Positions 1-64,000 of a DNA stretch of 64,000 nucleotides are shown here, in pieces. Position 1 is the stretch's first letter, and every line of letters begins with the position of its first letter. The stretch is from Jatrophihabitans sp. GAS493 (lineage in GTDB: Bacteria; Actinomycetota; Actinomycetes; Mycobacteriales; Jatrophihabitantaceae). The DNA lies in NCBI RefSeq assembly GCF_900230215.1, contig NZ_LT907982.1, positions 1,860,001 to 1,924,000 of the forward strand. The letters run 5' to 3'. The position numbers were made by a program, and so were the translations under genes. The notes under the pieces were generated by a model. It had not been told where the DNA came from. It did not search any database and saw only the letters and a list, made by a program, of their open reading frames with translations.

Positions 1-1032
1 GATCGCCCGGTTACGTCGGGCCGCTTTCAGCTCCTTCTCCAGCCAGGCCTTCTGGGCCCCGTTGGAGTACCCGCGGACGTAGCTGTTGCCGCCGTCCTGA
101 TACGCGACATCATCGTTGGCCAGGCTGATGATGTGCACCGAACCGACGGTGAAGGAGTACCAGAGCCCTCGGGTGACATCAGTCTGCCCAGGCTGGGTGG
201 GTAGCGAGAAGTACGTCTGATAGGCCTGGTAGCCGATCGGGCCGTTGCCGAGCTCGTTCTCGTGGTTGCCGGCAGCCGGCATCCACGGACGGTTGCGGGC
301 GCTGCGGGAGTTGTTCTCCCAGAAGTCATTCCAGGTTCGCACCCGGTCGTCGGCCAGATTGGCGTAACAGAGGTCGCCGTTGAAGAGGTGGAAGAGCGGC
401 TGCACCCGCTCGATGCCGGCTGTGGTGTCGCCGGCCGCCGGCGATCCGAGGTTGTCGTTGACGTACGGCGGGTTGGCGATGGTGACCCCGGCCGGGGGAA
501 CGTACTTGCGTCCCGTGGTCGGGGTGCCCTGGTCGCCGAAGCTGGTGAAGGTGAAGGGTTGGCGCCCGCGAGGGGCGGTCTGGAACGTCCCGAAGAGCGG
601 CTCGGCACCGTCGTGCACGGCGGCATAGCCGTAGCCGTGCAGGGGAATGAGGCCGTTGATCGCGGCGTGGTAGGCGTAGACGACCTGCCCGGACTTGGCA
701 TCGGTGTAGGTGGTCGCAGTCGCCGGAATCGAGCGGTTGTAGCGCCCATCCTGTTCGCCGAGCAGCACCCGCGGCCGCGTCACCGGCTGCAGCGCGTACC
801 AGGAGACCGTCACCTCGGTCGCGGCGTCGGCTCCGAACTGCAGGTGCAGCCCGTTCACCCGGGGAGTGGTCACCGGGTTGGCCGCGCCGCTCTTGGATGC
901 GGTGATCGGGGCGGCCGCGGCTTCGCTGCCGAGTAGCGGCGCGGCGAGAGTGCCCGCCCCGACAACGCCGGCGGCGGCGAGGAACGAACGGCGGGAGAAT
1001 CCGGAACGGAAGAGTTCTGCGTCATCGGTCAT
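1..1032 (-). CDS. Tat-exported purple acid phosphatase-like metallophosphoesterase (partial, 3' end outside window)
   Basis: Reads leftward from an ATG at 1032 and stays open to base 1, so about 344 N-terminal codons are visible. The N-terminus carries a twin-arginine motif (SRRSFLAAAG), an Ala-rich hydrophobic stretch and a probable cleavage site near AAAAP, so export by Tat is expected. A Fn3-like segment of the purple acid phosphatase type precedes the metal-binding motifs GDQG (about residue 166), GDLCYA (about 218) and GNHE (about 252). The later VxxH and GHxH motifs would lie beyond the window. Family knowledge: dinuclear-metal phosphomonoesterase that releases phosphate from organic esters outside the cell. 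A PHO box 46 bp upstream and the divergent pst genes fit phosphate scavenging. Confidence 0.88.
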   Translation of the reverse strand, partial: MTDDAELFRSGFSRRSFLAAAGVVGAGTLAAPLLGSEAAAAPITASKSGAANPVTTPRVNGLHLQFGADAATEVTVSWYALQPVTRPRVLLGEQDGRYNRSIPATATTYTDAKSGQVVYAYHAAINGLIPLHGYGYAAVHDGAEPLFGTFQTAPRGRQPFTFTSFGDQGTPTTGRKYVPPAGVTIANPPYVNDNLGSPAAGDTTAGIERVQPLFHLFNGDLCYANLADDRVRTWNDFWENNSRSARNRPWMPAAGNHENELGNGPIGYQAYQTYFSLPTQPGQTDVTRGLWYSFTVGSVHIISLANDDVAYQDGGNSYVRGYSNGAQKAWLEKELKAARRNRAI

Positions 1033-1077
1033 GGCGACCACGCTGCCCAAGGCGGAGAGCGCTGACCACAACGAGTC

Positions 1078-1095
1078 GGTGAACATTGCACGAAC
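1078..1095 (-). promoter_or_regulatory. PHO box (PhoP direct repeat) upstream of the phosphatase
   Basis: On the minus strand two 7-mers, GTTCGTG and GTTCACC, start exactly 11 nt apart and end 46 nt before the phosphatase ATG. The actinobacterial PhoP site is built of 11-nt direct-repeat units beginning GTTCACC, so this is a good match by eye. No binding data are available here. Confidence 0.65.
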
Positions 1096-1290
1096 GGCAA
1101 TCGGCAAGCAGCGATCGGGTGATTACGCAGCGCCGATCGGCCGGGTTCGAGTGCCGGATTACGACCAATAAGCCGCCTGCTGTGTGTCCGTTGTTCACTT
1201 TGACGCAAACAGAACACCGGATAGAACACGCATTCTCAGTCTGCCCCAGATGTGACCTCGAGGTCGCGGTCATCGAGATAGGGAAGTTCT

Positions 1291-1761
1291 GTGGATCCTG
1301 CTGACGATCTACCCCAGCGCGCCAGCGCGCCGGCGGCTCGTGTGCATTTTCAACTCTTCGCCGACGCTGCTCCCGGCCACATCCGGTGGCGCCTGCTCAG
1401 CGGCAACCGACGCGAGATCGGCCGCTCGGTCGCCAGCTATGCCGACGCCGATGAATGCCGGGTCCACATCAACTTGATGCTGGCCCAGCTGCCCTTGATG
1501 ACGACCCGCGTGGTGCGGGCCAGTTCAAGCAGTTGGAGCTGGGAGATGCTGCTCGGTACTCAGCTCACTGTCATCAGCGGCCGCCGCTTCGATCGTCAAA
1601 TTCGCTGCGCCCAGGCGCTGGCCCTCTTCCGCGAACTGGCGCCGGAGGCGGTCATCCATCCTGCCGTGATGCCGGCTCTCGCCCGGCGTGGGGGCGGTGA
1701 GCGTGTCGCGCTGCTGCCGGCTCGCGCTGGTGCGGTCCGACTCGGTCGGGCACTTCGCTGA
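1291..1761 (+). CDS. small protein with two YegP/DUF1508-like segments, function unknown
   Basis: GTG start with an AGGGA ribosome-binding site just upstream; 156 residues. It has no signal peptide or membrane segment. Two stretches resemble the tandem YegP (DUF1508) fold: one around FQLFADAAPGHIRWRLLSGN with a following 'ASYADADECRVHINLML' helix, and a weaker one after SSSSWSWEMLLG. This assignment is a weak inference from pattern only. It lies alone between the divergent phosphatase and the PHO box of pstB. The region 1096-1290 before it holds no other gene. The C-terminal 25 residues are Arg/Ala-rich and probably disordered. Confidence 0.55.
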   Translation: MDPADDLPQRASAPAARVHFQLFADAAPGHIRWRLLSGNRREIGRSVASYADADECRVHINLMLAQLPLMTTRVVRASSSSWSWEMLLGTQLTVISGRRFDRQIRCAQALALFRELAPEAVIHPAVMPALARRGGGERVALLPARAGAVRLGRALR

Positions 1762-1778
1762 GCCAGATGTGCGCGTCC

Positions 1779-1796
1779 GTTAATCCCCTGTTCAGG
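1779..1796 (+). promoter_or_regulatory. PHO box upstream of pstB
   Basis: GTTAATC and GTTCAGG begin 11 nt apart in the intergenic gap before pstB, matching the 11-nt unit spacing of actinobacterial PhoP sites. The second repeat deviates from GTTCACC at the last two positions. The site lies about 120 nt upstream of the pstB start chosen here. Confidence 0.55.
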
Positions 1797-1917
1797 TCCG
1801 CTCTGCCTCTTGGTAGCACGTCTGAAGTCAACTCATTTCGCGCGCAATTATGCGTGCCGATCAACCGTGAATGGGTCTGCAATGACTGGTAGCCCACCGG
1901 CCGAAGAAGGAGGCGGA

Positions 1918-2814
1918 ATGCCCGCGAACGACGTGCTGGGCGCATCGCCGTCTGAGACGACCGACGTACTCATGCAGCAGGCGCTCGGGCAGGCGCCACT
2001 GTCGTCTCCCGGCGTCCCGATGTCGCCCCGGCACCGGGACGCGGCGAGTCTGGACGCCCGTGCCATCTCAGCCTGGTTCGGCTCGCGGAAGGTGCTGGAC
2101 CGGGTCTCGCTGCACATGCCGGCCAAGACGGTGACCGCCCTCATCGGGCCGTCCGGCTGCGGAAAGTCCACGTTTCTAAGGATCCTGAACCGAATGCACG
2201 AGTCGGTGCCGTCGGCCAAGCTGGCCGGCGAGGTGCTGCTGAACGGCGAGGACATCTATGACGCCGGGCACCGCATCACCGAGACCCGCAAACGGATCGG
2301 GATGGTCTTCCAGAAGCCGAACCCCTTCCCGGCGATGTCGATCGCCGACAACGTCACCGCCGGTCTGAAGCTCACCGGAACCCGGGTCTCGCGGTCGGAG
2401 AAGGCAGAGCTCATTGAGCGCTGCCTGACCCGGGGCGGACTCTGGAACGAGGTGAAGGACCGCCTCAACACTCCCGGCGCCGCCCTCTCCGGTGGGCAGC
2501 AGCAGCGCCTGTGCATCGCCCGCTCGCTGGCCGTCGAGCCGGAGATTCTCCTTATGGACGAACCCTGTTCCGCTCTCGACCCGACCTCCACGCACCGCAT
2601 CGAACAGACGATCGCCGAGCTGGCCCCGGACGTCACCATCGTGATCGTCACCCACAACATGCAGCAGGCGGCCCGGGTATCTCAGCAGTGCGCCTTCTTC
2701 CTGGCCTCGCAGGGCACCCCCGGCGTGATCGTCGAGTCCGGCGACACGTCGCAGATCTTCGGTGAGCCGAAGGACCAGCGCACCTTCGACTACGTCAACG
2801 GACGGTTCGGCTAG
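1918..2814 (+). CDS. pstB: phosphate ABC transporter ATP-binding protein
   Basis: 298 residues from the ATG at 1918, chosen because AAGGAGG lies four bases upstream. In-frame ATGs at 1882 and further upstream are possible but have no such site. PstB powers high-affinity phosphate import on the cytoplasmic face. Walker [10 protein letters not shown] is at about residue 77, followed by the PstB-typical Q-loop segment [13 protein letters not shown], signature LSGGQQQR, Walker [14 protein letters not shown] and switch IVTHN. It has a longer N-terminal leader (about 45 residues) than usual PstB. The stop is 2 bp from pstC. Gene order B-C-A followed by the binding protein is unlike the common S-C-A-B order, and no phoU is present in the window. 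Confidence 0.96.
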
Positions 2815-2816
2815 CC

Positions 2817-3872
2817 ATGACGCTCACGGTCGAAGAGGAGCTGGAGGAGCCAGAAGACTCACGGGCTGGGGTCGACGCGGCTCCTCTGGCGCAGGACGAC
2901 GACGTTCCACGGTCGATCGATCCTGGTTTGACGAGGTCGGATCACATCTTCCGCGGCACCGCCCGTGGCGTGGGGGCGCTCGTCCTGGTACTGACCGGGT
3001 CCATTGGCATCTTCCTCGGTTATCAGCTGATTCCGACTATTCGTCACTACGGGTTCAGCTTCTTCACCGAGACCCAGTGGCTGCCGGCGCGGGACAAGGT
3101 CGGTATCGCCGCGGTCCTGGTCGGCTCGATCCAGATCGCCTTCATCGCGCTGCTGATCGCGTTCCCGATCGCCTTAACGACCGCGGTCTTCATCAGTGAA
3201 TACGCACCGCGGTGGGCGAAAGCTACCCTCGTCGCACTCATCGACCTGATGGCCGCGATCCCGAGTGTCGTCTTTGGCTTCTGGGGCGTGAAGGTGCTGC
3301 AGCCGCACGCCATCTACGTGTCCCGGTGGATCAGCCAGCATTTCAGCTGGATTCCGTTCTTCAAGGTGCACACCGATCCGAACGCCGCCACCTGGGCCTC
3401 GGGCCTGTTCGTCGGGTCGGCGTTCACCGCAGGCTTGATTGTCGGCATCATGATCATTCCGCTCGCCTGCGCGGTGATGCGCGGGGTCTTCGCACAGGCA
3501 CCCATTGGCGAGCGGGAGGCCGCCATTGCACTCGGATCGACCCGCTGGGGAATGATCCGGGCCGTGGTACTCCCGTTCGGACGGGGCGGGATCATCGGCG
3601 GCACCATGCTCGCGCTCGGCCGCGCACTGGGCGAGACGGTCGCGGTGCTGCTCATCATCAACCCACAGAACGAGATCAAGCTCAGTGTCCTTACGCAGGG
3701 CACCAACACGATCTCGGCCCTGATCGCCGATCTCTTCGGCGACGCCACGAAAGTTCAACTCTCCGCTCTGCTGGCGGCGGGTTTCGTCCTCTTCGCGATG
3801 ACGCTCTGCGTCAACACCGTGGCCGCCATCTTCGTCAACCGCAGCAGGAGTGGAGCGGGTACCGATGCCTAG
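2817..3872 (+). CDS. pstC: phosphate ABC transporter permease PstC
   Basis: 351 residues, ATG two bases after the pstB stop, so translationally coupled. An acidic N-terminal tail of about 45 residues precedes six predicted transmembrane helices. The EAA loop that docks on PstB reads EREAAIALGSTRWG near residue 237, followed by GRALGETVAVLLI, both typical of PstC. Together with PstA it forms the phosphate channel. The stop overlaps the start of pstA. Confidence 0.96.
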   Translation: MTLTVEEELEEPEDSRAGVDAAPLAQDDDVPRSIDPGLTRSDHIFRGTARGVGALVLVLTGSIGIFLGYQLIPTIRHYGFSFFTETQWLPARDKVGIAAVLVGSIQIAFIALLIAFPIALTTAVFISEYAPRWAKATLVALIDLMAAIPSVVFGFWGVKVLQPHAIYVSRWISQHFSWIPFFKVHTDPNAATWASGLFVGSAFTAGLIVGIMIIPLACAVMRGVFAQAPIGEREAAIALGSTRWGMIRAVVLPFGRGGIIGGTMLALGRALGETVAVLLIINPQNEIKLSVLTQGTNTISALIADLFGDATKVQLSALLAAGFVLFAMTLCVNTVAAIFVNRSRSGAGTDA

Positions 3873-5019
3873 CGAACCGGCCGTCAGCACGCCGACGCAG
3901 AACCCGTACGAAGTGCAGAACCCGTACGAAGTGCGCCCAGCGATCGCGCGCTCGGCGCCTGCGCCGGCTGCTCCGGCTGATGTCCCGCGAGTCATCGGTG
4001 GCGCATCGGTGGACGATCGAGCCTCGCTCCTCGGAGCGGCGATCGGTTCGCTGGCGGTGACCTGGCTGCTCTACGAGGAGATTTTGGCCTGGAGTGGTCT
4101 CATCGGCTTCCTCGCTTGCTGGTGGGTGGCCTTTCTACTGCTGTATCTAGTCGTTAGTTCGATCGCCAACCCTGCACCGGTAGTGGTTGATCGGCTGGCG
4201 GCGGCGGTCATGACCAGCGGTGGGGCGCTCGTGCTTGCCTCGCTGGCCAGCGTCATCTTCCATATCTTTCAGAAGGGCTGGGCCGCCCTACACCATGTGA
4301 ACTTCTACACCCAGGACATGGCCGGCGTTCGACCGACGGCTCCGCTGACGCAGGGGGGCATCTCCCACGCGATTGTCGGATCGATCATCATGGTGACGAT
4401 CGCGGTCGTGATCTCGCTCCCGCTCGGCATCGGAACCGCGGTCTACATGACCGAGGTCGGCGGGCGCTTGTCACGTATCGTCCGCACCGTCGTCGAGGCG
4501 ATGACTGCGCTGCCAGACATCCTGGCCGGCCTGTTTGTGTACACGGTCCTGATCCTGCTGCTCGGCGGGCAGCGCAACGGTCTCGCCGCAGCCGTGGCGC
4601 TCTCCGTCACCGCGACACCGATCATCGCCCGCTCGGCCGAAGTCGTGCTGCGAGTGGTACCGGGCGGTCTGCGCGAGGCCGGGATGGCCCTCGGCGCCTC
4701 GCAGTGGCAGACCGTGCGCCGTGTCGTGCTCCCCACAGCCCGATCCGGGCTTGCCACCTCACTGATCCTCGGCGTTGCCCGCATCTCCGGTGAGACGGCA
4801 CCACTGCTCATTGTCTCGGCCCCGTCTACCTACTTCAACGCGAACCCTACGGACCTTCCGATGAATTCGCTGCCGCTCTTCATCATCACCGGAATTCGCA
4901 GCGGCCAGCCGTTGGCGATCCAGCGGGCCTACGGCGCCAGTGCGCTGCTGCTCACGATCGTGCTCGTGCTCTTTGTCGTCGCGCGACTGCTGGCCCGCGG
5001 CAAGGCCGGTCGTAGCTAG
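3865..5019 (+). CDS. pstA: phosphate ABC transporter permease PstA
   Basis: 384 residues from ATG 3865, which overlaps the pstC stop and has GGAG 9 bases upstream. A GTG at 3850 is an alternative. It is about 90 residues longer than usual PstA because an N-terminal soluble segment and two extra helices (about 55-100) precede the permease core. The core has the EAA loop LREAGMALGASQWQTVRRVV and GVARISGETAPLL. The soluble tail contains a tandem QNPYEV repeat encoded by an exact 18-bp duplication at 3898-3933. It pairs with PstC to form the transmembrane pore. Confidence 0.95.
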   Translation: MPSEPAVSTPTQNPYEVQNPYEVRPAIARSAPAPAAPADVPRVIGGASVDDRASLLGAAIGSLAVTWLLYEEILAWSGLIGFLACWWVAFLLLYLVVSSIANPAPVVVDRLAAAVMTSGGALVLASLASVIFHIFQKGWAALHHVNFYTQDMAGVRPTAPLTQGGISHAIVGSIIMVTIAVVISLPLGIGTAVYMTEVGGRLSRIVRTVVEAMTALPDILAGLFVYTVLILLLGGQRNGLAAAVALSVTATPIIARSAEVVLRVVPGGLREAGMALGASQWQTVRRVVLPTARSGLATSLILGVARISGETAPLLIVSAPSTYFNANPTDLPMNSLPLFIITGIRSGQPLAIQRAYGASALLLTIVLVLFVVARLLARGKAGRS

Positions 5020-5074
5020 TCACGCAATTCTCTGCTCGTCCCGTCCGTCGATTCGTCCTAGTCAGGAAGTTGCA

Positions 5075-6772
5075 ATGTCCAGACCTTCGCGGTTCAACCG
5101 CCGCCCGCAGCGGGCTGACGCCCGCTTCGCCACGGCGCAGCGAGTGGGTGCCGTCCTGCTCGCCGTAGCTGCGACTCTGCTGCCGATCCACTCGGCCTCA
5201 GCGGCCAGCACCGCGCAGATTCTAGGCACCGGTTCGTCCTGGTCGGCCAATGCGATCAACCAGTGGATCGCCGACGTCCACGCGCAGGGCCTCCAGGTGG
5301 TGTACACCCCGGTGGGTTCAGCCCAGGGCCGGACCGACTACGCCGCCTACCAGAACGATTTCGCCGGCAGCGACATCGGCTACCAGGGCACCGACTCGCA
5401 GTCCGGTGCGCAGGACGTCTCCAATCGACCGTATGCCTACCTTCCGGTGGCGGCTGGCGGTACGGCGTTCCCTTACCAGATCGTGGTAGGCGGAAAGCGA
5501 ATCACGAACCTCCGCCTCTCTGGCCCGACACTGGCTGGCATCTTCACCGGGCAGATCACCAACTGGAACGACCCCACGATCACCAAGGACAACAACGGTG
5601 TGAAACTCCCGTCTAAGACCATCATCCCGGTGGTGCACTCCGAAGGTGCCGGTTCCACAGCGCAGTTCACCCGCTACCTCGCCACCGAGTTTCCAGCCCT
5701 GTGGAACAGTTTCAACGGCTCCCCGGGAATGACCGAGTACTACCCGGTGAAGGGGCACATGGTTGCGGCCAGCGGCTCCGACGGCGTTATGAACTATGTG
5801 ACGTCCAAAGCCGGTGACGGCACGATCAGCTACGACGAGTACTCCTACGCGCTCGGGGCGGGCTACCCGGTCGCCAAGATCGAGAACAAGGCGGGGGTCT
5901 TTACTCTGCCGACGCAGTTCAACGACGCGGTGGCCCTGACCCAGGCCCAGATCAATATGAACCCGGCGTCACCGGACTACCTGCTGCAGAACCTCGACAA
6001 GGTCTATACATACTCCGACCCGCGAACATATCCGCTCTCGTCGTACTCCTATGCGATCATCCCGACAGACCCTAACGATTCGCGGATGACGGTCAGCAAG
6101 CGTCAGACGCTGGTGGACTTTCTCTCTTACTCCATCTGTACCGGGCAATCCGAACTCGGGCCGATCGGCTACTCGTCCCTTCCGCTGAACCTTGTCCAGG
6201 CCGGCTTTACCCAGATCGCCAAGTTGCAGACGTCGGACAAAAAGGTGACGCTGAGCGCCAAGCCAATCGCAACTTGCCACAACCCGACCTTTGATCCGGC
6301 CAAGCCCACCAGCAACAAGCTGGCGCTGATCGCGCCGATGCCTCCGGCGTGTGATCACGCCGGCCGCGGTCCCTGCGGCGATGACACCAGCACGGGCGCG
6401 GCGAACAACTCGCCCACGGCGACCACGGGCAAGACCGCCAGCACCTCGAACTCCGGCAAGGTCGCCGAGGCAGGCTCCCTCACGAACACAGCGGGCGCGG
6501 CGACCGGCGGAGGTGCCGGTGCCGGTGCCGCGAAGGCGACGAAGGCAGCGGCAATCGATCCGGAGACAGGACAGCCGGTCTCTGATTCGAGTGGCGACGG
6601 GTCAGGCGCCGATTCGACCGTGGCCCCGACCGGTGCGGAGCTTGCGGCATATAAGAGCCCGAGCAGCAACACTCCATACGCCTATCTGGCCGGCGTGATG
6701 CTCCTGCTGGTTCTCGTGGTGCCCCCGCTGGTAATGCGGCGACTGCGGCGTCCGAACGGCGACACGCGATGA
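5075..6772 (+). CDS. tail-anchored PstS-like phosphate-binding protein
   Basis: 565 residues from ATG 5075, preceded by AGGAAG; an upstream in-frame start at 4940 would overlap pstA. Signal peptide about 1-44 (cut near SASA/AS), then a PstS-like two-lobe fold beginning GTGSSWSANAINQWI. Recognisable lobe motifs are FAGSDIGYQG, LSGPTLAGIFTGQITNWNDP and HSEGAGSTAQFTRYL, the last two close to PstS phosphate-contact segments. Residues about 430-530 form a Ser/Thr/Ala/Gly linker, then one transmembrane helix (about 535-553) and an Arg-rich tail. Anchoring by a C-terminal helix instead of a lipobox is unusual for PstS. Position directly after pstA suggests it is the transporter's ligand-binding partner. 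Confidence 0.88.
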   Translation: MSRPSRFNRRPQRADARFATAQRVGAVLLAVAATLLPIHSASAASTAQILGTGSSWSANAINQWIADVHAQGLQVVYTPVGSAQGRTDYAAYQNDFAGSDIGYQGTDSQSGAQDVSNRPYAYLPVAAGGTAFPYQIVVGGKRITNLRLSGPTLAGIFTGQITNWNDPTITKDNNGVKLPSKTIIPVVHSEGAGSTAQFTRYLATEFPALWNSFNGSPGMTEYYPVKGHMVAASGSDGVMNYVTSKAGDGTISYDEYSYALGAGYPVAKIENKAGVFTLPTQFNDAVALTQAQINMNPASPDYLLQNLDKVYTYSDPRTYPLSSYSYAIIPTDPNDSRMTVSKRQTLVDFLSYSICTGQSELGPIGYSSLPLNLVQAGFTQIAKLQTSDKKVTLSAKPIATCHNPTFDPAKPTSNKLALIAPMPPACDHAGRGPCGDDTSTGAANNSPTATTGKTASTSNSGKVAEAGSLTNTAGAATGGGAGAGAAKATKAAAIDPETGQPVSDSSGDGSGADSTVAPTGAELAAYKSPSSNTPYAYLAGVMLLLVLVVPPLVMRRLRRPNGDTR

Positions 6773-9690
6773 CCCGTCGCCGCAGACCACGCCCGGCAGT
6801 GGGTGCCGCTTCTTCGCGGTTGGGAGTGCTCGCCATCGTTGCCGCCTTCGTTGCCACCACTGGTCTCGTCGGAGCATCTGGATCGCTGTCCACGGCGGCC
6901 GCGGCTACCCCGACGGGGTTCACGACACCTGCGCCGATCGAGATGACCCGAACCCATCTCGTCGACGGGAAGGAAGATCCAGTAGACACCCGCAACGTCA
7001 CGCTGAAGGTCGACGTGACGAAGGATCTCTACGACCAGCAGCGCATCGCGGTCAGCTGGGCGGGTGCCCACCCGAGCGGGCATGTGAGCTTGAACCCAAA
7101 TGCTTCGCAGGCCTACACGGCGGAGTACCCGATGGTGCTGCTGCAGTGCCGTGACGTGCCGGGCAGCAATGGTGTGATCAACACGGCGAACCCGGAGGTC
7201 GATCCCACGACGTGTTGGTCACCCTCAACCGGCAGCCGAACTCAGCTGAACGTGGCAACCTTCGACGACACGGTGAAGCCGCCAGCTTTCGTGGACACGC
7301 TGCCGGCCTGGCGGCTCGATCGCTACGCCGACCCCGCTGATCGGGTTCAGTACGCACACGAACCCGCATCCACATCTCCGCTGTGCCCCGACTCGGCGGA
7401 TAACCCCGCGGAGTACCGGCTTCCCTTTGTCGCCGCTGACGGCACCAAGTACTACGGCTCAGGCATCGGCGCGACGAACACGGCCTGTGGGCCGCAGCCG
7501 CCGGAGGCTGCGGCGCAGGCCGATGGGTCGGTCTCCAACCTTCCCGACAACTCCACCTTCGCCACCACCAATGCCGACGGGACGGGGTCTGCCCTCTTCA
7601 GCGTGCGGAACTCGCACAGCAATGCGTCCCTGGGTTGCTCGGTGACCGTGGCCTGCTCGATGGTCGCGATTCCGATCATGGGTATCAGCTGCGATGGTGG
7701 CGCAGGGTTGCCGGCGGCTGATTTGCCGAAGCCGACCGACGACGATCCCTGGTACGGCGACGTTGATCCGACCCGCCTGCAGGATGCCGAGCGAATCTGC
7801 GAGAACACGGGCATCTACGCGCCGGGTAGCCAGTTCGGTAACTCGTCGGTGGCCAGCTATGCCGTCGAAGGGGCGCTGTGGTGGAGTGCCTCCAACTGGC
7901 GCAATCGCATCGTGGTGCCGCTGACCTTCGCACCCGCTGCCGACGTCTGCCAGAACACCAAACAGAGTCTGGCGGTCTACGGCTCCGAACTGCTCGCCGC
8001 CGCCACGGCGTCCTGGTCGGCGCACTTCTGCGCGGACAGCGCAACCCGTCCCTTCACACACGTTCAGCAGCCGGAGCCGCAGGCCCGCCGAACGCTGGCG
8101 GCGAACGATCCTAAGCAGGTCGGCAGTGTGGAGGCGGCATTTACCAGCTACGCGCCCGATACGCCCTACTCCAGAGCGACCGTGCAAGCTCCGGTGGCGG
8201 CGACCGGGTTCGCGATCAGTTACACCATCGACGACAGTTCGAAGAGTCCATATACATCGCTTCGTCTTACGCCGCGACTGCTCGCCAAGTTGATGACTGA
8301 GTCCTATCCGTCACTCGTCGAGGCCACCGACACCAGCAGCAACGGATGGTCCTACCAGTTCCCCGGAACGAAGCAGGTCTCCACCGCCCTGCGGCGCAAT
8401 CCACTGAACATCACCAAGGATCCGGAGTTCATCGCACTCAACCCAGGCATCCCGGACTCTGTGGATTCGGCCGCCGCGTCGACGCTCATCTCGCTCGGCA
8501 CCAATTCGGATGTAGTTCGTGCACTCACCGCCTACATCAATGCCGATCCCGAGGCCCGCGCTTGGCTGGATGGCCGCCCCGACCCGTGGGGCATGGTGGT
8601 CAACCCAGCGTATGAAGGAATCTCGCTGCCGGTTGACGCCTGGCCACTGGACGACACCTGGACGCCCTCGGTTCGCGCCGGCGGTGCCTGCCGAGCGCTC
8701 GATCCGCAGCCGGCCTACCTTCCGCTGGTCAGCTCACCGCTGCAGCATCTCACTGATGTCGCGCAAGCGCTGGTTTACTCGTGGCCATCGAGCCAGGTCG
8801 GCTGTGGTGAGGTCGACGGCACCTCCGGCCAGCAGGTGTTCCGCTACACCCGCGAGCCGATCCAAATTCCCGGCCGCCGTTTCCTCATCGGGCTGACGTC
8901 GCTGTCGGAGGCCGAGCACGATCAACTGCATCTGGCCGCCCTGCAGTCGCAGTCCACCCAGAACCCCGAGGCCATCTTCTCGAACTCGACCGGACGGACC
9001 TTCGTTGAGCCGTCCTCGACCTCGCTGGCGGCTGCGGCGCACCTGCTCACCTATGACTCCGCAACCATGACCTGGCCGACGAACTACAGTGCGATGCGCA
9101 CCAGCAAGGCCGGCGCGACTGCATACCCGGGCTTCATGCTCGTGTACGCGGACATCCCCACCACCGATCTTCCGTCCGGCGACGGGGCGGCCTATGCGAC
9201 CTTGCTGGACTATCTGGTCGGCGCCGGCCAGATAGTGGGGGTGAGCTTCGGTGACCTGCCAGCCGGGTTCCTGCCCATGACGGCAGCGAATGGCCTTGGT
9301 GCCGAGGCCGTGTACACCCTCCGTGCGGCAGCAGCCGTGCGACAGCAGACGGGTCAGGTTCCGCCGCTCGTGCAGGGAGCCGCCGCGCAGCAGCCGCGGT
9401 CGGTTGCGCAGGAGATCACGCCACCGCCGTCGCTTCCGCAGACCGTGGTCGCCGCACAGGCACCGGTCGGAAACACCGTGGTTGGCCCGAGCGTACCGAG
9501 CAGTTCGCCGTCAACGCCGGCTCCGCAGCTTTCGGTCAAGCCGGCCGCGCTTGAATCCAAGGGGAAGACGTCGAGCAGCGCGACCGCCATGGTGATGGTG
9601 CTGCTGATCGTCCTGCTCGGTCTGCTGCTACTCGGCCCGCTCGGTGTACCGCTGATGATCGGGATCCAGCGGTCGAGGTCGGGCCGATGA
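6769..9690 (+). CDS. large anchored exported protein with a PstS-like segment
   Basis: 973 residues; ATGA overlap with the preceding gene. Signal peptide about 1-46, large extracellular part, Pro/Ser-rich stalk about 860-930, then a C-terminal helix (about 940-962) and RSRSGR. A central stretch, VAATGFAISYTID through LRLTPRLLAKLMTESY and NPLNITKDPEFIALNPG, parallels the neighbour's VAAGGTAFPYQI / LRLSGPTLAGIFTGQI / DPTITKD, so a PstS-like lobe is inferred. The first 400 residues are Cys-containing and match nothing I recognise. Coupling to the PstS-like gene and the sortase-fold gene suggests an envelope complex serving phosphate capture. The molecular role is unknown. Confidence 0.72.
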   Translation: MTRRRRPRPAVGAASSRLGVLAIVAAFVATTGLVGASGSLSTAAAATPTGFTTPAPIEMTRTHLVDGKEDPVDTRNVTLKVDVTKDLYDQQRIAVSWAGAHPSGHVSLNPNASQAYTAEYPMVLLQCRDVPGSNGVINTANPEVDPTTCWSPSTGSRTQLNVATFDDTVKPPAFVDTLPAWRLDRYADPADRVQYAHEPASTSPLCPDSADNPAEYRLPFVAADGTKYYGSGIGATNTACGPQPPEAAAQADGSVSNLPDNSTFATTNADGTGSALFSVRNSHSNASLGCSVTVACSMVAIPIMGISCDGGAGLPAADLPKPTDDDPWYGDVDPTRLQDAERICENTGIYAPGSQFGNSSVASYAVEGALWWSASNWRNRIVVPLTFAPAADVCQNTKQSLAVYGSELLAAATASWSAHFCADSATRPFTHVQQPEPQARRTLAANDPKQVGSVEAAFTSYAPDTPYSRATVQAPVAATGFAISYTIDDSSKSPYTSLRLTPRLLAKLMTESYPSLVEATDTSSNGWSYQFPGTKQVSTALRRNPLNITKDPEFIALNPGIPDSVDSAAASTLISLGTNSDVVRALTAYINADPEARAWLDGRPDPWGMVVNPAYEGISLPVDAWPLDDTWTPSVRAGGACRALDPQPAYLPLVSSPLQHLTDVAQALVYSWPSSQVGCGEVDGTSGQQVFRYTREPIQIPGRRFLIGLTSLSEAEHDQLHLAALQSQSTQNPEAIFSNSTGRTFVEPSSTSLAAAAHLLTYDSATMTWPTNYSAMRTSKAGATAYPGFMLVYADIPTTDLPSGDGAAYATLLDYLVGAGQIVGVSFGDLPAGFLPMTAANGLGAEAVYTLRAAAAVRQQTGQVPPLVQGAAAQQPRSVAQEITPPPSLPQTVVAAQAPVGNTVVGPSVPSSSPSTPAPQLSVKPAALESKGKTSSSATAMVMVLLIVLLGLLLLGPLGVPLMIGIQRSRSGR

Positions 9691-10667
9691 CGACGCTTGC
9701 ACCACCACCGGGTCCGCCGCCGCCGCCGGGTCAGCTACCTCCGCCACCGCCGAATCCGCCACCGCCGAATCTGCCACCCCCTGGGGCGGCCCCGACGCAG
9801 CCGGCGAAGGCCGGACGTCGGCCGAGAACGTCCGCTGCGCCGCTGCCAGGTGGCATCCTGGTCGCGGCCTGGATCATGTTCGCCATAAGCGCGCTGGCGC
9901 TGTGGTTGATTGCGTTCACCTTCGGGCTGAGCAGCCTTCAGGCATCCAGGAGCAACGCGGTGTTGTACTCCGAGTTGCGAGAGAACCTCTCCGGCTCTAC
10001 CACGCCCATCGGCGGGCTGATCGCGCCTGGCACTCCGATCGCACTCTTGAAGGCGCCGGCCGCGGGGCTTTCGGGCATCGTGGTGGTTGAGGGGACATCC
10101 TCGGGGCAGCTGACCTCCGGCCCGGGGCATCGGCGGGATACCCCGTTGCCAGGACAGGCGGGGACCTCACTGATCTATGGTCGTTCGCTCACCTACGGGG
10201 CGCCGTTCGCCCATATCGATCACCTCCACCATGGTGACCAGATCACCGTCACCACCGACCAGGGCACCTTCACCTACGTGGTGGAGGGTGTCCGGCACCC
10301 TGGTGACCCGCTGCCGACACTTCTTGCCACTGGCGCGGGCCGACTCACCCTTGAGACGTCGAGCGGCGTCTTCGGGTCGGCCAATACCGTCTACGTGGAC
10401 GCGACCTTGAAGGGCGCGCCGGCCGGGACGCCGTCAGGACGGATGACCGTGGTTCCGCCCGCCGAGAAGGCCATGGGCACTGATAGCTCCGGCCTAGTGA
10501 ACATGATCTTCTGGATGCAAGCACTGCTCGTCGTCTCCGTGGCAATGGTGTGGGCGTGGGTGCGCTGGGGTCACTGGCAGGCCTGGGTGCTCGGCGTCCC
10601 GGCGATCATCTGCCTACTCTGGCTGGTCACTGCGGACGCATCGCTGATGCTCCCTAATCTCATCTGA
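9687..10667 (+). CDS. membrane sortase-fold protein lacking catalytic residues (pseudo-sortase)
   Basis: 326 residues; ATGA overlap with the upstream gene. Cytoplasmic Pro-rich tail (1-35), helix about 55-77, extracellular sortase-like domain about 100-265, then two C-terminal helices. The pattern YGAPF..IDHLHHGDQITVTT..GTFTYVVEGVRHPGD follows class E sortases. The usual GHR catalytic His is replaced by Arg166 (IYGRSLTYGAPF), the catalytic Cys of TLxTC by Ser225 (LTLETS), and the downstream Arg is absent (SANTVYVDATL). Transpeptidase activity is therefore unlikely. It may act as a structural or docking subunit for the two anchored proteins encoded just upstream. The sortase fold is a firm pattern match; the role is inference. 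Confidence 0.78.
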   Translation: MTTLAPPPGPPPPPGQLPPPPPNPPPPNLPPPGAAPTQPAKAGRRPRTSAAPLPGGILVAAWIMFAISALALWLIAFTFGLSSLQASRSNAVLYSELRENLSGSTTPIGGLIAPGTPIALLKAPAAGLSGIVVVEGTSSGQLTSGPGHRRDTPLPGQAGTSLIYGRSLTYGAPFAHIDHLHHGDQITVTTDQGTFTYVVEGVRHPGDPLPTLLATGAGRLTLETSSGVFGSANTVYVDATLKGAPAGTPSGRMTVVPPAEKAMGTDSSGLVNMIFWMQALLVVSVAMVWAWVRWGHWQAWVLGVPAIICLLWLVTADASLMLPNLI

Positions 10668-10777
10668 CCGGCTACCTCATGAACCGGCGTTCTGTCGCGG
10701 ACAGAACCGCCCGCTATTCGAGTTAAATCGGTATTCAGTAAGTCATCCTTAGTCATGACATGAGATAGCCGCAATTG

Positions 10778-10795
10778 GTTCATCCGTGGTTCACA
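10778..10795 (+). promoter_or_regulatory. PHO box upstream of the secreted PstS-like gene
   Basis: GTTCATC and GTTCACA start 11 nt apart, about 80 nt before the ATG at 10875, inside a 207-bp gap that begins a new transcription unit. This is among the closest matches in the window to the GTTCACC unit. Confidence 0.68.
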
Positions 10796-10874
10796 TAGTT
10801 CCGCCTTTACGTACGCTTCGCATCGAGAGTCTGACGCTGTTCCACTTCACCTACTCACGTAGAAAAGGACTCTG

Positions 10875-12065
10875 ATGCAGAAAGCAACTCTCGCCAAGGC
10901 GGGTGTGGGGGGCGCCGTGGCGCTGGCACTCGGCCTGGGGGCATTCAGCCCGGCGGCCTACGCTGACGTTCAGCCTCGCAGCACGGACGCCGTGGCTATT
11001 GGCTCGGACACCGTTCAGTTCATCGGCGACTTCGGCGCCGACGGTGACACCGGAGGCGACCTCGGCTACAACGCGGTCAACACCAGCCACCGTCTCTTCT
11101 CCTTCGACGCCACCTCGGACGCCAGCGGCCGTACCGGCTACGTGAACGGCACCTCGACCGCGCTCGCCAGCTCGGTCGTGCTTCGCGCGGGCACCAAGCC
11201 GATCGTGCGTCCCAACGGATCTGGCGCCGGAATCACGGCGCTGCTGGCCGACACGACGCACCAGATCGACTTCGTCCGTTCGTCGCGTCTGCCCAAGCAG
11301 TCTGAGCAGACTAGCGCGGCCGCCGTTGCCTTCGGCGGCATCCACGTCTTCCAGATCGCGACCGATGGCCTCGCTATCGCCGCCGCCACCACGACCAACT
11401 CGCCGGCCGGGCTCTCTGCCGCTGAGCTGGCCAACATCTACAACGGCACCTACAAGAAGTGGAGCGAGGTTCCGGGCTACTCCGGTTCGCACGGCTCCGA
11501 CGGCATCGTGCCGGTCATCCCGCAGACCGGTTCCGGTACCCGTAACGACTTCATCGCCGACATCAAGACGCAGACCGGAATCGACCTGACCAACACCCTG
11601 GCCAGCAACGTGAAGGTGGCCGAGGAGCACGACCCGACGGGAATCACGGGCGTTGCAACCGGCACGGACGTCAACGGCAACCCGGTCTCGGCCGCTGACG
11701 CGATCTCGCCGTTCTCGGTTGGTCGCTTCAACCTGATCAACTCCGCCTACTTCGGCACCACGCCGGCGCCGAACACGATCCAGCTCGAGACCGGCACCGC
11801 GCCGGACGCGTCAGCTGCCTACTTCCTGCAGCGTCACCTCTACCTGCTCGCCCGCCAGAGCGACGTCACCTCCACGACGCCGTTCCAGACCGGCGGTTCG
11901 GCCAACCTGGTGAACACGCTGTTCGGCAAGGCCAGCAGCTGGTTCGGCAAGGCGGCCAACGCTCCGCTGTTCAACGCAGCGGGCGGCAACCCTGCGGCCA
12001 CCAACCCGAACCTGGTCGGTGTGTCGCAGGCGTGGCAGGATCTCTCCTTCGCATTCTCGGGCTGA
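10875..12065 (+). CDS. secreted PstS-like substrate-binding protein
   Basis: 396 residues; ATG with AAAAGGA upstream. Signal peptide about 1-30 (cut near AYA/DV), no lipobox and no C-terminal helix, so probably released or held by partners. Binding-protein features: AIGSDTVQFIGDF at the start of the mature chain, FVRSSRLPKQ, LSAAELANIYNGTYKKWSEV (equivalent of the PstS LSGxxLAxIFxGxIxxWxD helix) and IPQTGSGTRNDFIAD, which resembles the phosphate-contact loop. It is the third PstS-like protein in 7 kb and the only one with its own PHO box. Ligand phosphate is inferred from the family and context. Confidence 0.8.
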   Translation: MQKATLAKAGVGGAVALALGLGAFSPAAYADVQPRSTDAVAIGSDTVQFIGDFGADGDTGGDLGYNAVNTSHRLFSFDATSDASGRTGYVNGTSTALASSVVLRAGTKPIVRPNGSGAGITALLADTTHQIDFVRSSRLPKQSEQTSAAAVAFGGIHVFQIATDGLAIAAATTTNSPAGLSAAELANIYNGTYKKWSEVPGYSGSHGSDGIVPVIPQTGSGTRNDFIADIKTQTGIDLTNTLASNVKVAEEHDPTGITGVATGTDVNGNPVSAADAISPFSVGRFNLINSAYFGTTPAPNTIQLETGTAPDASAAYFLQRHLYLLARQSDVTSTTPFQTGGSANLVNTLFGKASSWFGKAANAPLFNAAGGNPAATNPNLVGVSQAWQDLSFAFSG

Positions 12066-12125
12066 TCCAGCTCCCCGGTGATCTGGCCTACTTGGCCTGA
12101 TCCAGCATCTCCGATGTAGTCGATT

Positions 12126-12164
12126 GCCGGTGCCCGAGGGCTCATAGAGCCTGACGGCACCGGC
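12126..12164 (+). terminator. hairpin terminator after the secreted PstS-like gene
   Basis: A 9-bp perfect outer stem (GCCGGTGCC / GGCACCGGC) encloses a second 6-bp stem around an ATA loop. It lies 61 bp past the stop at 12065. There is no long T-run, as is common for actinobacterial terminators. Confidence 0.5.
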
Positions 12165-12460
12165 GGCCGATCGAACAACAGCTGGGCACCAGCTCCAAAT
12201 ACCGCAACTTCTGCACGGCAATTGTGTCTCTCATTCGACGGCGATTGCCGGCCTCATGCTGCGCAAATAACACACAGGCAGTGAACCCGTTGAACATCCA
12301 CGGTGACCGCGCAGAGCGAAATCTCACCGGATGGTTGAACTGCCAATATACCGGCGATCGTCGCCTGACGCGCGCTCGGCTTGTAAAAACCGCCACTTGT
12401 GGCGTTGCTGGGAATGCATTTCAACAACCAATGTCTTATTCAGACGAAAATGGAGACACT
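12165..12460. other. intergenic leader region before the WxL-like gene
   Basis: About 300 bp without a convincing gene. It is less GC-rich than its surroundings, with segments such as CCAATATACCGG that could hold a promoter. Two GTTCA-type heptamers occur on the minus strand near 12282-12295, but they are 9 nt apart, so I do not call a PHO box here. An open frame from 12224 into the downstream gene is more likely leader than coding. Confidence 0.4.
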
Positions 12461-14170
12461 GTGAAGATCAAGATGAAGACTGCGATCGGTGGGGTTGGAA
12501 CCTTCGCCGTCGCCGCAGGCATGCTGGTCGTCGGGGCGGCGAACGCGAGCGCAGCTGCGCCGTCGTTCCAGCCGGACCCGAACGCGGCCGGCACCGTCAG
12601 CTTCTACAACGCTGCGGGTGTGCAGATCACCTCCGGCACGCTGAGCGCCAGCCCGTTCGCTGCGTACTACGTCGCTTCGACGCCGGCGCTGTCCAACTCG
12701 GGTCCGAAGGACGCGGCCGTGTTCTACACGCCCGTGCTGGGTCAGGCTCCGGCCGTGTGGCAGACCGGTGACATCGAGACGACCAGCCAGACGCCCGGAG
12801 CGCACCCGAGCTACCCGGGGGCCCTGGCCACCATAACCAACCCGGTGGTCAAGGATGACAGCGGTTTCGCTGACATGCCCGACCACATCTCGAACTTCAC
12901 CAGCACCGACTCCGCAGACCCGAACGTCTACGAAGTTCGTATCTTCGACGGTGTGAACTACTGGAGCTCCGACGTCAAGGTCGACACCGCGGCTGACACC
13001 TGGACCCAGGTGTACCCGACGGTCAAGACTGCGACGACGCTCTCGACCATCACCGCCAACCCGGCCAGCCCGGCCGACAGCGGCTCGACCGTCACGCTCA
13101 GCTCCACGCTGACCGCTGGCGACGCCACCCACCCGGCCGGCACGGTCTCGCTGCTGGACGGCGCAACGACCGTTCCGGGCGCGACGTTCAACGCCGCCAC
13201 CGGTGCTGTCTCCGCCACCGTCAACCCGGCCGATGGAGCGCACAGCTACTCCTTCGTCTTCACCCCGACCGACACCGCTACCTACAACGGCACCACGTCG
13301 GCCACGCTGGCCTACGCGGTCAACGCTCCGGCTCCGGCCGCCGCGACGACCACCGCCGTCAGTGGCCCGACCACCGGCACCGTCGGTAGCCCGGTCACCG
13401 AGCACGCCAACGTGACGTCCGGTTCGCCGGCCGCCGAGCTGGCTGCGGGCAAGGGCTCGGTTCAGTTCAAGGTTGATGGCGCGAACGCCGGTGCTCCGGT
13501 TGCTCTCACCGCGACTGGTGCCGACTTCGCGTACACCCCGGCCGACACCTCGGCGCACGTCATCACCGCGGCGTTCGTCCCGGCTGACGTCACCAAGTAC
13601 CTCGCGTCGTCCGACGCCGCTGGTGTCACGGTCACCGCGACCGCGGCTCTCTACGCTCCGGACCCGCAGACGATCGACGTCAACGTTCCGCAGGGAACGC
13701 TCGTCATCAGCACGCCGTACACCCCGGCCAACCCGTTCCACCTCGGCAACATGACCCTGTCGGCCGATGGCACCTCGTTGACCAGCACCCCGGCCAACTT
13801 CGGTGACCCGGCCGTTGCCGCCTCGGCCACCCCGGGCGTCAACAACGGTGTCACCATCACCGACACCCGCACCGGAAGCACCGGCTGGACCGCTTCCGCC
13901 TCGGTCAGCGACTTCACCAACGGAGCCAACACCATCAACGGTGACGGCCTCAGCTTCACGAACGTCGCCCCGAAGTACATCGTCGGCAACCACATCCAGT
14001 CGGGTGTTACGCCGCACGACATCACCGCGTTCAAGACGGCCGCCAAGGCATTCGCCGTCTCCAACGTGGGCCCGGGCACCGTCGATGTCACCGGAAAGCT
14101 CGCGCTGACCGCTCCGACCTCGACCCTGGCCGGTCTGTACGTCGCCACGATGACCTTCACCATCGTCTAA
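12461..14170 (+). CDS. secreted surface protein with Ig-like repeats and WxL-like C-terminal domain
   Basis: 569 residues from GTG 12461 (GGAGA upstream); a longer upstream extension would bury the signal peptide. Signal peptide about 1-33. Residues about 34-185 form the domain shared with the genes at 16612 and 18518 (SFQPD...AAGTVSFYNAAGVQITSG ... SSDVKVDTAADTWTQVYP). Two Big_3_5-type Ig repeats follow (about 190-385), each with a GTVSLLDG or GSVQFKVDG strand. The last ~165 residues carry ITDTRTGSTGWTASASVSDF and end LAGLYVATMTFTIV, the layout of a WxL domain (W-x-x motif, C-terminal YxAxxTxT strand). WxL domains bind peptidoglycan non-covalently and partner with DUF916 proteins; the next gene encodes one. 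Confidence 0.75.
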   Translation: MKIKMKTAIGGVGTFAVAAGMLVVGAANASAAAPSFQPDPNAAGTVSFYNAAGVQITSGTLSASPFAAYYVASTPALSNSGPKDAAVFYTPVLGQAPAVWQTGDIETTSQTPGAHPSYPGALATITNPVVKDDSGFADMPDHISNFTSTDSADPNVYEVRIFDGVNYWSSDVKVDTAADTWTQVYPTVKTATTLSTITANPASPADSGSTVTLSSTLTAGDATHPAGTVSLLDGATTVPGATFNAATGAVSATVNPADGAHSYSFVFTPTDTATYNGTTSATLAYAVNAPAPAAATTTAVSGPTTGTVGSPVTEHANVTSGSPAAELAAGKGSVQFKVDGANAGAPVALTATGADFAYTPADTSAHVITAAFVPADVTKYLASSDAAGVTVTATAALYAPDPQTIDVNVPQGTLVISTPYTPANPFHLGNMTLSADGTSLTSTPANFGDPAVAASATPGVNNGVTITDTRTGSTGWTASASVSDFTNGANTINGDGLSFTNVAPKYIVGNHIQSGVTPHDITAFKTAAKAFAVSNVGPGTVDVTGKLALTAPTSTLAGLYVATMTFTIV

Positions 14171-14209
14171 CGAACGGTTGGTCATCGACTGACTCTGGTC
14201 AGTGATATC

Positions 14210-14244
14210 GAACAGGGCGGGCAGAAAGTTTGCCCGCCCTGTTC
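14210..14244 (+). terminator. perfect 14-bp stem terminator after the WxL-like gene
   Basis: Arms 14210-14223 and 14231-14244 (GAACAGGGCGGGCA and its complement) flank a 7-nt loop, 40 bp after the stop. The 3' arm ends in GTTC, which is also the first base block of the GTTCA repeats that follow, so terminator and putative operator share sequence. Confidence 0.75.
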
Positions 14245-14270
14245 ATTTACGTTCACCTACGTTCATCTGC
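14241..14270 (+). promoter_or_regulatory. triple GTTCA direct repeat with 10-nt spacing (PHO-box-like)
   Basis: Three consecutive 10-mers, GTTCATTTAC, GTTCACCTAC and GTTCATCTGC, lie 42 bp before the DUF916 gene. The heptamers match the PhoP unit (the middle one is exactly GTTCACC), but the period is 10, not 11, nt. It could be a variant PhoP site or the site of another response regulator. Confidence 0.5.
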
Positions 14271-14311
14271 GGTCTGCGTAATAGACGCCGACGTGAAGTC
14301 CACTTCATCTC

Positions 14312-16429
14312 ATGCCTCGCATCATCCGTCCAACCCATGTCGCATGCCACCGGCGAGCTACGGTCGCCGATGTCCGTCACCCGTTTGCGGTGGTACCCGT
14401 CGCGCTGCTGCTGATCCTCATCTCGTTCATCTGGCCGGTGACCGCGAACGCCGTGACACCGACTCCGGAGCCGACAGGTTCCAAGTCGGCAGCAAAGTCG
14501 GCGCCGGCGAAGGCGACGTTTGGGATCGGACCGGCCACCGGCGGCCGCATCGACAACCGAATCCAGTTCTCGTACCAGATGGCCACCAGCGGCACCTACA
14601 GCGACCACGTGGCGATTCAGAACTACGCCGCCGCACCGGTCGACCTGAGTGTCTACGCGGCGGACCTGGAGAACTCTCTCGATGGTGATCTCGCTGTACC
14701 TGCCGCCTCGGTACGGCCGAAGGAGACCGGCACCTGGATCAAACTCGCCGCACCAAAGCAGACGGTGCACTTGGCGGCAGCCACGACCGGAGGCCCGGGG
14801 CGTGCCGTGCTGCCCTTTACCGTGCAAGTGCCCTACAACGCCTCGCCGGGCGACCACAGCGCGGTGATCGTAGCCTCGCTAACCACCCTCGGTAAGAACC
14901 CGAAGGGGCAGAACATCGCGCTGGACCAGCGCATCGCCACCCGGATCTTCATACGGGTCGATGGCGCCGTGCACGGCCGTCTTGCCATCGACGACCTCAA
15001 AGTCAGCTACGACGGTTCGGCGAACCCCTTGGGCCATGGCAAGGCGCACGTCACCTACACACTGCGCAACAGCGGCAACGTGAAGCTCGGCGCGAAGCAG
15101 GCGGTGAACGTGACCGGCATGTTCGGCACGAAGGCGATTGGACCGGTAATCCCTGACCAGGTTCTGCTGTTGCCGGGTGCCACCCTGCCGATGAGTGTGG
15201 AAATCCTCGACATCACGCCTGCCTTCATGGAGAAGGTTCACGTCGTGACCACGCCGCTAGTGGTGAAGGGCGATCCGGACCCGCACGCACGCGGGGCCAC
15301 CAAGACCGTTTCGTTCTGGGCTATTCCGTGGGCGCTGATCACCACCGTCATCGCCGCGATCCTGCTCATCGTTGCGGCGTACCTGATCCGCCGCTGGCGA
15401 AAGAATCGCCCGACACCGCCGGCCGGACCGCGGGGAGGCGGAATCCGTCCGCAGCCGCCCACCTCCGATCCGGAACCGGAGCCCGCGGCGGCGGAAGACG
15501 ACCACGTCGCTCCAGTGCTGATCGCCGACGCCGTCATTTCGACTCCGCAGCGGCGCCGCTTGGCGTTAGTGAGCGCTGGGGTTGTTCTCGCCGCCGCGCT
15601 GGCTTGGGGCACTTCGGGGGATGCGTCGGCCGCCGCGCTGCCCTACAACGACCCGTCAGTCTCGGGCGGCATCGGTCTGTGCAGTAAGACCGGCACCGAG
15701 ATCACCTCGGGAAACATCAACGATCGCCCGTTCGTGTGGCGTGCCGTGAGCAGCGTCAAGGCGCCGGCGGGGTACGACATCTCCGGGCGGAAGGCGACCC
15801 TGGTCGCCTATCAGCCGCGGCCCAACGTCCAGGCCTACGCATGGAACGGTGACACCCTCACTGCCGCCTCCACTTACACGAATCCCGCGGCGCCAATGGC
15901 CGCGGCAACGAGCCTGGACTTCAGCCTCAATGACTTTATCGGCGAGTTCAAGCCGATGGTCGACGGCCTACTGCAGCTTCGCCTGTACCTCGCCGCTCCC
16001 GGCAGAGACGCGCTCAACACTTCTTACCCGGCCATCAACATCAAGGTGACGGGAAATACCTGGGCGGTTGTGAATCCGGTATCGGTCTCCTGTACGAGCG
16101 GGGACGCCGTCTCGAGCGAGGAGTCGGCGATCGCTCGGACCTCGGCATCGCCAACTGCGGCGCTGCCGAGCCAGGCGAATCCGGCCGCCGGGAAGACCTC
16201 GGGCGCCGCGCACGCTTCGGCGGCGGCCAAGGCAAGTGCCTCGCGCACCGCCGAGGCGTCCGCCGCCCGGGCCACCTCGATTGCCGTGGCGGCGGGGCAC
16301 ACCGACGCCTCGTCGTCCGGCTCGAGTTGGCTGGTCTGGCTGATCGGTGGCGTTGTCGTGATCGGGTTGATCGCTGGTGGCGGGTTCGGCTGGAGGCGCT
16401 ACACGGCTGCGCGCACATCGCGTAGTTAA
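14312..16429 (+). CDS. DUF916 (WxL-interacting-like) membrane protein fused to a second exported domain
   Basis: 705 residues from ATG 14312. Signal peptide ends near VTANA (about 48). Residues about 65-200 match the DUF916 domain of WxL-interacting proteins (ATFGIGPATGGRIDNRIQFSY, DHVAIQNYAAAPVDLSVYA, PYNASPGDHSAVIVASL). A second beta-domain (about 215-325) has the FGTKAIGPVIPDQVLLLPG strand. A helix about 333-358 and a Pro-rich cytoplasmic linker follow. Next comes STPQRRRLALVSAGVVLAAALA, which looks like another signal peptide, and a ~165-residue exported domain (GIGLCSKTGTEITSG ... VTGNTWAVVNP) echoing the N-terminal domain of the neighbouring proteins. An Ala/Ser linker and a last helix (about 670-693) end it. 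The layout suggests fusion of two exported proteins. Confidence 0.8.
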   Translation: MPRIIRPTHVACHRRATVADVRHPFAVVPVALLLILISFIWPVTANAVTPTPEPTGSKSAAKSAPAKATFGIGPATGGRIDNRIQFSYQMATSGTYSDHVAIQNYAAAPVDLSVYAADLENSLDGDLAVPAASVRPKETGTWIKLAAPKQTVHLAAATTGGPGRAVLPFTVQVPYNASPGDHSAVIVASLTTLGKNPKGQNIALDQRIATRIFIRVDGAVHGRLAIDDLKVSYDGSANPLGHGKAHVTYTLRNSGNVKLGAKQAVNVTGMFGTKAIGPVIPDQVLLLPGATLPMSVEILDITPAFMEKVHVVTTPLVVKGDPDPHARGATKTVSFWAIPWALITTVIAAILLIVAAYLIRRWRKNRPTPPAGPRGGGIRPQPPTSDPEPEPAAAEDDHVAPVLIADAVISTPQRRRLALVSAGVVLAAALAWGTSGDASAAALPYNDPSVSGGIGLCSKTGTEITSGNINDRPFVWRAVSSVKAPAGYDISGRKATLVAYQPRPNVQAYAWNGDTLTAASTYTNPAAPMAAATSLDFSLNDFIGEFKPMVDGLLQLRLYLAAPGRDALNTSYPAINIKVTGNTWAVVNPVSVSCTSGDAVSSEESAIARTSASPTAALPSQANPAAGKTSGAAHASAAAKASASRTAEASAARATSIAVAAGHTDASSSGSSWLVWLIGGVVVIGLIAGGGFGWRRYTAARTSRS

Positions 16430-16444
16430 CCAGTCACAGTTTGA

Positions 16445-16462
16445 TTCATCCCCTGTTAACGC
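16445..16462 (+). promoter_or_regulatory. PHO-box-like repeat upstream of the TIG-repeat gene
   Basis: ATTCATC and GTTAACG begin 11 nt apart, 150 bp before the ATG at 16612. It shares the TTCATCCCCTGTTAACG-type core with the site at 18399. The match to GTTCACC is partial (5 of 7 and 4 of 7). Confidence 0.45.
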
Positions 16463-16611
16463 CTGAGTCCTCGCGATGACGGCTTCCGGCTCAGTCTCGT
16501 CTGTCTGACGTTGTGACGCTCGACGTGTCACCTCGCCAGCGGCCATCGACGTCAGTGGTTGACCGCTCGGTGACGCGACCAACTACTGACGAGCCATCAG
16601 GGAGAACTGTG

Positions 16612-18252
16612 ATGATCAGGGTCAAGTCCACCGTCGCCGCGATGGGAGCCCTGGCTCTCACCGCCGGCCTCTTCGTGGTGTCGGCAAACGCCGCATCGGC
16701 CGCGCCACCGTCCTTCCAGCCGGATGCGCAGGCTGCGGGCACCGTTGCCTTCTATAACGCCTCAGGTGTGCAGATCACCTCGGGTTCGCTCAATTCCTCG
16801 CCTTTTGCGGCCTATTACATGGCGTCCACGCCGGTGCCGACGTGGACCGGTGTTCCGGGTGATCCGGACGCTCCCGGTCCCAAGGCCGCGGCGGTTTTCT
16901 ACACGCCGGTGCAGGGTCAGCTGCCGGCGGCCTGGCAGACGGGCGATATCGAGACCTCCAGCCAGACCATCGGTACCCACCCGGGGTACCCCGGCGTGCT
17001 GGCGACCACCACCAATCCGGTGGTGAAGGATGACTCCGGCTTCGCCGACATGACCGACCACATCGCCAACTTCACCAGCACTGACGCGGCGGACCCGAAC
17101 ATCTACGAGGTCCGACTGCTGAACAGCAATGGCCAGCTCTACTGGTCTTCTGACATCAAGGTCGACACGGTCAATAACACGTGGACGCAGGTCTACCCGA
17201 CCGTGGCGGCTGCTCCGGCGGTGACGGCGATCTCGCCGACGTCGGGTCCGATCGCTGGTGGCACGACGGTGACGATTACGGGTACTGGGTTCACTGGTGC
17301 GACGAAGGTGACGTTCGGTACGAAGGCGGCGACGAGTTTCACTGTCGTGTCTTCGACGAAGATCACGGCGGTGACTCCGGCGCAGACGGCGGGGACGCAC
17401 AGCATCACGGTGACGACGCCGGGTGGTACGAGTGCGTTGGTGGCGGCTGATGTGTTCACCGCGACGGCGGCTGCTCCGGCGGTGACGGCGATCTCGCCGA
17501 CGTCGGGTCCGATCGCTGGTGGCACGACGGTGACGATTACGGGTACTGGGTTCACTGGTGCGACGAAGGTGACGTTCGGTACGAAGGCGGCGACGAGTTT
17601 CACTGTCGTGTCTTCGACGAAGATCACGGCGGTGACTCCGGCGCAGACGGCGGGGACGCACAGCATCACGGTGACGACGCCGGGTGGTACGAGTGCGTTG
17701 GTGGCGGCTGATGTGTTCACCGCGACGGCGGCTGCTCCGGCGGTGACGGCGATCTCGCCGACGTCGGGTCCGATCGCTGGTGGCACGACGGTGACGATTA
17801 CGGGTACTGGGTTCACTGGTGCGACGAAGGTGACGTTCGGTACGAAGGCGGCGACGAGTTTCACTGTCGTGTCTTCGACGAAGATCACGGCGGTGACTCC
17901 GGCGCAGACGGCGGGGACGCACAGCATCACGGTGACGACGCCGGGTGGTACGAGTGCGTTGGTGGCGGCTGATGTGTTCACCGCGACGGCGGCTGCTCCG
18001 GCGGTGACGGCGATCTCGCCGACGTCGGGTCCGATCGCTGGTGGCACGACGGTGACGATTACGGGTACTGGGTTCACTGGTGCGACGAAGGTGACGTTCG
18101 GTACGAAGGCGGCGACGAGTTTCACTGTCGTGTCTTCGACGAAGATCACGGCCGTCACTCCGGCCCAGACCGCGGGCGCGCACAGCATTCAGGTGACGAC
18201 ACCGAGCGGGTCCAGCCCGTTGGTTGACGCGGACAAGTTCACTGCCGTCTAA
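16612..18252 (+). CDS. secreted surface protein: shared N-domain plus four IPT/TIG repeats
   Basis: 546 residues from ATG 16612, with GGGAGA 7 bases upstream; a GTG at 16609 is adjacent. Signal peptide about 1-31 (cut near SAA/PP). Residues about 31-198 are the domain shared with the genes at 12461 and 18518 (QPDAQAAGTVAFYNASGVQITSG ... DIKVDTVNNTWTQVYP). Residues 199-546 are four 87-residue IPT/TIG Ig-like repeats beginning AAPAVTAISPTSGPIAGGTT. There is no membrane helix, WxL segment or sorting motif, so retention must be non-covalent or the protein is released. TIG repeats usually act as stalks or adhesive modules; no ligand can be read from the sequence. Confidence 0.78.
   Translation: MIRVKSTVAAMGALALTAGLFVVSANAASAAPPSFQPDAQAAGTVAFYNASGVQITSGSLNSSPFAAYYMASTPVPTWTGVPGDPDAPGPKAAAVFYTPVQGQLPAAWQTGDIETSSQTIGTHPGYPGVLATTTNPVVKDDSGFADMTDHIANFTSTDAADPNIYEVRLLNSNGQLYWSSDIKVDTVNNTWTQVYPTVAAAPAVTAISPTSGPIAGGTTVTITGTGFTGATKVTFGTKAATSFTVVSSTKITAVTPAQTAGTHSITVTTPGGTSALVAADVFTATAAAPAVTAISPTSGPIAGGTTVTITGTGFTGATKVTFGTKAATSFTVVSSTKITAVTPAQTAGTHSITVTTPGGTSALVAADVFTATAAAPAVTAISPTSGPIAGGTTVTITGTGFTGATKVTFGTKAATSFTVVSSTKITAVTPAQTAGTHSITVTTPGGTSALVAADVFTATAAAPAVTAISPTSGPIAGGTTVTITGTGFTGATKVTFGTKAATSFTVVSSTKITAVTPAQTAGAHSIQVTTPSGSSPLVDADKFTAV
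17206..18249 (+). repeat. 261-bp tandem repeat, four copies (TIG-encoding)
   Basis: Units start at 17206, 17467, 17728 and 17989, exactly 261 bp (87 codons) apart. Units 1-3 appear identical base for base on inspection. Unit 4 is identical until about 18150, then diverges to codons ending in C (GCCGTCACTCCGGCC instead of GCGGTGACTCCGGCG). The repeats favour GCG, ACG and GTG codons, while the flanking gene favours GCC, ACC and GTC. Copy number may vary between strains or be miscounted in assemblies. Confidence 0.95.
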
Positions 18253-18278
18253 CTGAAGCAGCTGGTTACAGGTAAAGG

Positions 18279-18310
18279 CGATCGGCCCGGATGTCAATCC
18301 GGGCCGATCG
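18279..18310 (+). terminator. 13-bp stem terminator after the TIG-repeat gene
   Basis: CGATCGGCCCGGA and its perfect complement enclose a 6-nt loop (TGTCAA), 27 bp past the stop at 18252, followed by a moderately T-rich stretch. Confidence 0.72.
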
Positions 18311-18398
18311 TCGTCTGTTTGCGCAATCCCTCGTGCCGCAGACGAGAGCGTTACTGAATGCTGTCGAGGAATCGCAGTATTCGCACCGGAGCCATCGC

Positions 18399-18416
18399 GT
18401 TCATCCCTAGTTAACG
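18399..18416 (+). promoter_or_regulatory. PHO box upstream of the LANTG protein gene
   Basis: GTTCATC and GTTAACG start 11 nt apart, about 100 bp before the GTG at 18518. The first unit matches GTTCACC at six of seven positions. Its sequence closely parallels the site at 16445. Confidence 0.55.
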
Positions 18417-18517
18417 AGACGACACCCGTGAAGTCACCCGGGGGCGAGATTCCGTACGTCTGTCAAGGACAACCTGTGGCAGTCAGAGGAGTTCAACTCT
18501 CACTAGGAGTCCGGTCA

Positions 18518-20074
18518 GTGAAGCTTTTCCACCGCATTAAGCAGGCGCAGAGACGGAGTCTCTCAATTGGGCTCGCGACGGCCTTGACCGTTGTCGTGGG
18601 GTCGGCGCTGATCGTGTCAAGTGACGCCACCGCGGCCGTCGCGGCGCCGCCGTCGTTCCAGCCCGACTCGCACGCTGCGGGCACGATCTCCTTCTACGAC
18701 GCCTCGGGTGCGCAGATCACGTCAGGTTCGCTTGATGCGTCGCCGCTCGCCGCTTACTACATGGCGTCCACTCCCGTCCCGGTCTGGACCGGGATTCCCG
18801 GCGATCCGGACGCCCCGGGACCCAAGGTTGCCGCTGTCTTTTACACGCCGGTGCAGGGCCAGACACCGGCAGCCTGGCAGACCGGCGACATCGAGACGAC
18901 GAGCCAGGTCATCGGTACGCACCCGGGCTATCCCGGCGCGCTCGCGACCACTACGAACCCGGTGGTGAAGGATGACTCCGGCTTCGCGGACATGACAGAC
19001 CACATCTCGAACTTCACCAGCACCGACACCACCGACCCGAACATTTATGAGGTCCGGCTGCTGAACAGCAACGGTCAGCTCTACTGGTCGTCTGATATCC
19101 AGGTCGACACGGTCGCCAACACCTGGACCCAGGTCTACCCGGTCGTCACTGGCGGCGCTACGCCGACGCCGACCCCGGCCGTCACCCCGTCGCCCACGCC
19201 GGTGGTCACTCCGGCTCCGACCCCGGTCCCCACTGCGGCTCCGACGCCAGTGGTCACGCCCACGCCGACCCCGGTTGTCACTCCGGTGCCGACGCCAGTG
19301 GTGACTCCGGCTCCGACCCCGGTGGCGACGGCGGCTCCGACCCCGGTCGTCACACCGACGCCAGCGCCTACTGCGGCTCCGACTCCGGTCGCTACTGCAG
19401 CGCCGACCCCGGTGGTCACTCCGGCTCCGACTCCGGTGGTCACTCCGTCTCCGGCTCCGGTCGTTACGCCGACGCCGGTGGTGACGCCCGTGCCGACCCC
19501 GGTCGTGACGCCCACGCCGACGGTAGCGGCGACCCCGTCACCGACGCCGGTCGCCACGGTGGCCCCGACGCCGGCAGCGTCGCCGGCTCCGTCGCCCACT
19601 CCGGTTCCCGTTGTCACGGCCACGCCGACACCGGGCGCCACGGTTGGCTCGATCACCGACCCGAACGGCGACCCGATCGCCCAGGGGAGCACGCTGACTC
19701 CGGGCCAGTCGCTGAGCATCAGCACATCGGGCTTCGCCCCGGGTGAGAAGGTCACTCCGGTCGTGCACTCCACGCCGATCACGCTGGCCGCGGTCACCGC
19801 GGACGCTGAGGGCAACCTCATCTACGCGTTCACCGTGCCGGCGGGGCTGGAGGGGGGAGCCCACACGCTGGTCCTCAGCGGTGCCCACACCAGCACGACC
19901 TTCAGCTTCCGGATCGACTCGACGGTGACCGGTGCCACCATCACCCCGACCGACCCGAATGCGGCGCTGGCCAACACCGGCTTTGACGCCACCGGCATCG
20001 GTGGCCTGGGTGCGGTACTGGCGCTGCTCGGCGCCGGACTGGTTGCTCTCGCGATTCGCCGCCGGGCCAGCTAG
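18518..20074 (+). CDS. LANTG-anchored surface protein with shared N-domain and Pro/Thr stalk
   Basis: 518 residues from GTG 18518 (AGGAG 8 bases upstream). Signal peptide about 1-43, then the shared ~165-residue domain (QPDSHAAGTISFYDASGAQITSG ... DIQVDTVANTWTQVYP). A ~160-residue stalk of TPxP/VVTP repeats follows (DNA 19159-19632), then a beta-sandwich-like domain (GSITDPNGDPIAQGSTL, about 378-460). The C-terminus has LANTG at 484-488, a hydrophobic helix and RRRAS. LAxTG is the recognition motif of class E sortases (family knowledge), so covalent attachment to peptidoglycan is expected. The only sortase-like gene nearby (9687) is catalytically degenerate, so an active sortase must be encoded elsewhere. 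Confidence 0.82.
   Translation: MKLFHRIKQAQRRSLSIGLATALTVVVGSALIVSSDATAAVAAPPSFQPDSHAAGTISFYDASGAQITSGSLDASPLAAYYMASTPVPVWTGIPGDPDAPGPKVAAVFYTPVQGQTPAAWQTGDIETTSQVIGTHPGYPGALATTTNPVVKDDSGFADMTDHISNFTSTDTTDPNIYEVRLLNSNGQLYWSSDIQVDTVANTWTQVYPVVTGGATPTPTPAVTPSPTPVVTPAPTPVPTAAPTPVVTPTPTPVVTPVPTPVVTPAPTPVATAAPTPVVTPTPAPTAAPTPVATAAPTPVVTPAPTPVVTPSPAPVVTPTPVVTPVPTPVVTPTPTVAATPSPTPVATVAPTPAASPAPSPTPVPVVTATPTPGATVGSITDPNGDPIAQGSTLTPGQSLSISTSGFAPGEKVTPVVHSTPITLAAVTADAEGNLIYAFTVPAGLEGGAHTLVLSGAHTSTTFSFRIDSTVTGATITPTDPNAALANTGFDATGIGGLGAVLALLGAGLVALAIRRRAS
19159..19632 (+). repeat. degenerate Thr-Pro stalk repeat inside the LANTG protein gene
   Basis: About 470 bp of short C-rich units encoding variations of (A/P/V)TP(V/S/A)PTPVVTP. 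Synonymous variation between units (ACG/ACC/ACT, CCG/CCC) shows it is older than the TIG array next door. Expected to be an extended, wall-spanning stalk. Confidence 0.85.
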
Positions 20075-20093
20075 TCAGGTTTAGCCAGTCAGT

Positions 20094-20121
20094 GGCGGGG
20101 TCGATCTCAATCGGCCCCGCC
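20094..20121. terminator. bidirectional terminator between convergent genes
   Basis: A 12-bp stem (GGCGGGGTCGAT / ATCGGCCCCGCC, one G-T pair) with a 4-nt loop lies between the convergent stops at 20074 and 20107. It overlaps the end of the LtrA-like gene. Confidence 0.65.
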
Positions 20122-21315
20122 GCTGCTATCTACGCTCGCGAGTGCAGCGACCGGGTACAGACGGTCGTAGACGCAGAGCGCCAGCACGATCAGGGCCGTC
20201 AGAAGCCCCAGCAGTAGCGGGGCCAGCTGCGGGCCGGCAACCGCCAACCCGACCAGAGCCACCACCGCGGCGAGGCGGCTCCAGGGCGTCCGCCGCCAGA
20301 CGACGGCCTTGAAGCAGGCGTGACCGGCGAGGAAGAGCGCGGTGCCACCGCAGACCAGCAGCACGGTCGAGACTTCCACGTGCTCGTGCGGGTGCAGGTG
20401 GGCGGCGTGCAGCAGTTCCTCGTCGCCGGCCGCCGCGACGATGATCCCGCCGATCAGGATCGGATGTACGAAGTGATAGGCCGAGCGTCCGAGTCGTCCG
20501 GGGTTGGCTGCCTGGGCGATCACGTCGGCGGCGTCCTCGGCGCTGCGATCGAAGTAGACCCACCAGAGCAGCGCGGCACCGACGAGCGCGGTGACGAAGG
20601 TGGCAATCTCGGTCGGGTGGTGCAGCTGCGAGAGCGTCTCGCCGAGCACCACGATCGACTCGCCGAGCGCGATGATGACGAAGAGCTGGCAGCGCTCGGC
20701 GAAGTGGCCGCCGTCGATCGACCACTGCGCCGCCTGCGAGCGTCCGAGGACCGGTGTGTAAAATCCGACCGCACCGCCCAGCAGATCGACGACCACCACG
20801 CCCAACCAGAGCGCCTCCCGAGCGTGCCCGTCGACCAGCCCACCGGCGATGGCCAGAGTGCCACTGACGCAGCACCAGGCGAGGATGCGCTCGAAGTTTC
20901 TCCTGAGAAACGTGTCATGTTCGAGCACGATGACGACGTACAGCGTGCGCCCGATGTGGATCGCGGCGTAGCTGACGCCGACGACCAGGCCGCCGGTGGT
21001 GAAGGCGACGGGCAGCCGCGACGCCATCACCAGGGCACCGAACATGATCGCCAGCAGCATGATCCGGGTGGAGACCACGTCCGGGTCCAGCCAGTTCGTC
21101 ACCCAGGTCGTATAGACCCAGGTGAGCCAGACCAGGCCGAGCAGCAGGGCTGTCTGAAGCGCACCCTCGACAGTGAGATTCTCCAGCAGATGTTTGGAGA
21201 GCTGGGTGATCATGAAGACGAAGACGAGGTCGAAGAAGAGCTCGATGTTCGTCACCGAAGCCGGTTTCGCCTGATCGCGTAGGAACGTTCGTGGCACGGG
21301 TGCGTCCAGGTTCAC
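20107..21315 (-). CDS. LtrA family membrane protein (low temperature requirement A)
   Basis: 402 residues with about eleven hydrophobic segments. The N-terminal signature VTNIELFFDLVFVFMITQLSKHL and the later FAERCQLFVIIALGESIVV are hallmarks of the LtrA family, named from a Listeria gene needed for growth in the cold. The biochemical activity is not established. It is convergent with the surface-protein locus and separated from it by a terminator. The acetyltransferase gene upstream is 30 bp away and could be cotranscribed. Confidence 0.88.
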   Translation of the reverse strand: MNLDAPVPRTFLRDQAKPASVTNIELFFDLVFVFMITQLSKHLLENLTVEGALQTALLLGLVWLTWVYTTWVTNWLDPDVVSTRIMLLAIMFGALVMASRLPVAFTTGGLVVGVSYAAIHIGRTLYVVIVLEHDTFLRRNFERILAWCCVSGTLAIAGGLVDGHAREALWLGVVVVDLLGGAVGFYTPVLGRSQAAQWSIDGGHFAERCQLFVIIALGESIVVLGETLSQLHHPTEIATFVTALVGAALLWWVYFDRSAEDAADVIAQAANPGRLGRSAYHFVHPILIGGIIVAAAGDEELLHAAHLHPHEHVEVSTVLLVCGGTALFLAGHACFKAVVWRRTPWSRLAAVVALVGLAVAGPQLAPLLLGLLTALIVLALCVYDRLYPVAALASVDSSGGAD

Positions 21316-21345
21316 GGCATCTCCAGGTTTGGGCGTCTTCGCGGA

Positions 21346-21807
21346 CTAGTGCGGTGCTACTTCCAGCCGCATGGGGACGTGCGGGATCCCGTCCTCGTCG
21401 TAGGTGTCGCCGTAGCGGCGGAAGCCGAAGTTCTCATACCAACCTTCGAGGTGAGCCTGGCCATTGAGAACGACATCCGGCGGAGTGCCGGCGGCGCGCG
21501 TGTAGTCGACGGCGGCGCGCATCAACTGCGCGGCGAGCCCCCTCGAGCGGGCCGCGGTTGCGGTGGCGACTCGCCCGATCCGCCAGGCATCAGGGTCGTG
21601 CAGCACCCGCAGCGTGGCCAGCACCTCGCCGTCGGGCGAGCTGATCCAGAGCTGACGGGTGCCTGGTTCCAGATCATGCCCGTCCGGGTCGAGATAGACG
21701 CACTCCTGCTCGACCACGAAGATCTCTGAGCGCAGCCGCAGGATGCGGTAGAGCGTGGTGGCGGAGAGGTCCTCAGTCGCGCTGAGGTGGAGCTGGAGTT
21801 CGGGCAT
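21346..21807 (-). CDS. ElaA-like GNAT acetyltransferase
   Basis: 153 residues, full length for the ElaA branch of GNAT proteins. Typical segments are LRLRSEIFVVEQECVYLDPDGHDLE, the acetyl-CoA loop RVATATAARSRGLAAQLM (about 79-96) and GWYENFGFRRYGDTYDEDGIPH near the C-terminus. Substrate unknown. It lies 48 bp downstream of the YciO-like gene on the same strand, so the pair may form an operon. Confidence 0.85.
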   Translation of the reverse strand: MPELQLHLSATEDLSATTLYRILRLRSEIFVVEQECVYLDPDGHDLEPGTRQLWISSPDGEVLATLRVLHDPDAWRIGRVATATAARSRGLAAQLMRAAVDYTRAAGTPPDVVLNGQAHLEGWYENFGFRRYGDTYDEDGIPHVPMRLEVAPH

Positions 21808-21855
21808 CGCCCCATCCCATCACGCCCGATGAGGGGCCAGACGGCAGCGGTGGCC

Positions 21856-22476
21856 TCAGACGAAGCGACTTGGGTCCCCAGCGCCGACCCGCACCACCTC
21901 GGGGGCCTCGCCGGAGAGGTCCACCACCGTGGTCGGCTCGGTGCCGCAGTCGCCGGAGTCGACGACGGCGTCGACCTGGTTGTCCAGCAGTTCCTTGATC
22001 TCCCAGGCCTGAGTCATCGGCTCCTCCTCGTCCGGGAGCAGCAGCGTGCTCGACAGCAGTGGTTCGCCGAGTTCGGTGAGCAGGGCCTGGACGAAGGTGT
22101 GCTTCGGGATGCGAACCCCGACCGTCTTCTTCTTGGGGTGCATCAGCCGCTTCGGCACCTCGCGGGTGGCCGGCAGGATAAAGGTGTAGCTGCCCGGGGT
22201 GCTGGCCTTCACCATCCGAAAGACCGAGTTGGGCACGTGGACGAACTGGGCCAGCTGGGCGAAGTCCCGGCACATGAGGGTGAAGTGGTGATGCTCGTCG
22301 AGGTGACGGATCTCGCGGATACGCTCCAGCCCGCTGCGGTTGCCCAGCTGGCAGCCGAGGGCGAAGCAGGAGTCGGTCGGGTAGGCGATAAGTCCCTCGT
22401 CGCGGATCAGAGCCGCCAGCTGGGTGATCGCTCGCGGTTGCGGGTTTTCCGGGTGGATGTCGAGGTACCGAGCCAT
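21856..22476 (-). CDS. YciO/Sua5-YrdC family protein (threonylcarbamoyl-AMP synthase-like)
   Basis: 206 residues, an RNA-binding YrdC fold. The segment LIRDEGLIAYPTDSCFALGCQLGN matches the P-loop-like substrate site, followed by HHFTLMCRDFAQLAQFV, PGSYTFILPAT, KKKTVGVRIPKH and DAVVDSGDCGTEPTTVVD. This combination (KKKTVGVR, MTQAWEI) is the YciO branch rather than TsaC/Sua5 itself, so a role in tRNA t6A synthesis is possible but not assured. Divergent from the geranylgeranyl reductase gene across an 85-bp gap. Confidence 0.85.
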   Translation of the reverse strand: MARYLDIHPENPQPRAITQLAALIRDEGLIAYPTDSCFALGCQLGNRSGLERIREIRHLDEHHHFTLMCRDFAQLAQFVHVPNSVFRMVKASTPGSYTFILPATREVPKRLMHPKKKTVGVRIPKHTFVQALLTELGEPLLSSTLLLPDEEEPMTQAWEIKELLDNQVDAVVDSGDCGTEPTTVVDLSGEAPEVVRVGAGDPSRFV

Positions 22477-22561
22477 CTGGCCAGCCTAGGCGTATTGGAG
22501 GGTAGGCAGCCGCCGGCTACCCGTCCGACGGCAACCCCGGGAACTGCCTAAACTGTCCACC

Positions 22562-23902
22562 ATGACCGCTACCGCTTCCGCTGGGCCGGACGAGCTCTCC
22601 CGCCCGCAGTCCGAGGTGCCCGACGAGAAGCGCTACGACGCAGACGTGATCGTGGTCGGGGCCGGGCCGTCGGGGAGCGCAGCCGCTTACTGGATGGCCA
22701 GTGCCGGCCTGGACGTGCTGCTGCTGGAGAAGACCACGTTCCCGCGGGACAAGGTCTGCGGTGACGGGCTCACCCCGCGTGGCACCCGGGCTTTGGTTGA
22801 GATGGGCATCGACGTCAGCGAGGAGGCGGGCTGGCTGCACAACCGTGGCCTGCGCGTCATCGGCGGCGGCCAGCGCCTGCACCTGGACTGGCCGGACCTG
22901 ACCAACTTCCCGCCGTACGGGCTGGTCCGCCCGCGGGCCGACCTCGACGCCCTGCTGGCCAACCAGGCGGTGAAGGCCGGTGCCCGTTTGCACGAGCAGA
23001 CCACCGTGAGCGAGCCGCTGCTGGATGCGGCCGGCCAGGTCATCGGTGTGACGGCCAAGGTCGGACCGGATAAGTCACCGGTCACCTACCGGGCGCCGGT
23101 GGTGCTCTCCTGCGATGGAGTCTCCAGCCGGATGGCGCTGGCCCTCGGCGTCCAGCGCAACGACAAACGCCCGATGGGCGTCGCGGTGCGTCGCTACTAC
23201 ACCAGCCCGCGCACTCACGACGACTACCTGGAGTCCTGGCTCGAGCTGTGGGACGGCCCGCCCGGTGCCGACGACGCGAAGCTGCTGCCGGGCTACGGCT
23301 GGATCTTCGGAATGGGCGACGGCACGGTGAACGTCGGTCTCGGCGTCCTCAACTCCAGCGCCGGCTTCCAGAAGACCGACTACCGCCAGTTGCTCACCCG
23401 CTGGCTGGACAACACGCCCGAGGAGTGGGGCCTGCGCGAGCAGAACGCCACCTGCCCGACCCGCGGCGCCGGCCTGCCGATGGGCTTCAACCGCACCCCG
23501 CACTACTCCCGCGGCATGCTGCTGGTCGGTGACTCCGGCGGCTCGGTAAACCCGTTCAACGGCGAGGGCATCCCGTACGCCATGGAGTCCGGCAAGTTCG
23601 CGGCCCAGGCCGTCGTCCAGGCGATGTCGCGGCCGGAGGGCCCGAGCCGGGAACGGGCGCTGCAGGCGTATCCGGAGATGATGGCGCAGGAGTGGGGCGC
23701 CTACTACCGCCTCGGTGGCACGTTCGTGAAGCTGATCGGGAACCCGGCGGTGATGCGGGCCTGTACCCGGCACGGCCTGCCGCACCCGGGCCTGATGCGT
23801 TTCGTCCTCAAATTGCTGGCGAATCTCAATGAGCCGCATGGTGGCGACCTCTCGGACCGGGTCATTCAGGTCCTCACCAAGATCACCCCGGCGATCAGAT
23901 AG
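22562..23902 (+). CDS. geranylgeranyl reductase family FAD oxidoreductase (probable menaquinone reductase)
   Basis: 446 residues. The FAD-binding motif VVGAGPSGSAAAYWMASAG is at about residue 31. It is followed by FPRDKVCGDGLTPRG, the catalytic-face segment GFNRTPHYSRGMLLVGDSGGSVNPFNGEGI and an ESGKFAAQAV helix, all typical of the family. In mycobacteria the related MenJ saturates one isoprene unit of menaquinone and sits near a polyprenyl synthase and htpX. Here the same partners occur at 46028 and 54527 around the complex I operon, supporting a menaquinone role. Convergent with vapC, 6 bp apart. Confidence 0.85.
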   Translation: MTATASAGPDELSRPQSEVPDEKRYDADVIVVGAGPSGSAAAYWMASAGLDVLLLEKTTFPRDKVCGDGLTPRGTRALVEMGIDVSEEAGWLHNRGLRVIGGGQRLHLDWPDLTNFPPYGLVRPRADLDALLANQAVKAGARLHEQTTVSEPLLDAAGQVIGVTAKVGPDKSPVTYRAPVVLSCDGVSSRMALALGVQRNDKRPMGVAVRRYYTSPRTHDDYLESWLELWDGPPGADDAKLLPGYGWIFGMGDGTVNVGLGVLNSSAGFQKTDYRQLLTRWLDNTPEEWGLREQNATCPTRGAGLPMGFNRTPHYSRGMLLVGDSGGSVNPFNGEGIPYAMESGKFAAQAVVQAMSRPEGPSRERALQAYPEMMAQEWGAYYRLGGTFVKLIGNPAVMRACTRHGLPHPGLMRFVLKLLANLNEPHGGDLSDRVIQVLTKITPAIR

Positions 23903-23908
23903 CGCACC

Positions 23909-24343
23909 TCAGCCAGAGAGCAGACTCCGAGTTCGAAGGGCTGGAAATCGGCTGAAGTCGCGGTCCAGTGTGAGTAGTTCCCGAACGCCATGACTCAGGC
24001 AGGTGGCGGCTATCCGGGCGTCGTGCACAGACGGACCAGTGAGGTGGGCCTGGCGTATCAGGTCGCCGAGGATTTCGAGATGATTTACCGACTCGGTCAG
24101 CAGGGCCACTGACGGCGATGCGCACCACGCGTCGATCTGGTCCAGGGCTTGTTCGCGCGTGCTTGGCGGGGCGAAGATCCTTCGGTTGGTGACTACCGCA
24201 TAGAACTCGTGAAGGCACGTCCAGGGAATCGCCCACGTTGACGCCGACTCAGCCAGGTCGCGCATCGCGGCGGCCGCAGGCTCATGGAACGGCGAGTCCT
24301 GGCGATGGGCATATACCAGCACGTTGGTATCAACCGCGATCAC
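23909..24343 (-). CDS. vapC: VapC-like PIN-domain ribonuclease toxin
   Basis: 144 residues, GTG start immediately after the antitoxin stop. The PIN domain shows the first acidic residue in MIAVDTNVLVYAH, a conserved Glu in CLHEFYAVVTN, and the distal acidic pair in VHDARIAATCLSHGVRELLTLDRDF. PIN toxins cleave RNA, commonly tRNA or rRNA, when the labile antitoxin is lost. All key acidic residues are present, so it looks intact. Confidence 0.88.
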   Translation of the reverse strand: MIAVDTNVLVYAHRQDSPFHEPAAAAMRDLAESASTWAIPWTCLHEFYAVVTNRRIFAPPSTREQALDQIDAWCASPSVALLTESVNHLEILGDLIRQAHLTGPSVHDARIAATCLSHGVRELLTLDRDFSRFPALRTRSLLSG

Positions 24344-24583
24344 CTAACTCGGCACCCCGTAGGCCGCGTCGCGAATAACGTCCCAGGGAGCGTCGCGAAA
24401 TTCAGGCTGCAGACCCTCCCCGCCGACTGAGAGGTCGGGGAGTACAAACGGCTTTCGTGCCTGGTCTTCGATCAACCGGCGCAACGCCTGCTCTACCAAT
24501 GACTTACTGGTCGTTCCGCGTTGTTTCGCCAACTCCTGCACCTCGCGCAACAACGGCTCAGGCAGGTCGAACGTGGTCTTCAT
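24344..24583 (-). CDS. vapB: VapB-like ribbon-helix-helix antitoxin
   Basis: 79 residues. The N-terminal MKTTFDLPEPLLREVQELAKQRGTTSKSLVEQALRRLIED is a ribbon-helix-helix DNA-binding unit. The C-terminal part with PFVLPDLSVGGEGL is the expected toxin-wrapping tail. Its TAG is directly followed by the vapC GTG. A perfect palindrome 21 bp upstream of the start is the likely autoregulatory operator. Confidence 0.87.
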   Translation of the reverse strand: MKTTFDLPEPLLREVQELAKQRGTTSKSLVEQALRRLIEDQARKPFVLPDLSVGGEGLQPEFRDAPWDVIRDAAYGVPS

Positions 24584-24603
24584 ACTGCTGACATTACCAT
24601 CCT

Positions 24604-24619
24604 ATATTGCTGGCAATAT
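24604..24619. promoter_or_regulatory. palindromic operator upstream of vapBC
   Basis: ATATTGCTGGCAATAT is a perfect 7-bp inverted repeat around TG, in an A/T-rich island otherwise rare here. Its location, 21 bp before the vapB start and overlapping the likely promoter, fits RHH antitoxin autoregulation. Confidence 0.6.
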
Positions 24620-24657
24620 CGCGTGAGGCCGACTGATCGAGCGGGAGGCAACCGGTC

Positions 24658-25311
24658 TTAGCCGGCTGGGTGGACGGCGACGAACTCACCGCGCGCCTCG
24701 GTACCGTCGCTCGTCTGCCATTCCCCGACGACCTCGCCGACGCGTTCCGGATCAGCCGTCGGTGTGGCGGCCAACCGCCGATTGATGCGCAGCGTCAGCT
24801 TCGGCCCATCAGCGGTCTCAACGAGGATGTCGGTGGAGGTCGTGGTGTCGGTGGCCCGGCTGCTGACGACGACGAGATCTTGAGTGGCAGTGAGCTTGGC
24901 CCTGATGGACGGGTCGAGAGTGTTGCTCTGACTCTGGGCCTGTGCATCGACCTTTCCCTGCAGGAACGCGATCAGCTGGTTGATGAGAACCGGGTCCCGA
25001 GTGCCGTCGTAGATGTAGCGCAGGCCGAGGACGCCGTGTTCGCTGGTGCCGATCAGGTCGCCGGCAGCGCCATCGACCGGTGCGTCCCGGTAGGTCTGCG
25101 GCACGAGGTAACTCACGGGTTCGTCGCCGGCCTCATCCACGGCGATCAGGAATTCGATGCCGACCTCACCCGCTGGATCGTCGAGCCGGAAGCCGCCGCC
25201 TCGGCGCAGCGACGGTGACCCGTTCCCGACGTACCAGGGGCGGGTCGGCAGCCAGTCGGTCAGCAGTTCCAGCTTCCCCGGCTTCATCGTCGTGTTGTGA
25301 ACCTCGGCCAT
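24658..25311 (-). CDS. Mak_N_cap (maltokinase N-terminal cap-like) domain protein
   Basis: 217 residues, soluble. MAEVHNTTMKPGKLELLTDWLPTRPWY, a central DEPVSYLVPQTYRDAPVDGA and GVLGLRYIYDGTRDPVLINQLI are typical of stand-alone proteins carrying the cap domain found at the start of maltose-1-phosphate-forming kinases. The kinase domain itself is absent, so catalysis is not expected. Function unknown. The downstream gap 24584-24657 carries only the vapBC operator. Confidence 0.75.
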   Translation of the reverse strand: MAEVHNTTMKPGKLELLTDWLPTRPWYVGNGSPSLRRGGGFRLDDPAGEVGIEFLIAVDEAGDEPVSYLVPQTYRDAPVDGAAGDLIGTSEHGVLGLRYIYDGTRDPVLINQLIAFLQGKVDAQAQSQSNTLDPSIRAKLTATQDLVVVSSRATDTTTSTDILVETADGPKLTLRINRRLAATPTADPERVGEVVGEWQTSDGTEARGEFVAVHPAG

Positions 25312-25360
25312 CGTCCGCTTCCTCTCGTCTGGGGCGAACGCTACTCGCGGGCACTGCTAC

Positions 25361-25867
25361 TCATCTCGGCCCGAGCCCGGTCCGTCCGTCGAGCAGTTCC
25401 CGAGCTACGTCGAGGTGGCCGGCATGGCGGGCCGTCTCTTCGATCATGTGCAGTACGAGCGTTCGCAGGTTGACGACATCCTCGGTGCCGGCGAGATCGT
25501 GTGTACCGCGTAGCGCGGAATCCAACGCCGCCGAATTGAGCACTTCGTTGGAGCGCTCGATCTGGTCGCGGTAGAAGGCGAAGACCGCTTCGGTCGGACG
25601 AGCAGAGACTAACGGCGCGTCCTCGTCGTAGTCGCCAACGTCGCCATCGCCAGAGGGCCAGGGGAGTGGATCAGCGCAGCCCAAGGCGACCTCTTGGAAC
25701 CAGTGCCGCTCGGCGTAGCCCAGGTGCTCGACGAGCCCGAGCGGCGTCCACCCGGACGGCACGATCGGCGTGCGCAACAATTTCTCATCCAGCTCTTCGA
25801 GGATCTGCAGCACCGTCCAGCGCTGAGCATCCAGAAATATCCGCAGGGCTTCGGCTTCACTGGTCAT
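25361..25867 (-). CDS. DinB/DUF664 family protein
   Basis: 168 residues, a four-helix-bundle DinB-like protein. Segments WTVLQILEELDEKLLRTPIVPSGWTPLGLVEHLGYAERHWF and VVNLRTLVLHMIEETARHAGHLDVARELLDG supply the metal-binding His residues (EHLGYAE, HMIEETARHAGH). The actinobacterial DUF664 branch includes mycothiol-dependent enzymes. The exact substrate cannot be assigned. A 32-bp perfect palindrome lies directly upstream. Confidence 0.82.
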   Translation of the reverse strand: MTSEAEALRIFLDAQRWTVLQILEELDEKLLRTPIVPSGWTPLGLVEHLGYAERHWFQEVALGCADPLPWPSGDGDVGDYDEDAPLVSARPTEAVFAFYRDQIERSNEVLNSAALDSALRGTHDLAGTEDVVNLRTLVLHMIEETARHAGHLDVARELLDGRTGLGPR

Positions 25868-25870
25868 GCT

Positions 25871-25902
25871 GTGATTCTGTCGTAGGCCTACGACAGAATC
25901 AC
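25871..25902. repeat. 32-bp perfect palindrome between the anti-sigma and DinB genes
   Basis: Every base of 25871-25886 pairs with 25887-25902 with no loop; the centre is GTAGGCCTAC. It fills nearly all of the 38-bp gap between two genes on the minus strand. It may be the terminator of the sigma/anti-sigma operon, an operator for the DinB gene, or both. A zero-loop RNA hairpin would need to open at the centre. Confidence 0.7.
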
Positions 25903-25905
25903 CGT

Positions 25906-26715
25906 TCAGCTGGTGAGCGGCCCGCGCAGTACGCTCTGTGCGTGGGCCGGGTTGCCGTTGTAAAGCTGGGCCGAGACGTCAACGACATGGAACTCGCGCA
26001 GATCCACTCCGGCCGGCAGGGTAAAAGCGCCGCTGCCATTCGTGCCGAGGGTGCCGACCGCGACCATCTTTCCCGAGGTCGGCGCGTAGAGCCACACCTC
26101 GTAAAACCCTTCACGCAGCGGCAACTTCGACGTCGTCACCCGTAGCGACGGACCGCTGGTCGAGCAGGCGACGGCCGCCTGTCCGGAGGCGCCGGCCGGA
26201 GCGTCCGGCATCTGGGCCAGCGCGGCCTCGTTGGTGGCGCAGACGGCCACCGCCTTCGTCGGCGTCCGCGAATGCCCCAAGAGATAGCCGCCGCAGGCGG
26301 CGCCAATCAGGGCGACAGCTGCCACCGAAGCGAGTAGCCATCGGTGGGAACGCTTAAGTGGAACGCGATGGGCTGACCGCGGGATCGGAGTCGGGGAGTC
26401 GGGGGTAGCCACCGGGACGGCTTCGGCCGCCGACTCCACTGGCACAGCCGCCGACTGCGCAGGGTTGAGGTCCAGGCCGAGCTCGGCCGCGATGCCGGCC
26501 CAGACGCTGGCCGGTGGACGGACGTCGGGCGTACCCAACGGCTCGATCGGGTTGCGGGCCAAGGTCACGATGCCGGCCAGGCTCACCCGCTCCTGCATGC
26601 ACTCGAGGCAGCCGCTCTGGTGATCGGCGTCGGCGGGGGAGAGGCGCTCGCCGAAGGCAGCGAGGACGATCGCATCAAGGCGCTCCGGCTCGCCGGGATC
26701 AGATTGCTGGTGCAC
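25906..26715 (-). CDS. anti-sigma factor, RskA-like
   Basis: 269 residues. The N-terminal cytoplasmic part contains HQSGCLECMQERV, an H-x3-C-x2-C zinc-type anti-sigma motif. It is followed by a Pro/Ala linker and one transmembrane helix (about 131-152: WLLASVAAVALIGAACGGYLLG). The extracellular RskA-type domain includes LPLREGFYEVWLYAP and FHVVDVSAQLYNGNPAHAQSVLRG. It should hold the sigma factor encoded immediately upstream at the membrane until regulated proteolysis. The start overlaps the sigma gene by 17 bp, indicating translational coupling. Confidence 0.85.
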   Translation of the reverse strand: MHQQSDPGEPERLDAIVLAAFGERLSPADADHQSGCLECMQERVSLAGIVTLARNPIEPLGTPDVRPPASVWAGIAAELGLDLNPAQSAAVPVESAAEAVPVATPDSPTPIPRSAHRVPLKRSHRWLLASVAAVALIGAACGGYLLGHSRTPTKAVAVCATNEAALAQMPDAPAGASGQAAVACSTSGPSLRVTTSKLPLREGFYEVWLYAPTSGKMVAVGTLGTNGSGAFTLPAGVDLREFHVVDVSAQLYNGNPAHAQSVLRGPLTS

Positions 26716-27421
26716 CGTCCGCCTCCCATCGACGTCGCAGTTGGAGCAGCCCGCGTCGGAGCTGGCTCTTGACCGTGCCGAGCGGGAGCCCGGTCACGCT
26801 GACGATCTGGGTGTGGGTTAGGTCGTCGAAGAAGGCGAGTTCGAGCACCCGGCGCTGCGGTTCCGGCAGCTGGGCCAGCTCGTCGGCCACCACAAGCCGG
26901 TCGAGCAGCTTCGCCGGGTCGGCCCCGTAGTCAACCGGGTTGTGCGCGGCGGCATCCGCGGCGGCCGCGCCGGCGATGAGCTGCTCTCTGGCTAAGATCC
27001 GTAGCCGATCGATCGCTCGCCGTCGGGCGATGGCCACCAGCCAGGCGCCGAGGGGCGCGATCTGTGGTTGGTAGGTCGCCCGCGCCTGCCAGGCCGAGAG
27101 GAACGTCGTCTGCGTGACCTCCTCAGCATCGGCCGGCGACGGGAGGCAGCGTAGGGCGGTGCGGTAGACGACGCCACCGTAGCGGTCGTAGCTCTGCCTC
27201 AACACCTGGGCGTCCCCGGTGGGGAAGGCGGCGTCGAGGCGAACGTCGTCCTCCGGCCGGCCGAGGGGGGCCGGCCGGCCGGAGGCATTCGGTCGGTCGA
27301 GGGGGAGGGGCCGACCGAATGGGCCCGAACCGGTAGAAGTCGCAGCATCCGTGGGTGCGTCTCGACGATCCGCCTCTTCGGGAATCTGCGAGGAACCGGT
27401 CGGGGGCGGCATGTCGGGCAT
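26699..27421 (-). CDS. ECF-family RNA polymerase sigma factor
   Basis: 240 residues from the ATG at 27421, which has GAGAGGAG just upstream; the frame stays open further but without support. Residues 1-65 are a Pro/Arg/Gly-rich extension. Region 2 reads VLRQSYDRYGGVVYRTALRCLPSPADAEEVTQTTFLSAW and GAWLVAIARRRAIDRLR. Region 4 reads LPEPQRRVLELAFFDDLTHTQIVSVTGLPLGTVKSQLRRGLLQLRRRW. The pairing with an RskA-type anti-sigma resembles the SigK group. The exported-protein genes divergent at 27675 and 28318 are plausible targets, though I could not fix a promoter motif. Confidence 0.88.
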   Translation of the reverse strand: MPDMPPPTGSSQIPEEADRRDAPTDAATSTGSGPFGRPLPLDRPNASGRPAPLGRPEDDVRLDAAFPTGDAQVLRQSYDRYGGVVYRTALRCLPSPADAEEVTQTTFLSAWQARATYQPQIAPLGAWLVAIARRRAIDRLRILAREQLIAGAAAADAAAHNPVDYGADPAKLLDRLVVADELAQLPEPQRRVLELAFFDDLTHTQIVSVTGLPLGTVKSQLRRGLLQLRRRWEADGAPAI

Positions 27422-27674
27422 ACTGCTCCTCTCCGGCGGGTCCTCGCCGCGGCGTTCGTGCCAGTTCTGCAGGGCCGCCGAAGCTGGTTCTTCGCTGGTA
27501 TTACGTCCGCCGAGACCCGAACGGATGCATCCCCGGCGAACTATCTTCTGCCCAACTTCTCGGCATCCAAACTGGTGCGAAGCGACGTACTCCCTCCCGT
27601 CCGGTGATCCCACCGGATGCCGGGTGCCCTCTTCAAGCTCGGCCAAGCACGTTCGCTCTCTGGAGGATCGCACG
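27422..27674. other. divergent intergenic region between the sigma factor and exported-protein genes
   Basis: About 250 bp, open on the plus strand but without a start supported by a ribosome site before 27675. It likely holds the promoters of both units. GCATCC occurs twice, reminiscent of SigK-type -35 elements, but no correctly spaced -10 partner was found. No gene is seen. Confidence 0.4.
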
Positions 27675-28301
27675 ATGCGCTCATTAACCCGCCGTCTACG
27701 GCTGTCTCTGCTCGCCGTCATCAGTCTCTGCGCTCTGCTCGGCGCCACTCTCATGCCCACCGCCGCCAACGCCGCGGTACCCGCCCGATCGGCAACGCTC
27801 TCCGGCACCACGTCGGTCACCACGGCGCCGGGGATCGCGCTCACCCTGCTCAAGGCCGGAATCCTTCCGCTTCCGGTGCTCCCGCAGACCCGCTTCACGC
27901 TCGGCTTCCAGCACGGCCTCAACGTCACGTACGGATTCCCGATCACCGGCGGCGACCCATCCCTGGCCAACGTCAGCGGGGACATCCTGCACAGCGGCGG
28001 CATCTACTTCGCGAGCCTCAAGGGCAAGCATCTGGCCGTCACCAACTTCGACATCGACCTCGCAGCCGGAAAGGTCTATGCGACCAAGGTGAACGGGGCT
28101 GCAGCCAAGGTCGCTCTGCTCGACCTGGACCTCTCCGGGCTTAAGGTCTCCACCCCTAGAGGGGCGACCGTTCTGCGCGGTATCACGCTGCGACTTGACC
28201 CGGCTGGCGCTGGTGCCTTGAACGCGACATTCGGAGTTGCTCTGCCGACCGATGGTTCGCTCGTATTCGGCAGCGCCGTCGTCCAGCTCCGTGCCAGCTG
28301 A
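27675..28301 (+). CDS. exported protein of unknown function
   Basis: 208 residues from ATG 27675 with GGAGG 8 bases upstream. Signal peptide MRSLTRRLRLSLLAVISLCALLGATL with a cut near ANA/AV (about 36). The mature part is beta-rich with alternating hydrophobics (TRFTLGFQHGLNVTYGF, KHLAVTNFDIDLAAGKVYATKV, VLRGITLRLDPAGAGALNATFG) and resembles the HtaA-like/CBM-type exported domains, but I cannot assign it. It lies 16 bp before the lipocalin gene, so the two are probably cotranscribed, perhaps under the divergent ECF sigma factor. Confidence 0.75.
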   Translation: MRSLTRRLRLSLLAVISLCALLGATLMPTAANAAVPARSATLSGTTSVTTAPGIALTLLKAGILPLPVLPQTRFTLGFQHGLNVTYGFPITGGDPSLANVSGDILHSGGIYFASLKGKHLAVTNFDIDLAAGKVYATKVNGAAAKVALLDLDLSGLKVSTPRGATVLRGITLRLDPAGAGALNATFGVALPTDGSLVFGSAVVQLRAS

Positions 28302-28317
28302 TCCGGCGGGCCCGCGG

Positions 28318-28932
28318 ATGAGGAGGCGATGGCTGTTGAACGTATCCGCCCTGGCCTTGCTGGCCCTGTTGCCGATCTGCTCAGCACAGGCGGCGAGCGC
28401 TCAGACGACTCAGGTCGCAGCTTCGACCGGAGCGGTCCAGCCGGTGGCTTCGGTCGATCTCACCCGATACGTCGGTTCCTGGTACCAGGTCGCGGCCATC
28501 CCGCAGATCTTCGAGGTGCAATGCGCTGCCAACAGCACTGCGGTCTACACGGCTCGCAGCGACGGCACGGTGGGCGTGGACAACACCTGCACCACCTGGT
28601 GGGGATCCGTCAGCCAGGTCCTCGGTGTGGCGCGTATCGAGAACAAGCCAGCCAACTCGGTGCTGACCGTGTCGTTCCTGAATCTCTTCGGACAGCAGCT
28701 CTTCTTCGGCGGCCCGAACTACGAGATCGTCGGTCTGGACTCGGGTTACCGCTGGGCGGTCGTCGTGTCGCCAGACCGTGGGAGCGCATTCGTCCTCTCC
28801 CGCACACCGGCGCTCAGCAGCGCGGCCACGGCAGCCGTCCGTGCGGTGCTGACGCGAAATGGCATCAGCCCGTGCGCACTCATGACGACGCCGCAGGCCG
28901 GCGGGATCGGGGTGAGTAAGAAGTTCTGCTGA
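28318..28932 (+). CDS. exported lipocalin (Blc-like)
   Basis: 204 residues from ATG 28318; a GTG at 28291 overlapping the previous gene is possible. Signal peptide about 1-27. The lipocalin signature VDLTRYVGSWYQVAAIPQIFE (GxW motif) is followed by NTCTTWWGSVSQVLGVARIENK, GPNYEIVGLDSGYRWAVVVSPDRGSAFVLSRTP and a C-terminal Cys. Bacterial lipocalins bind lipids or small hydrophobic molecules in a beta-barrel. No lipobox Cys follows the signal peptide, so it is probably soluble. Several Cys residues may form disulphides. Confidence 0.85.
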   Translation: MRRRWLLNVSALALLALLPICSAQAASAQTTQVAASTGAVQPVASVDLTRYVGSWYQVAAIPQIFEVQCAANSTAVYTARSDGTVGVDNTCTTWWGSVSQVLGVARIENKPANSVLTVSFLNLFGQQLFFGGPNYEIVGLDSGYRWAVVVSPDRGSAFVLSRTPALSSAATAAVRAVLTRNGISPCALMTTPQAGGIGVSKKFC

Positions 28933-28949
28933 GCCAGCACGTCCGCGTC

Positions 28950-28992
28950 GTGGGGAGTTAAATGCCCGGAATCCGGGCATTTAGCTCCCCAC
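28950..28992. terminator. 20-bp stem bidirectional terminator
   Basis: Arms 28950-28969 and 28973-28992 pair over 20 positions with a single G-T, around a 3-nt loop. They sit between the convergent lipocalin stop (28932) and the ABM gene stop (29011). The central AAATGCCC / GGGCATTT gives A- and T-runs on either strand. Confidence 0.8.
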
Positions 28993-29010
28993 GCGGCTGA
29001 GAACGGTGGT

Positions 29011-29352
29011 CTAGTCACCTGACTCGGCGACGACCTCCTGCACGCGGCGCACCACCGGGGCCAGTGGCCGCACCGACGCCGGTTCGGCGAGCAACTCGGC
29101 CAGCTCCAACTGCAGGGCGCGGAAGAAGTCGTGTTGGAAGTGAGCCTGTACGGCTGCCCCGTTGACGAACTCCTCCCAGATCCAGACCAGGTTCTCGTCG
29201 TTCGGGTCGAGCGACACGGCGAAGAGGGTGGTGCCGGGCTCGCCCTCCAGCGTGCGGGCGTAGTGGGTCAGGATCTGGAGTACCTCGTCCCGCTTACCCG
29301 GAAGGGCCGTCATCTGCAGAATGGCGCCGAACGGCGCGTCGGCTGTGCTCAC
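29011..29352 (-). CDS. antibiotic biosynthesis monooxygenase (ABM) domain protein
   Basis: 113 residues from GTG 29352; a TTG at 29382 is an alternative and neither has a clear ribosome site. The ABM ferredoxin-like fold shows FGAILQMTALPGKRDEVLQILTHYA, EPGTTLFAVSLDPNDENLVWIWEEF and AVQAHFQHDFFRALQLELAELL, closest to YgiN-type quinol monooxygenases. Heme-degrading relatives share the fold. It is divergent from nuoA, and the shared gap has an IdeR/DtxR-like site. Confidence 0.8.
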   Translation of the reverse strand: MSTADAPFGAILQMTALPGKRDEVLQILTHYARTLEGEPGTTLFAVSLDPNDENLVWIWEEFVNGAAVQAHFQHDFFRALQLELAELLAEPASVRPLAPVVRRVQEVVAESGD

Positions 29353-29404
29353 CTTGGGGCAACAGCGGCTGGGACGAATCAATTCCTGTGAATCGCGAGG
29401 CTAG

Positions 29405-29423
29405 TTAGGTATGCCTCACTTCT
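29405..29423. promoter_or_regulatory. candidate iron box (IdeR/DtxR-like) between the ABM gene and nuoA
   Basis: TTAGGTATGCCTCACTTCT matches about 13 of 19 positions of the DtxR/IdeR consensus (TTAGGTTAGSCTAACCTAA), with the left half near perfect. It lies 64 bp before nuoA and 53 bp from the ABM start. An eye-found match that needs scoring. Confidence 0.35.
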
Positions 29424-29486
29424 GCCCCCAGTGCCCCAACGTCTAGCCTGAGAGCGCTAGCAAACACCAGTTCAGAGGGGAGTTCC

Positions 29487-29849
29487 GTGCTCGCGCCGTA
29501 CCTGCCGATTGTGCTGTTGTTCGCGCTCGCGTTCGGCTTCGCGTTCTTCTCGGTCGCGATCGCGCCGTTCACCGGCCCGCGCCGTTACAACAAGGCGAAG
29601 CTGGACTTCTACGAATGCGGCATCGAGCCGACTCCGCAGCCCGAAGGGCCGAACCGGTTCCCCATCAAGTACTTCCTGACGGCGATGCTCTTCATCGTCT
29701 TCGACATTGAAATCATCTTCCTGTATCCATATGCGGTCTCGAACCAGGCGCTGGGCCTCTTCGGCCTCATCGAGATGATTCTCTTCATCCTCACCGTCTT
29801 CATCGCCTACGCCTACGTCTGGCGTCGCGGTGGCCTGGATTGGGACTAG
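29487..29849 (+). CDS. nuoA: NADH-quinone oxidoreductase subunit A
   Basis: 120 residues, GTG with AGGGGAG upstream; first gene of the complex I operon. Three transmembrane helices. The loop KLDFYECGIEPTPQPEGPNRFPIKYFLTAMLFIVFDIEIIFLYPY is the diagnostic NuoA segment, including the conserved Cys near the quinone site. It is a membrane-arm subunit at the junction with the peripheral arm. Confidence 0.97.
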   Translation: MLAPYLPIVLLFALAFGFAFFSVAIAPFTGPRRYNKAKLDFYECGIEPTPQPEGPNRFPIKYFLTAMLFIVFDIEIIFLYPYAVSNQALGLFGLIEMILFILTVFIAYAYVWRRGGLDWD

Positions 29850-29907
29850 CCATGAATCTGCACGCGCGGTGACGAACGTGACGAACTGCAAGATGGGAAT
29901 GGCGTAA

Positions 29908-30443
29908 ATGGGACTTGAAGAGAAACTGCCAGACGGTGTACTGCTGGCCAGCGTCGAGACGCTGGTCAACTGGACCCGCAAATCCTCCCTCTGGCCGGCT
30001 ACCTTCGGCCTGGCCTGCTGTGCCATCGAGATGATGACCTTCGGGGCGCCGCGCTTCGACTCGGCTCGCTTCGGTATGGAGGTCTTTCGACCGTCGCCCC
30101 GACAGGCCGACCTGATGATCGTGGCTGGACGGGTTAGCCAGAAGATGGCCCCCGTGCTGCGCCAGATCTACGACCAGATGCCGGAGCCCAAGTGGGTCCT
30201 CGCGATGGGGGTCTGTGCCAGCTCAGGCGGAATGTTCAACAACTACGCGATCGTGCAGGGCGTGGACCACGTCGTGCCGGTCGACATGTACCTGCCCGGT
30301 TGTCCCCCGCGCCCGGAGATGCTCATCGACGCCATCCTGAAGTTGCACCACAAGATCATGAACGAGCCGCTCGGACCGAAGCGCGCGGCCAAGCTCGAGG
30401 GGCAGAAGGTGGAGCTCATCCCCAGCAGCCAGCGGTTCGCCCG

Positions 30444-30447
<4 letters not shown>
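29908..30447 (+). CDS. nuoB: NADH-quinone oxidoreductase subunit B
   Basis: 179 residues. It carries cluster N2, the last iron-sulphur centre before quinone. Ligands are visible as the tandem Cys of [12 protein letters not shown], the Cys of [12 protein letters not shown] and that of [11 protein letters not shown] 58-bp gap separates it from nuoA. Its stop overlaps the nuoC start (ATGA). Confidence 0.97.
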
Positions 30448-31174
<727 letters not shown>

Positions 31175-31178
<4 letters not shown>

Positions 31179-32491
31179 GCGATATCTACTCCCCATCGCG
31201 CAATACCACCGAGGGACGCGTCTACAACGTCACCGGCGGCGACTGGGACGCGGTCTTCGGCGGCGGTGACCCGATCAGTGACGAGCGCATCGTCCTGAAC
31301 ATGGGGCCGCAGCACCCGTCTACCCACGGCGTGCTCCGCCTGGTGCTGGAACTGGAAGGCGAGACCGTCACCGACGCCCGCGTCGTCGTCGGCTATCTGC
31401 ACACCGGCATCGAAAAGAACACCGAGTTCCGCACCTGGACCCAGGGCGTCACCTTCCTGACCCGCGCCGACTACCTCTCGCCCTTCTTCAACGAGACGGT
31501 CTACTGCATGGGTGTCGAGCGGCTGCTCGGCATCGAGGCACCGGCCCGGGCCAACCTGATTCGCGTCATGACGATGGAGATCAACCGGCTCAGCTCGCAC
31601 TGGGTGTGGCTGGCCACCGGCGGTATGGAACTGGGCGCGCTCACCGCAATGACCAACGGCTTCCGGGCCCGCGAGCGCTGCCTGGACATCTTCGAGCTCA
31701 TCACCGGTCTGCGGATGAACAACGCCTACATCCGCCCGGGCGGCCTGGCTCAGGACCTTCCCGAGAATGCCGACGAGAAGATCCGAGCCTGGATCCTGGA
31801 GATGAAGAAGGAACTGGCCGGCGTCGACAAGCTGCTGCGCAACCAGACGATCTGGGTGCAGCGCCTCAAGGACGTCGGCTGGATCGGCGTCGAGGGCTGC
31901 CTGTCGCTCGGCATCACCGGCCCGATCCTGCGGGCCGCCGGCCTGCCCTGGGATCTCCGCAAGACCGAGCCCTACCTCGGCTACGAGACGTTCGACTTCG
32001 AGGTTCCGACGGACGACCGCGGTGACTGCTGGTCGCGCTTCGTGGTGCGGGTCGCCGAGATGTGGGAGTCGTTGAAGATCATCGAGCAGGTGCTGGATCG
32101 CCTCGAGCCCGGACCGACGATGGTCGAGGATCCGAAGATCGCCTGGCCGGCCAAGCTCGCGCTCGGCCCGGACGGTATGGGCAACTCGCTGGCCCACGTG
32201 CAGAAGATCATGAACGGTTCGATGGAGTCCCTCATCCACCATTTCAAGCTGGTGACAGAGGGTTTCCGGGTTCCGGCCGGTCAGGTCTACCAGGCGGTGG
32301 AGTCCCCGCGCGGTGAGCTCGGCGCGCACATCGTCAGTGACGGTGGCACGCGCCCGTATCGCGTGCACTTCCGTGAGCCGTCCTTCATCAACCTGCAGGG
32401 AACGGCGACGATGTCGATCGGCGGCCTAGTGGCCGACGTGATCGCTTCGGTCGCCTCGATCGACCCAGTGATGGGCGGATGTGACAGATGA
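31175..32491 (+). CDS. nuoD: NADH-quinone oxidoreductase subunit D
   Basis: 438 residues, 4-bp overlap with nuoC. The 49-kDa subunit forms the quinone pocket with NuoB. Signatures are [21 protein letters not shown] (His and Tyr region of the quinone site), [54 protein letters not shown] and the C-terminal DPVMGGCDR ending. Full length and intact. Confidence 0.97.
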
Positions 32492-33645
32492 GTAGCTTCG
32501 AAGGTCAGCCGACCAACTTCCGCACCTCGGTGATGAGCATCGACCGTCCGGGTGATGCGTCGGTCTTCTCCGACCAGGTCCGCGCGGACGCCCAGGAGAT
32601 TATTGCCCGTTACCCGGCGGGGCAGTCCCGCTCGGCGCTCCTGCCGATGCTGCACCTAGTGCAGTCGGAGCAGGGGTACATCACGCCGGACGGCATCGCC
32701 TTCTGCGCCGACACGCTCGACATCACCAAGGCCCAGGTGGCGGCCGTCGCCACGTTCTACACGATGTACAAGCGCAAGCCGACCGGTGAGTACCTGGTCA
32801 GTGTCTGTACCAACACGCTCTGCGGTCTACTGGGCGGCGATGATATCTACGCCGCACTCTCGGAGTACCTCGGCGTCGGCATGAACGGCACCACCGACGA
32901 CGGCAAGATCACCCTGGAGCACGCCGAGTGCCTGGCCGGCTGCGACTACGCACCGGTTGTCACGGTGAACTACGAGTTCTTCGACAATCAGACGGTCGAC
33001 TCGGCCGATGCCCTGGTGAAGAAGCTGCAGAACGGCGACCGGCCGCTACCGACCCGGGGTGCCCCGCTCTGCTCGTTCCGCGAGATCGAGCGGCAGATCG
33101 CCGGTTTCCTCGATCCGCGTCCAGAGGCGATCGAGGCTGAGGGGACGGGTCTGCCGACCGAGGCCGGCGTCAAGCTCGCCATTGCCCGGGGCGAGACTGC
33201 TCCCTCGTATGCGGCGGCGACGTCCAAGCCGGCCGAAGCGCCGAAGGCTGAAGCACCCAAGACTGAAGAGCCCAAGACTGAAGAGCCCAAGGTCGAAGAG
33301 CCGACGCCTGAACCGGCGGCGGCCGAGGTGACCGACGTGACCAGCGCGAACGATGCCCCTTTGGAGACGGTCGAGTCCGATCCGGAGGCTGACGATTCGC
33401 AGCCGGCCGCCGTGCCGGAGACAGCCGAGGTCTCGACCGACAGTGCCTCAACCGACACCGCACCCACCGACAGCGCACCCAGCGACGATGAGCAGGCCAA
33501 ACTGCTCTCCCAGATGCCTGGTCTGGAGTCGGCACCGGAGACTCCGGCCGCACCGCGACGCACGGCCCGAGCGCGGGTTCGCAAACCGGCCAGCGAACCG
33601 CAGAGTGACCAACTGAGCTTCGGCGATGAGAAGGACGGAGCCTGA
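32488..33645 (+). CDS. nuoE: NADH-quinone oxidoreductase subunit E with long disordered C-terminal tail
   Basis: 385 residues, against about 160-250 usual for NuoE; ATGA overlap with nuoD. The thioredoxin-like [2Fe-2S] domain (about 20-200) has the N1a ligands in VCTNTLC and ECLAGC. From about residue 205 onward the chain is Pro/Glu/Ala/Thr-rich with short tandem units such as [15 protein letters not shown], then Asp/Ser-rich, and ends in a basic [11 protein letters not shown] segment. Extensions like this occur in some actinobacterial NuoE; this one seems long. It belongs to the NADH-dehydrogenase module with NuoF and NuoG. Confidence 0.95.
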
Positions 33646-33647
33646 TC

Positions 33648-34952
33648 ATGTCTCTCACCCCCGTACTGACCAAGCGGTTCGGCACGAACCAGCCGTGGAA
33701 GATCGACAACTACGAAGCCCTCGACGGCTACGCTGGCCTGCGCAAGGCACTCACCATGCAGCCGGACGAGATCATCACGACGGTCAAGGACTCGAACCTG
33801 CGCGGACGGGGCGGCGCCGGCTTCCCAACCGGCATGAAGTGGCAGTTCATCCCGCAGAACGACGGCAAGCCGCACTATGTCGTCATCAACGCCGATGAGG
33901 GTGAGCCGGGCACCTGCCGCGACCTGCCGCTCATGATGAATGACCCGCACTCGATGATCGAGGGCATCATCATCGCCTGCTACGCCGTGCGGTCCGAGCA
34001 CGCGTTCGTCTACATCCGGGGCGAAGCGGTGCACGCGATCCGCCGGGTCACCGCCGCCGTCGAGGAGGCCAAGGCCAAGGGATACCTCGGCACCAACATC
34101 CTCGGCTCCGGACTGAACTGCGACATCACTGTGCACGGCGGCGCCGGCGCTTACATCTGCGGCGAGGAGACGGCACTACTGGACTCGCTGGAGGGTAAGC
34201 GCGGTCAGCCTCGGCTCAAGCCGCCGTTCCCGGCGACCAATGGTCTCTACGACTCGCCGACGGTCGTCAACAACGTTGGCAGCCTGGCCAGCGTGCCTTA
34301 CATCATTCTGGGTGGCTCCGACTGGTTCAAGGCGCTTGGCCCAGCCGGATCACCGGGCACCAGCATCTACTCGCTCTCGGGACGGGTGAAGAACCCCGGC
34401 CAGTACGAGGCGCCGATGGGCACCACCCTGCGTGAACTGATCGAGATGGCCGGTGGGATGAGCCGGGGCAAGGAGCTCAAGTTCTGGACTCCGGGTGGCG
34501 CGTCCTGCCCGCTGCTGACCAGCGAGCACCTCGACCTGCCCCTCGACTTCGACTCAGTGGTTCAGGCCGGCTCGATGAACGGCACGTCGGCCGTGATGAT
34601 CTTCGATCAGGACGACAGCGTCGTGCAGGCGGTGATGAAGTGGACCCAGTTCTACGAGCACGAGTCCTGCGGAAAATGCACGCCATGCCGCGAGGGCAAC
34701 TACTGGACCGCGCAGATCCTCGAGCGCATCTGGCACGGCCAGGGCATCGCGTCGGATATCGACACCCTGCTCGACATCAGCTCGAACATCCTCGGCCGAT
34801 CCTTCTGCGCACTGGGCGATGGCGCCACGAGCTGCATCTCCTCCTCGATCAAGTATTTCCGGGCCGACTACGAGGCGCTGATCAGCGACCACAGTGCACC
34901 CCAGCCCCCGGACGTTCAGACCAAAGAATTGCTAGGAGCGTCTGCCTCATGA
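33648..34952 (+). CDS. nuoF: NADH-quinone oxidoreductase subunit F
   Basis: 434 residues. Binds NADH and FMN and carries cluster N3. Motifs are LRGRGGAGFPTGMKW (FMN/NADH loop), INADEGEPGTCRD, GAGAYICGEETALLDSLEGKRGQPR, and the N3 ligands ESCGKCTPCREG with a distal Cys in FCALGDGA. The stop TGA overlaps the ATG of the first micro-ORF of the repeat array that separates it from nuoG. Confidence 0.97.
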   Translation: MSLTPVLTKRFGTNQPWKIDNYEALDGYAGLRKALTMQPDEIITTVKDSNLRGRGGAGFPTGMKWQFIPQNDGKPHYVVINADEGEPGTCRDLPLMMNDPHSMIEGIIIACYAVRSEHAFVYIRGEAVHAIRRVTAAVEEAKAKGYLGTNILGSGLNCDITVHGGAGAYICGEETALLDSLEGKRGQPRLKPPFPATNGLYDSPTVVNNVGSLASVPYIILGGSDWFKALGPAGSPGTSIYSLSGRVKNPGQYEAPMGTTLRELIEMAGGMSRGKELKFWTPGGASCPLLTSEHLDLPLDFDSVVQAGSMNGTSAVMIFDQDDSVVQAVMKWTQFYEHESCGKCTPCREGNYWTAQILERIWHGQGIASDIDTLLDISSNILGRSFCALGDGATSCISSSIKYFRADYEALISDHSAPQPPDVQTKELLGASAS

Positions 34953-35114
34953 CTGTGTTTCCCGGCGTCCTCCTGCGCTCCGCTCCTCAGTCGCTAGCGC
35001 TCCCTACGATGCTCACTGCGGAGGCCACCTCATGACTGTGTTTCCCGGCGTCCTCCTGCGCTCCGCTCCTCAGTCGCTAGCGCTCCCTACGATGCTCACT
35101 GCGGAGGCCACCTC
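34949..35114 (+). repeat. two tandem 83-bp units with coupled micro-ORFs between nuoF and nuoG
   Basis: Units 34949-35031 and 35032-35114 are identical. Each begins ATGACTGTG and ends GGAGGCCACCTC, so a ribosome-binding site sits just before the next start. Each encodes a 28-residue frame (starts [19 protein letters not shown]) whose TGA overlaps the following ATG. The nuoF stop therefore overlaps micro-ORF 1, its stop overlaps micro-ORF 2, and its stop overlaps nuoG. A related array lies before nuoK. Confidence 0.95.
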
Positions 35115-37550
35115 ATGACTGTTGCCCCAGAGAAGCCGGCCGCCCCTCCGGCTGCGGATCTCGTCACCGTCACGATCGACGGCATCGAGATCTCGGTGCC
35201 CAAGGGAACGCTGCTGATTCGTGCCGCCGAGCAGCTCGGCATCCAGATCCCCCGCTTCTGTGACCACCCGCTGCTCGACCCGGCCGGCGCCTGCCGCCAG
35301 TGCCTGGTCGAGGTCCCCGACATGGGAAACGGTCGGGGCATGCCGAAGCCGGCCGCCTCCTGCACCACTACGGTCATGCCGGGCATGGTCATCAACACGC
35401 AGCTCACCTCGCCGGTCGCCGACAAGGCCCAGCAGGGCGTGATGGAACTGCTGCTTATCAACCACCCTCTGGACTGCCCGATCTGCGACAAGGGCGGCGA
35501 GTGCCCGTTGCAGAACCAGGCGATGAGCAACGGCCGGGCCGACTCCCGCTTCGTCGACGTGAAGCGCACCTTCCCGAAGCCGATCGCCATCTCCTCCAAC
35601 GTGCTGTTGGACCGGGAACGCTGCGTGCTCTGCCAGCGCTGCACCCGCTTCAGCGAGCAGATCGCCGGCGACCCGTTCATTGATCTGCTCGAGCGCGGCG
35701 CGCACCAGCAGATCGGTACCTCGACCGACGTCCCGTTCCAGTCCTACTTCTCCGGCAACACCGTGCAGATCTGTCCGGTCGGTGCCCTCACCGGAGCCTC
35801 GTACCGCTTCCGGGCCCGCCCCTTCGACCTGATGAGCACTCCGAGCGTCTGCGAGGGCTGCTCGTCAGGCTGCGCGACCCGCACCGACTGGCGACGCAGC
35901 AAGATCACCCGCCGCCTGGCCGGCGACGACCCAGAGGTGAACGAGGAGTGGATCTGCGACAAGGGTCGCTGGGCCTTCCACTACACCGAGCAGACCGACC
36001 GGGTGCTGCGGCCGATGGTCCGCGACAATGCCGGCAAGCTGGTCGAGACGAGCTGGACCGAGGCGTTCGAGCGGGCCGCCGCCGGGCTGCGTGAGGCCCG
36101 TGACCGTGGCGGAGTGGCGGTGCTTCCCGGTGGACGCCTCACCGAGGAGGACGCCTACGCCTACGCGAAGTTCGCCCGGGTTGCCCTCGGCACCAACGAC
36201 ATCGACTTCCGGGCCCGCCCGCAGAGCGACGAGGAACTGGCCTTCGTGGCCTCCAGCGTCGCGACCGTGACTCCGGCCCACGTCTCCTTCACCTCACTGG
36301 AGCAGGCGCCGGTCATTCTCATCGCCGGGTTGGAGCTCGAGGAGGAGGCCGCGGCCGTCTTCCTGCGGGTCCGTAAGTCGACCCGCATTGGCAAGACGAA
36401 GGTCTTCTCGATCGCGCCCTACCGCTCCAATGGCCTGCGCAAGCTGAACGGGAAGCTCATTCAGACCGTTCCCGGCGGCGAGGCTGCGGCCATCGCCGCC
36501 TTCGAGGCATCCACGCTGGTGGACGGCAGCGTCATCCTGGTCGGTGAGCGCCTGGCCACCGTGCCCGGGGCGCTGAGCGCCGCCGCCGCACTGGCCGCGA
36601 CGTCCGGGGCCAAGCTGGCCTGGATTCCACGCCGGGCCGGCGAGGTCGGGGCCATCCGCTCCGGCGCCCTCCCGTCCCTGCTGCCGGGCGGACGTCCGGT
36701 GAGTGACGATGCCGCGCGAGCCGAGGTCGAGCGAGTCTGGGACGCCGCAATCCCAGCGGTGGCCGGGCGGAGTGCCGACCAGATCATCGAAGCGGTCAAC
36801 GACGGAGCTGTCACAGCGCTGGTCGTCGGCGGCGTCGATCTCAACGATCTCCCCGACCCGCAGAAGGCCATCGACGCCGTCGCCAACGCCGGCTTCGTGG
36901 TCAGCCTCGAGCTGCGCCAGAGCCTGGTCACCGACTACGCCGACGTGGTCCTGCCGGTCGCTCCGGCCGCTGAGAAGGCGGGAACCTTCGTCAACTGGGA
37001 GGGTCGCCGCCGTCCCTTCGACCTCACCATCTCCGGTACCGGTGCGCTGAGCGACCAGCGCGTGCTGCACGCCCTCGCCGAGGAGCTCGACGTCGATCTG
37101 GCCCTGCCGAGCGTGGAGACGGCGCGGGCTGAGCTGCAGCGCCTCGGCGTGGCCAACACGCGGGCGTCGGCTCCGACCGTCGCCGCCTCGAGCGCGCCGG
37201 CTGCTTCGGCGGCCAGCCCGGTTCTCGCGACCTGGCACGAGCTGATCGACGCCGGCCGCGCCCAGGACGGCGACCTCAACCTGGCCGGCACCGCCAAGCC
37301 GGTGGTCGCCCGCCTCTCGCCGGCCACCGCCGCGGCCGGCGGTATCACCGACGGCGCGCTGGTCAGCGTATCGACCGGGCGCGGGACGATCACCGTTACG
37401 GCGCTGGTCGAGAATCTCCCCGACGGTGTGGTCTGGCTGCCGACCAACGCCCACGGCAGCGCAGTCCGGGCCGAGTTGGCCGCCGTCGCCGGTGATCCGG
37501 TGACCATCGCCGCATCCGATCCAGCCGCAACGGCAGGAGCAGTCCAATGA
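35115..37550 (+). CDS. nuoG: NADH-quinone oxidoreductase subunit G
   Basis: 811 residues. The largest peripheral-arm subunit, with several iron-sulphur clusters. Visible ligands: N1b in [17 protein letters not shown]; the His/Cys set [19 protein letters not shown] for N5; RCVLCQRC with a distal Cys in CPVGAL for N4; and CEGCSSGC with CDKGRW for the N7 cluster that only some bacteria keep. The molybdopterin-like middle and C-terminal halves follow. It begins ATGACTGT, the same eight bases as the repeat units just upstream, and overlaps nuoH by 4 bp. Confidence 0.97.
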
Positions 37551-38914
37551 GTCTTCCGATAGCAGACGCCGTCACACCGATCTCGGTCGATGTGCCTGGT
37601 TTCACCAGCGAACCGGTCTGGCTGGTGATCATCAAGGTGCTGATGGTCTTCGCCTTCCTGGTCGTCATGACCCTCTTCTCGATCGTCTTCGAGCGCAAGG
37701 TCGTCGGGCGCATGCAGAACCGCATCGGCCCCAACCGGGTCGGCCCGTGGGGCATCCTGCAGTCACTGGCCGACGGTGTGAAGCTCGCCTTCAAGGAAGA
37801 GATCATCCCGATCCTGGCTGACAAGCCGGTCTACTTCATCGCGCCGATCCTCTCCGCGGTCCCGGCCTTCGTGGCGTTCTGCGTCATCCCGTTCGGCCCG
37901 ACCGTCTCGATGTTCGGACACGAGACCCAGCTGCAGCTGACCGATCTGCCGGTCGGTGTCCTGGTGGTCTTCGCCTGCTCCTCCCTCGGCGTCTACGGCA
38001 TCGTGCTCTCGGGCTGGGCCTCCGGCTCCACCTACCCGCTGCTGGGCGGGCTGCGGTCCGCGGCCCAGATGATCTCCTACGAGGTCGGTATGGGGCTGTC
38101 GCTGGTGGCCGTCTTCGTCATCTCCGGCAGCATGTCCACGTCGGAGATCGTGGCCCAGCAGAGTCACGTCTGGAACGTGATCCCGCTCTTCGTCTCCTTC
38201 GCCATCTACGCCGTCTGCGTCGTCGGCGAGACGAACCGAGCCCCGTTCGACCTGGCCGAGGCCGAGTCCGAGCTCGTCGGCGGCTTCCACACGGAGTACT
38301 CGTCCTTCAAGTTCGCCATGTTCTTCCTGGCCGAGTACATCAACATGGTGACCGTCTCGGCGCTGGCGACGACCCTCTTCCTCGGCGGCTGGCACGCCCC
38401 GTGGGGCGTGCACTACTTCTGGAGCGGCTGCAACTCCGGCTGGTTCCCGGTGATCTGGTTCGTCCTCAAGGTCGTCGCCTGCATCTTCGTCTTCGTCTGG
38501 CTGCGCGGCACACTGCCCCGCATGCGTTACGACCAGTTCATGCACCTGGGTTGGAAGGTGCTCATTCCGATCAACCTGATCTGGATCATGGCCTTCACCT
38601 CGTTCCACGTCCTCACCCAGCGTGGCTGGAACCGCTTCGAAGCCTCGGGCGTCGTCTTCATTCCGGTCGTCGCGGTCATCCTGATCGTGCTGTACTCGCG
38701 GGAGATGTCCGCGGCCCGGGCGGCCGCCGAACGCGAGTACGAGGACGACTACGAAGCCTCGCTGCCACCACCCTTCCCGACACCGCCGATGGATCTCGTC
38801 GTCCCCCCGATTCGACGTTCGGTCCGTACGGCCACCACGCCAGCAGGTGCGGTGACGGCCGGTTCCGGTGCAGCCGGTGTGCCCGCCAGAAATGGAGACC
38901 CCAGCAATGGCTGA
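37547..38914 (+). CDS. nuoH: NADH-quinone oxidoreductase subunit H
   Basis: 455 residues with about eight helices. Forms the quinone channel where the two arms meet. Signatures are [49 protein letters not shown] and [18 protein letters not shown] ~65-residue hydrophilic C-terminal extension (Pro- and Ala-rich) is typical of actinobacteria. It overlaps nuoI by 8 bp. Confidence 0.97.
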
Positions 38915-39548
38915 CCAGACCGCGCCGCGACCCATCACCGACCCCGAGCCGCGAGGCACCCTCGGTGGATTCGCCAAGGGATTCGGACTCACCTTCGCGA
39001 CGATGTTCAAGCACGTCTACACCGAGCAGTACCCCTTCGACGTGTATCCGACAGCTCCGCGCTACCACGGCCGGCACGTGCTCAACCGCCACCCGGACGG
39101 GCTGGAGAAGTGCGTCGGCTGCGAGCTCTGCGCGTGGGCCTGCCCGGCCGACGCAATCTACGTCGAGGGCGGCGACAACACCGAAGAGGCCCGGTTCTCT
39201 CCGGGTGAGCGGTACGGCAAGGTGTACCAGATCAACTATCTGCGGTGCATTTTCTGCGGATTGTGCATCGAAGCCTGCCCGACGCGATCGCTGACGATGA
39301 GCAACGAGTACGAACTGGCCCTCGATAATCGCGAGGAGCTGATCTACACCAAGGAGCAGCTGATGGCACCGCTGCTGCCCGGTATGGAGGCGCCGCCGCA
39401 CGCGATGCGACTGGGCGACGACGAGAAGGCGTACTACACGATCGAGTCGCAGGATCCGCTGCAGCAGGGTGAACCGCAGAGTTCGGCCAATATCGCAGGT
39501 CGGCCGATCACCGGCAACGCCATCGAGGTCGGAAGGCACCACGGGTAA
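38907..39548 (+). CDS. nuoI: NADH-quinone oxidoreductase subunit I
   Basis: 213 residues from ATG 38907 (GGAGA 8 bases upstream); ATG 38892 is an in-frame alternative. Carries clusters N6a and N6b, with both 8Fe-ferredoxin motifs present: [12 protein letters not shown] and [12 protein letters not shown]. Passes electrons to NuoB. Its TAA shares a base with the nuoJ ATG. Confidence 0.97.
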
Positions 39549-40360
39549 TGATGAGCTCCGTTATTGCTGCTAGCCAGCCGTTGATGCACGGTGATGTTCC
39601 ACTCGGTGAGGCGATCGCCTTCTGGGTGCTCGCTCCGGTCTCGCTGGCCGGTGCCATCGGTATGGTGCTGCTGCGAAACGCCGTGCACTCGGCGCTGTCG
39701 CTGGCTGCCACCATGATGGCGCTGGGCATGATCTACCTGATCGAGCAGGGCCCCTTCATCGGCCTGGTGCAGATCATCGTCTACACCGGCGCGATCATGA
39801 TTCTCTTCCTGTTCGTGCTGATGCTCGTCGGACGCGACTCGTCGGACTCGATCGTGGAGACCCTGCGTGGTCAGCGCGTCGCCGCCACCTTCATCGGTCT
39901 CGGATTCGCCGTCATCGTCGCGCTCGGAGTCGGCCGCGCCTTCACCGGCGTGAAGCCGGTGGATCTGACCCAGACCAACGCCGACGGGCACAACGTCGAC
40001 TCGCTAGCGGCACTGATCTTCACCAAGTACCTCTTCGCTTTCGAACTCACCTCCGCGTTGCTCATCGTCGCTGCGGTCGCCGCGATGGTGCTCGCTCACA
40101 TCGAGCGGGACGAGCCGAAGCCGACTCAGAAGGCCGTCGCGCGGGACCGGATCCGCTCGGGACGCCCGCAGCCGCTGCCCGGCCCGGGCGTGCTCTCCAG
40201 TGGAAACTCGATCGGCACGCCGGCGCTCCTGCCGGACGGCTCTATCTCCACCGAATCGGTGATGGTCTCCACGCCGGGTGGAATGGACGTCTCACTCGAC
40301 TCGCCTCAGCAGTACTACCCCCACCAATCCGGCCTCCCGAACCCCGGAGCAAAACCATGA
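39548..40360 (+). CDS. nuoJ: NADH-quinone oxidoreductase subunit J
   Basis: 270 residues, five helices, with signatures MVLLRNAVHSALSLAATMMALGMIYLIEQGPFIGLVQIIVYTGAIMILFLFVLML. The C-terminal ~85 residues are hydrophilic and variable. It is a membrane-arm subunit beside NuoA and NuoK. The stop TGA overlaps the first micro-ORF of the four-unit repeat array before nuoK. Confidence 0.96.
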   Translation: MMSSVIAASQPLMHGDVPLGEAIAFWVLAPVSLAGAIGMVLLRNAVHSALSLAATMMALGMIYLIEQGPFIGLVQIIVYTGAIMILFLFVLMLVGRDSSDSIVETLRGQRVAATFIGLGFAVIVALGVGRAFTGVKPVDLTQTNADGHNVDSLAALIFTKYLFAFELTSALLIVAAVAAMVLAHIERDEPKPTQKAVARDRIRSGRPQPLPGPGVLSSGNSIGTPALLPDGSISTESVMVSTPGGMDVSLDSPQQYYPHQSGLPNPGAKP

Positions 40361-40691
40361 CCGTCCTCCTCCCCGCCGCCCTCCTGCGCTCCGCTCCTCG
40401 GTCGCTGGCGCTCCCTGCGATGCTCACTTCGGAGGCCGGCTCGTGACTGTGCTTCCCGCCGCCCTCCTGCGCTCCGCTCCTCGGTCGCTGGCGCTCCCTG
40501 CGATGTTCACTTCGGAGGCCGGCTCGTGACTGTGCTTCCCGCCGCCCGCCTGCGCTCCGCTCCTCGGTCGCTGGCGCTCCCTGCGATGCTCACTTCGGAG
40601 GCCGGCTCATGACTGTGCTTCCCGCCGCCTGCCTGCGCTCCGCTCCTCGGTCGCTGGCGCTCCCTGCGATGCTCACTTCGGAGGCCGGCTC
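40357..40691 (+). repeat. four tandem 83-86-bp units with coupled micro-ORFs between nuoJ and nuoK
   Basis: Units start at 40357 (86 bp), 40443, 40526 and 40609 (83 bp each), and nuoK starts at 40692. Starts are ATG, GTG, GTG, ATG. Each unit ends in GGAGGCCGGCTC before the next start and encodes 28-29 residues (such as [19 protein letters not shown]) with a TGA overlapping the next start. Units differ from each other at a few bases. They share the backbone CTGCGCTCCGCTCCT..GTCGCT with the nuoF/nuoG array but differ there at about ten positions. Confidence 0.95.
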
Positions 40692-40991
40692 ATGACGCCT
40701 ACCTATTACTTGGTGCTCTCCGCCGCTCTCTTCACCATCGGCGCCGTCGGCGTTCTGGTGCGACGTAACGCGATCGTCGTCTTCATGTGCGTGGAACTGA
40801 TGCTCAACGCGGTGAATCTGACCCTGGTCACCTTCTCGCGGATCAACGGCTCGCTCGACGGCCAGATCATCGCCTTCTACGTCATGGTTGTCGCCGCGGC
40901 TGAGGTTGTGGTCGGCCTGGCGATCATCATGTCCATCTTCCGAACCCGCAGATCCGCGTCGGTCGACGACGCGAACCTGCTGAAGTACTAG
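40692..40991 (+). CDS. nuoK: NADH-quinone oxidoreductase subunit K
   Basis: 99 residues, three helices. [36 protein letters not shown] holds the conserved membrane Glu, and the second acidic site is in [17 protein letters not shown]. It links the proton channel to the antiporter-like subunits. Its ATG is reached through the chain of overlapping micro-ORFs after nuoJ. Confidence 0.97.
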
Positions 40992-41011
40992 GAATCAAAG
41001 GGAATTACGAC

Positions 41012-42925
41012 GTGATTCAAGCTACTGGAATCCAGTCTGCCGCATGGCTGCTCGTCGCGCTGCCCGCGATCACAGCAGCGATACTGCTGCTGGCGGGCAA
41101 GCGCGCGGACAAGTGGGGGCACCTGCTCGGCACCGCTGTTCCCATCGTGCTCTTCGTGATCACGCTTGCGCTCTTCTTCTCCGTGAAGTCACAGACTTCG
41201 CGTGAGGTGAATCTGCATCTCTTCAGCTGGATCTCCGTCGGTTCCTTCAACGTCGACGTCGGCTTCCTCATCGACCCGTTGTCGCTCACGTTCGCGCTGC
41301 TCATCACCGGCGTCGGTTCGCTGATCCACATCTACGCGGTCGGCTACATGGATCACGACCCGGGACGCCGGCGCTTCTTCGGCTACTTCAACCTCTTCAT
41401 CGCGGCGATGCTGCTGCTGGTGCTGGCCAACGGGTACCTGGTTCTCTACGTGGGCTGGGAGGGCGTCGGCGTCGCGTCGTACCTGCTAATCGGGTACTAC
41501 TACAACCGCTCGTCCGCGGCGACCGCGGCCAAGAAGGCCTTCATCGCCAACCGGGTCGGTGATGTCGGACTCTCCATCGCCATCATGCTGATGTTCGCCT
41601 ACCTCGGCAGCACCTCGTTCGCGGGCGTCTTCGGCGCCCTGGCCGGTGGCCACCCCGGAGTGAGCGGCACGGCGATCACCGCGATCGGGCTGATGCTGCT
41701 TCTCGGCGCCTGTGGAAAATCCGGTCAATTCCCGCTGCAGACCTGGCTCCCGGACGCCATGGAGGGCCCGACCCCGGTCTCGGCCCTCATCCACGCGGCG
41801 ACGATGGTCACCGCCGGCGTCTACCTGATCTGCCGGTCGGCCCCGATCTTCGATCTCTCCGAGACGGCGCGCACCGTCGTCACCATCGTCGGTGCGATCA
41901 CCCTCCTTTACGGCTGCATCTGCGCGTTCGGACAGGACGACCTCAAGAAGGTTCTCGCGTACTCCACCGTCAGCCAGATCGGCTACATGTTCCTCGCCGC
42001 TGGGCTGGGCAACGGGGTCTACGCGATCGCGATCATGCACCTGCTCGGCCACGGTTTCTTCAAGGCGGCACTCTTCCTCTCCGCCGGTGCGGTCATGCAC
42101 GCGATGAACGACCGCATCGACATGCGCCGCTTCGGCGGACTGCGCACAGTCATGCCGGTAACCTTCGTCGTCTTCGTCTGCGGCTATCTGGCGATCATCG
42201 GATTCCCCTTCGCCACCGGGTACTTCACCAAGGACAAGATCATCGAGGCCGCCTTCGACAAGGGCGGCACCTCGGGCTGGATTCTGGGCATCGTGGCGCT
42301 ACTCGGCGCCGGCCTCACCGCCTTCTACATGACCCGTGCGCTGATCATGACCTTCTTCGGAGAGAAGCGCTGGGAGGATGACGTCCACCCGCACGAGGCG
42401 CCGAAGTCGATGACGGTGCCGATGCTGATCCTGGCCTTCTTCTCCCTGGTCGCCGGTGGCTTGATGGTCTACGGTGGCGCCGTCCAGAACTGGCTCACCC
42501 CATCGGTCGGCCCGTCGGTCGAGGAGGGCGTGCACACCATCTCACCGATCGTGCTCACCATCATCACGCTGCTCGTGGTCGCCGGCGGCGCCGCCGGTGC
42601 CTATGTGGTCTTCGGTCAGCGTGAAGTTCCGGCCACGGCCCCGGTCGGGGTCACGCCGATCACTACCGCGGCCCGTAACAACCTCTACGCCGACGCCTTC
42701 AACGAGGCGGTTCTCATGCGCCCCGGTCAGTGGTTGACCCGAGCGCTCGTCTTCGTCGACAACAAGGGCATCGACGGTGGGGTCAACGGTCTCGCCGCCG
42801 CGCTCGGCGGCGGATCGGCCAGGCTGCGCCGAACACAGAACGGATTCGTCCGAAGTTATGCACTATCCATGTTGCTGGGCACCCTCATCGTCGTCGCCGT
42901 CCTGCTCGGCGTGAGGTTCCTCTGA
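41012..42925 (+). CDS. nuoL: NADH-quinone oxidoreductase subunit L
   Basis: 637 residues, GTG start. Antiporter-like proton-pumping subunit with the long lateral helix at its C-terminus. Signatures are [80 protein letters not shown] and [15 protein letters not shown]. Its stop is shared with the nuoM ATG. Confidence 0.97.
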
Positions 42926-44472
42926 TGCATAACGTTGCACTCGTCGTACTGATCCTGATCCCGCTCCTCGGGTCGATCGCTGTCTTCTCCCTGCCGGCTG
43001 GCCAGAATCAGGCCGCCAAGGTCACTGCCCTGGGCGTCTCGCTGCTCACCGTCGTCTACACCGGTGCCCTGGCGATCGCCTACGACACCAGCGCAACCGC
43101 GCCGCGCTTCCAGTTCCAAGGGAGTTGGAACTGGATCAAGTCCCTCGGCGTCCATTTCGCCTTCGGGGTCGACGGCATCGCCTTCGTCCTGGTCGGCATG
43201 TCGGTCATCCTGGTGCCCTGCGTCGTGCTCGCCTCCTGGAACTCCTTCGACAGCGCCGAGGGCTCCGAGGAGGCGGACGAGAAGCCGCGCAGCGTGAAGA
43301 CGTTCTTCGGGCTGCTGCTCCTCCTGGAATTCTTCATGGTCGGTGTCTTCGTCGTCACCGACGTCTTCCTCTTCTACGTCTTCTTCGAGGCGATGCTGGT
43401 TCCGATGTACTTCATCATCGGGTTCTTCGGCGGCCCGCGCCGTCAGTACGCGGCGATGAAGTTCTTCCTGTACTCCCTGGTCGGCGGCCTGCTCATGCTG
43501 GCCTCTGTCATCGGCCTCTACATCACCAGCGGCCAGAGCACCTTCGCCTTCACCGACCTCATCGGGACGATCCCCGACAACGCGACCCAGAAGTGGCTCT
43601 TCCTCGGCTTCTTCATCGCCTTCGCGATCAAGGCTCCGCTGGTGCCCTTCCACACCTGGCTGCCGGACGCCGGTTCCGAGGCTCCGGCCGGGGGTGCGGC
43701 GATCCTGGTCGGTGTCCTCGACAAGGTCGGCACTTTCGGATTCCTGCGCTACTGCCTGCCGCTCTTCCCGGCCGCCTCCAAGTGGTTCGCTCCGACCGTG
43801 CTCGTGCTGTCGGTGGTCGGCATCCTCTACGCCGCCTTCGTGGCGATCGGCCAGCGAGACATGAAGCGACTTGTCTCATACACCTCGATCGCCCACTTCG
43901 GCTACATCGGGATCGGTATCTTCGCCTTCACCACCCAGGGCGGAACCGGTGCCGTCTTCTACATGGTCAACCACGGCCTCTCGACGGGCGTGCTCTTCAT
44001 CGTCATCGGCATGTTGATCACACGCGGCAAGAGTCGCCAGATCGCCGACTACGCCGGCACCGCGAAGATCACCCCCCGGTTGGGCGGCGCGTTCCTGCTG
44101 GCCGGCCTGTCGGCCATCGCGCTGCCCGGCATGAGCACCTTCATCAGTGAATTCCTGGTGCTCGTCGGTACCTTCACCCGGCACAAGACCATCGCCGTGC
44201 TAGCCACGCTCGGCATCGTGCTGGCCGCCATCTACATCCTGTACCTGTATCAGCGGACCATGCAGGGTCCGGTCATCGACAAGGTGAAGAAGTTCAAGGA
44301 CCTCAACAAGCGCGAGCTCTGCGCGGTGGCCCCGCTGCTGGCGCTGATCATCTTCCTCGGCGTCTATCCGAAGCCCGTCCTCGACGTGATCAACCCTGCA
44401 GTGCAAGCGACGTTGCATGACGTCGGCGTCACTGATCCACTTCCCGCGTCTGTCCACGGAGGAGTCAAGTGA
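42925..44472 (+). CDS. nuoM: NADH-quinone oxidoreductase subunit M
   Basis: 515 residues from ATG 42925, which shares its first base with the nuoL stop. Antiporter-like subunit with about 14 helices. VFFEAMLVPMYFIIGFFGG contains the key membrane Glu, and APLVPFHTWLPDAGSEAPAGGAAILVGVLDKVGTFGFLRY contains the pumping Lys region. It overlaps nuoN by 4 bp. Confidence 0.97.
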   Translation: MHNVALVVLILIPLLGSIAVFSLPAGQNQAAKVTALGVSLLTVVYTGALAIAYDTSATAPRFQFQGSWNWIKSLGVHFAFGVDGIAFVLVGMSVILVPCVVLASWNSFDSAEGSEEADEKPRSVKTFFGLLLLLEFFMVGVFVVTDVFLFYVFFEAMLVPMYFIIGFFGGPRRQYAAMKFFLYSLVGGLLMLASVIGLYITSGQSTFAFTDLIGTIPDNATQKWLFLGFFIAFAIKAPLVPFHTWLPDAGSEAPAGGAAILVGVLDKVGTFGFLRYCLPLFPAASKWFAPTVLVLSVVGILYAAFVAIGQRDMKRLVSYTSIAHFGYIGIGIFAFTTQGGTGAVFYMVNHGLSTGVLFIVIGMLITRGKSRQIADYAGTAKITPRLGGAFLLAGLSAIALPGMSTFISEFLVLVGTFTRHKTIAVLATLGIVLAAIYILYLYQRTMQGPVIDKVKKFKDLNKRELCAVAPLLALIIFLGVYPKPVLDVINPAVQATLHDVGVTDPLPASVHGGVK

Positions 44473-46031
44473 CCTCGCACTACGTACTGGCCGCGAGTGA
44501 CACGGCGACGCTGCACGCGCCGTCGATCGCCTACCACGCGTTGGCCCCGATTCTCATCGTGCTGATCACCGCCTGCCTGGGCGTGCTCGTCGAAGCGTTC
44601 ATCCCGCGCAAGGAACGCTTCAACCTGCAGCTCGTGGTGAGCCTGGTCGGCCTGCTGGGTGCCCTCGTTGCCGTCGGTCTGCTGCACAACGTGGAACTCT
44701 CGACGGTCTCCGGTGCCATCTCCGTCGACGGAGCCGGGCTCTTCATCCAGGGTTCGGTCCTCGTCCTGGCCTTCCTCTCCTTCCTGCTCATGGCTGAGCG
44801 GGGCGTGGACACCGGCAGCGCCATCGTGGCTCAGGCGGCACTGGTCGTCGGCTCGCACCGCGACCGCGAGCTCAACCGCACCAGCCGGGTGCAGACGGAG
44901 ATCTTCCCGCTCGGCCTCTTCGCGGTGGCCGGGATGCTCATCTTCCCGCTGGCCAACAACCTGCTGCTGATGTTCATCGCCCTCGAGGTGCTCTCGCTGC
45001 CGCTGTATCTGATGGCGGGCATGGCCCGTCGCCGTCGCCTCCTCTCCCAGGAAGCGGCGCTCAAGTACTTCCTGCTCGGCGCCTTCGCCTCGGCGTTCTT
45101 CCTCTACGGTCTGGCCCTGCTCTACGGCTACGCCAACTCCGTCGACCTGCCGGCCATCCTCACCGCCTCCCAGGGCTCCGGCAAGCCGGATGTGCTGCTG
45201 TACATGGGCATGGGCCTGCTCCTCGTCGGCCTGCTCTTCAAGGCCGGCGTGGCGCCCTTCCACAACTGGACCCCGGACGTCTACCAGGGGTCGCCGACGC
45301 CGGTGACCGCCTTCATGGCCTCCTGCACCAAGATCGCCGCCTTCGGCGCCATCCTGCGAGTCCTCTACGTCGGTTTCATCTCCACGGACTGGGAGTGGCG
45401 CCCGGTTATCTGGGCGGTTGCGATCACGTCGATGCTGGTCGGCGCCGTCTTCGGTCTCACTCAGACCGACATCAAACGCATCCTGGCCTACTCCTCGATC
45501 GCACACGCGGGTTTCCTGCTGGTCGGACTCACCGCGACCTCCACCGACGCGATCTCCGGGACGCTCTTCTACCTGATCACCTACGGCCTGGCGACCGTGG
45601 CCGCCTTCGGCATCACGACGCTGGTCCGCGACGCCGACGGCGAGGCGGCCCACCTGTCGCAGTGGTCCGGCCTGGCCCGCAAGAGCCCGCTGGTCGCGAT
45701 CACCATGACCGTCCTGCTGATGTCGATGGCCGGTATCCCGCTCACCGCCGGGTTCATCGGGAAGTTCGTCATCTTCAAGGCGGCCTGGCATGAGGCCGGT
45801 CCGCTGGTCGTCATCGCGCTGATCTGCTCGGCCATCGCGGCGTTCTACTACCTGCGTATCGTGGTCATGATGTTCTTCGCCGAGCCCCCGGAGAATGCTC
45901 CGACCGTGGCCATCCCCTCGTCGGCGACCACGATCGCCATCTCGTTCAGCGCAGCCGCGACGGTGGTGCTCGGGATCGTCCCGCAGCCGCTGCTCGACCT
46001 CGCCGCCAGATCCGCGTTCCTGCACAAGTGA
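44469..46031 (+). CDS. nuoN: NADH-quinone oxidoreductase subunit N
   Basis: 520 residues, GTG start. Third antiporter-like subunit, about 14 helices. NLLLMFIALEVLSLPLYLMAGMARR and GVAPFHNWTPDVYQGSPTPVTAFMASCTKIAAFGAILRV are the family signatures. Last complex I gene; its stop overlaps the start of the polyprenyl synthase gene, so quinone side-chain synthesis is coupled to the complex. Confidence 0.97.
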   Translation: MTSHYVLAASDTATLHAPSIAYHALAPILIVLITACLGVLVEAFIPRKERFNLQLVVSLVGLLGALVAVGLLHNVELSTVSGAISVDGAGLFIQGSVLVLAFLSFLLMAERGVDTGSAIVAQAALVVGSHRDRELNRTSRVQTEIFPLGLFAVAGMLIFPLANNLLLMFIALEVLSLPLYLMAGMARRRRLLSQEAALKYFLLGAFASAFFLYGLALLYGYANSVDLPAILTASQGSGKPDVLLYMGMGLLLVGLLFKAGVAPFHNWTPDVYQGSPTPVTAFMASCTKIAAFGAILRVLYVGFISTDWEWRPVIWAVAITSMLVGAVFGLTQTDIKRILAYSSIAHAGFLLVGLTATSTDAISGTLFYLITYGLATVAAFGITTLVRDADGEAAHLSQWSGLARKSPLVAITMTVLLMSMAGIPLTAGFIGKFVIFKAAWHEAGPLVVIALICSAIAAFYYLRIVVMMFFAEPPENAPTVAIPSSATTIAISFSAAATVVLGIVPQPLLDLAARSAFLHK

Positions 46032-47038
46032 GCGCCGGCCAGGTGAATATCGCTCTCCTCGGGGTCAACTTCCCGGATACGGAGTTGGCGGATTCGGTCC
46101 GCAACCGGGTAGCCGACGTGGAGAAGGCGCTGCGGTCGAGTGTCAGCTCGGACTACGAGTTCCTCGATGTCGCCGCCCGCTACCTGGTCGACGCCGGCGG
46201 CAAGCGGTTCCGACCGTTGGTGACGGTGCTGGCGGCGCACTTCGGTGACGTCCAGGCGCCGGCCATCGTCGATGCCGCAGTGGTGGTTGAGCTGACCCAT
46301 CTGGCCACGCTCTACCACGACGACGTGATGGACGAGGCCGGCGTCCGCCGGGGGGCCGAGTCGGCCAACGCCCGCTGGACCAACACGGTAGCCATCCTCA
46401 CCGGTGACTTCCTCTTCGCGCGGGCATCCGACCTGCTGGCCGATCTCGGCCCGGATGCGGTCCGGATCCAAGCCCGTACCTTCGAACGTCTGGTAACCGG
46501 GCAGATCCGCGAGACCATCGGCCCCGGACCGAATGACGACCACATCGAGCACTACCTGGCCGTGCTGGCCGACAAGACCGGCTCACTCATCGCCACCGCA
46601 GCCGAGTTCGGTGCCGGCTTCGCGGGTGCCTCGCCCGACGTGGTCGAGAGCCTGCGGCGGATCGGCGAGATCATCGGTGTCGCCTTCCAGATCTCCGACG
46701 ACATCCTCGATGTCGCCTCCGAGTCCAGCCAGTCCGGGAAGACGCCCGGGACAGATCTACGCGAGGGGATTCCGACGCTGCCCGTCCTCTACGCCCTGCG
46801 CGACTCCGATCCGGCGAACGACCGGCTACGCGAGCTGGTCAAGGGGCCGATCTTCGACGACGGCGAGCATGCCGAGGCGCTCGCCCTGCTGCGCTCGTCA
46901 GAGGCACTGCGGCAGGCCCGCGAGACGCTCGACGGCTACGCGGCGGCGGCTCGCGAGATGCTGGCTGAACTTCCGGATCTGCCGGCCCGGGCCGGATTCG
47001 CGGCGGTCGTCGATCTGGTTGTCGCCCGAACTGGTTGA
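46028..47038 (+). CDS. polyprenyl diphosphate synthase (probable menaquinone side chain)
   Basis: 336 residues, GTG start overlapping the nuoN stop. All-trans prenyl chain elongation enzyme. The first Asp-rich motif is YHDDVMDEAGVRRG (about residue 96) and the second is FQISDDILDVAS (about 220). GGKRFRPLVTVLAAHFG and KTGSLIATAAEFG are also typical. The last codons before the first Asp-rich motif (LATLY) lack very bulky gating residues, which fits a long-chain product. Linkage with nuo and a geranylgeranyl/menaquinone reductase suggests menaquinone tail synthesis. Confidence 0.92.
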   Translation: MSAGQVNIALLGVNFPDTELADSVRNRVADVEKALRSSVSSDYEFLDVAARYLVDAGGKRFRPLVTVLAAHFGDVQAPAIVDAAVVVELTHLATLYHDDVMDEAGVRRGAESANARWTNTVAILTGDFLFARASDLLADLGPDAVRIQARTFERLVTGQIRETIGPGPNDDHIEHYLAVLADKTGSLIATAAEFGAGFAGASPDVVESLRRIGEIIGVAFQISDDILDVASESSQSGKTPGTDLREGIPTLPVLYALRDSDPANDRLRELVKGPIFDDGEHAEALALLRSSEALRQARETLDGYAAAAREMLAELPDLPARAGFAAVVDLVVARTG

Positions 47039-47079
47039 GCTTGCAAGGAAGGGTTTGATCCATCGGCTAAGTTAGTGCG

Positions 47080-47766
47080 GTGGCTCACATCATTGACGCA
47101 GAACTGCGTCATGAGCGGCGCCGGGACGACTTGATCTACGCGGCGATCTCGGCGATCGAGGCCGAGGGCGTCGGCGTCGGGATGGGGCGCATGGCCGAAC
47201 TGGCCGGTGTCAGCCGTCCGATCTTCTACCGCCACTTCAAAGACCGCGAGGAACTGGACGAGCTGGTTCGCCGCCGGGCGCTGGCCCTGCTGATGCGCGA
47301 GGTGCTGCCGCAGTTCGGGTTCAGCCGGCCGCCGATGAAGACCCTGCGGGGCGTCACCACCGCCTACGTGACTTGGATTGTCGGTCATCCGCGGCTGCAC
47401 CAGTTCCTGGAGTCCGGCAGCTCCGGCAGCGGCAACGTCGATCACTACGCGGTGATGGCCAAGAACGAATACATCACCGTGATCAGCAACTACTTCGCCG
47501 CCATCGTCGAACTCAGCGATGACGACGACCGCTTCCGGGTGCCGCTGGCGTCGGGGATGGTGGGTTTCGCCGACGCGGTCATGCGGCGCTGGTTGATGGA
47601 CGCTGAACCTAAGATGCCGGCCAAGGAACTGGCCGAGTTCCTCACCGTGTCACTCTGGATGCTCTTGGATGGCCATCTCCGCTCGGCCGGCATCATCATC
47701 GACCCGGACCGCCCGCTGGAAGAGGTTATATGGCCGGTTCAACCGCAGCATCAGGCTCCGGCGTGA
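47080..47766 (+). CDS. TetR/AcrR family transcriptional regulator
   Basis: 228 residues, GTG start. The N-terminal helix-turn-helix reads AAISAIEAEGVGVGMGRMAELAGVSRPIFYRHFKDREELDELV. The C-terminal ligand domain is unassigned, with TAYVTWIVGHPRLHQFLE resembling the regulator at 60798. Its 3' end overlaps the convergent rarD-like gene by 41 bp. Targets unknown. Confidence 0.87.
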   Translation: MAHIIDAELRHERRRDDLIYAAISAIEAEGVGVGMGRMAELAGVSRPIFYRHFKDREELDELVRRRALALLMREVLPQFGFSRPPMKTLRGVTTAYVTWIVGHPRLHQFLESGSSGSGNVDHYAVMAKNEYITVISNYFAAIVELSDDDDRFRVPLASGMVGFADAVMRRWLMDAEPKMPAKELAEFLTVSLWMLLDGHLRSAGIIIDPDRPLEEVIWPVQPQHQAPA

Positions 47767-48715
47767 CCGGCGTGACCGCCATGGCGCGGCGCTGACGCAG
47801 CGCATCCATACTCAGCAGCACCAGGGCCATCCAGACCAGCCCGAAGCCGATCCAACGCGCCGCCGGCATCGACTCGTGTTTCAGCCCGACCCCGACCGCG
47901 AACTGCAGCACCGGTGCGAGGTACTGCAGCATGCCGATCGCCGAGAGCGGAAGCCGGCGAGCCGCGGCGCCGAAGAAGAGGAGTGGGATCGCGGTGACGA
48001 GTCCGGTGCTCATGAGCAGCAGTGCATTCCCGCCGCCGTCGTGGCCGTAGACCAGCGTCCCCTGCAGTTGGAGCACGAAGAGCGTCACCACCGCCGGGAT
48101 GAACAGAACGGCCGTCTCGACGGCCAGCGACTCCACCGCACCGACCCCGGCGCTCTTCTTGCAGAAGCCGTAGGTGGCGAAGGAGAAGGCGAGGATCAGC
48201 GCGATCCAGGGCAGTCGCCCGTAGTCAACCGTGAGAACGACGATCGCCAGGGAGGCGATGCCGACTGCGACCCACTGCATCTGGCGCAGCCGCTCCTTGA
48301 AGATCAGTACTCCGGCCACGATGCTGAGCAGCGGATTGATGAAGTAGCCGAGGCTGGTCTCGATGATGTGGCCGCTGTTCACTCCCCAGATGTAGACGCC
48401 CCAGTTGACGGCGACCACGATCGCGGCCAGCACCAGTAGCCAACGGGTGCGGGGCACGGCTATCGCGTGCCGCACAGCCGGCCAGGATCTTCCGCGCCAG
48501 ACCAGCAGCGCGACGAAGGCCAGCGACCAGACCACCCGGTGGGCCAGAATCTCCAGAGCACTGGCCGGCTCCAAGAGCGGCCAGTACAGCGGGAAGAGGC
48601 CCCAGAGCAGATAGGCGAGGACCCCGAAGAGGTATCCGCGACGTAGATGGTGCCGCTCGGCCTCGGTCTGGGTCTGGATCTCGGCCTCGGTCGGGGACTC
48701 GGCGGCTCCCGTCAC
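47726..48715 (-). CDS. rarD: EamA/RarD family transporter
   Basis: 329 residues with ten helices in two EamA repeats. GYLFGVLAYLLWGLFPLYWPLLEPASALEILAHRVVWSL and NWGVYIWGVNSGHIIETSLGYFINPLLSIVAGVLIFKERL are the RarD signatures. RarD proteins are drug/metabolite-type permeases; the substrate is unknown. Overlaps the acetyltransferase gene start/stop by 4 bp (coupled) and the TetR gene tail to tail. Confidence 0.88.
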   Translation of the reverse strand: MTGAAESPTEAEIQTQTEAERHHLRRGYLFGVLAYLLWGLFPLYWPLLEPASALEILAHRVVWSLAFVALLVWRGRSWPAVRHAIAVPRTRWLLVLAAIVVAVNWGVYIWGVNSGHIIETSLGYFINPLLSIVAGVLIFKERLRQMQWVAVGIASLAIVVLTVDYGRLPWIALILAFSFATYGFCKKSAGVGAVESLAVETAVLFIPAVVTLFVLQLQGTLVYGHDGGGNALLLMSTGLVTAIPLLFFGAAARRLPLSAIGMLQYLAPVLQFAVGVGLKHESMPAARWIGFGLVWMALVLLSMDALRQRRAMAVTPVTPEPDAAVEPAI

Positions 48716-49143
48716 AGCTGCACGTCAGCCGGGCTGGGCCGATTCGCCCGCGTGTCGATCTCCATCCAGGTCTCCGGCACCCGCAGCGCGGTGAAGCCGA
48801 CATCGGCGTAGACGCGATGCGCGTCCCGAGTGGCCAGGACGAAGCGGGGCACCCCGAGTCGGCCCAGCTCGGCCACGACCGTCTCCACCAGCCAATGCCC
48901 GATCCGCCGGCCTCGCCACCGCTCGTCGACGAAGACATCACCGATCCAGGCGAAGGAGACCAGATCGGAGGTGACGCGGGCCAGCGCCACCTGTGCGCCC
49001 TCTGCGTAGACCCCGAACGGGTAGCTGTTACCCAGCGAGCGCTCAACGTCGTCGGGCGAACGCTCACTGGCCCAGTAGGAGGAGGCCAACCAGTCGCAGA
49101 TCCGGTCGAGGTCCAGCCGAGCCGGGTCGGTGCTGATCTGCAC
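48712..49143 (-). CDS. GNAT family N-acetyltransferase
   Basis: 143 residues from GTG 49143, the length usual for this family (VQISTDPARLDLDRICDWLASSYWASERSPDDVERSL). A TTG at 49230 preceded by AGGGGA inside korB would add 29 residues. The acetyl-CoA site reads VFVDERWRGRRIGHWLVETVVAEL, followed by FVLATRDAHRVYADVGFTAL. Substrate unknown. Downstream of korB and coupled to rarD. Confidence 0.85.
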   Translation of the reverse strand: MQISTDPARLDLDRICDWLASSYWASERSPDDVERSLGNSYPFGVYAEGAQVALARVTSDLVSFAWIGDVFVDERWRGRRIGHWLVETVVAELGRLGVPRFVLATRDAHRVYADVGFTALRVPETWMEIDTRANRPSPADVQL

Positions 49144-49214
49144 TCCGTCGTCGCGGGTGGCCGAGAAGTTCAGCCGGTCAACGCTCGGCTGGTCGGCGCT
49201 GGCACGGTCGTGGC

Positions 49215-50261
49215 TCAGGCGACAGTCCAAGCGTCGTTCCCCTGCAGCAGCTTGTCGAGTGAGGCGGTGTCGGCCGGCGCCTGGGTGAGGGCGTGGTCGA
49301 GCTGCGCACTCATGAGGGAGTCGTAGGTGGGTCGTTCGACGGAGCGGAAGACCCCCATCGGGGCATAGCGACGATCCAGTGAGCTCAAGCGGGAGAGGGC
49401 GAAGGCGTAGGACGGGTCGTCGTGGTGGGCGTTGTGCACGACCACCCGGGGGTCGCCCTCCGGAACGTCGTTGGCCACGCTGAACGAGCCGTACTGGTCG
49501 CGTACGACGGCCTTCGAGCGGTCGGCGCCCAGGCGAAGCTCCTGCCCGTGCTCCATCCGGATCATCCAGTCGTCGCGGGTGTCGGCGTCCTTGATCAGGT
49601 CGAAGGCGCCGTCGTTGAAGATATTGCAGTTCTGGTAGATCTCGACCAGCGCGGTGCCCTGGTGGTCGGCCGCGGCGCGCAGCACCGAGGTGAGGTGCTT
49701 GCGGTCGGAGTCCAGGGTGCGGGCGACGAACGTCGCCTCCGCCCCCAGGGCAAGCGACACCGGGTTGAACGGGTGGTCCAGCGACCCCATCGGCGAGGAC
49801 TTGGTGATCTTGCCCAGCTCCGATGTGGGGGAGTACTGGCCCTTGGTCAGGCCGTAGATCTGGTTGTTGAAGAGCAGGATCTTCAGGTTCACGTTGCGGC
49901 GCAGCGCGTGAATGAGGTGGTTACCGCCGATGGAGAGGGCGTCACCGTCGCCGGTGACGACCCAGACCGAGAGGTCCGGGCGGGAGGAGGAGAGCCCGGT
50001 CGCGATCGACGGGGCGCGGCCGTGGATCGAGTGCATCCCGTAGGTGTTCATGTAGTACGGGAAGCGTGAGGAGCAGCCGATGCCGGAGATGAACACGATG
50101 TCTTCCCGCTTGACGCCGAGGTCGGGCATGAAGCCCTGCACGGCGGCCAGGATGGCGTAGTCACCACAACCGGGGCACCAGCGCACCTCCTGGTCGGTCT
50201 TGAAGTCCTTGGCCTTCAACCCCAGAGCTGAGGCACCGTTGGGGACCACTGATTCAGTCAT
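49215..50261 (-). CDS. korB: 2-oxoacid:ferredoxin oxidoreductase subunit beta
   Basis: 348 residues. Thiamine-diphosphate subunit: RWCPGCGDYAILAAVQGF, GIGCSSRFPYYMNTYGMHSIHGRAPSIATGL and the ThDP motif GDGDALSIGGNHLIHALRRN followed by NNQIYGLTKGQ. With KorA it converts 2-oxoglutarate (or a similar 2-oxoacid) to the acyl-CoA while reducing ferredoxin. The separate alpha/beta form without a fused ferredoxin domain is the actinobacterial type. Overlaps korA by 8 bp. Confidence 0.93.
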   Translation of the reverse strand: MTESVVPNGASALGLKAKDFKTDQEVRWCPGCGDYAILAAVQGFMPDLGVKREDIVFISGIGCSSRFPYYMNTYGMHSIHGRAPSIATGLSSSRPDLSVWVVTGDGDALSIGGNHLIHALRRNVNLKILLFNNQIYGLTKGQYSPTSELGKITKSSPMGSLDHPFNPVSLALGAEATFVARTLDSDRKHLTSVLRAAADHQGTALVEIYQNCNIFNDGAFDLIKDADTRDDWMIRMEHGQELRLGADRSKAVVRDQYGSFSVANDVPEGDPRVVVHNAHHDDPSYAFALSRLSSLDRRYAPMGVFRSVERPTYDSLMSAQLDHALTQAPADTASLDKLLQGNDAWTVA

Positions 50262-52116
50262 TGTGCAGAACTCCTTGCAGCATTTCGGCGAGGTCGGCGG
50301 CGCGGAACGGCATCCCGCGGACCTGGGTGACGCTGATGACGTCGACGAGGTACTTGGCCCGGATAAGCGTGGCCAGCTGGCCGAGGTTCATCTCCGGCAG
50401 CACCACCTTGTCGTAGGCAGCCAGAATCTCGCCGAGGTTGGCCGGGAACGGATTGACATGACGCACGTGCGCCTGGGCGATGGAGTATCCGGCCCGGCGG
50501 ACGCGGCGCACCGCGGCCCCGATCGGTCCATAGGTCGAGCCCCAGCCCAGCACCAGCACCTTCGCCGGGTCGCCGAGCTCAGCGCCCGGGTCGTCGACGG
50601 TCATCGGCGCGATGGTGCGGGCGATGCCGTCGACCTTGGCCTGCCGGGTGCGGACCATCAGGTCGTGGTTGTCCGGGTCGTAGGAGATGTTCCCGGTCTT
50701 GTCGGCCTTCTCGATGCCGCCGACCCGGTGCTCCAGCCCCGGGGTGCCGGGAATCGCCCACGGGCGGGCCAGCGTCTCCGGATCACGCAGGTACGGCCAG
50801 AACTCGCCGTCCGGGCCGTTCGGTTCGGTCGCGAACTCCACCCGCAGGTCGGGCAGGTCGGCCGCGGTCGGGACCTTCCAGGGCTCCGAGCCGTTCGCGA
50901 TGTAACCGTCGGAGAGCAGGAAGACCGGGGTGCGATAAGTCAGTGCGATCCGGGCCGCCTCGACGGCTGCGGCGAAGCAGTCGCCCGGGGACTGGGCCGC
51001 GATGATCGGCACCGGAGCCTCGCCGTTGCGCCCATACATGGCCTGCAGCAGGTCCGACTGCTCGGTCTTGGTCGGCAGACCGGTTGACGGGCCACCGCGC
51101 TGGATGTCGCAGATGATGAGCGGGATCTCCAGCGACACGGCCAAGCCGATCGCCTCGCCCTTCAGCGCGATGCCGGGACCGGAGGAGGTGGTGACGGCCA
51201 GCGCCCCGCCGAAGGAGGCGCCGATCGCGGCGCCGATACCGGCGATCTCGTCTTCGGCCTGGAAGGTGCGGATCCCGAAACGCTTGTGCTTGGAGAGTTC
51301 GTGCAGGATGTCCGACGCCGGAGTGATCGGGTAGGCGCCCAGGTAGAGAGGCAGGTCGGCCCGCTGGGCGGCGGCGATCAGGCCGTAGGAGAGGGCCAGG
51401 TTGCCGGTGATGTTGCGGTAGGTGCCCGCCGGAAGCGGCGCCGGCTTCACCTCGTAGTTCACTGCGAAGGCCTCGGTCGTCTCGCCGTAGTTCCAGCCGG
51501 CCTTGAACGCTTTGACGTTCGCCGCCGCGATCTCCGGCTTCTTGGCGAACTTGTCTTGAAGGAACTTCAGCGTCCCCTCCGTGGGTCGCGAGTACATCCA
51601 GGAGAGCAGCCCGAGCGCGAACATGTTCTTGCTGCGGCCGGCGTCCTTGCGCGACAACCCGCTGTCGGCCAGTGCGTCCAGGGTCAGCTGGGTGAGCTCG
51701 ATCGCGTGCAGGTTGAACTGCTCGAGCGTCCCGTCCTCGAGCGGGTTGGTGTCCCAACCGATGCGGGCCAGTGCCCGGGTGGTGAAGTCATGGGTGTCGA
51801 TGATCAGCGTTGCGCCCTTGGCCATGTCACCCAGATTCGCCTTCAGCGCCGCCGGGTTCATCGCGACCAGTACGTCCGGGCGGTCACCTGGGGTGAGGAT
51901 GTCGTGGTCGGCGAAGTGCATCTGGAACGATGACACTCCCGCCAGAGTGCCCTGGGGGGCCCGGATTTCGGCCGGGAAGTTGGGCAACGTGCTGAGGTCG
52001 TTGCCGAAGTTTGCCGTCTCTTGGGTGAAGCGATCGCCGGTGAGTTGCATCCCGTCACCGGAGTCACCCGCGATTCGGATGACAACACGATCAAGCTGCT
52101 GGACTTCCTTGGACAT
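50254..52116 (-). CDS. korA: 2-oxoacid:ferredoxin oxidoreductase subunit alpha (gamma-alpha fusion)
   Basis: 620 residues. The N-terminal gamma-type domain (about 1-190) starts VVIRIAGDSGDGMQLTGDRF. The alpha domain follows with GAYPITPASDILHELSKHKRFGIRTFQAEDEIAGIGAAIGASFGGA, TTSSGPGIALKGEAIGLA and RGGPSTGLPTKTEQSDLLQA, which confirm the 2-oxoglutarate-type family. First gene of a korA-korB-GNAT-rarD run on the minus strand. The nearby complex I operon offers a possible sink for its reducing power. Confidence 0.94.
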   Translation of the reverse strand: MSKEVQQLDRVVIRIAGDSGDGMQLTGDRFTQETANFGNDLSTLPNFPAEIRAPQGTLAGVSSFQMHFADHDILTPGDRPDVLVAMNPAALKANLGDMAKGATLIIDTHDFTTRALARIGWDTNPLEDGTLEQFNLHAIELTQLTLDALADSGLSRKDAGRSKNMFALGLLSWMYSRPTEGTLKFLQDKFAKKPEIAAANVKAFKAGWNYGETTEAFAVNYEVKPAPLPAGTYRNITGNLALSYGLIAAAQRADLPLYLGAYPITPASDILHELSKHKRFGIRTFQAEDEIAGIGAAIGASFGGALAVTTSSGPGIALKGEAIGLAVSLEIPLIICDIQRGGPSTGLPTKTEQSDLLQAMYGRNGEAPVPIIAAQSPGDCFAAAVEAARIALTYRTPVFLLSDGYIANGSEPWKVPTAADLPDLRVEFATEPNGPDGEFWPYLRDPETLARPWAIPGTPGLEHRVGGIEKADKTGNISYDPDNHDLMVRTRQAKVDGIARTIAPMTVDDPGAELGDPAKVLVLGWGSTYGPIGAAVRRVRRAGYSIAQAHVRHVNPFPANLGEILAAYDKVVLPEMNLGQLATLIRAKYLVDVISVTQVRGMPFRAADLAEMLQGVLHND

Positions 52117-52584
52117 GCTTAGGGTGCCTGTCTTGTCGGGTGCAGATGGGGTTCTGCCGGAGGAAATGCCGCCTGAAGCACCTCGTGCGACGCCGAGGAA
52201 GGCGAATCTGTGTTCATCGATCCACCAACCTGTCCATGGTACGGAGCTAAACGCTCATCGGCGCGTGGTATCGCTCACGTCTCGGCCGTTCAGCTCGGCT
52301 TCGCCCCCTGTTCGCCCAGTGATCACGGGACCTTCGCTCAACGTGACACCGGAACTACTTTTCCATTTTGCTAGCTTCCGGCCGCAAAGTATTGGACGAT
52401 TGCTGAGCAAGGATTGTGCGACACCCTGATTCACACTGATTCACACAATGCCGCCTGGGAACGGTCGTGGGGGTCAGTAGTAGCGACGGTGCAGGGGTGC
52501 ACCATCGTCTCACCACCTGCTTCCGCCGCTCGTGCCTGTGCATCAGCGGGGGTGGCGGCTCGCAGCGATCACTGGGGGATCAAC
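52117..52584. other. intergenic region between korA and a small hypothetical gene
   Basis: About 470 bp, divergent promoters expected. It includes a locally A/T-richer stretch (52355-52400) and an exact 10-bp tandem repeat TGATTCACAC at 52427-52446. The plus-strand frame is open from 52414, but no start before 52585 has a ribosome site. No convincing gene. Confidence 0.4.
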
Positions 52585-52986
52585 GTGCAGAGTGACATCG
52601 TAGTGCCGGCGTTTGAGATGGATTGCCGCGATTGGCTGGTAGTCACGTCCGAAGATTTGGGACACACCGAAGACCTTGACGGCGCGCCGGTGCTGGCCAC
52701 CCTCAGCACTGCGGTCGCAGCCGAGGATGAACTGCACTCGATCAGCGGCGTCCTGATGGTCGGGCTGCTCGACGACGACGTGCCGCCGGCGATCGAGGTG
52801 CGCGAAGGCGCCGTCGCCGCTGAGATGCTCGACGTGGACAGTGACGCCGGCACCAGCCGATTCCTTCTCCCCTGCCCGGACGGCAAACTGGCGCTGGTCG
52901 CCGAGTTCGACCTGCGCGCCGACGCCGGTGGCCGGGTCCGGCACCGCATCGAAGAGTTGATGGCCTCCTTCCGCTGGAGCGCCTGA
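52585..52986 (+). CDS. small soluble protein, function unknown
   Basis: 133 residues from GTG 52585, chosen for the GGGGGA 6 bases upstream. Acidic, no signal peptide or helix. The pattern DELHSISGVLMVGLLDDDVPPAIEV ... FLLPCPDGKLALVAEFDLRADAG is beta-strand-rich, and the C-terminal RVRHRIEELMASFRWSA is helical. It resembles short uncharacterised actinobacterial proteins, but I recognise no family. Isolated between korA and the cysteine dioxygenase leader. Confidence 0.6.
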   Translation: MQSDIVVPAFEMDCRDWLVVTSEDLGHTEDLDGAPVLATLSTAVAAEDELHSISGVLMVGLLDDDVPPAIEVREGAVAAEMLDVDSDAGTSRFLLPCPDGKLALVAEFDLRADAGGRVRHRIEELMASFRWSA

Positions 52987-53057
52987 CCGCGTCAATTCCG
53001 GTTCGTCCCGCCCGCCGCGATGCGATGCGGATCACCCGGCATTCTCTACTTGTCGAG

Positions 53058-53087
53058 TAGACAAAACGGTCGCCGGCCAGGCATACT
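53058..53087 (+). promoter_or_regulatory. predicted promoter for a leaderless transcript
   Basis: TAGACA (53058-53063) and CATACT (53082-53087) are separated by 18 bp. The A of the ATG at 53094 lies 7 nt after the -10 element, at the expected transcription start, so the downstream uORF would be leaderless. The -35 matches TTGACA at five of six positions. Confidence 0.5.
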
Positions 53088-53093
53088 GGCGCA

Positions 53094-53198
53094 ATGGTGC
53101 CGAGCGAACACGGGCGACCCGCTGAGGGCGGGCTTCTCGACGTGTTCTGGGCCGGTCGCCGGGCAGATGAGTTCGACGAGGGATGTAGGTGCGGGTAA
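53094..53198 (+). CDS. putative leaderless uORF ending Cys-Arg-Cys-Gly, upstream of cysteine dioxygenase
   Basis: 34 codons, ATG at the predicted transcription start. The last residues are DEFDEGCRCG, so two Cys codons (TGT, TGC) lie immediately before the stop. A short GC hairpin, GCGGGTAACCCCGC, overlaps the stop. Leaderless Cys-codon uORFs that sense cysteine supply by ribosome stalling are described in mycobacteria. With a cysteine-degrading enzyme next downstream, such control is a reasonable inference here. Coding status rests on position and composition only. Confidence 0.45.
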   Translation: MVPSEHGRPAEGGLLDVFWAGRRADEFDEGCRCG

Positions 53199-53302
53199 CC
53201 CCGCCATTCAACCTTCCCCGTCCCCTCCGGCTCGTGCCCGCGCATAGATCTCCTTGAATCAGCGCGCTGCGGGTCGATCTGTCCAACTATGGAGTTAGTT
53301 AG

Positions 53303-53839
53303 ATGACCGCCATCGGGCGCCTCCCCGCGCCGCATCACCCCTCAGTCCTGCCCTCCGAGCCGTTGAACCCCATCCAGCTCGTCGAGTTCACCCGTTTCCT
53401 GGCCGACGAGGTCCGCTCCGGGATGTACCCATTCCAGTACGACGCCGAGACACGCTGGCATCAACGGCTCTACCGCGACCAGCGCGTCGATGTCTGGCTG
53501 ATCAGCTGGATGCCAACCCAGGGCACCCAGCTTCACGATCACGGAGGCTCGTCCGGATCCTTCACCGTTATCAGCGGGCAGCTGTCGGAGGCCGTCTACA
53601 CGCGCACCGGCCGCGGAGCCGGAGGCCTGCGGGAGCGCACCCACCAGGCCGGGCGCAGCGTCGGCTTCGACGGCAACTACGTCCACGACGTCCGCAACAC
53701 CTCCGACAAGCCAGCCGTGAGTATTCATGCCTACTCCTCGCCGCTGACGACCATGAACTTCTATGACGTCGAAGACGGGGCCATGGTGCGGTTGGCCACC
53801 CTGGACACCGAAGACCCGGAGCCCGACTTCACGGCCTGA
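53303..53839 (+). CDS. cysteine dioxygenase (type I, cupin)
   Basis: 178 residues, ATG with GGAG 9 bases upstream. Non-haem iron cupin that oxidises cysteine to cysteine sulfinate. Ligand motif HDHGGSSGSFTVISGQLSE (about residue 75) and the later His in NYVHDVRN complete the three-His site. SIHAYSSPLTTMNFYD is the typical C-terminal strand pair. Actinobacterial relatives have this length. A putative Cys-ending uORF lies 104 bp upstream. Confidence 0.9.
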   Translation: MTAIGRLPAPHHPSVLPSEPLNPIQLVEFTRFLADEVRSGMYPFQYDAETRWHQRLYRDQRVDVWLISWMPTQGTQLHDHGGSSGSFTVISGQLSEAVYTRTGRGAGGLRERTHQAGRSVGFDGNYVHDVRNTSDKPAVSIHAYSSPLTTMNFYDVEDGAMVRLATLDTEDPEPDFTA

Positions 53840-53866
53840 CGGCCAACAGTTTGGCTGCCGGTCGCG

Positions 53867-54400
53867 TCAGTGCCCGGCGGTCTGCGAATTCGCGTCGGAG
53901 GTCGCGTCGGAGGTCGTCACCTCGGTGATGCGAGCGGTGGCGACGTCGAAGACGAAGCCCCGGACCGAGTCACGGTAGGGCAGCCAGGGGCATTCGCGGA
54001 CCCGGGTGAGGGAGAGTCGCACATCCTCGACCAGGTCGGTGAACCCGGGCACCCGCCAGGGCGGGGCCTCTCCGGTCTCGCTGGCCAGCGTCGCGCGGAA
54101 CTCGTCGTCGTTGAAGTTGAACATGCCACAGTCGGTGTGGTGGATGAGGACGATCTCGCGAGTGCCGATGGCCCGCTGGCTGATGGCCAGGGAGCGGAGC
54201 ACGTCATCGGTGATCACCCCACCGGCATTGCGGAGTAGGTGTGCGTCGCCGATGTCCAGGCCGAGCGCACCGAAGAGGTCCAGGCGGGAGTCCATGCAGG
54301 TGACGACGGTCAGCCGCAGCTTGGGCCGGACCGGTCGGGCCCCGGGGAAGGAGCTGACGTAGTGGTCGTTGTCATGTATGAGGTGATCGATTGCGGACAC
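53867..54400 (-). CDS. beta-class carbonic anhydrase
   Basis: 177 residues from GTG 54400; a TTG at 54412 would add four. Zinc ligands are in VVTCMDSRLD (Cys and the Asp/Arg dyad, about residue 35) and IHHTDCGMF (His and Cys, about 90). NAGGVITDDVLRSLAISQRAIGTREI is typical of the Rv1284-like subgroup. Interconverts CO2 and bicarbonate in the cytoplasm. Convergent with cysteine dioxygenase, 27 bp apart. Confidence 0.9.
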   Translation of the reverse strand: MSAIDHLIHDNDHYVSSFPGARPVRPKLRLTVVTCMDSRLDLFGALGLDIGDAHLLRNAGGVITDDVLRSLAISQRAIGTREIVLIHHTDCGMFNFNDDEFRATLASETGEAPPWRVPGFTDLVEDVRLSLTRVRECPWLPYRDSVRGFVFDVATARITEVTTSDATSDANSQTAGH

Positions 54401-54526
54401 GCAGTAAGTCAATCAGTTGAGCGGCGGCTGTAGCTACTGACTGCGCCCGAGTTCACTGTCGAGCGTGGTCGGTCGCCCAGATCGGGACCCGGGAACGTCT
54501 GAGGTGCCCCCGTTCGTTGCATCGGT

Positions 54527-55393
54527 GTGCATTCAACCAACAACGCCCTCAAGACGGCGGTGCTCTTCGGAGCCCTCTCCGGTCTGCTGCTACTCCTCGG
54601 CGGCCTCTTCTTCGGCCGCAGCGGGCTGATCATCGCCTTCTTCCTGGCTCTGGCGATCAACGCATTCAGCTACTTCAACTCCGACAAGATCGCGCTGCGT
54701 TCCATGCAATCCCGCCCGGTGAGTGAGGCTGAGCAGCCGGCGATGTATTCAATTGTTCGCGAACTCGCCACAGCCGCGCACCAGCCGATGCCGCGGCTCT
54801 ACGTATCGCCGACGGCGTCGCCGAACGCCTTCGCGACCGGACGCAGCCCGCGCCACGCCGCCGTCTGCTGCACCGAGGGCATCCTGCAGATCCTCGATCG
54901 GCGCGAGCTGCGGGCCGTTCTCGGTCACGAGCTGAGCCACGTCTACAACCGTGACATCCTGATCTCCTCGGTGGCCGCCACCTTCGCGACCGCGGTTACC
55001 TTCGTGGCGAACTTCGCGCTCTTCTTCGGCGGCGGCGACGACCGTGATCGCAACCCGATCGCCGGCCTGCTGATGGTCTTCCTGGCTCCGGTCGCGGCCA
55101 GCATCATCCAGCTCGGGATCAGCCGCTCGCGCGAGTTCCAGGCCGACGAGTCGGGCGCGATCCTCTCCAACGACCCGCTGGCCCTGGCCAGCGCGCTGGC
55201 CAAGCTGCAGTCCGGCACCAACGCCGCACCGCTTCCCCAGGACCCGACACTGGTCACCACCAGCCATCTGATGATCGCCAACCCATTCGGCGCGAAGGGG
55301 ATGAGCAAGCTCTTCGCCACCCACCCGCCGATGCCGGAGCGCATCGCCCGGCTGCAGCGGATGGCTCAGGAGAACCCGGGTTTCCTGCGCTGA
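54527..55393 (+). CDS. htpX: membrane zinc metalloprotease HtpX
   Basis: 288 residues, GTG start. N-terminal helices (about 8-45), zinc motif [14 protein letters not shown] (about residue 130), two further helices (about 148-200) and the third ligand in [11 protein letters not shown]. HtpX degrades misfolded membrane proteins with the active site in the cytoplasm. In mycobacteria it neighbours menaquinone isoprenoid genes; a similar neighbourhood is seen here over a longer distance. Confidence 0.93.
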
Positions 55394-55458
55394 TCCCCGG
55401 CGGTAGGTAGCGACGGGCAAGTATTGCCAGCTGTTCGCTACCTATATAGAGTTCTTCC

Positions 55459-55797
55459 ATGGCTCGCCGACCGTCGCCCCAGACCATCGCGGTGCTCCGC
55501 GCCTTCGCCGCCGACGCCCAGACCTGGCGCTACGGCTACGAGCTGGGTCAGCAGGTCGGACTGAAGGCCGGATCGCTCTACCCGATCCTGATCCGGCTCT
55601 GTGACCGCGACCTGCTGGAGGCCTCCTGGGAGAGCGAGGCGCCCCAGGGGCGGCCACCGCGGCACCTGTACCGTCTCACGACCCGAGGGGTGGCGCTCGC
55701 CGCCGAGCTCTCGCCGCAGCTCGCGGCGGCTGATCGCTCCGCAGCCCCGACAGCGAGTCGACGGGCGCGTGTCAGCCCGGCCGCCGGTGTCGCATGA
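55459..55797 (+). CDS. PadR family transcriptional regulator
   Basis: 112 residues. The winged helix-turn-helix reads AVLRAFAADAQTWRYGYELGQQVGLKAGSLYPILIRLCDRDLLEASWE with the wing RHLYRLTTRGVALAAEL. A Ser/Ala/Arg tail replaces the usual C-terminal dimer helix. The stop overlaps the start of the following membrane-protein gene (ATGA), a common PadR arrangement in which the regulator controls its partner. Confidence 0.88.
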   Translation: MARRPSPQTIAVLRAFAADAQTWRYGYELGQQVGLKAGSLYPILIRLCDRDLLEASWESEAPQGRPPRHLYRLTTRGVALAAELSPQLAAADRSAAPTASRRARVSPAAGVA

Positions 55798-56882
55798 ACG
55801 CCCAGCCCAAGCCGGCCGGCGGCCGCGCGGATGCCGCAAGCTGGCTTCTCGCCGCAGTCGGGGCGGCCGTCGCGCCGACGCGTCGCGAGTGGGGCGAGGC
55901 GATGCGGGCCGAACTCGACTCCATCGACGAGCCGGGCGAGCGGCGGCGTTTCGCCCGCAGTTGCGTCAAGGTGATCGTCAGCGACTGGACAACCCTGCGC
56001 AGCGTCCTCGGCTCACTGCTCGTGCTGGCCGCCGTGGTCGTCGGGCTGGTGCTCGCCGGCACGGTTCGCTACCTGCCGCTTCGCCTGGAGGGGGTGGTGC
56101 TGGTGCTCCTGCTGGCGAGCGTGTCGGTCGTGGCTCGGCGCACCCGCAGTCGAGCCTGGCTGCCGCCCTTCGGGCCGGTCGCGGATGCGCCGGCGGGGCG
56201 AGTGCTGCGGGCCGGCGGGTACGCCACCATCGGTGTGCTGATGCTCTTCATGCTGGCCGACCTCCGCTTCGCGCAACGTCAGCAGCACCCCACACCACCC
56301 GACGCGATCTCCGCCCTCGCGTTTGGGATCGCCGCCCTGCTGCTCGTCGGCGTCGCCGTCACCGTTGCGCTGGCTACCTCGCAACGCTCGCCGTTCGACG
56401 CGACCGGGCTGGCCGTCGTCGGGCTGCTCAGCGCGGGCGCGGGCCTGGTCTGGTACGTCGTGATCCTGCTGCAGTCCTACGTCGACACCGGCCTACTCGC
56501 CGTCGCGGCGCTGCTGGTGGCGGCCCTGGTCGGGGTAGCCGCGATGACTCTGACGGCCTGGTCGGGTGCTCCCAGCGCAACCAGCCTGCTCGCCGGGCTC
56601 TGTGCGGCCGTCTTCGCGTCGCTGCTCATCTTCACCGCCCCGCAGGCGACGTACGCGCTCTTCCCGGGTAGCGTCCCCGACCCGTCGCCCGGGTCCTACT
56701 GGCCGCAGCTCGATCCAGCCGGCCACCAGGAGCAGGATCGGGTCGAAGCCAGCGACCCGTACGTCGGGCTGGTCCTCGTCGGAGGCGTGCTGACGCTCGT
56801 CGCCTGCGGCCTGCTCGGGGCGATGACGCGCCGCCCAGTCGGTGGACCGGACCGACCTGAACTGGAGCCCGCCTCTCAGTAG
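55794..56882 (+). CDS. multi-helix membrane protein coupled to PadR
   Basis: 362 residues. A soluble N-terminal part (about 1-65: WLLAAVGAAVAPTRREWGEAMRAELDSI, similar to the helix seen in PadR-linked permease-like proteins) is followed by about eight hydrophobic segments, with a short extracytoplasmic loop around FPGSVPDPSPGSYWPQLDP. No transport or catalytic motif is recognised. Function unknown; probably regulated by the PadR protein. Confidence 0.75.
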   Translation: MNAQPKPAGGRADAASWLLAAVGAAVAPTRREWGEAMRAELDSIDEPGERRRFARSCVKVIVSDWTTLRSVLGSLLVLAAVVVGLVLAGTVRYLPLRLEGVVLVLLLASVSVVARRTRSRAWLPPFGPVADAPAGRVLRAGGYATIGVLMLFMLADLRFAQRQQHPTPPDAISALAFGIAALLLVGVAVTVALATSQRSPFDATGLAVVGLLSAGAGLVWYVVILLQSYVDTGLLAVAALLVAALVGVAAMTLTAWSGAPSATSLLAGLCAAVFASLLIFTAPQATYALFPGSVPDPSPGSYWPQLDPAGHQEQDRVEASDPYVGLVLVGGVLTLVACGLLGAMTRRPVGGPDRPELEPASQ

Positions 56883-56913
56883 ACGCTCCGGGTGGCTCCC
56901 CTATGGTGGTCCC

Positions 56914-58134
56914 GTGCAAAGACGCCGGCCCGCGCCGCCCGCCACCCATCGCCTGGTCGCTGCACTGGGCCTTCTCGCCGGTATCGCCAGTCTGGTCAGC
57001 CTCAACCCCAGCGGCTCCCCGGCCGCCGCCGCACCGATTGACTCGCCCGCCCCGGTCGCGCTCATGGCGCCGCGCTCCGACGTGACGCTCACGGCGTCCT
57101 CGCGGCGGCTCTTCGACCTGCGTGACCCGGCCATCGACGAGGCCAGCGGCCTGGTGGTCGGGTCGAAGTCACCCGGCGTCCTCTACGCCCAGAATGACAG
57201 CGGAGACTCGGCCCGGTTCTTCGCGATGAACGCCGAGACGGGCGCGACGGTGGCCGTCTGCACCGTCCATTCGGCGACGAACGTCGACTGGGAGGATATG
57301 GCCGGCGGTCACGACGTCGACGGCAAGGCCTACATCTGGATCGGCGACATCGGAGACAACGACAGCTCGCGGGACTCGATCACCGTCTACCAGGTTCCGG
57401 AGCCAACGCTCGCCGCATCCGATCGGGGGGTGCCCTGCTCGGTGACGCCGACCAAGACCTGGAAGCTGCGCTACCCCGACGGCGCCCAGAACGCCGAGTC
57501 GCTGATGTTCGACCCGCTGCGTCATCGCCTCTACATCGCGACCAAGACCTTCAGCGGATCGAGCAACGTGTACCTGGTGCCGCAGCAGCCGACCACCGGC
57601 GTCCAGCAACTCCAGCGAATCGCCTCGATCTCCGTCGGGCCGACCGACGATGCGAGCGCCACCAACGGACCGGTGGGGGTGGCCGGCGGCTTCATGGTCA
57701 CCGGTGGCGCGTTCAGTCCGGACGGGTCACTGCTGGTGCTGCGCACCTACTCCAGTGCGCACCTTTGGCGGGTGAACGGCGGCGACGTGGCGGCGGCCCT
57801 GCAGCAACCCCAGCTCTCCTTCGATCTCCCGGCCCAACCCCAGGGCGAGGGAATCGCCTTCACGAGCGTGACGGGCACGGTGCACACCCCGCGTCAGGTC
57901 GGTCTTCTCATCGACAGCGAGAAATCAGGCTCCGGTGTCTATGCGGTGACCTTGACCCTGCCGCCGGTGGCGACCCCCACCCCGGTCGCGCCGATCGCCC
58001 GATCGAGCGCGATCGCGACGCCCGACTCGACCGAAGCCTCCTCCGGTCAGCTGCTGTGGGTGCTGCTGGCCGCGTCTGCCGGCATCGCGGTCGTCGTCGG
58101 GGTCATCGTATTGCTCCGCGCGCGACGTCCATGA
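56914..58134 (+). CDS. exported beta-propeller-like protein with C-terminal membrane anchor
   Basis: 406 residues from GTG 56914. Signal peptide about 1-38 (cut near AAA/AP). The extracellular part has repeated strand patterns ([81 protein letters not shown]) suggesting a beta-propeller. A Pro/Thr linker, a helix (about 378-399) and RARRP end the chain. No enzyme assignment is possible. Overlaps rmlA tail to tail by 32 bp. Confidence 0.75.
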
Positions 58135-58978
58135 CGTACCGCCCGTAGCCCGACTTCTGCAGCTTCTCGCCGAGCGCGTACGTCTCTTCGGCCGTGATGA
58201 AGCCGTTGTGGAAGGCGATCTCCTCGATACAGGCGATCCGCACGCCCTGCCGGTGCTCCAGCACCTGCACGAACTGCCCGGCCTCCAGCAGCGAATCATG
58301 GGTACCGGTGTCCAGCCACGCCGTGCCGCGGCCGAGGTCGACCAGCTTCGCCGCGCCGTTGTCCACGTAGATGTTGTTCAGGTCGGTGATCTCGTACTCG
58401 CCCCGAGCCGACGGCTGCAGCGTCCGCGCGATCTCCAGCACGTCGTTGTCGTAGAAGTACAGGCCGGTGACGGCCATGTTCGACTTCGGGACCGCCGGCT
58501 TCTCCTCGATCGAGATGAGCGTGCCGTCAGCGCCTGCTTCTGCGACGCCGTAGCGCTCGGGGTCGCTCACGCGGTAGCCGAAGAGCATGCAGCCCTCGGT
58601 CAACTCGGCCGCTGTGTGAAGCTGGGTGCCCAGGCCCTGGCCGTAGAAGATGTTGTCCCCGAGCACGAGGGCCGCGGTGTCGGACCCGACGTGGTCGCGG
58701 CCGATGACGAACGCCTGGGCCAGGCCGTTCGGCTCCGGCTGGGCGGCGTAGCTGAGGTTCAGCCCGAGTTCGCTACCGTCGCCGAGCAGGCGAACGAACT
58801 GATCCTGGTCGTGGGGTGTGGTGATGATCAGGATGTCGCGGATTCCGGCCAGCATCAGCGTCGAGAGCGGGTAGTAGATCATCGGCTTGTCGTAGACCGG
58901 CAGCAGCTGCTTGCTGACGGCGCGGGTGATCGGATGCAGGCGCGTGCCTGACCCACCGGCGAGGATGATGCCCTTCAT
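58103..58978 (-). CDS. rmlA: glucose-1-phosphate thymidylyltransferase
   Basis: 291 residues, full length. First enzyme of dTDP-rhamnose synthesis (dTTP + glucose-1-phosphate). Nucleotide-binding motif [44 protein letters not shown] at the N-terminus, [13 protein letters not shown] and [20 protein letters not shown] in the middle. No other rml genes are adjacent. Probably supplies sugar for the cell wall. Confidence 0.94.
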
Positions 58979-59016
58979 CGTTGAACTGCCTTCTCTCAGG
59001 TCTACGGGTACGCGCG

Positions 59017-59508
59017 TCAGCGGTAGTTGACGTATTGCAGGGCGACACCGGTATCGGCGTCCTTGAGCAGGGCGATTACCGCCTGCAGGTCGTCACGCTT
59101 CTTTCCGCTGACCCGCAGCTGGTCACCCTGGATCTGCGCCTGGACGCCCTTCGGGCCGTTGTCGCGGATGATCTTGGCGATCTTCTTCGCCTGGTCGGAG
59201 TCGATGCCCTGCTGCATGGTCGCATGGATCAGGTACTGCTTGCCCGAGGATGCCGGCTCGCCGGCGTCGAGGGCCTTGAGTGAGATCGATCGCTTGATCA
59301 GCTTCTCCTTGAAGACCTCCAGTGCGGCGACGACGCGCTCCTCGGTGTCGGCCTTCAGCGTGATGCCAAGCTCGCCCGACCAGTCGATCGAGCTGTTGGT
59401 GCCGCGAAAGTCGAAGCGCTGCGCGAGTTCCTTGGAGGCCTGGTTGAGGGCGTTGTCGACCTCTTGGCGATCGATCTTGCTAACGACGTCGAACGACGGA
59501 TCAGCCAT
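59017..59508 (-). CDS. YajQ family cyclic di-GMP/nucleotide-binding protein
   Basis: 163 residues from ATG 59508, with AAAGG 9 bases upstream. [37 protein letters not shown] is the family signature. YSIxLKAL-type strands ([13 protein letters not shown]), [16 protein letters not shown] and [18 protein letters not shown] follow. YajQ proteins have two ferredoxin-like lobes and bind c-di-GMP or nucleotides in some species. Its role in actinobacteria is not defined. Confidence 0.9.
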
Positions 59509-59622
59509 GTTCTGGGACCTTTCTTTCGGGATTGAGGTGGGCGGGCGATGACGGATGTCAGCGACGGTGATCTTCTGTTGTAAACTTCGACACCGTTGCC
59601 GATTTGTCGGCAGCACATCCCT

Positions 59623-59704
59623 GGCGGGTTGCCCGAGTGGTCAAAGGGAGCGGTCTGTAAAACCGCCGGCTCAGCCTACGTTGGTTCAAACCCAACACCC
59701 GCCA
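59623..59704 (+). tRNA. tRNA-Tyr(GTA)
   Basis: 82 nt. The acceptor stem GGCGGGT pairs with ACCCGCC; anticodon GTA at 59657-59659. A long variable arm (class II) and a TTCAAAC T-loop are present. The CCA end is not encoded. The hairpin at 59712 is a likely terminator. Confidence 0.96.
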
Positions 59705-59711
59705 CCGCCTT

Positions 59712-59739
59712 GGCCCTCGGGAGTTCGCTCCCGGGGGCC
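59712..59739 (+). terminator. terminator after tRNA-Tyr
   Basis: A 12-bp stem, GGCCCTCGGGAG / CTCCCGGGGGCC with one G-T, is capped by a TTCG tetraloop, 8 bp after the tRNA. Confidence 0.75.
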
Positions 59740-59865
59740 GCTGCGTTTCCGGGGGAGGGTTTTCTGGGAAAGGCTCTCTGGCGGGGGTTCTGGAATGGCG
59801 GGCCACGACTCGAGCCACCGTGTCCGATGCGCGTGAAGCGGCGATTACTTTAGTTTCACAAATGG

Positions 59866-59941
59866 TTGCACGTTGACTACCTTCTGTTCATACTTGAGCC
59901 TAAGGCCCAGGTGATCTTCTCCCCGTGCGACCACCTGGGCC
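59866..59941 (+). promoter_or_regulatory. promoter followed at once by a 10-bp hairpin; possible small RNA
   Basis: TTGCAC (59866-59871), a 17-bp spacer and CATACT (59889-59894) form a good promoter. The predicted start near 59901 is followed directly by GGCCCAGGTG (59904-59913) and its exact complement at 59932-59941 with an 18-nt loop. No gene occurs before tRNA-Thr at 60141, so either a short structured RNA or the tRNA leader starts here. The rest of 59742-60140 shows nothing else. Confidence 0.4.
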
Positions 59942-60140
59942 CCACTATGTCCGCAGCAAGGTGCGTCGCCGGACTGGTCGGGTTCAGCCACGCTGGGCTG
60001 TGTGTGTCGTGACACAGCGTGATCTGGCGCTGGTGAGCCGATCTCGTTTTCATCCCACGCCAGGGATCGTGTATCGTCTTTCGACGGCGCAGTTGTCCGT
60101 GATCGCCGTCATTTTTTGGCGCGTTCACGTCGGTGTGCGT

Positions 60141-60213
60141 GCCCCCTTAGCTCAGTCGGCAGAGCGTCTCCATGGTAAGGAGAAGGTCTACGGTTCGATT
60201 CCGTAAGGGGGCT
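60141..60213 (+). tRNA. tRNA-Thr(GGT)
   Basis: 73 nt. Acceptor stem GCCCCCT / AGGGGGC, D-arm TAGCTCAGTCGGCAGAGC, anticodon GGT at 60174-60176 in a TCTCC/GGAGA stem, T-loop TTCGATT. No encoded CCA. Confidence 0.96.
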
Positions 60214-60287
60214 CTGGCAGTGCAAGACCCCAGCGTTACCAGCTGTAAGGCAATTTCAGCAGTGTCATCAGTACCAGCATCAAGCGC

Positions 60288-60320
60288 AGTAGCACGACCA
60301 GTAGCACGACCAGTAGCACA
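60288..60320 (+). repeat. 12-bp tandem repeat between tRNA-Thr and tRNA-Met
   Basis: AGTAGCACGACC is repeated twice exactly (60288-60311), followed by a partial third copy, AGTAGCACA. It fills the end of the spacer just before the tRNA-Met acceptor stem. Probably replication slippage. Confidence 0.85.
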
Positions 60321-60322
60321 GG

Positions 60323-60395
60323 GGCGGGGTAGCTCAGTTGGTAGAGCAAGCGGCTCATAATCGCTGTGTCGCCGGTTCAAGTCCGGCCCTCGCTA
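60323..60395 (+). tRNA. tRNA-Met(CAT), elongator type
   Basis: 73 nt. Acceptor GGCGGGG pairs with CCTCGCT through two G-T pairs; anticodon CAT at 60356-60358. The T-arm is GCCGG/CCGGC. The anticodon stem AGCGG/TCGCT lacks the three G-C pairs and the mismatched first pair of an initiator, so it is the elongator. An Ile2 identity (lysidine) cannot be excluded but is less likely. Confidence 0.94.
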
Positions 60396-60493
60396 CGTGG
60401 CCAGAGACGGACAGCGCGATCTCTAGCTAGAATTACTTGCAGCACCGTGATCAGTGCATCATCTGGTCATTTACGAATCCGAGAGGCAACACC

Positions 60494-60658
60494 GTGGCAG
60501 CCACCGAAGTCCGTCCCAAGATCACCTTGGCGTGCCAGGAGTGCAAGCACCGCAACTACATCACCAAGAAGAACCGGCGCAACGACCCGGACCGTCTTGA
60601 CCTGAAGAAGTTCTGCCCGAACTGCGGCAAGCACACTGAGCACCGCGAGACCCGCTAG
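60494..60658 (+). CDS. rpmG: 50S ribosomal protein L33
   Basis: 54 residues, GTG with GAGAGG 7 bases upstream. [49 protein letters not shown] is a complete L33 with both zinc CxxC pairs, the C+ form. The tRNA-Met/rpmG/hadA/hadB neighbourhood matches mycobacteria. Confidence 0.96.
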
Positions 60659-60680
60659 TCAGCTAGCGATTTCGACGCGA

Positions 60681-60714
60681 AACCCCCGTCAGGCCTGAGC
60701 CTGCCGGGGGTTTT
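60681..60714 (+). terminator. terminator after rpmG
   Basis: AACCCCCGTCAGGC pairs with GCCTGCCGGGGGTT over 13 of 14 positions around a 4-nt loop and is followed by a T-run (TTTT), a classic intrinsic terminator 22 bp after the stop. Confidence 0.85.
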
Positions 60715-60762
60715 CTGCATCTGGACACCGGGGATTCGGGTGTGGGAAGAATTTCACAGTGC

Positions 60763-60791
60763 TTGGCGTCGCGGATACTTCCGCCTACGGT
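60763..60791 (+). promoter_or_regulatory. predicted promoter of the tetR-DUF4873 unit (leaderless)
   Basis: TTGGCG (60763-60768), a 17-bp spacer and TACGGT (60786-60791) place the transcription start at about 60798, the G of the chosen GTG. The regulator is thus probably translated from a leaderless mRNA. Confidence 0.45.
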
Positions 60792-60797
60792 TGTCGA

Positions 60798-61568
60798 GTG
60801 TCCCGCACACTGCCAACTGATCGACTTCCCAGCTCCAACCCGGCGCCCGTTTCGACTCTGACCGCTGACCCGGCATCGGCACCGGATGCTGCGGGCGCCG
60901 AGCGGCTTCCCGACGGTCGCAGCCACCGTTGGAATGAGCACCGGGAGCAGCGGCGGGCGGCGATTGTCGCGGCGGGAGTCCGCGCCGTCGACGAGTACGG
61001 CATCGAGGTCGGCGTCCACCAGATCGCCCGCTCAGCCCACGTCAGCCGCACCGTGCTCTATCGCTACTTCCGTGACAAGGACGATCTGACTCAGGCGATG
61101 GCCGCGAGCCTTTCGAACGAGATCGTCGAACTGATCGTCACCGCCCTTGAGGCCGAGGACACCCCGGGCCAGATGATTCTGGCCACCGTCACGGCGATCG
61201 CCGAATGGGTCGAAGCGCACCCTCGCCTCTACCACTTCCTGCGCGTCCGCTCCTCGAGCGGGTCGCAGCCGCTGGAGAACATCGAAGCCTCCGTCGCGGC
61301 CAAGCTGGCCGGCCTGCTCAATGCCATTCTGAGCTGGCTCGGCGCCGAGCCGGTCATCTCGCAGATCGCCGCCCACGCGATCGTCGGCCTGGTCGAGAAC
61401 ACCCTCACCTGGTGGGTGATCGACCAGACGGTTCCACGCGACGAACTCTGCACCACCCTTTACGAGTTCATCTGGGACGCAATCTCGGGCTACCTCGCCC
61501 GTGCCGGGTTGAGCCTCGATCTGGCGATGCCGCTTCCTGACGAAGTACGAAACTCGGAGACAACATGA
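60798..61568 (+). CDS. TetR family transcriptional regulator
   Basis: 256 residues from GTG 60798, which coincides with a predicted transcription start. A 45-residue Pro/Ala-rich lead precedes the helix-turn-helix AAIVAAGVRAVDEYGIEVGVHQIARSAHVSRTVLYRYFRDKDDLTQAM. The ligand domain includes EWVEAHPRLYHFLRVRSSSGSQPLENIEASVAAKL, typical of actinobacterial regulators of lipid metabolism. Coupled (ATGA) to the DUF4873 gene and upstream of hadAB. Confidence 0.88.
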   Translation: MSRTLPTDRLPSSNPAPVSTLTADPASAPDAAGAERLPDGRSHRWNEHREQRRAAIVAAGVRAVDEYGIEVGVHQIARSAHVSRTVLYRYFRDKDDLTQAMAASLSNEIVELIVTALEAEDTPGQMILATVTAIAEWVEAHPRLYHFLRVRSSSGSQPLENIEASVAAKLAGLLNAILSWLGAEPVISQIAAHAIVGLVENTLTWWVIDQTVPRDELCTTLYEFIWDAISGYLARAGLSLDLAMPLPDEVRNSETT

Positions 61569-61915
61569 CCGACGAGACGGAATTCAGCGCCAACAGCGCG
61601 GAGGATGGCGAGCCGGTCGAGGAGGGCTACACCGGCCCGGTGGAGCTCGTCGGTAACGGCGTCGCCGGCGTGACCGTGGGGGCGACCCTGACCGGCCACT
61701 TCGATCCCCTGAGCGGGAAGTACAGCTGGTACGGACGCCTGGAGGCCGACCCGGCGGTCGCTGCGCTGGTGCACGGGGGGACGCGCCGCGTGACGCTGCG
61801 CTCGCCGTACGCGGAGGTGAGTACGTCACTGAGCGATGTCGACCCGTGGGGTCGATACCGGGTCGAGGGATTCGGCGCCCCGCCGTTCGAGATCGCCGTC
61901 GACCTAACCTCCTGA
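61565..61915 (+). CDS. DUF4873 domain protein
   Basis: 116 residues, ATGA overlap with tetR. EEGYTGPVELVGNGVAGVTVGATLTGHFDPLSGKYSWYGRLEAD and DVDPWGRYRVEGFGAPPFEI match the DUF4873 pattern, a small beta-barrel domain often fused or adjacent to monooxygenases and TetR regulators. No catalytic function is known. It stands alone between the regulator and hadA. Confidence 0.82.
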   Translation: MTDETEFSANSAEDGEPVEEGYTGPVELVGNGVAGVTVGATLTGHFDPLSGKYSWYGRLEADPAVAALVHGGTRRVTLRSPYAEVSTSLSDVDPWGRYRVEGFGAPPFEIAVDLTS

Positions 61916-61941
61916 GCGCTCCCATGGGCTAACGTCAGCTC

Positions 61942-62388
61942 ATGAGCTTGGACCAGTCGTTCGTCGGTCGGACGTACCCGCCCACTGACAGCTACGAGAT
62001 AGGGCGCGAGAAGATCCGCGAGTTCGCCGAAGCGATCGGAGACTGGAACCCGGTCTACCGGGACTCGGCGGCGGCGAAGGCGCTCGGCTACCAGGACGTG
62101 ATCGCACCGCCCACGATGGCCATCGTCGTCTCGATGCGAGCCAGTGCCCAGGTGATCGGCGACCCTGAGCTAGGTCTGGATTACTCCCGCGTGGTCCACG
62201 GTGAGCAGCGCTTCGTGCACACCCGTCCGATCCGAGCCGGTGATCAGCTCAGTGTCGTGGTCTCGGTCGAGTCGATTCGCCAGGCCGCCGGCAATGACCT
62301 GATCAGTACCAAGAGCGACGCTGTCGATCAGAACGGATCCCTGGTTTTTACCGCCTATTCGACGATCGTGGCCCGAGGAACAGCATGA
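61942..62388 (+). CDS. hadA: (3R)-hydroxyacyl-ACP dehydratase subunit HadA
   Basis: 148 residues. N-terminal MaoC-like hot-dog fold: FVGRTYPPTDSYEIGREKIREFAEAIGDWNPVYRDSAAAKALGYQDVIAPPTMAIVVS. HadA is the non-catalytic, substrate-binding half of the FAS-II dehydratase and needs HadB. The 4-bp overlap with hadB supports a complex. As in mycobacteria, it lies downstream of rpmG. Confidence 0.9.
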   Translation: MSLDQSFVGRTYPPTDSYEIGREKIREFAEAIGDWNPVYRDSAAAKALGYQDVIAPPTMAIVVSMRASAQVIGDPELGLDYSRVVHGEQRFVHTRPIRAGDQLSVVVSVESIRQAAGNDLISTKSDAVDQNGSLVFTAYSTIVARGTA

Positions 62389-62801
62389 TCAACTACGCAG
62401 ATGTCGAGGTCGGTACGGCGCTTCCGGCGCAGCAGTTTCCGATCCAGCGCTTCAACCTGGTGCAGTACGCCGGCGCGTCGGGTGACTTCAACCCGATCCA
62501 CTGGAACGAGCGCTTCGCTCAAGGGGTCGGCCTGCCCGACGTCATCGCGCACGGCATGTACACGATGGCGCTCAGCGTCCGAGTGGTCTCCGACTGGGTT
62601 GGCGATCCTGGCGCGGTGCTGGATTACGGGGTGCGCTTCGTCCGCCCGGTGGTCGTCTCCGACGCCGACGGGGCGACGCTCGATGTCTCGGCCGCCGTCG
62701 CCCAGAAGCTCGGCGAGAACACCGTCCGGGTGGACCTGACCGCCACGGTCAATGGGCAGACCGTGCTGGGTCGGGCGCGTGCGGTGGTGCGTCTCGGATG
62801 A
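62385..62801 (+). CDS. hadB: (3R)-hydroxyacyl-ACP dehydratase subunit HadB
   Basis: 138 residues. Catalytic hot-dog subunit: the hydratase motif YAGASGDFNPIHWNERFAQGVGLPDVIAHGMYTMAL includes the Asp/His pair (about residues 36 and 41). ATGA overlaps both neighbours. Removes water from 3-hydroxyacyl-ACP in fatty acid elongation. Confidence 0.92.
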   Translation: MINYADVEVGTALPAQQFPIQRFNLVQYAGASGDFNPIHWNERFAQGVGLPDVIAHGMYTMALSVRVVSDWVGDPGAVLDYGVRFVRPVVVSDADGATLDVSAAVAQKLGENTVRVDLTATVNGQTVLGRARAVVRLG

Positions 62802-63292
62802 TGATCGAACTGGACCTGACCCACCCCGCTCCACCTCAGGCGGTCTTCGAGATGCTGACCGACCCAGAGTTCATCGAGAAGCGCTGCGCGGCCAGCGACG
62901 CCCTCAGCTTCACCCAGGCCGTCACCACCGATGGGCCGAATACGGTCGTCAGCGTGGAGCGCACCCTGTCAACCGCGGAGCTGCCGGAGCTGCTGCGAAA
63001 CTTCGCCCGCCACGGCATCAAGGTGCACGAGATCCTCACCTGGGGTCCGCCGGCGGACGACGGAGGCCGCGACGTTCAGGTCGCGCTGGACTTCGTCGGC
63101 CAACCGATGAAGATGCGTGGCAATATGCGCCTCGTCCCCACCCCGAACGGCTCCGCCCTCGCGGTGCGAGCCGAGCTGAAGGCGGCGATCCCGCTGCTCG
63201 GCGGCAAGGTCGAGAAGGTGACCGCGCCCTTCATCATCAAGGCCATCAAGACGGAGGAGAAGGTCGGCCACGAGTGGCTGACCAACCGCTAG
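62798..63292 (+). CDS. DUF2505 (START/SRPBCC-like) protein
   Basis: 164 residues, overlapping the hadB stop. MMIELDLTHPAPPQAVFEMLTDPEFIEKRCAASDALSFT and the C-terminal KVEKVTAPFIIKAIKTEEKVGHEWL match DUF2505, a lipid-binding-like helix-grip fold common in actinobacteria. Its operon place suggests a role near fatty acid metabolism (inference). Confidence 0.85.
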   Translation: MMIELDLTHPAPPQAVFEMLTDPEFIEKRCAASDALSFTQAVTTDGPNTVVSVERTLSTAELPELLRNFARHGIKVHEILTWGPPADDGGRDVQVALDFVGQPMKMRGNMRLVPTPNGSALAVRAELKAAIPLLGGKVEKVTAPFIIKAIKTEEKVGHEWLTNR

Positions 63293-63309
63293 CCGCTTTA
63301 GCTAGCGGT
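63285..63309. terminator. short stem-loop between convergent genes
   Basis: ACCGCTAGC and GCTAGCGGT form a 9-bp perfect stem with a 7-nt loop. The 5' arm includes the stop of the DUF2505 gene. The aminotransferase gene ends 14 bp further on the opposite strand. Confidence 0.5.
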
Positions 63310-63322
63310 GGGCATCAGTCCA

Positions 63323-64000
63323 CTAGTCGGCGTCGTTCACGAGCTTGGCGATCCGGCTGATCCCCTCGGCCAGGTCGTCGTCGCCGAGGGCGTAGGAGAG
63401 ACGCAGGTACCCCGGCGTGCCGAAGGCCTCTCCCGGCACGACCGCCACCTCGGCCTCTTCGAGGATGGTGGTGGCGAGCTCGGCCGAGGTGGTCGAGACG
63501 CGTCCGTGCAGTGACTTGCCGAGCAGCCCCTTCACCGACGGGTAGACGTAGAACGCCCCCTCCGGGGTCGGGCAGACGATGCCGGGGATGTCGCTGAGCA
63601 TGGAGACGATGGTGAGGCGGCGCCGGTCGAAGGCGGTCCGCATGTCAGCGACCGCGCTGAGATCGCCGGAGACTGCGGCCAGCGCCGCCATCTGAGCCAC
63701 GTTGGAGACGTTCGAGGTGGCGTGCGACTGGAGGTTCGAAGCGCCCTTGATGACGTCGGCCGGTCCGATCATCCAGCCGACCCGCCAGCCGGTCATCGCG
63801 TAGGTCTTGGCGACCCCGTTCAGGATGATCACCTTGTCGCCGAGCTCGGGGGCGGCGGTGGCGATCGAGACGTTCTGCGCGTCGCCGTAGATCAGGTGCT
63901 CGTAGATCTCGTCGGTGACGACCCAGAGGTCATGCCCGGCGGCCCAGGCCCCGATGGCCGCGACCTGATCCGGCGGGTAGACCGCGCCGGTCGGGTTGGA
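63323..64000 (-). CDS. aspC: pyridoxal-phosphate aspartate aminotransferase-like (partial, 5' end outside window)
   Basis: About 225 C-terminal residues are visible; the frame is open through base 64000. It begins [39 protein letters not shown]. The PLP lysine follows in [21 protein letters not shown], and the distal Arg in [15 protein letters not shown]. These are class I aminotransferase features of the aspartate type. Convergent with the hadAB operon. In many actinobacteria this gene lies next to secE/nusG, which may be just outside. Confidence 0.92.

Follow-up and report, generated by a model that had tools for sequence, protein, structure and literature searches.

Gene Content of the Locus

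Why should the genes of a phosphate importer share one run with genes for a catalytically dead sortase fold, a WxL-like protein and a DUF916 protein? The question is raised by a 64-kb stretch of DNA from Jatrophihabitans sp. GAS493 (hereafter the window, to which all coordinates refer), which holds a second Pst locus, the canonical pstSCAB genes being 1.4 Mb distant in the genome. Besides pstBCA, the second locus encodes a PstS anchored in the membrane (PstS_A), a protein of 973 aa (BIG), a sortase fold that lacks catalytic residues (PSRT), a PstS-like protein that is secreted (PstS_S), and a pair of WxL-like and WxLIP-like (DUF916) proteins; two additional proteins have in common an orphan domain, the shared N-domain (NDOM). 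A preliminary description of this DNA had placed eight genes 3′ of pstB-pstC-pstA, and all eight are present on the plus strand; we correct it in that the gene set starts at pstB, with a divergent gene for a secreted purple acid phosphatase beside it. The features are as follows.

1..1032, minus: secreted purple acid phosphatase, divergent; runs past the window edge; ~535 aa from ATG
1079..1095, minus: PHO-box-like repeat before the phosphatase-gene ATG; one mismatch
1779..1795, plus: PHO-box-like repeat before pstB; one mismatch
1918..2814, plus: pstB, ABC ATPase; PF00005, 115.5 bits; start codon 1918, or one further upstream (from 1810 on)
2817..3872, plus: pstC, permease of the BIG-linked clade (tree); TIGR02138, 251.7 bits (cut-off 196.45)
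3850..5019, plus: pstA, permease; PF00528, 48.1 bits (cut-off 26.4)
5075..6772, plus: PstS_A, PstS-like binding protein anchored in the membrane by its C-terminus; PF12849, 125.3 bits
6769..9690, plus: BIG; residues ~397-860 an apparently degenerate PstS fold, preceded by an N-terminal domain and followed by a linker and a C-terminal anchor
9687..10667, plus: PSRT, class-E-like pseudo-sortase with membrane segments; PF04203, 53.3 bits
10778..10794, plus: PHO-box-like repeat before PstS_S; exact
10875..12065, plus: PstS_S, secreted PstS-like protein without C-terminal anchor; PF12849, 64.3 bits
12461..14170, plus: NDOM, Ig-like and C-terminal WxL-like domain (P0005); start codon uncertain, translated from 12479
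14241..14266, plus: GTTCAY triple upstream of the DUF916 gene; units spaced by 10 bp
14312..16429, plus: DUF916 (WxLIP-like) half, membrane segment, NDOM half, second membrane segment
16444..16460, plus: PHO-box-like repeat before the TIG gene; one mismatch
16612..18252, plus: NDOM and four near-identical TIG repeats (P0007); start GTG 16609 or ATG 16612
18399..18415, plus: PHO-box-like repeat before the LANTG gene; exact
18518..20074, plus: NDOM, Thr/Pro-rich linker and C-terminal LANTG signal (P0008); start 18428 or 18518

PstC, PstA, and PstB all scored above the cut-offs of their families. The PstS_A/BIG and BIG/PSRT gene pairs each overlap by 4 bp, and no RNA family scored above its gathering score in positions 1-26000. 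The whole phosphatase gene, taken from the genome, matched PF00149 and PF16656, and a twin-arginine stretch (SRRSFLAAAG) was read in its product; no relatives of the phosphatase were found in the other searched stretches at E up to 1e-5.

Conservation and Linkage

BIG was found in 37 of the 246 genomes of the class, and 67 loci found through it were named, 36 of which had both flanks of at least 7.5 kb and are referred to as full loci. At all 36, pstC, pstA, and the genes for PstS_A, PSRT, and PstS_S were present, and pstB was present at 35; in the exception (L042), the stretch ends within a pstB-like frame. The core that does not vary is made up of the importer together with PstS_A, BIG, PSRT, and PstS_S; co-occurrence of the 973-residue protein with pstC, pstA, and the pseudo-sortase, which the preliminary description had named as a check, therefore holds at every full locus. 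The linkage also survives re-orderings (L048, L060) and, at the shorter-flanked L052, an inversion. Because BIG served to find the loci and the PstC tree shows several of them to be near-copies (L055/L073, L062/L081, L087/L091), the 36 loci do not represent 36 independent events. In the same tree, the linked PstC proteins formed a clade of their own (support 100/100) relative to PstC encoded elsewhere in BIG genomes, and at least two PstC genes above the cut-off were counted by eye in 35 of the 37 BIG genomes.

A candidate start overlapped the preceding stop by 4 bp in 63 of 74 PstS_A/BIG pairs and 48 of 70 BIG/PSRT pairs, counts that took the candidate start nearest the stop and so favour overlap; in one draft record, from Streptacidiphilus (L085), a single open frame encodes both PstA and PstS_A. 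A hydrophobic C-terminal segment was present in 64/66 rows of PstS_A, 70/75 of BIG, and 65/66 of PSRT, versus 0/62 of PstS_S.

The wall-type genes behave differently. WxL, DUF916, or NDOM occurs at 23 of the 36 full loci and all three are missing at 13; the WxL/DUF916 pair is missing at Aeromicrobium loci, many Nocardioides loci, and Streptomyces brasiliensis. The joined Pst and WxL/DUF916 system proposed in the preliminary description is accordingly retained for its core linkage, but the WxL/DUF916 pair itself is optional, both members being found at 15 of the 36 full loci. Of the 246 genomes, 85 have DUF916, and it is found no more than 12 kb from BIG in 17 of the 37 BIG genomes, indicating that the DUF916 module is not phosphate-specific, and in many genomes it stands with WxL-like genes at other sites (L121-L128). 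Because WxL/DUF916 is lacking at many of the full loci and turns up at many sites elsewhere, it was ruled out as a defining part of the system. NDOM, found in 13 of the 246 genomes and itself part of the proposed co-occurrence check, is nearly restricted to those with the 973-residue protein (11/13); in 9 of these 11, it shares a contig with BIG.

When the other frames of 100 aa or more near the loci were clustered, mainly shadow frames and small clusters resulted. Two neighbor clusters were annotated by a family scan of two members each, as PASTA kinases and SLT_2 transglycosylases. The former is one gene family located just upstream of pstC at 11 loci (Microbacteriaceae and one Cellulomonas), both scanned members being PASTA-domain Ser/Thr kinases; no such kinase lies beside pstB in the window. 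The SLT_2 cluster covers 15 loci, and a relative of the lytic transglycosylase (PF13406, SLT_2) was found in 21 of the 67 named stretches by phmmer, a count without background control; in the window, it adjoins the phosphatase gene. At many loci other than those with wall-type proteins, the wall-related neighbor is a lytic transglycosylase gene.

PstS-Fold Proteins and the Pseudo-Sortase

PstS_A scored above the cut-off of PF12849 (125.3 bits; cut-off 27), below that of TIGR00975 (178.5 bits; cut-off 205), and matched solved phosphate-binding proteins. Its ligand residues were assigned by alignment to what we take to be the canonical PstS positions. Among 64 aligned rows, Ser38 is kept in 56, an acidic residue at the Asp56 site in 62, Ser139 in 51, and Gly140 in 64; His replaces Arg at the Arg135 site in 24, and Trp replaces Phe11 in all 64. 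Because the window protein has His at the Arg135 site and Ala for Ser139, its phosphate affinity is not assured. In PstS_S, arginines R112 (61 of 61 rows) and R135 (59 of 61) occur near GSG and GSGT stretches, and its weak matches in the PDB include phosphate-binding proteins.

The BIG sequence alone matched no Pfam family. Its modeled residues 397-860, however, superposed on PstS1 of M. tuberculosis (1pc3) with a Z of 31.8 over 317 aligned residues at 2.8 Å, and the BIG profile matched 1pc3 with an E of 2e-5. When aligned to the PstS_A profile, the BIG profile was missing the RSDGSGT loop. The C-terminal half of BIG, as far as can be predicted, seems to be a degenerate PstS fold whose ligand loops have been lost. 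Given this superposition, together with the PF12849 matches of PstS_A and PstS_S, the preliminary count of three PstS-like proteins was correct.

PSRT is predicted from its sequence to have a sortase fold, scoring 53.3 bits against PF04203 (cut-off 26.6). Its profile matched solved class E sortases (5uus, 5go5, 5go6, and 5cuw, which we take to belong to that class), although the protein falls below the class E sortase cut-off (NF033747; 63.7 vs. 160 bits). Fold and best profile matches are shared with class E sortases, whereas the catalytic Cys is present in 0 of 79 aligned rows, the His in 2 of 79, and the Arg site is mainly Val. In the window protein, R166 replaces His, S225 replaces Cys, and V235 replaces Arg, in agreement with the earlier view that the sortase is catalytically dead. 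PSRT further differs in having two C-terminal membrane segments, as read in its sequence. LAxTG- or LPxTG-type ends are present at some loci.

Wall-Type Proteins

The C-terminus of P0005 scored 24.7 bits against PF13731, just short of the curated cut-off of 25, and 16 of 23 WxL-like members matched that family at E up to 1 (best 5.8e-6). Of the two Trp-x-Leu motifs that mark WxL proteins, the first has the consensus W-T-L (W-T-A in the window), and no second Trp was found in the aligned WxL-like C-termini. P0005 also scored 33.2 bits for Big_3_5, below the cut-off of 35.5. The DUF916 segment of the window alone gave no match to PF06030, the peptidoglycan-binding domain of WxLIP; 18 of 21 aligned members matched it (E up to 1, best 1.6e-11), and the family profile matched the solved EfmWxLIP1 with an E of 2.2e-7. 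At the sequence level, the DUF916 proteins had no match to DUF3324, the host-binding domain of WxLIP. The membrane helix that comes after the Ig-like domains in WxLIP has its counterpart in the hydrophobic segment that ends 26 of 33 DUF916 rows and that, in the window, follows the DUF916 half. On this evidence, the description of a WxL-like protein with a DUF916 partner is upheld, as are those of the TIG-repeat and LANTG proteins: P0007 has four TIG repeats (PF01833, 233.1 bits; tandem repeat of period 261 at 98%), and P0008 has a C-terminal LANTG followed by a hydrophobic stretch and RRR. For NDOM, no Pfam family scored above its cut-off and the best Foldseek E was 0.095; VIA gave a best Z of 6.0, a value that could reflect no more than a common arrangement.

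PHO-Box-Like Repeats

PhoP-type repeats had been noted upstream of several genes, and GTTMAY-N5-GTTMAY sites were confirmed there. With at most one mismatch, five occur in the 64 kb versus 0.79 expected, and 0 of 100 shuffles reached five, with the caveat that patterns, weights, and threshold were set after the window had been inspected. All five precede genes of the locus or the divergent phosphatase gene, the latter provided that ATG 1032, rather than the TTG belonging to the longest frame, is the start of that gene. For the 10-bp-spaced triple before the DUF916 gene, 0.03 were expected. Across loci, PHO-box-like sites numbered 48, whereas two first-order random sequences averaged 4.0; of the 48, 14 were upstream of pstC, 12 of PstS_S, and 3 of pstB. 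The promoters contain direct repeats of the GTTCAY type, the PhoP motif of work on Streptomyces, and the locus is probably switched on by the PhoR/PhoP system.

Discussion

Our favored reading, to which we assign a probability of roughly 0.55, is that the locus is a Pho-regulated second Pst-type phosphate importer with its own surface capture and docking apparatus. PstCAB would carry phosphate across the membrane, and PstS_A, tethered by its C-terminal membrane helix, would be its delivery protein. Since BIG has the fold but seemingly not the ligand loops, and PSRT the fold without catalysis, both probably bind proteins and may act as scaffolds, e.g., by docking PstS_A or PstS_S at the permease for hand-over. 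The secreted PstS_S would capture a phosphate-bearing anion farther out, while the wall-type proteins (WxL-like, WxLIP-like partner, NDOM), where present, could keep the apparatus in place in the wall or space it there, WxL/WxLIP being an optional wall module. At this locus, the adjacent purple acid phosphatase would supply free phosphate. Of the two options offered in the preliminary description, a capture scaffold would fit the gene set, but nothing found points to a surface layer.

Several rival explanations draw on the same observations. The WxL-like, DUF916, TIG, and LANTG proteins may be adhesins that share only PhoP control with the importer, which we regard as possible, if on the unlikely side. 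Consistent with this are the 13 full loci that have none of the wall-type genes, the DUF916 and WxL-like genes sited elsewhere, the separate PHO-like repeats before the DUF916, TIG, and LANTG genes, and the long hairpins with T tails after the WxL-like and TIG genes (total 7 vs. 4.5, not unusual); however, NDOM is nearly confined to BIG genomes, mostly on BIG's contig, and the wall block remains by the importer despite inversion or re-ordering (L048, L052, L060). We consider it unlikely that the importer serves another phosphorus compound, with polyphosphate, pyrophosphate, or an organic phosphate taking the place of orthophosphate as the ligand of PstS_S and the variant PstS_A. The conserved arginines of PstS_S, the His and Trp substitutions in PstS_A, and a second importer beside the canonical one, suggestive of a different ligand or condition, would suit such a role, but PstS_A matches solved phosphate-binding proteins, the weak PDB matches of PstS_S include such proteins, and both carry a PBP family match.

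Alternatively, BIG, PSRT, and the binding proteins could form a regulatory platform that senses phosphate or wall state and signals, transport being secondary. Loss of ligand loops and of catalysis would be expected of proteins working by contact, another PstC is usually present, and a gene of the kinase family stands upstream of pstC at 11 loci; nevertheless, the permeases and ATPase are kept at practically every full locus, PstS_A largely keeps its ligand residues, and the window itself is without such a kinase, making this distinctly improbable. That the genes are chance neighbors without common function is favored only by the mixed kinds of protein families and has a negligible probability given linkage at 36/36 full loci over several actinobacterial families, one PstC clade, and recurring PHO-like sites; for the core set, the clade and the linkage rule it out.

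The capture and docking reading can be set against known systems. Like the PstSCAB importers of E. coli and M. tuberculosis (1ixh, 1pc3, 9k3x), the locus has a single run of genes, with PHO-box-like repeats, for PstB, PstC, PstA, and a protein of the PstS fold, and PstS_A matches PstS chains. Unlike them, it has a separate PstC clade, a PstS with a C-terminal membrane helix, second and third PstS-fold proteins, and a pseudo-sortase, and it accompanies another PstC in nearly all BIG genomes. To our knowledge, the dual Pst systems of Streptococcus pneumoniae are without a pseudo-sortase, BIG, or wall module. That species resembles BIG genomes in having two evolutionarily distinct importers, Pst1 and Pst2 (PMC4913102). 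In Pseudomonas appendages, extracellular PstS and DING proteins occur at low phosphate, one being proposed as a scavenger for the Pst importer; PstS-fold proteins outside the cell are shared with our locus, whereas the architecture is unrelated, the organism Gram-negative, and a WxL or sortase part absent from the portion of the account consulted (PMC7922408).

WxL/WxLIP (DUF916-DUF3324) modules have been placed almost entirely in Lactobacillales and Bacillales, in a paper whose main text yielded no hit for the terms 'phosphate,' 'Pst,' or 'actino' (PMC10599100). The WxL gene clusters of those orders are alike in having a gene with a C-terminal WxL-like domain followed by a DUF916 gene with a membrane helix and an LPxTG-type protein nearby, and the DUF916 profile matches EfmWxLIP1; the genes described here differ in having one WxL-type motif only, no DUF3324 match, fusion or adjacency to NDOM, and linkage to an importer (PMC10599100). 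No literature joining Pst with WxL, DUF916, or a sortase-fold protein was found in titles and abstract openings, a search covering few subscription journals and no preprints.

More tentatively, and with a good deal of doubt, the locus may be a trans-wall phosphate relay of monoderm bacteria running from outer PstS-like capture through a pseudo-PstS/pseudo-sortase dock to anchored PstS and PstCAB. The capturing protein would be secreted or wall-held, and wall-binding proteins or a lytic transglycosylase would fit the apparatus into the wall. Such a relay would constitute a class of importer that has dedicated outer parts although its bacteria possess no classical outer membrane.

The conserved set has the look of an undescribed apparatus by which scarce phosphate is captured at the cell wall. 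If so, many actinobacteria would own a second phosphate importer with a specialized surface apparatus that in part reuses dead enzymes and dead receptors as scaffolds. WxL/WxLIP-like modules would thereby be placed in another phylum and in a phosphate-uptake setting absent from the literature found, and the locus would offer a defined set of genes with which to test how scarce phosphate is brought to the membrane of a thick-walled cell.

Organization of the Locus in the Host Genome

The plus strand of the window was found to carry pstB, pstC, and pstA together with eight genes for membrane or exported proteins (1918-20074). The PstS_A/BIG and BIG/PSRT junctions each overlap by 4 bp.

Genes for membrane or exported proteins at the locus (window coordinates)
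5075-6772, +: PstS_A, membrane-anchored PstS-like protein
6769-9690, +: BIG, 973-residue protein with a degenerate PstS fold
9687-10667, +: PSRT, pseudo-sortase
10875-12065, +: PstS_S, secreted PstS-like protein
12461-14170, +: WxL-like gene
14312-16429, +: DUF916 (WxLIP-like) gene
16612-18252, +: TIG gene
18518-20074, +: LANTG gene

The host genome (4.88 Mb, single contig) also possesses a canonical pstSCAB at 433-437 kb and two predicted sortase genes besides PSRT. Divergent from pstB is a gene encoding a purple acid phosphatase (PF00149, PF16656; window 1-1032, minus strand, followed in L164, the stretch of this genome beyond the window start) with a twin-arginine leader and its own PhoP-type (PHO-like) repeat; no relative of the phosphatase was found in the other stretches searched. 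The next gene past it, outside the window, encodes a transglycosylase-type protein (PF13406; L164:1119-2606). A small gene at window 1291-1761 showed a weak, below cut-off match to DUF1508, and its profile retrieved 20 related frames, several near pst genes and some doubtful.

Binding Proteins, BIG, and the Pseudo-Sortase

PstS_A matched the PBP family PF12849 and solved PstS proteins, and 64 of the 66 rows with a complete end, including the window copy, had a hydrophobic C-terminal segment. At Phe11, Arg135, and Gly140 (E. coli numbering), which we take to be PstS ligand sites, all 64 rows had Trp in place of Phe11 and retained Gly140, while the Arg135 site was Arg in 37 and His in 24, the window copy having His. 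The C-terminal hydrophobic segment was found in none of 62 PstS_S rows, where one arginine occurred in 61/61 rows and another in 59/61. In Streptacidiphilus jeojiense, PstA and PstS_A form one open frame of 1290 codons (L085:5079-8951); this is a single draft record and may contain an error, but if real the frame ties PstS_A to the permease.

BIG alone matched no Pfam family. Residues 397-860 of its model (mean pLDDT 77.9, 38 rows) superposed on M. tuberculosis PstS1 (Z 31.8, 317 aligned residues, 2.8 A), its profile matched the PstS1 chain (E 2e-5), and it aligned with PstS_A at a probability of 97.6-97.8%. The RSDGSGT loop of PstS_A aligned with a stretch of BIG that does not contain this motif and, as a result, BIG looks like a PstS without phosphate binding. 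PSRT matched class E sortases. In an alignment of 79 rows, in which the window copy is counted twice (as query and as its own locus), the catalytic Cys was present in no row, the His site was Arg in 73, Lys in four, and His in two, and the Arg site was mostly Val.

Conservation of the Importer and Its Separate PstC Clade

BIG was detected in 37 of the 246 sampled genomes of the class, some of the matches being short (e.g., G060, E 8e-4, and G004), and at 67 named loci, i.e., those found through BIG. Record names included Microbacteriaceae, Nocardioidaceae genera, Streptomycetaceae, Dactylosporangium, Cellulomonas, Frankiales, Pseudonocardiales, Acidimicrobiia, and one labeled Acidobacteriota. 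The rest of the sampled genomes from the window's order lacked BIG, so its distribution is patchy.

Thirty-six of the 67 loci, none labeled Acidimicrobiia, had at least 7.5 kb on each side of BIG and were counted as full; the remaining 31 were excluded from that count. At the full loci, pstC, pstA, PstS_A, PSRT, and PstS_S were each present in 36/36 and pstB in 35/36. With short flanks included, the 67 loci yielded pstB at 56, pstC at 59, pstA at 60, PstS_A at 63, PSRT at 64, and PstS_S at 63. Several loci are near-copies, and these counts are therefore not independent events. Second pst genes occurred in the same stretch in three Nocardioides loci (L053, L065, L069), those of L053 and L069 including PstS_A matches. 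The core set was also present in a record labeled as an Acidobacteriota MAG (L050); since its PstC falls among actinobacterial rows, this reflects either transfer or a binning error.

All 37 BIG genomes had PstC matches over the family cut-off, and 35, counted by eye, had two or more. In a PstC tree of 85 rows, one branch (support 100/100) separated 58 BIG-linked rows from 27 others, the latter being the best-scoring PstC of each genome, one each. The tree may lack an additional PstC type, because L158-L160, with matched parts of 250 residues or less, were left out; a long-branch warning was attached to L098 (the host's canonical row) and L069_big1.

The Wall Module Is Variable

At the 36 full loci, the WxL-like gene was found at 16, DUF916 at 15, and NDOM, an orphan domain, at 12; at least one of the three occurred at 23 and WxL-like plus DUF916 at 15. 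Across all 67 loci, short flanks included, the counts were 25, 21, and 21, respectively. This wall block lies upstream of pstB in L048 and L060, and is inverted beside the importer in L052. Among loci without it, PstS_S of Nocardioides L058 carries fused Ig-like repeats, and Streptomyces brasiliensis L084 has an LAxTG protein with an Ig-like domain.

The C-terminus of the window's WxL-like gene product scored 24.7 bits against PF13731 (cut-off, 25), and 16/23 aligned members matched this family at E up to 1. The consensus had a single W-T-L motif, and no second Trp was seen in the aligned C-termini. PF06030 was matched by 18/21 DUF916 members, the window copy not among them, and the family profile matched EfmWxLIP1 (9i25, 9i1y; E 2e-7). 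Four copies of NDOM (~175 residues) are encoded in the window, distributed over the WxL-like, DUF916, TIG, and LANTG proteins; the same search found none elsewhere in the host genome. The domain had no Pfam family over cut-off and no convincing structural match. Four TIG repeats (window 17205-18204; period 261, 98% matches) are nearly identical in DNA, which suggests a recent duplication or conversion.

DUF916 relatives were found in 85 of the 246 genomes, with up to nine matches per genome, and lay <12 kb from BIG in at least 17 of the 37 BIG genomes. Eight other DUF916 places (L121-L128) carried DUF916 together with WxL-like genes and had no pstC, pstA, BIG, or PstS_A matches; their ABC ATPases matched the PstB model, and L125 contained a weak sortase match. 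NDOM was present in 13/246 genomes, 11 of which had BIG. The two NDOM places without a BIG match (G043:C81, L119; G127:C98, L118) were covered by short stretches, in which no pst gene was found.

As raw counts, transglycosylase-type relatives (phmmer, E up to 1e-5) occurred in 21/67 named and 2/17 further stretches, and two scanned members also carry PF13406. Likewise in raw counts, they were present at 11/13 full loci lacking WxL-like, DUF916, and NDOM vs. 5/23 with any of these; kinship may explain this contrast, as the 11 are mostly Nocardioides and Aeromicrobium. One gene family lies directly upstream of pstC at 11 loci, 10 from Microbacteriaceae and one from Cellulomonas (L064, L083, L086-L089, L091, L093-L095, L097), and two scanned members were PASTA-domain Ser/Thr kinases.

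PHO-Like Repeats

A direct-repeat model (two units, 11-bp repeat, score ≥15), with weights and threshold chosen once the window was known, was scanned over 1,243,602 bases, comprising the 67 named loci and the window's first 26 kb, and gave 48 sites vs. a mean of 4.0 in two first-order random sequence sets. Sites were upstream of pstC (14), PstS_S (12), pstB (3), NDOM genes (2), DUF916 (1), and BIG (1); one more fell within DUF916, and 14 lay in other places. The consensus GTTMAY-N5-GTTMAY, allowing at most one mismatch, was found five times in the window, each time ahead of the phosphatase gene or a gene belonging to this locus, and a triple repeat at 10-bp spacing was found upstream of the DUF916 gene.

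A Probable Second Pst Importer

According to the available text of PMC10599100, WxL proteins are nearly confined to Lactobacillales and Bacillales, and neither "actinobacteri" nor "phosphate" occurs in the accessible part of PMC9772566. In the portion of PMC12537917 available, DUF916 genes are described close to a copper-binding permease family in Actinomycetota, which independently indicates DUF916 there. As far as their available text goes, PMC7922408 describes extracellular PstS and DING proteins in Pseudomonas, and PMC4913102 describes dual Pst systems (Pst1, Pst2) in Streptococcus pneumoniae. A search by title and abstract start found no paper joining Pst with WxL, DUF916, or a sortase-fold protein.

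Observed directly are the linkage and content of the genes, the hydrophobic ends, and the loss of catalytic residues in PSRT. The locus is most likely a second Pst importer under Pho control, its complex, ligand, and induction being putative. PstS_A would deliver to PstCAB, BIG and PSRT would keep binding proteins at the membrane, and PstS_S would provide capture further out; the wall proteins, where present, may hold these outer parts in position.
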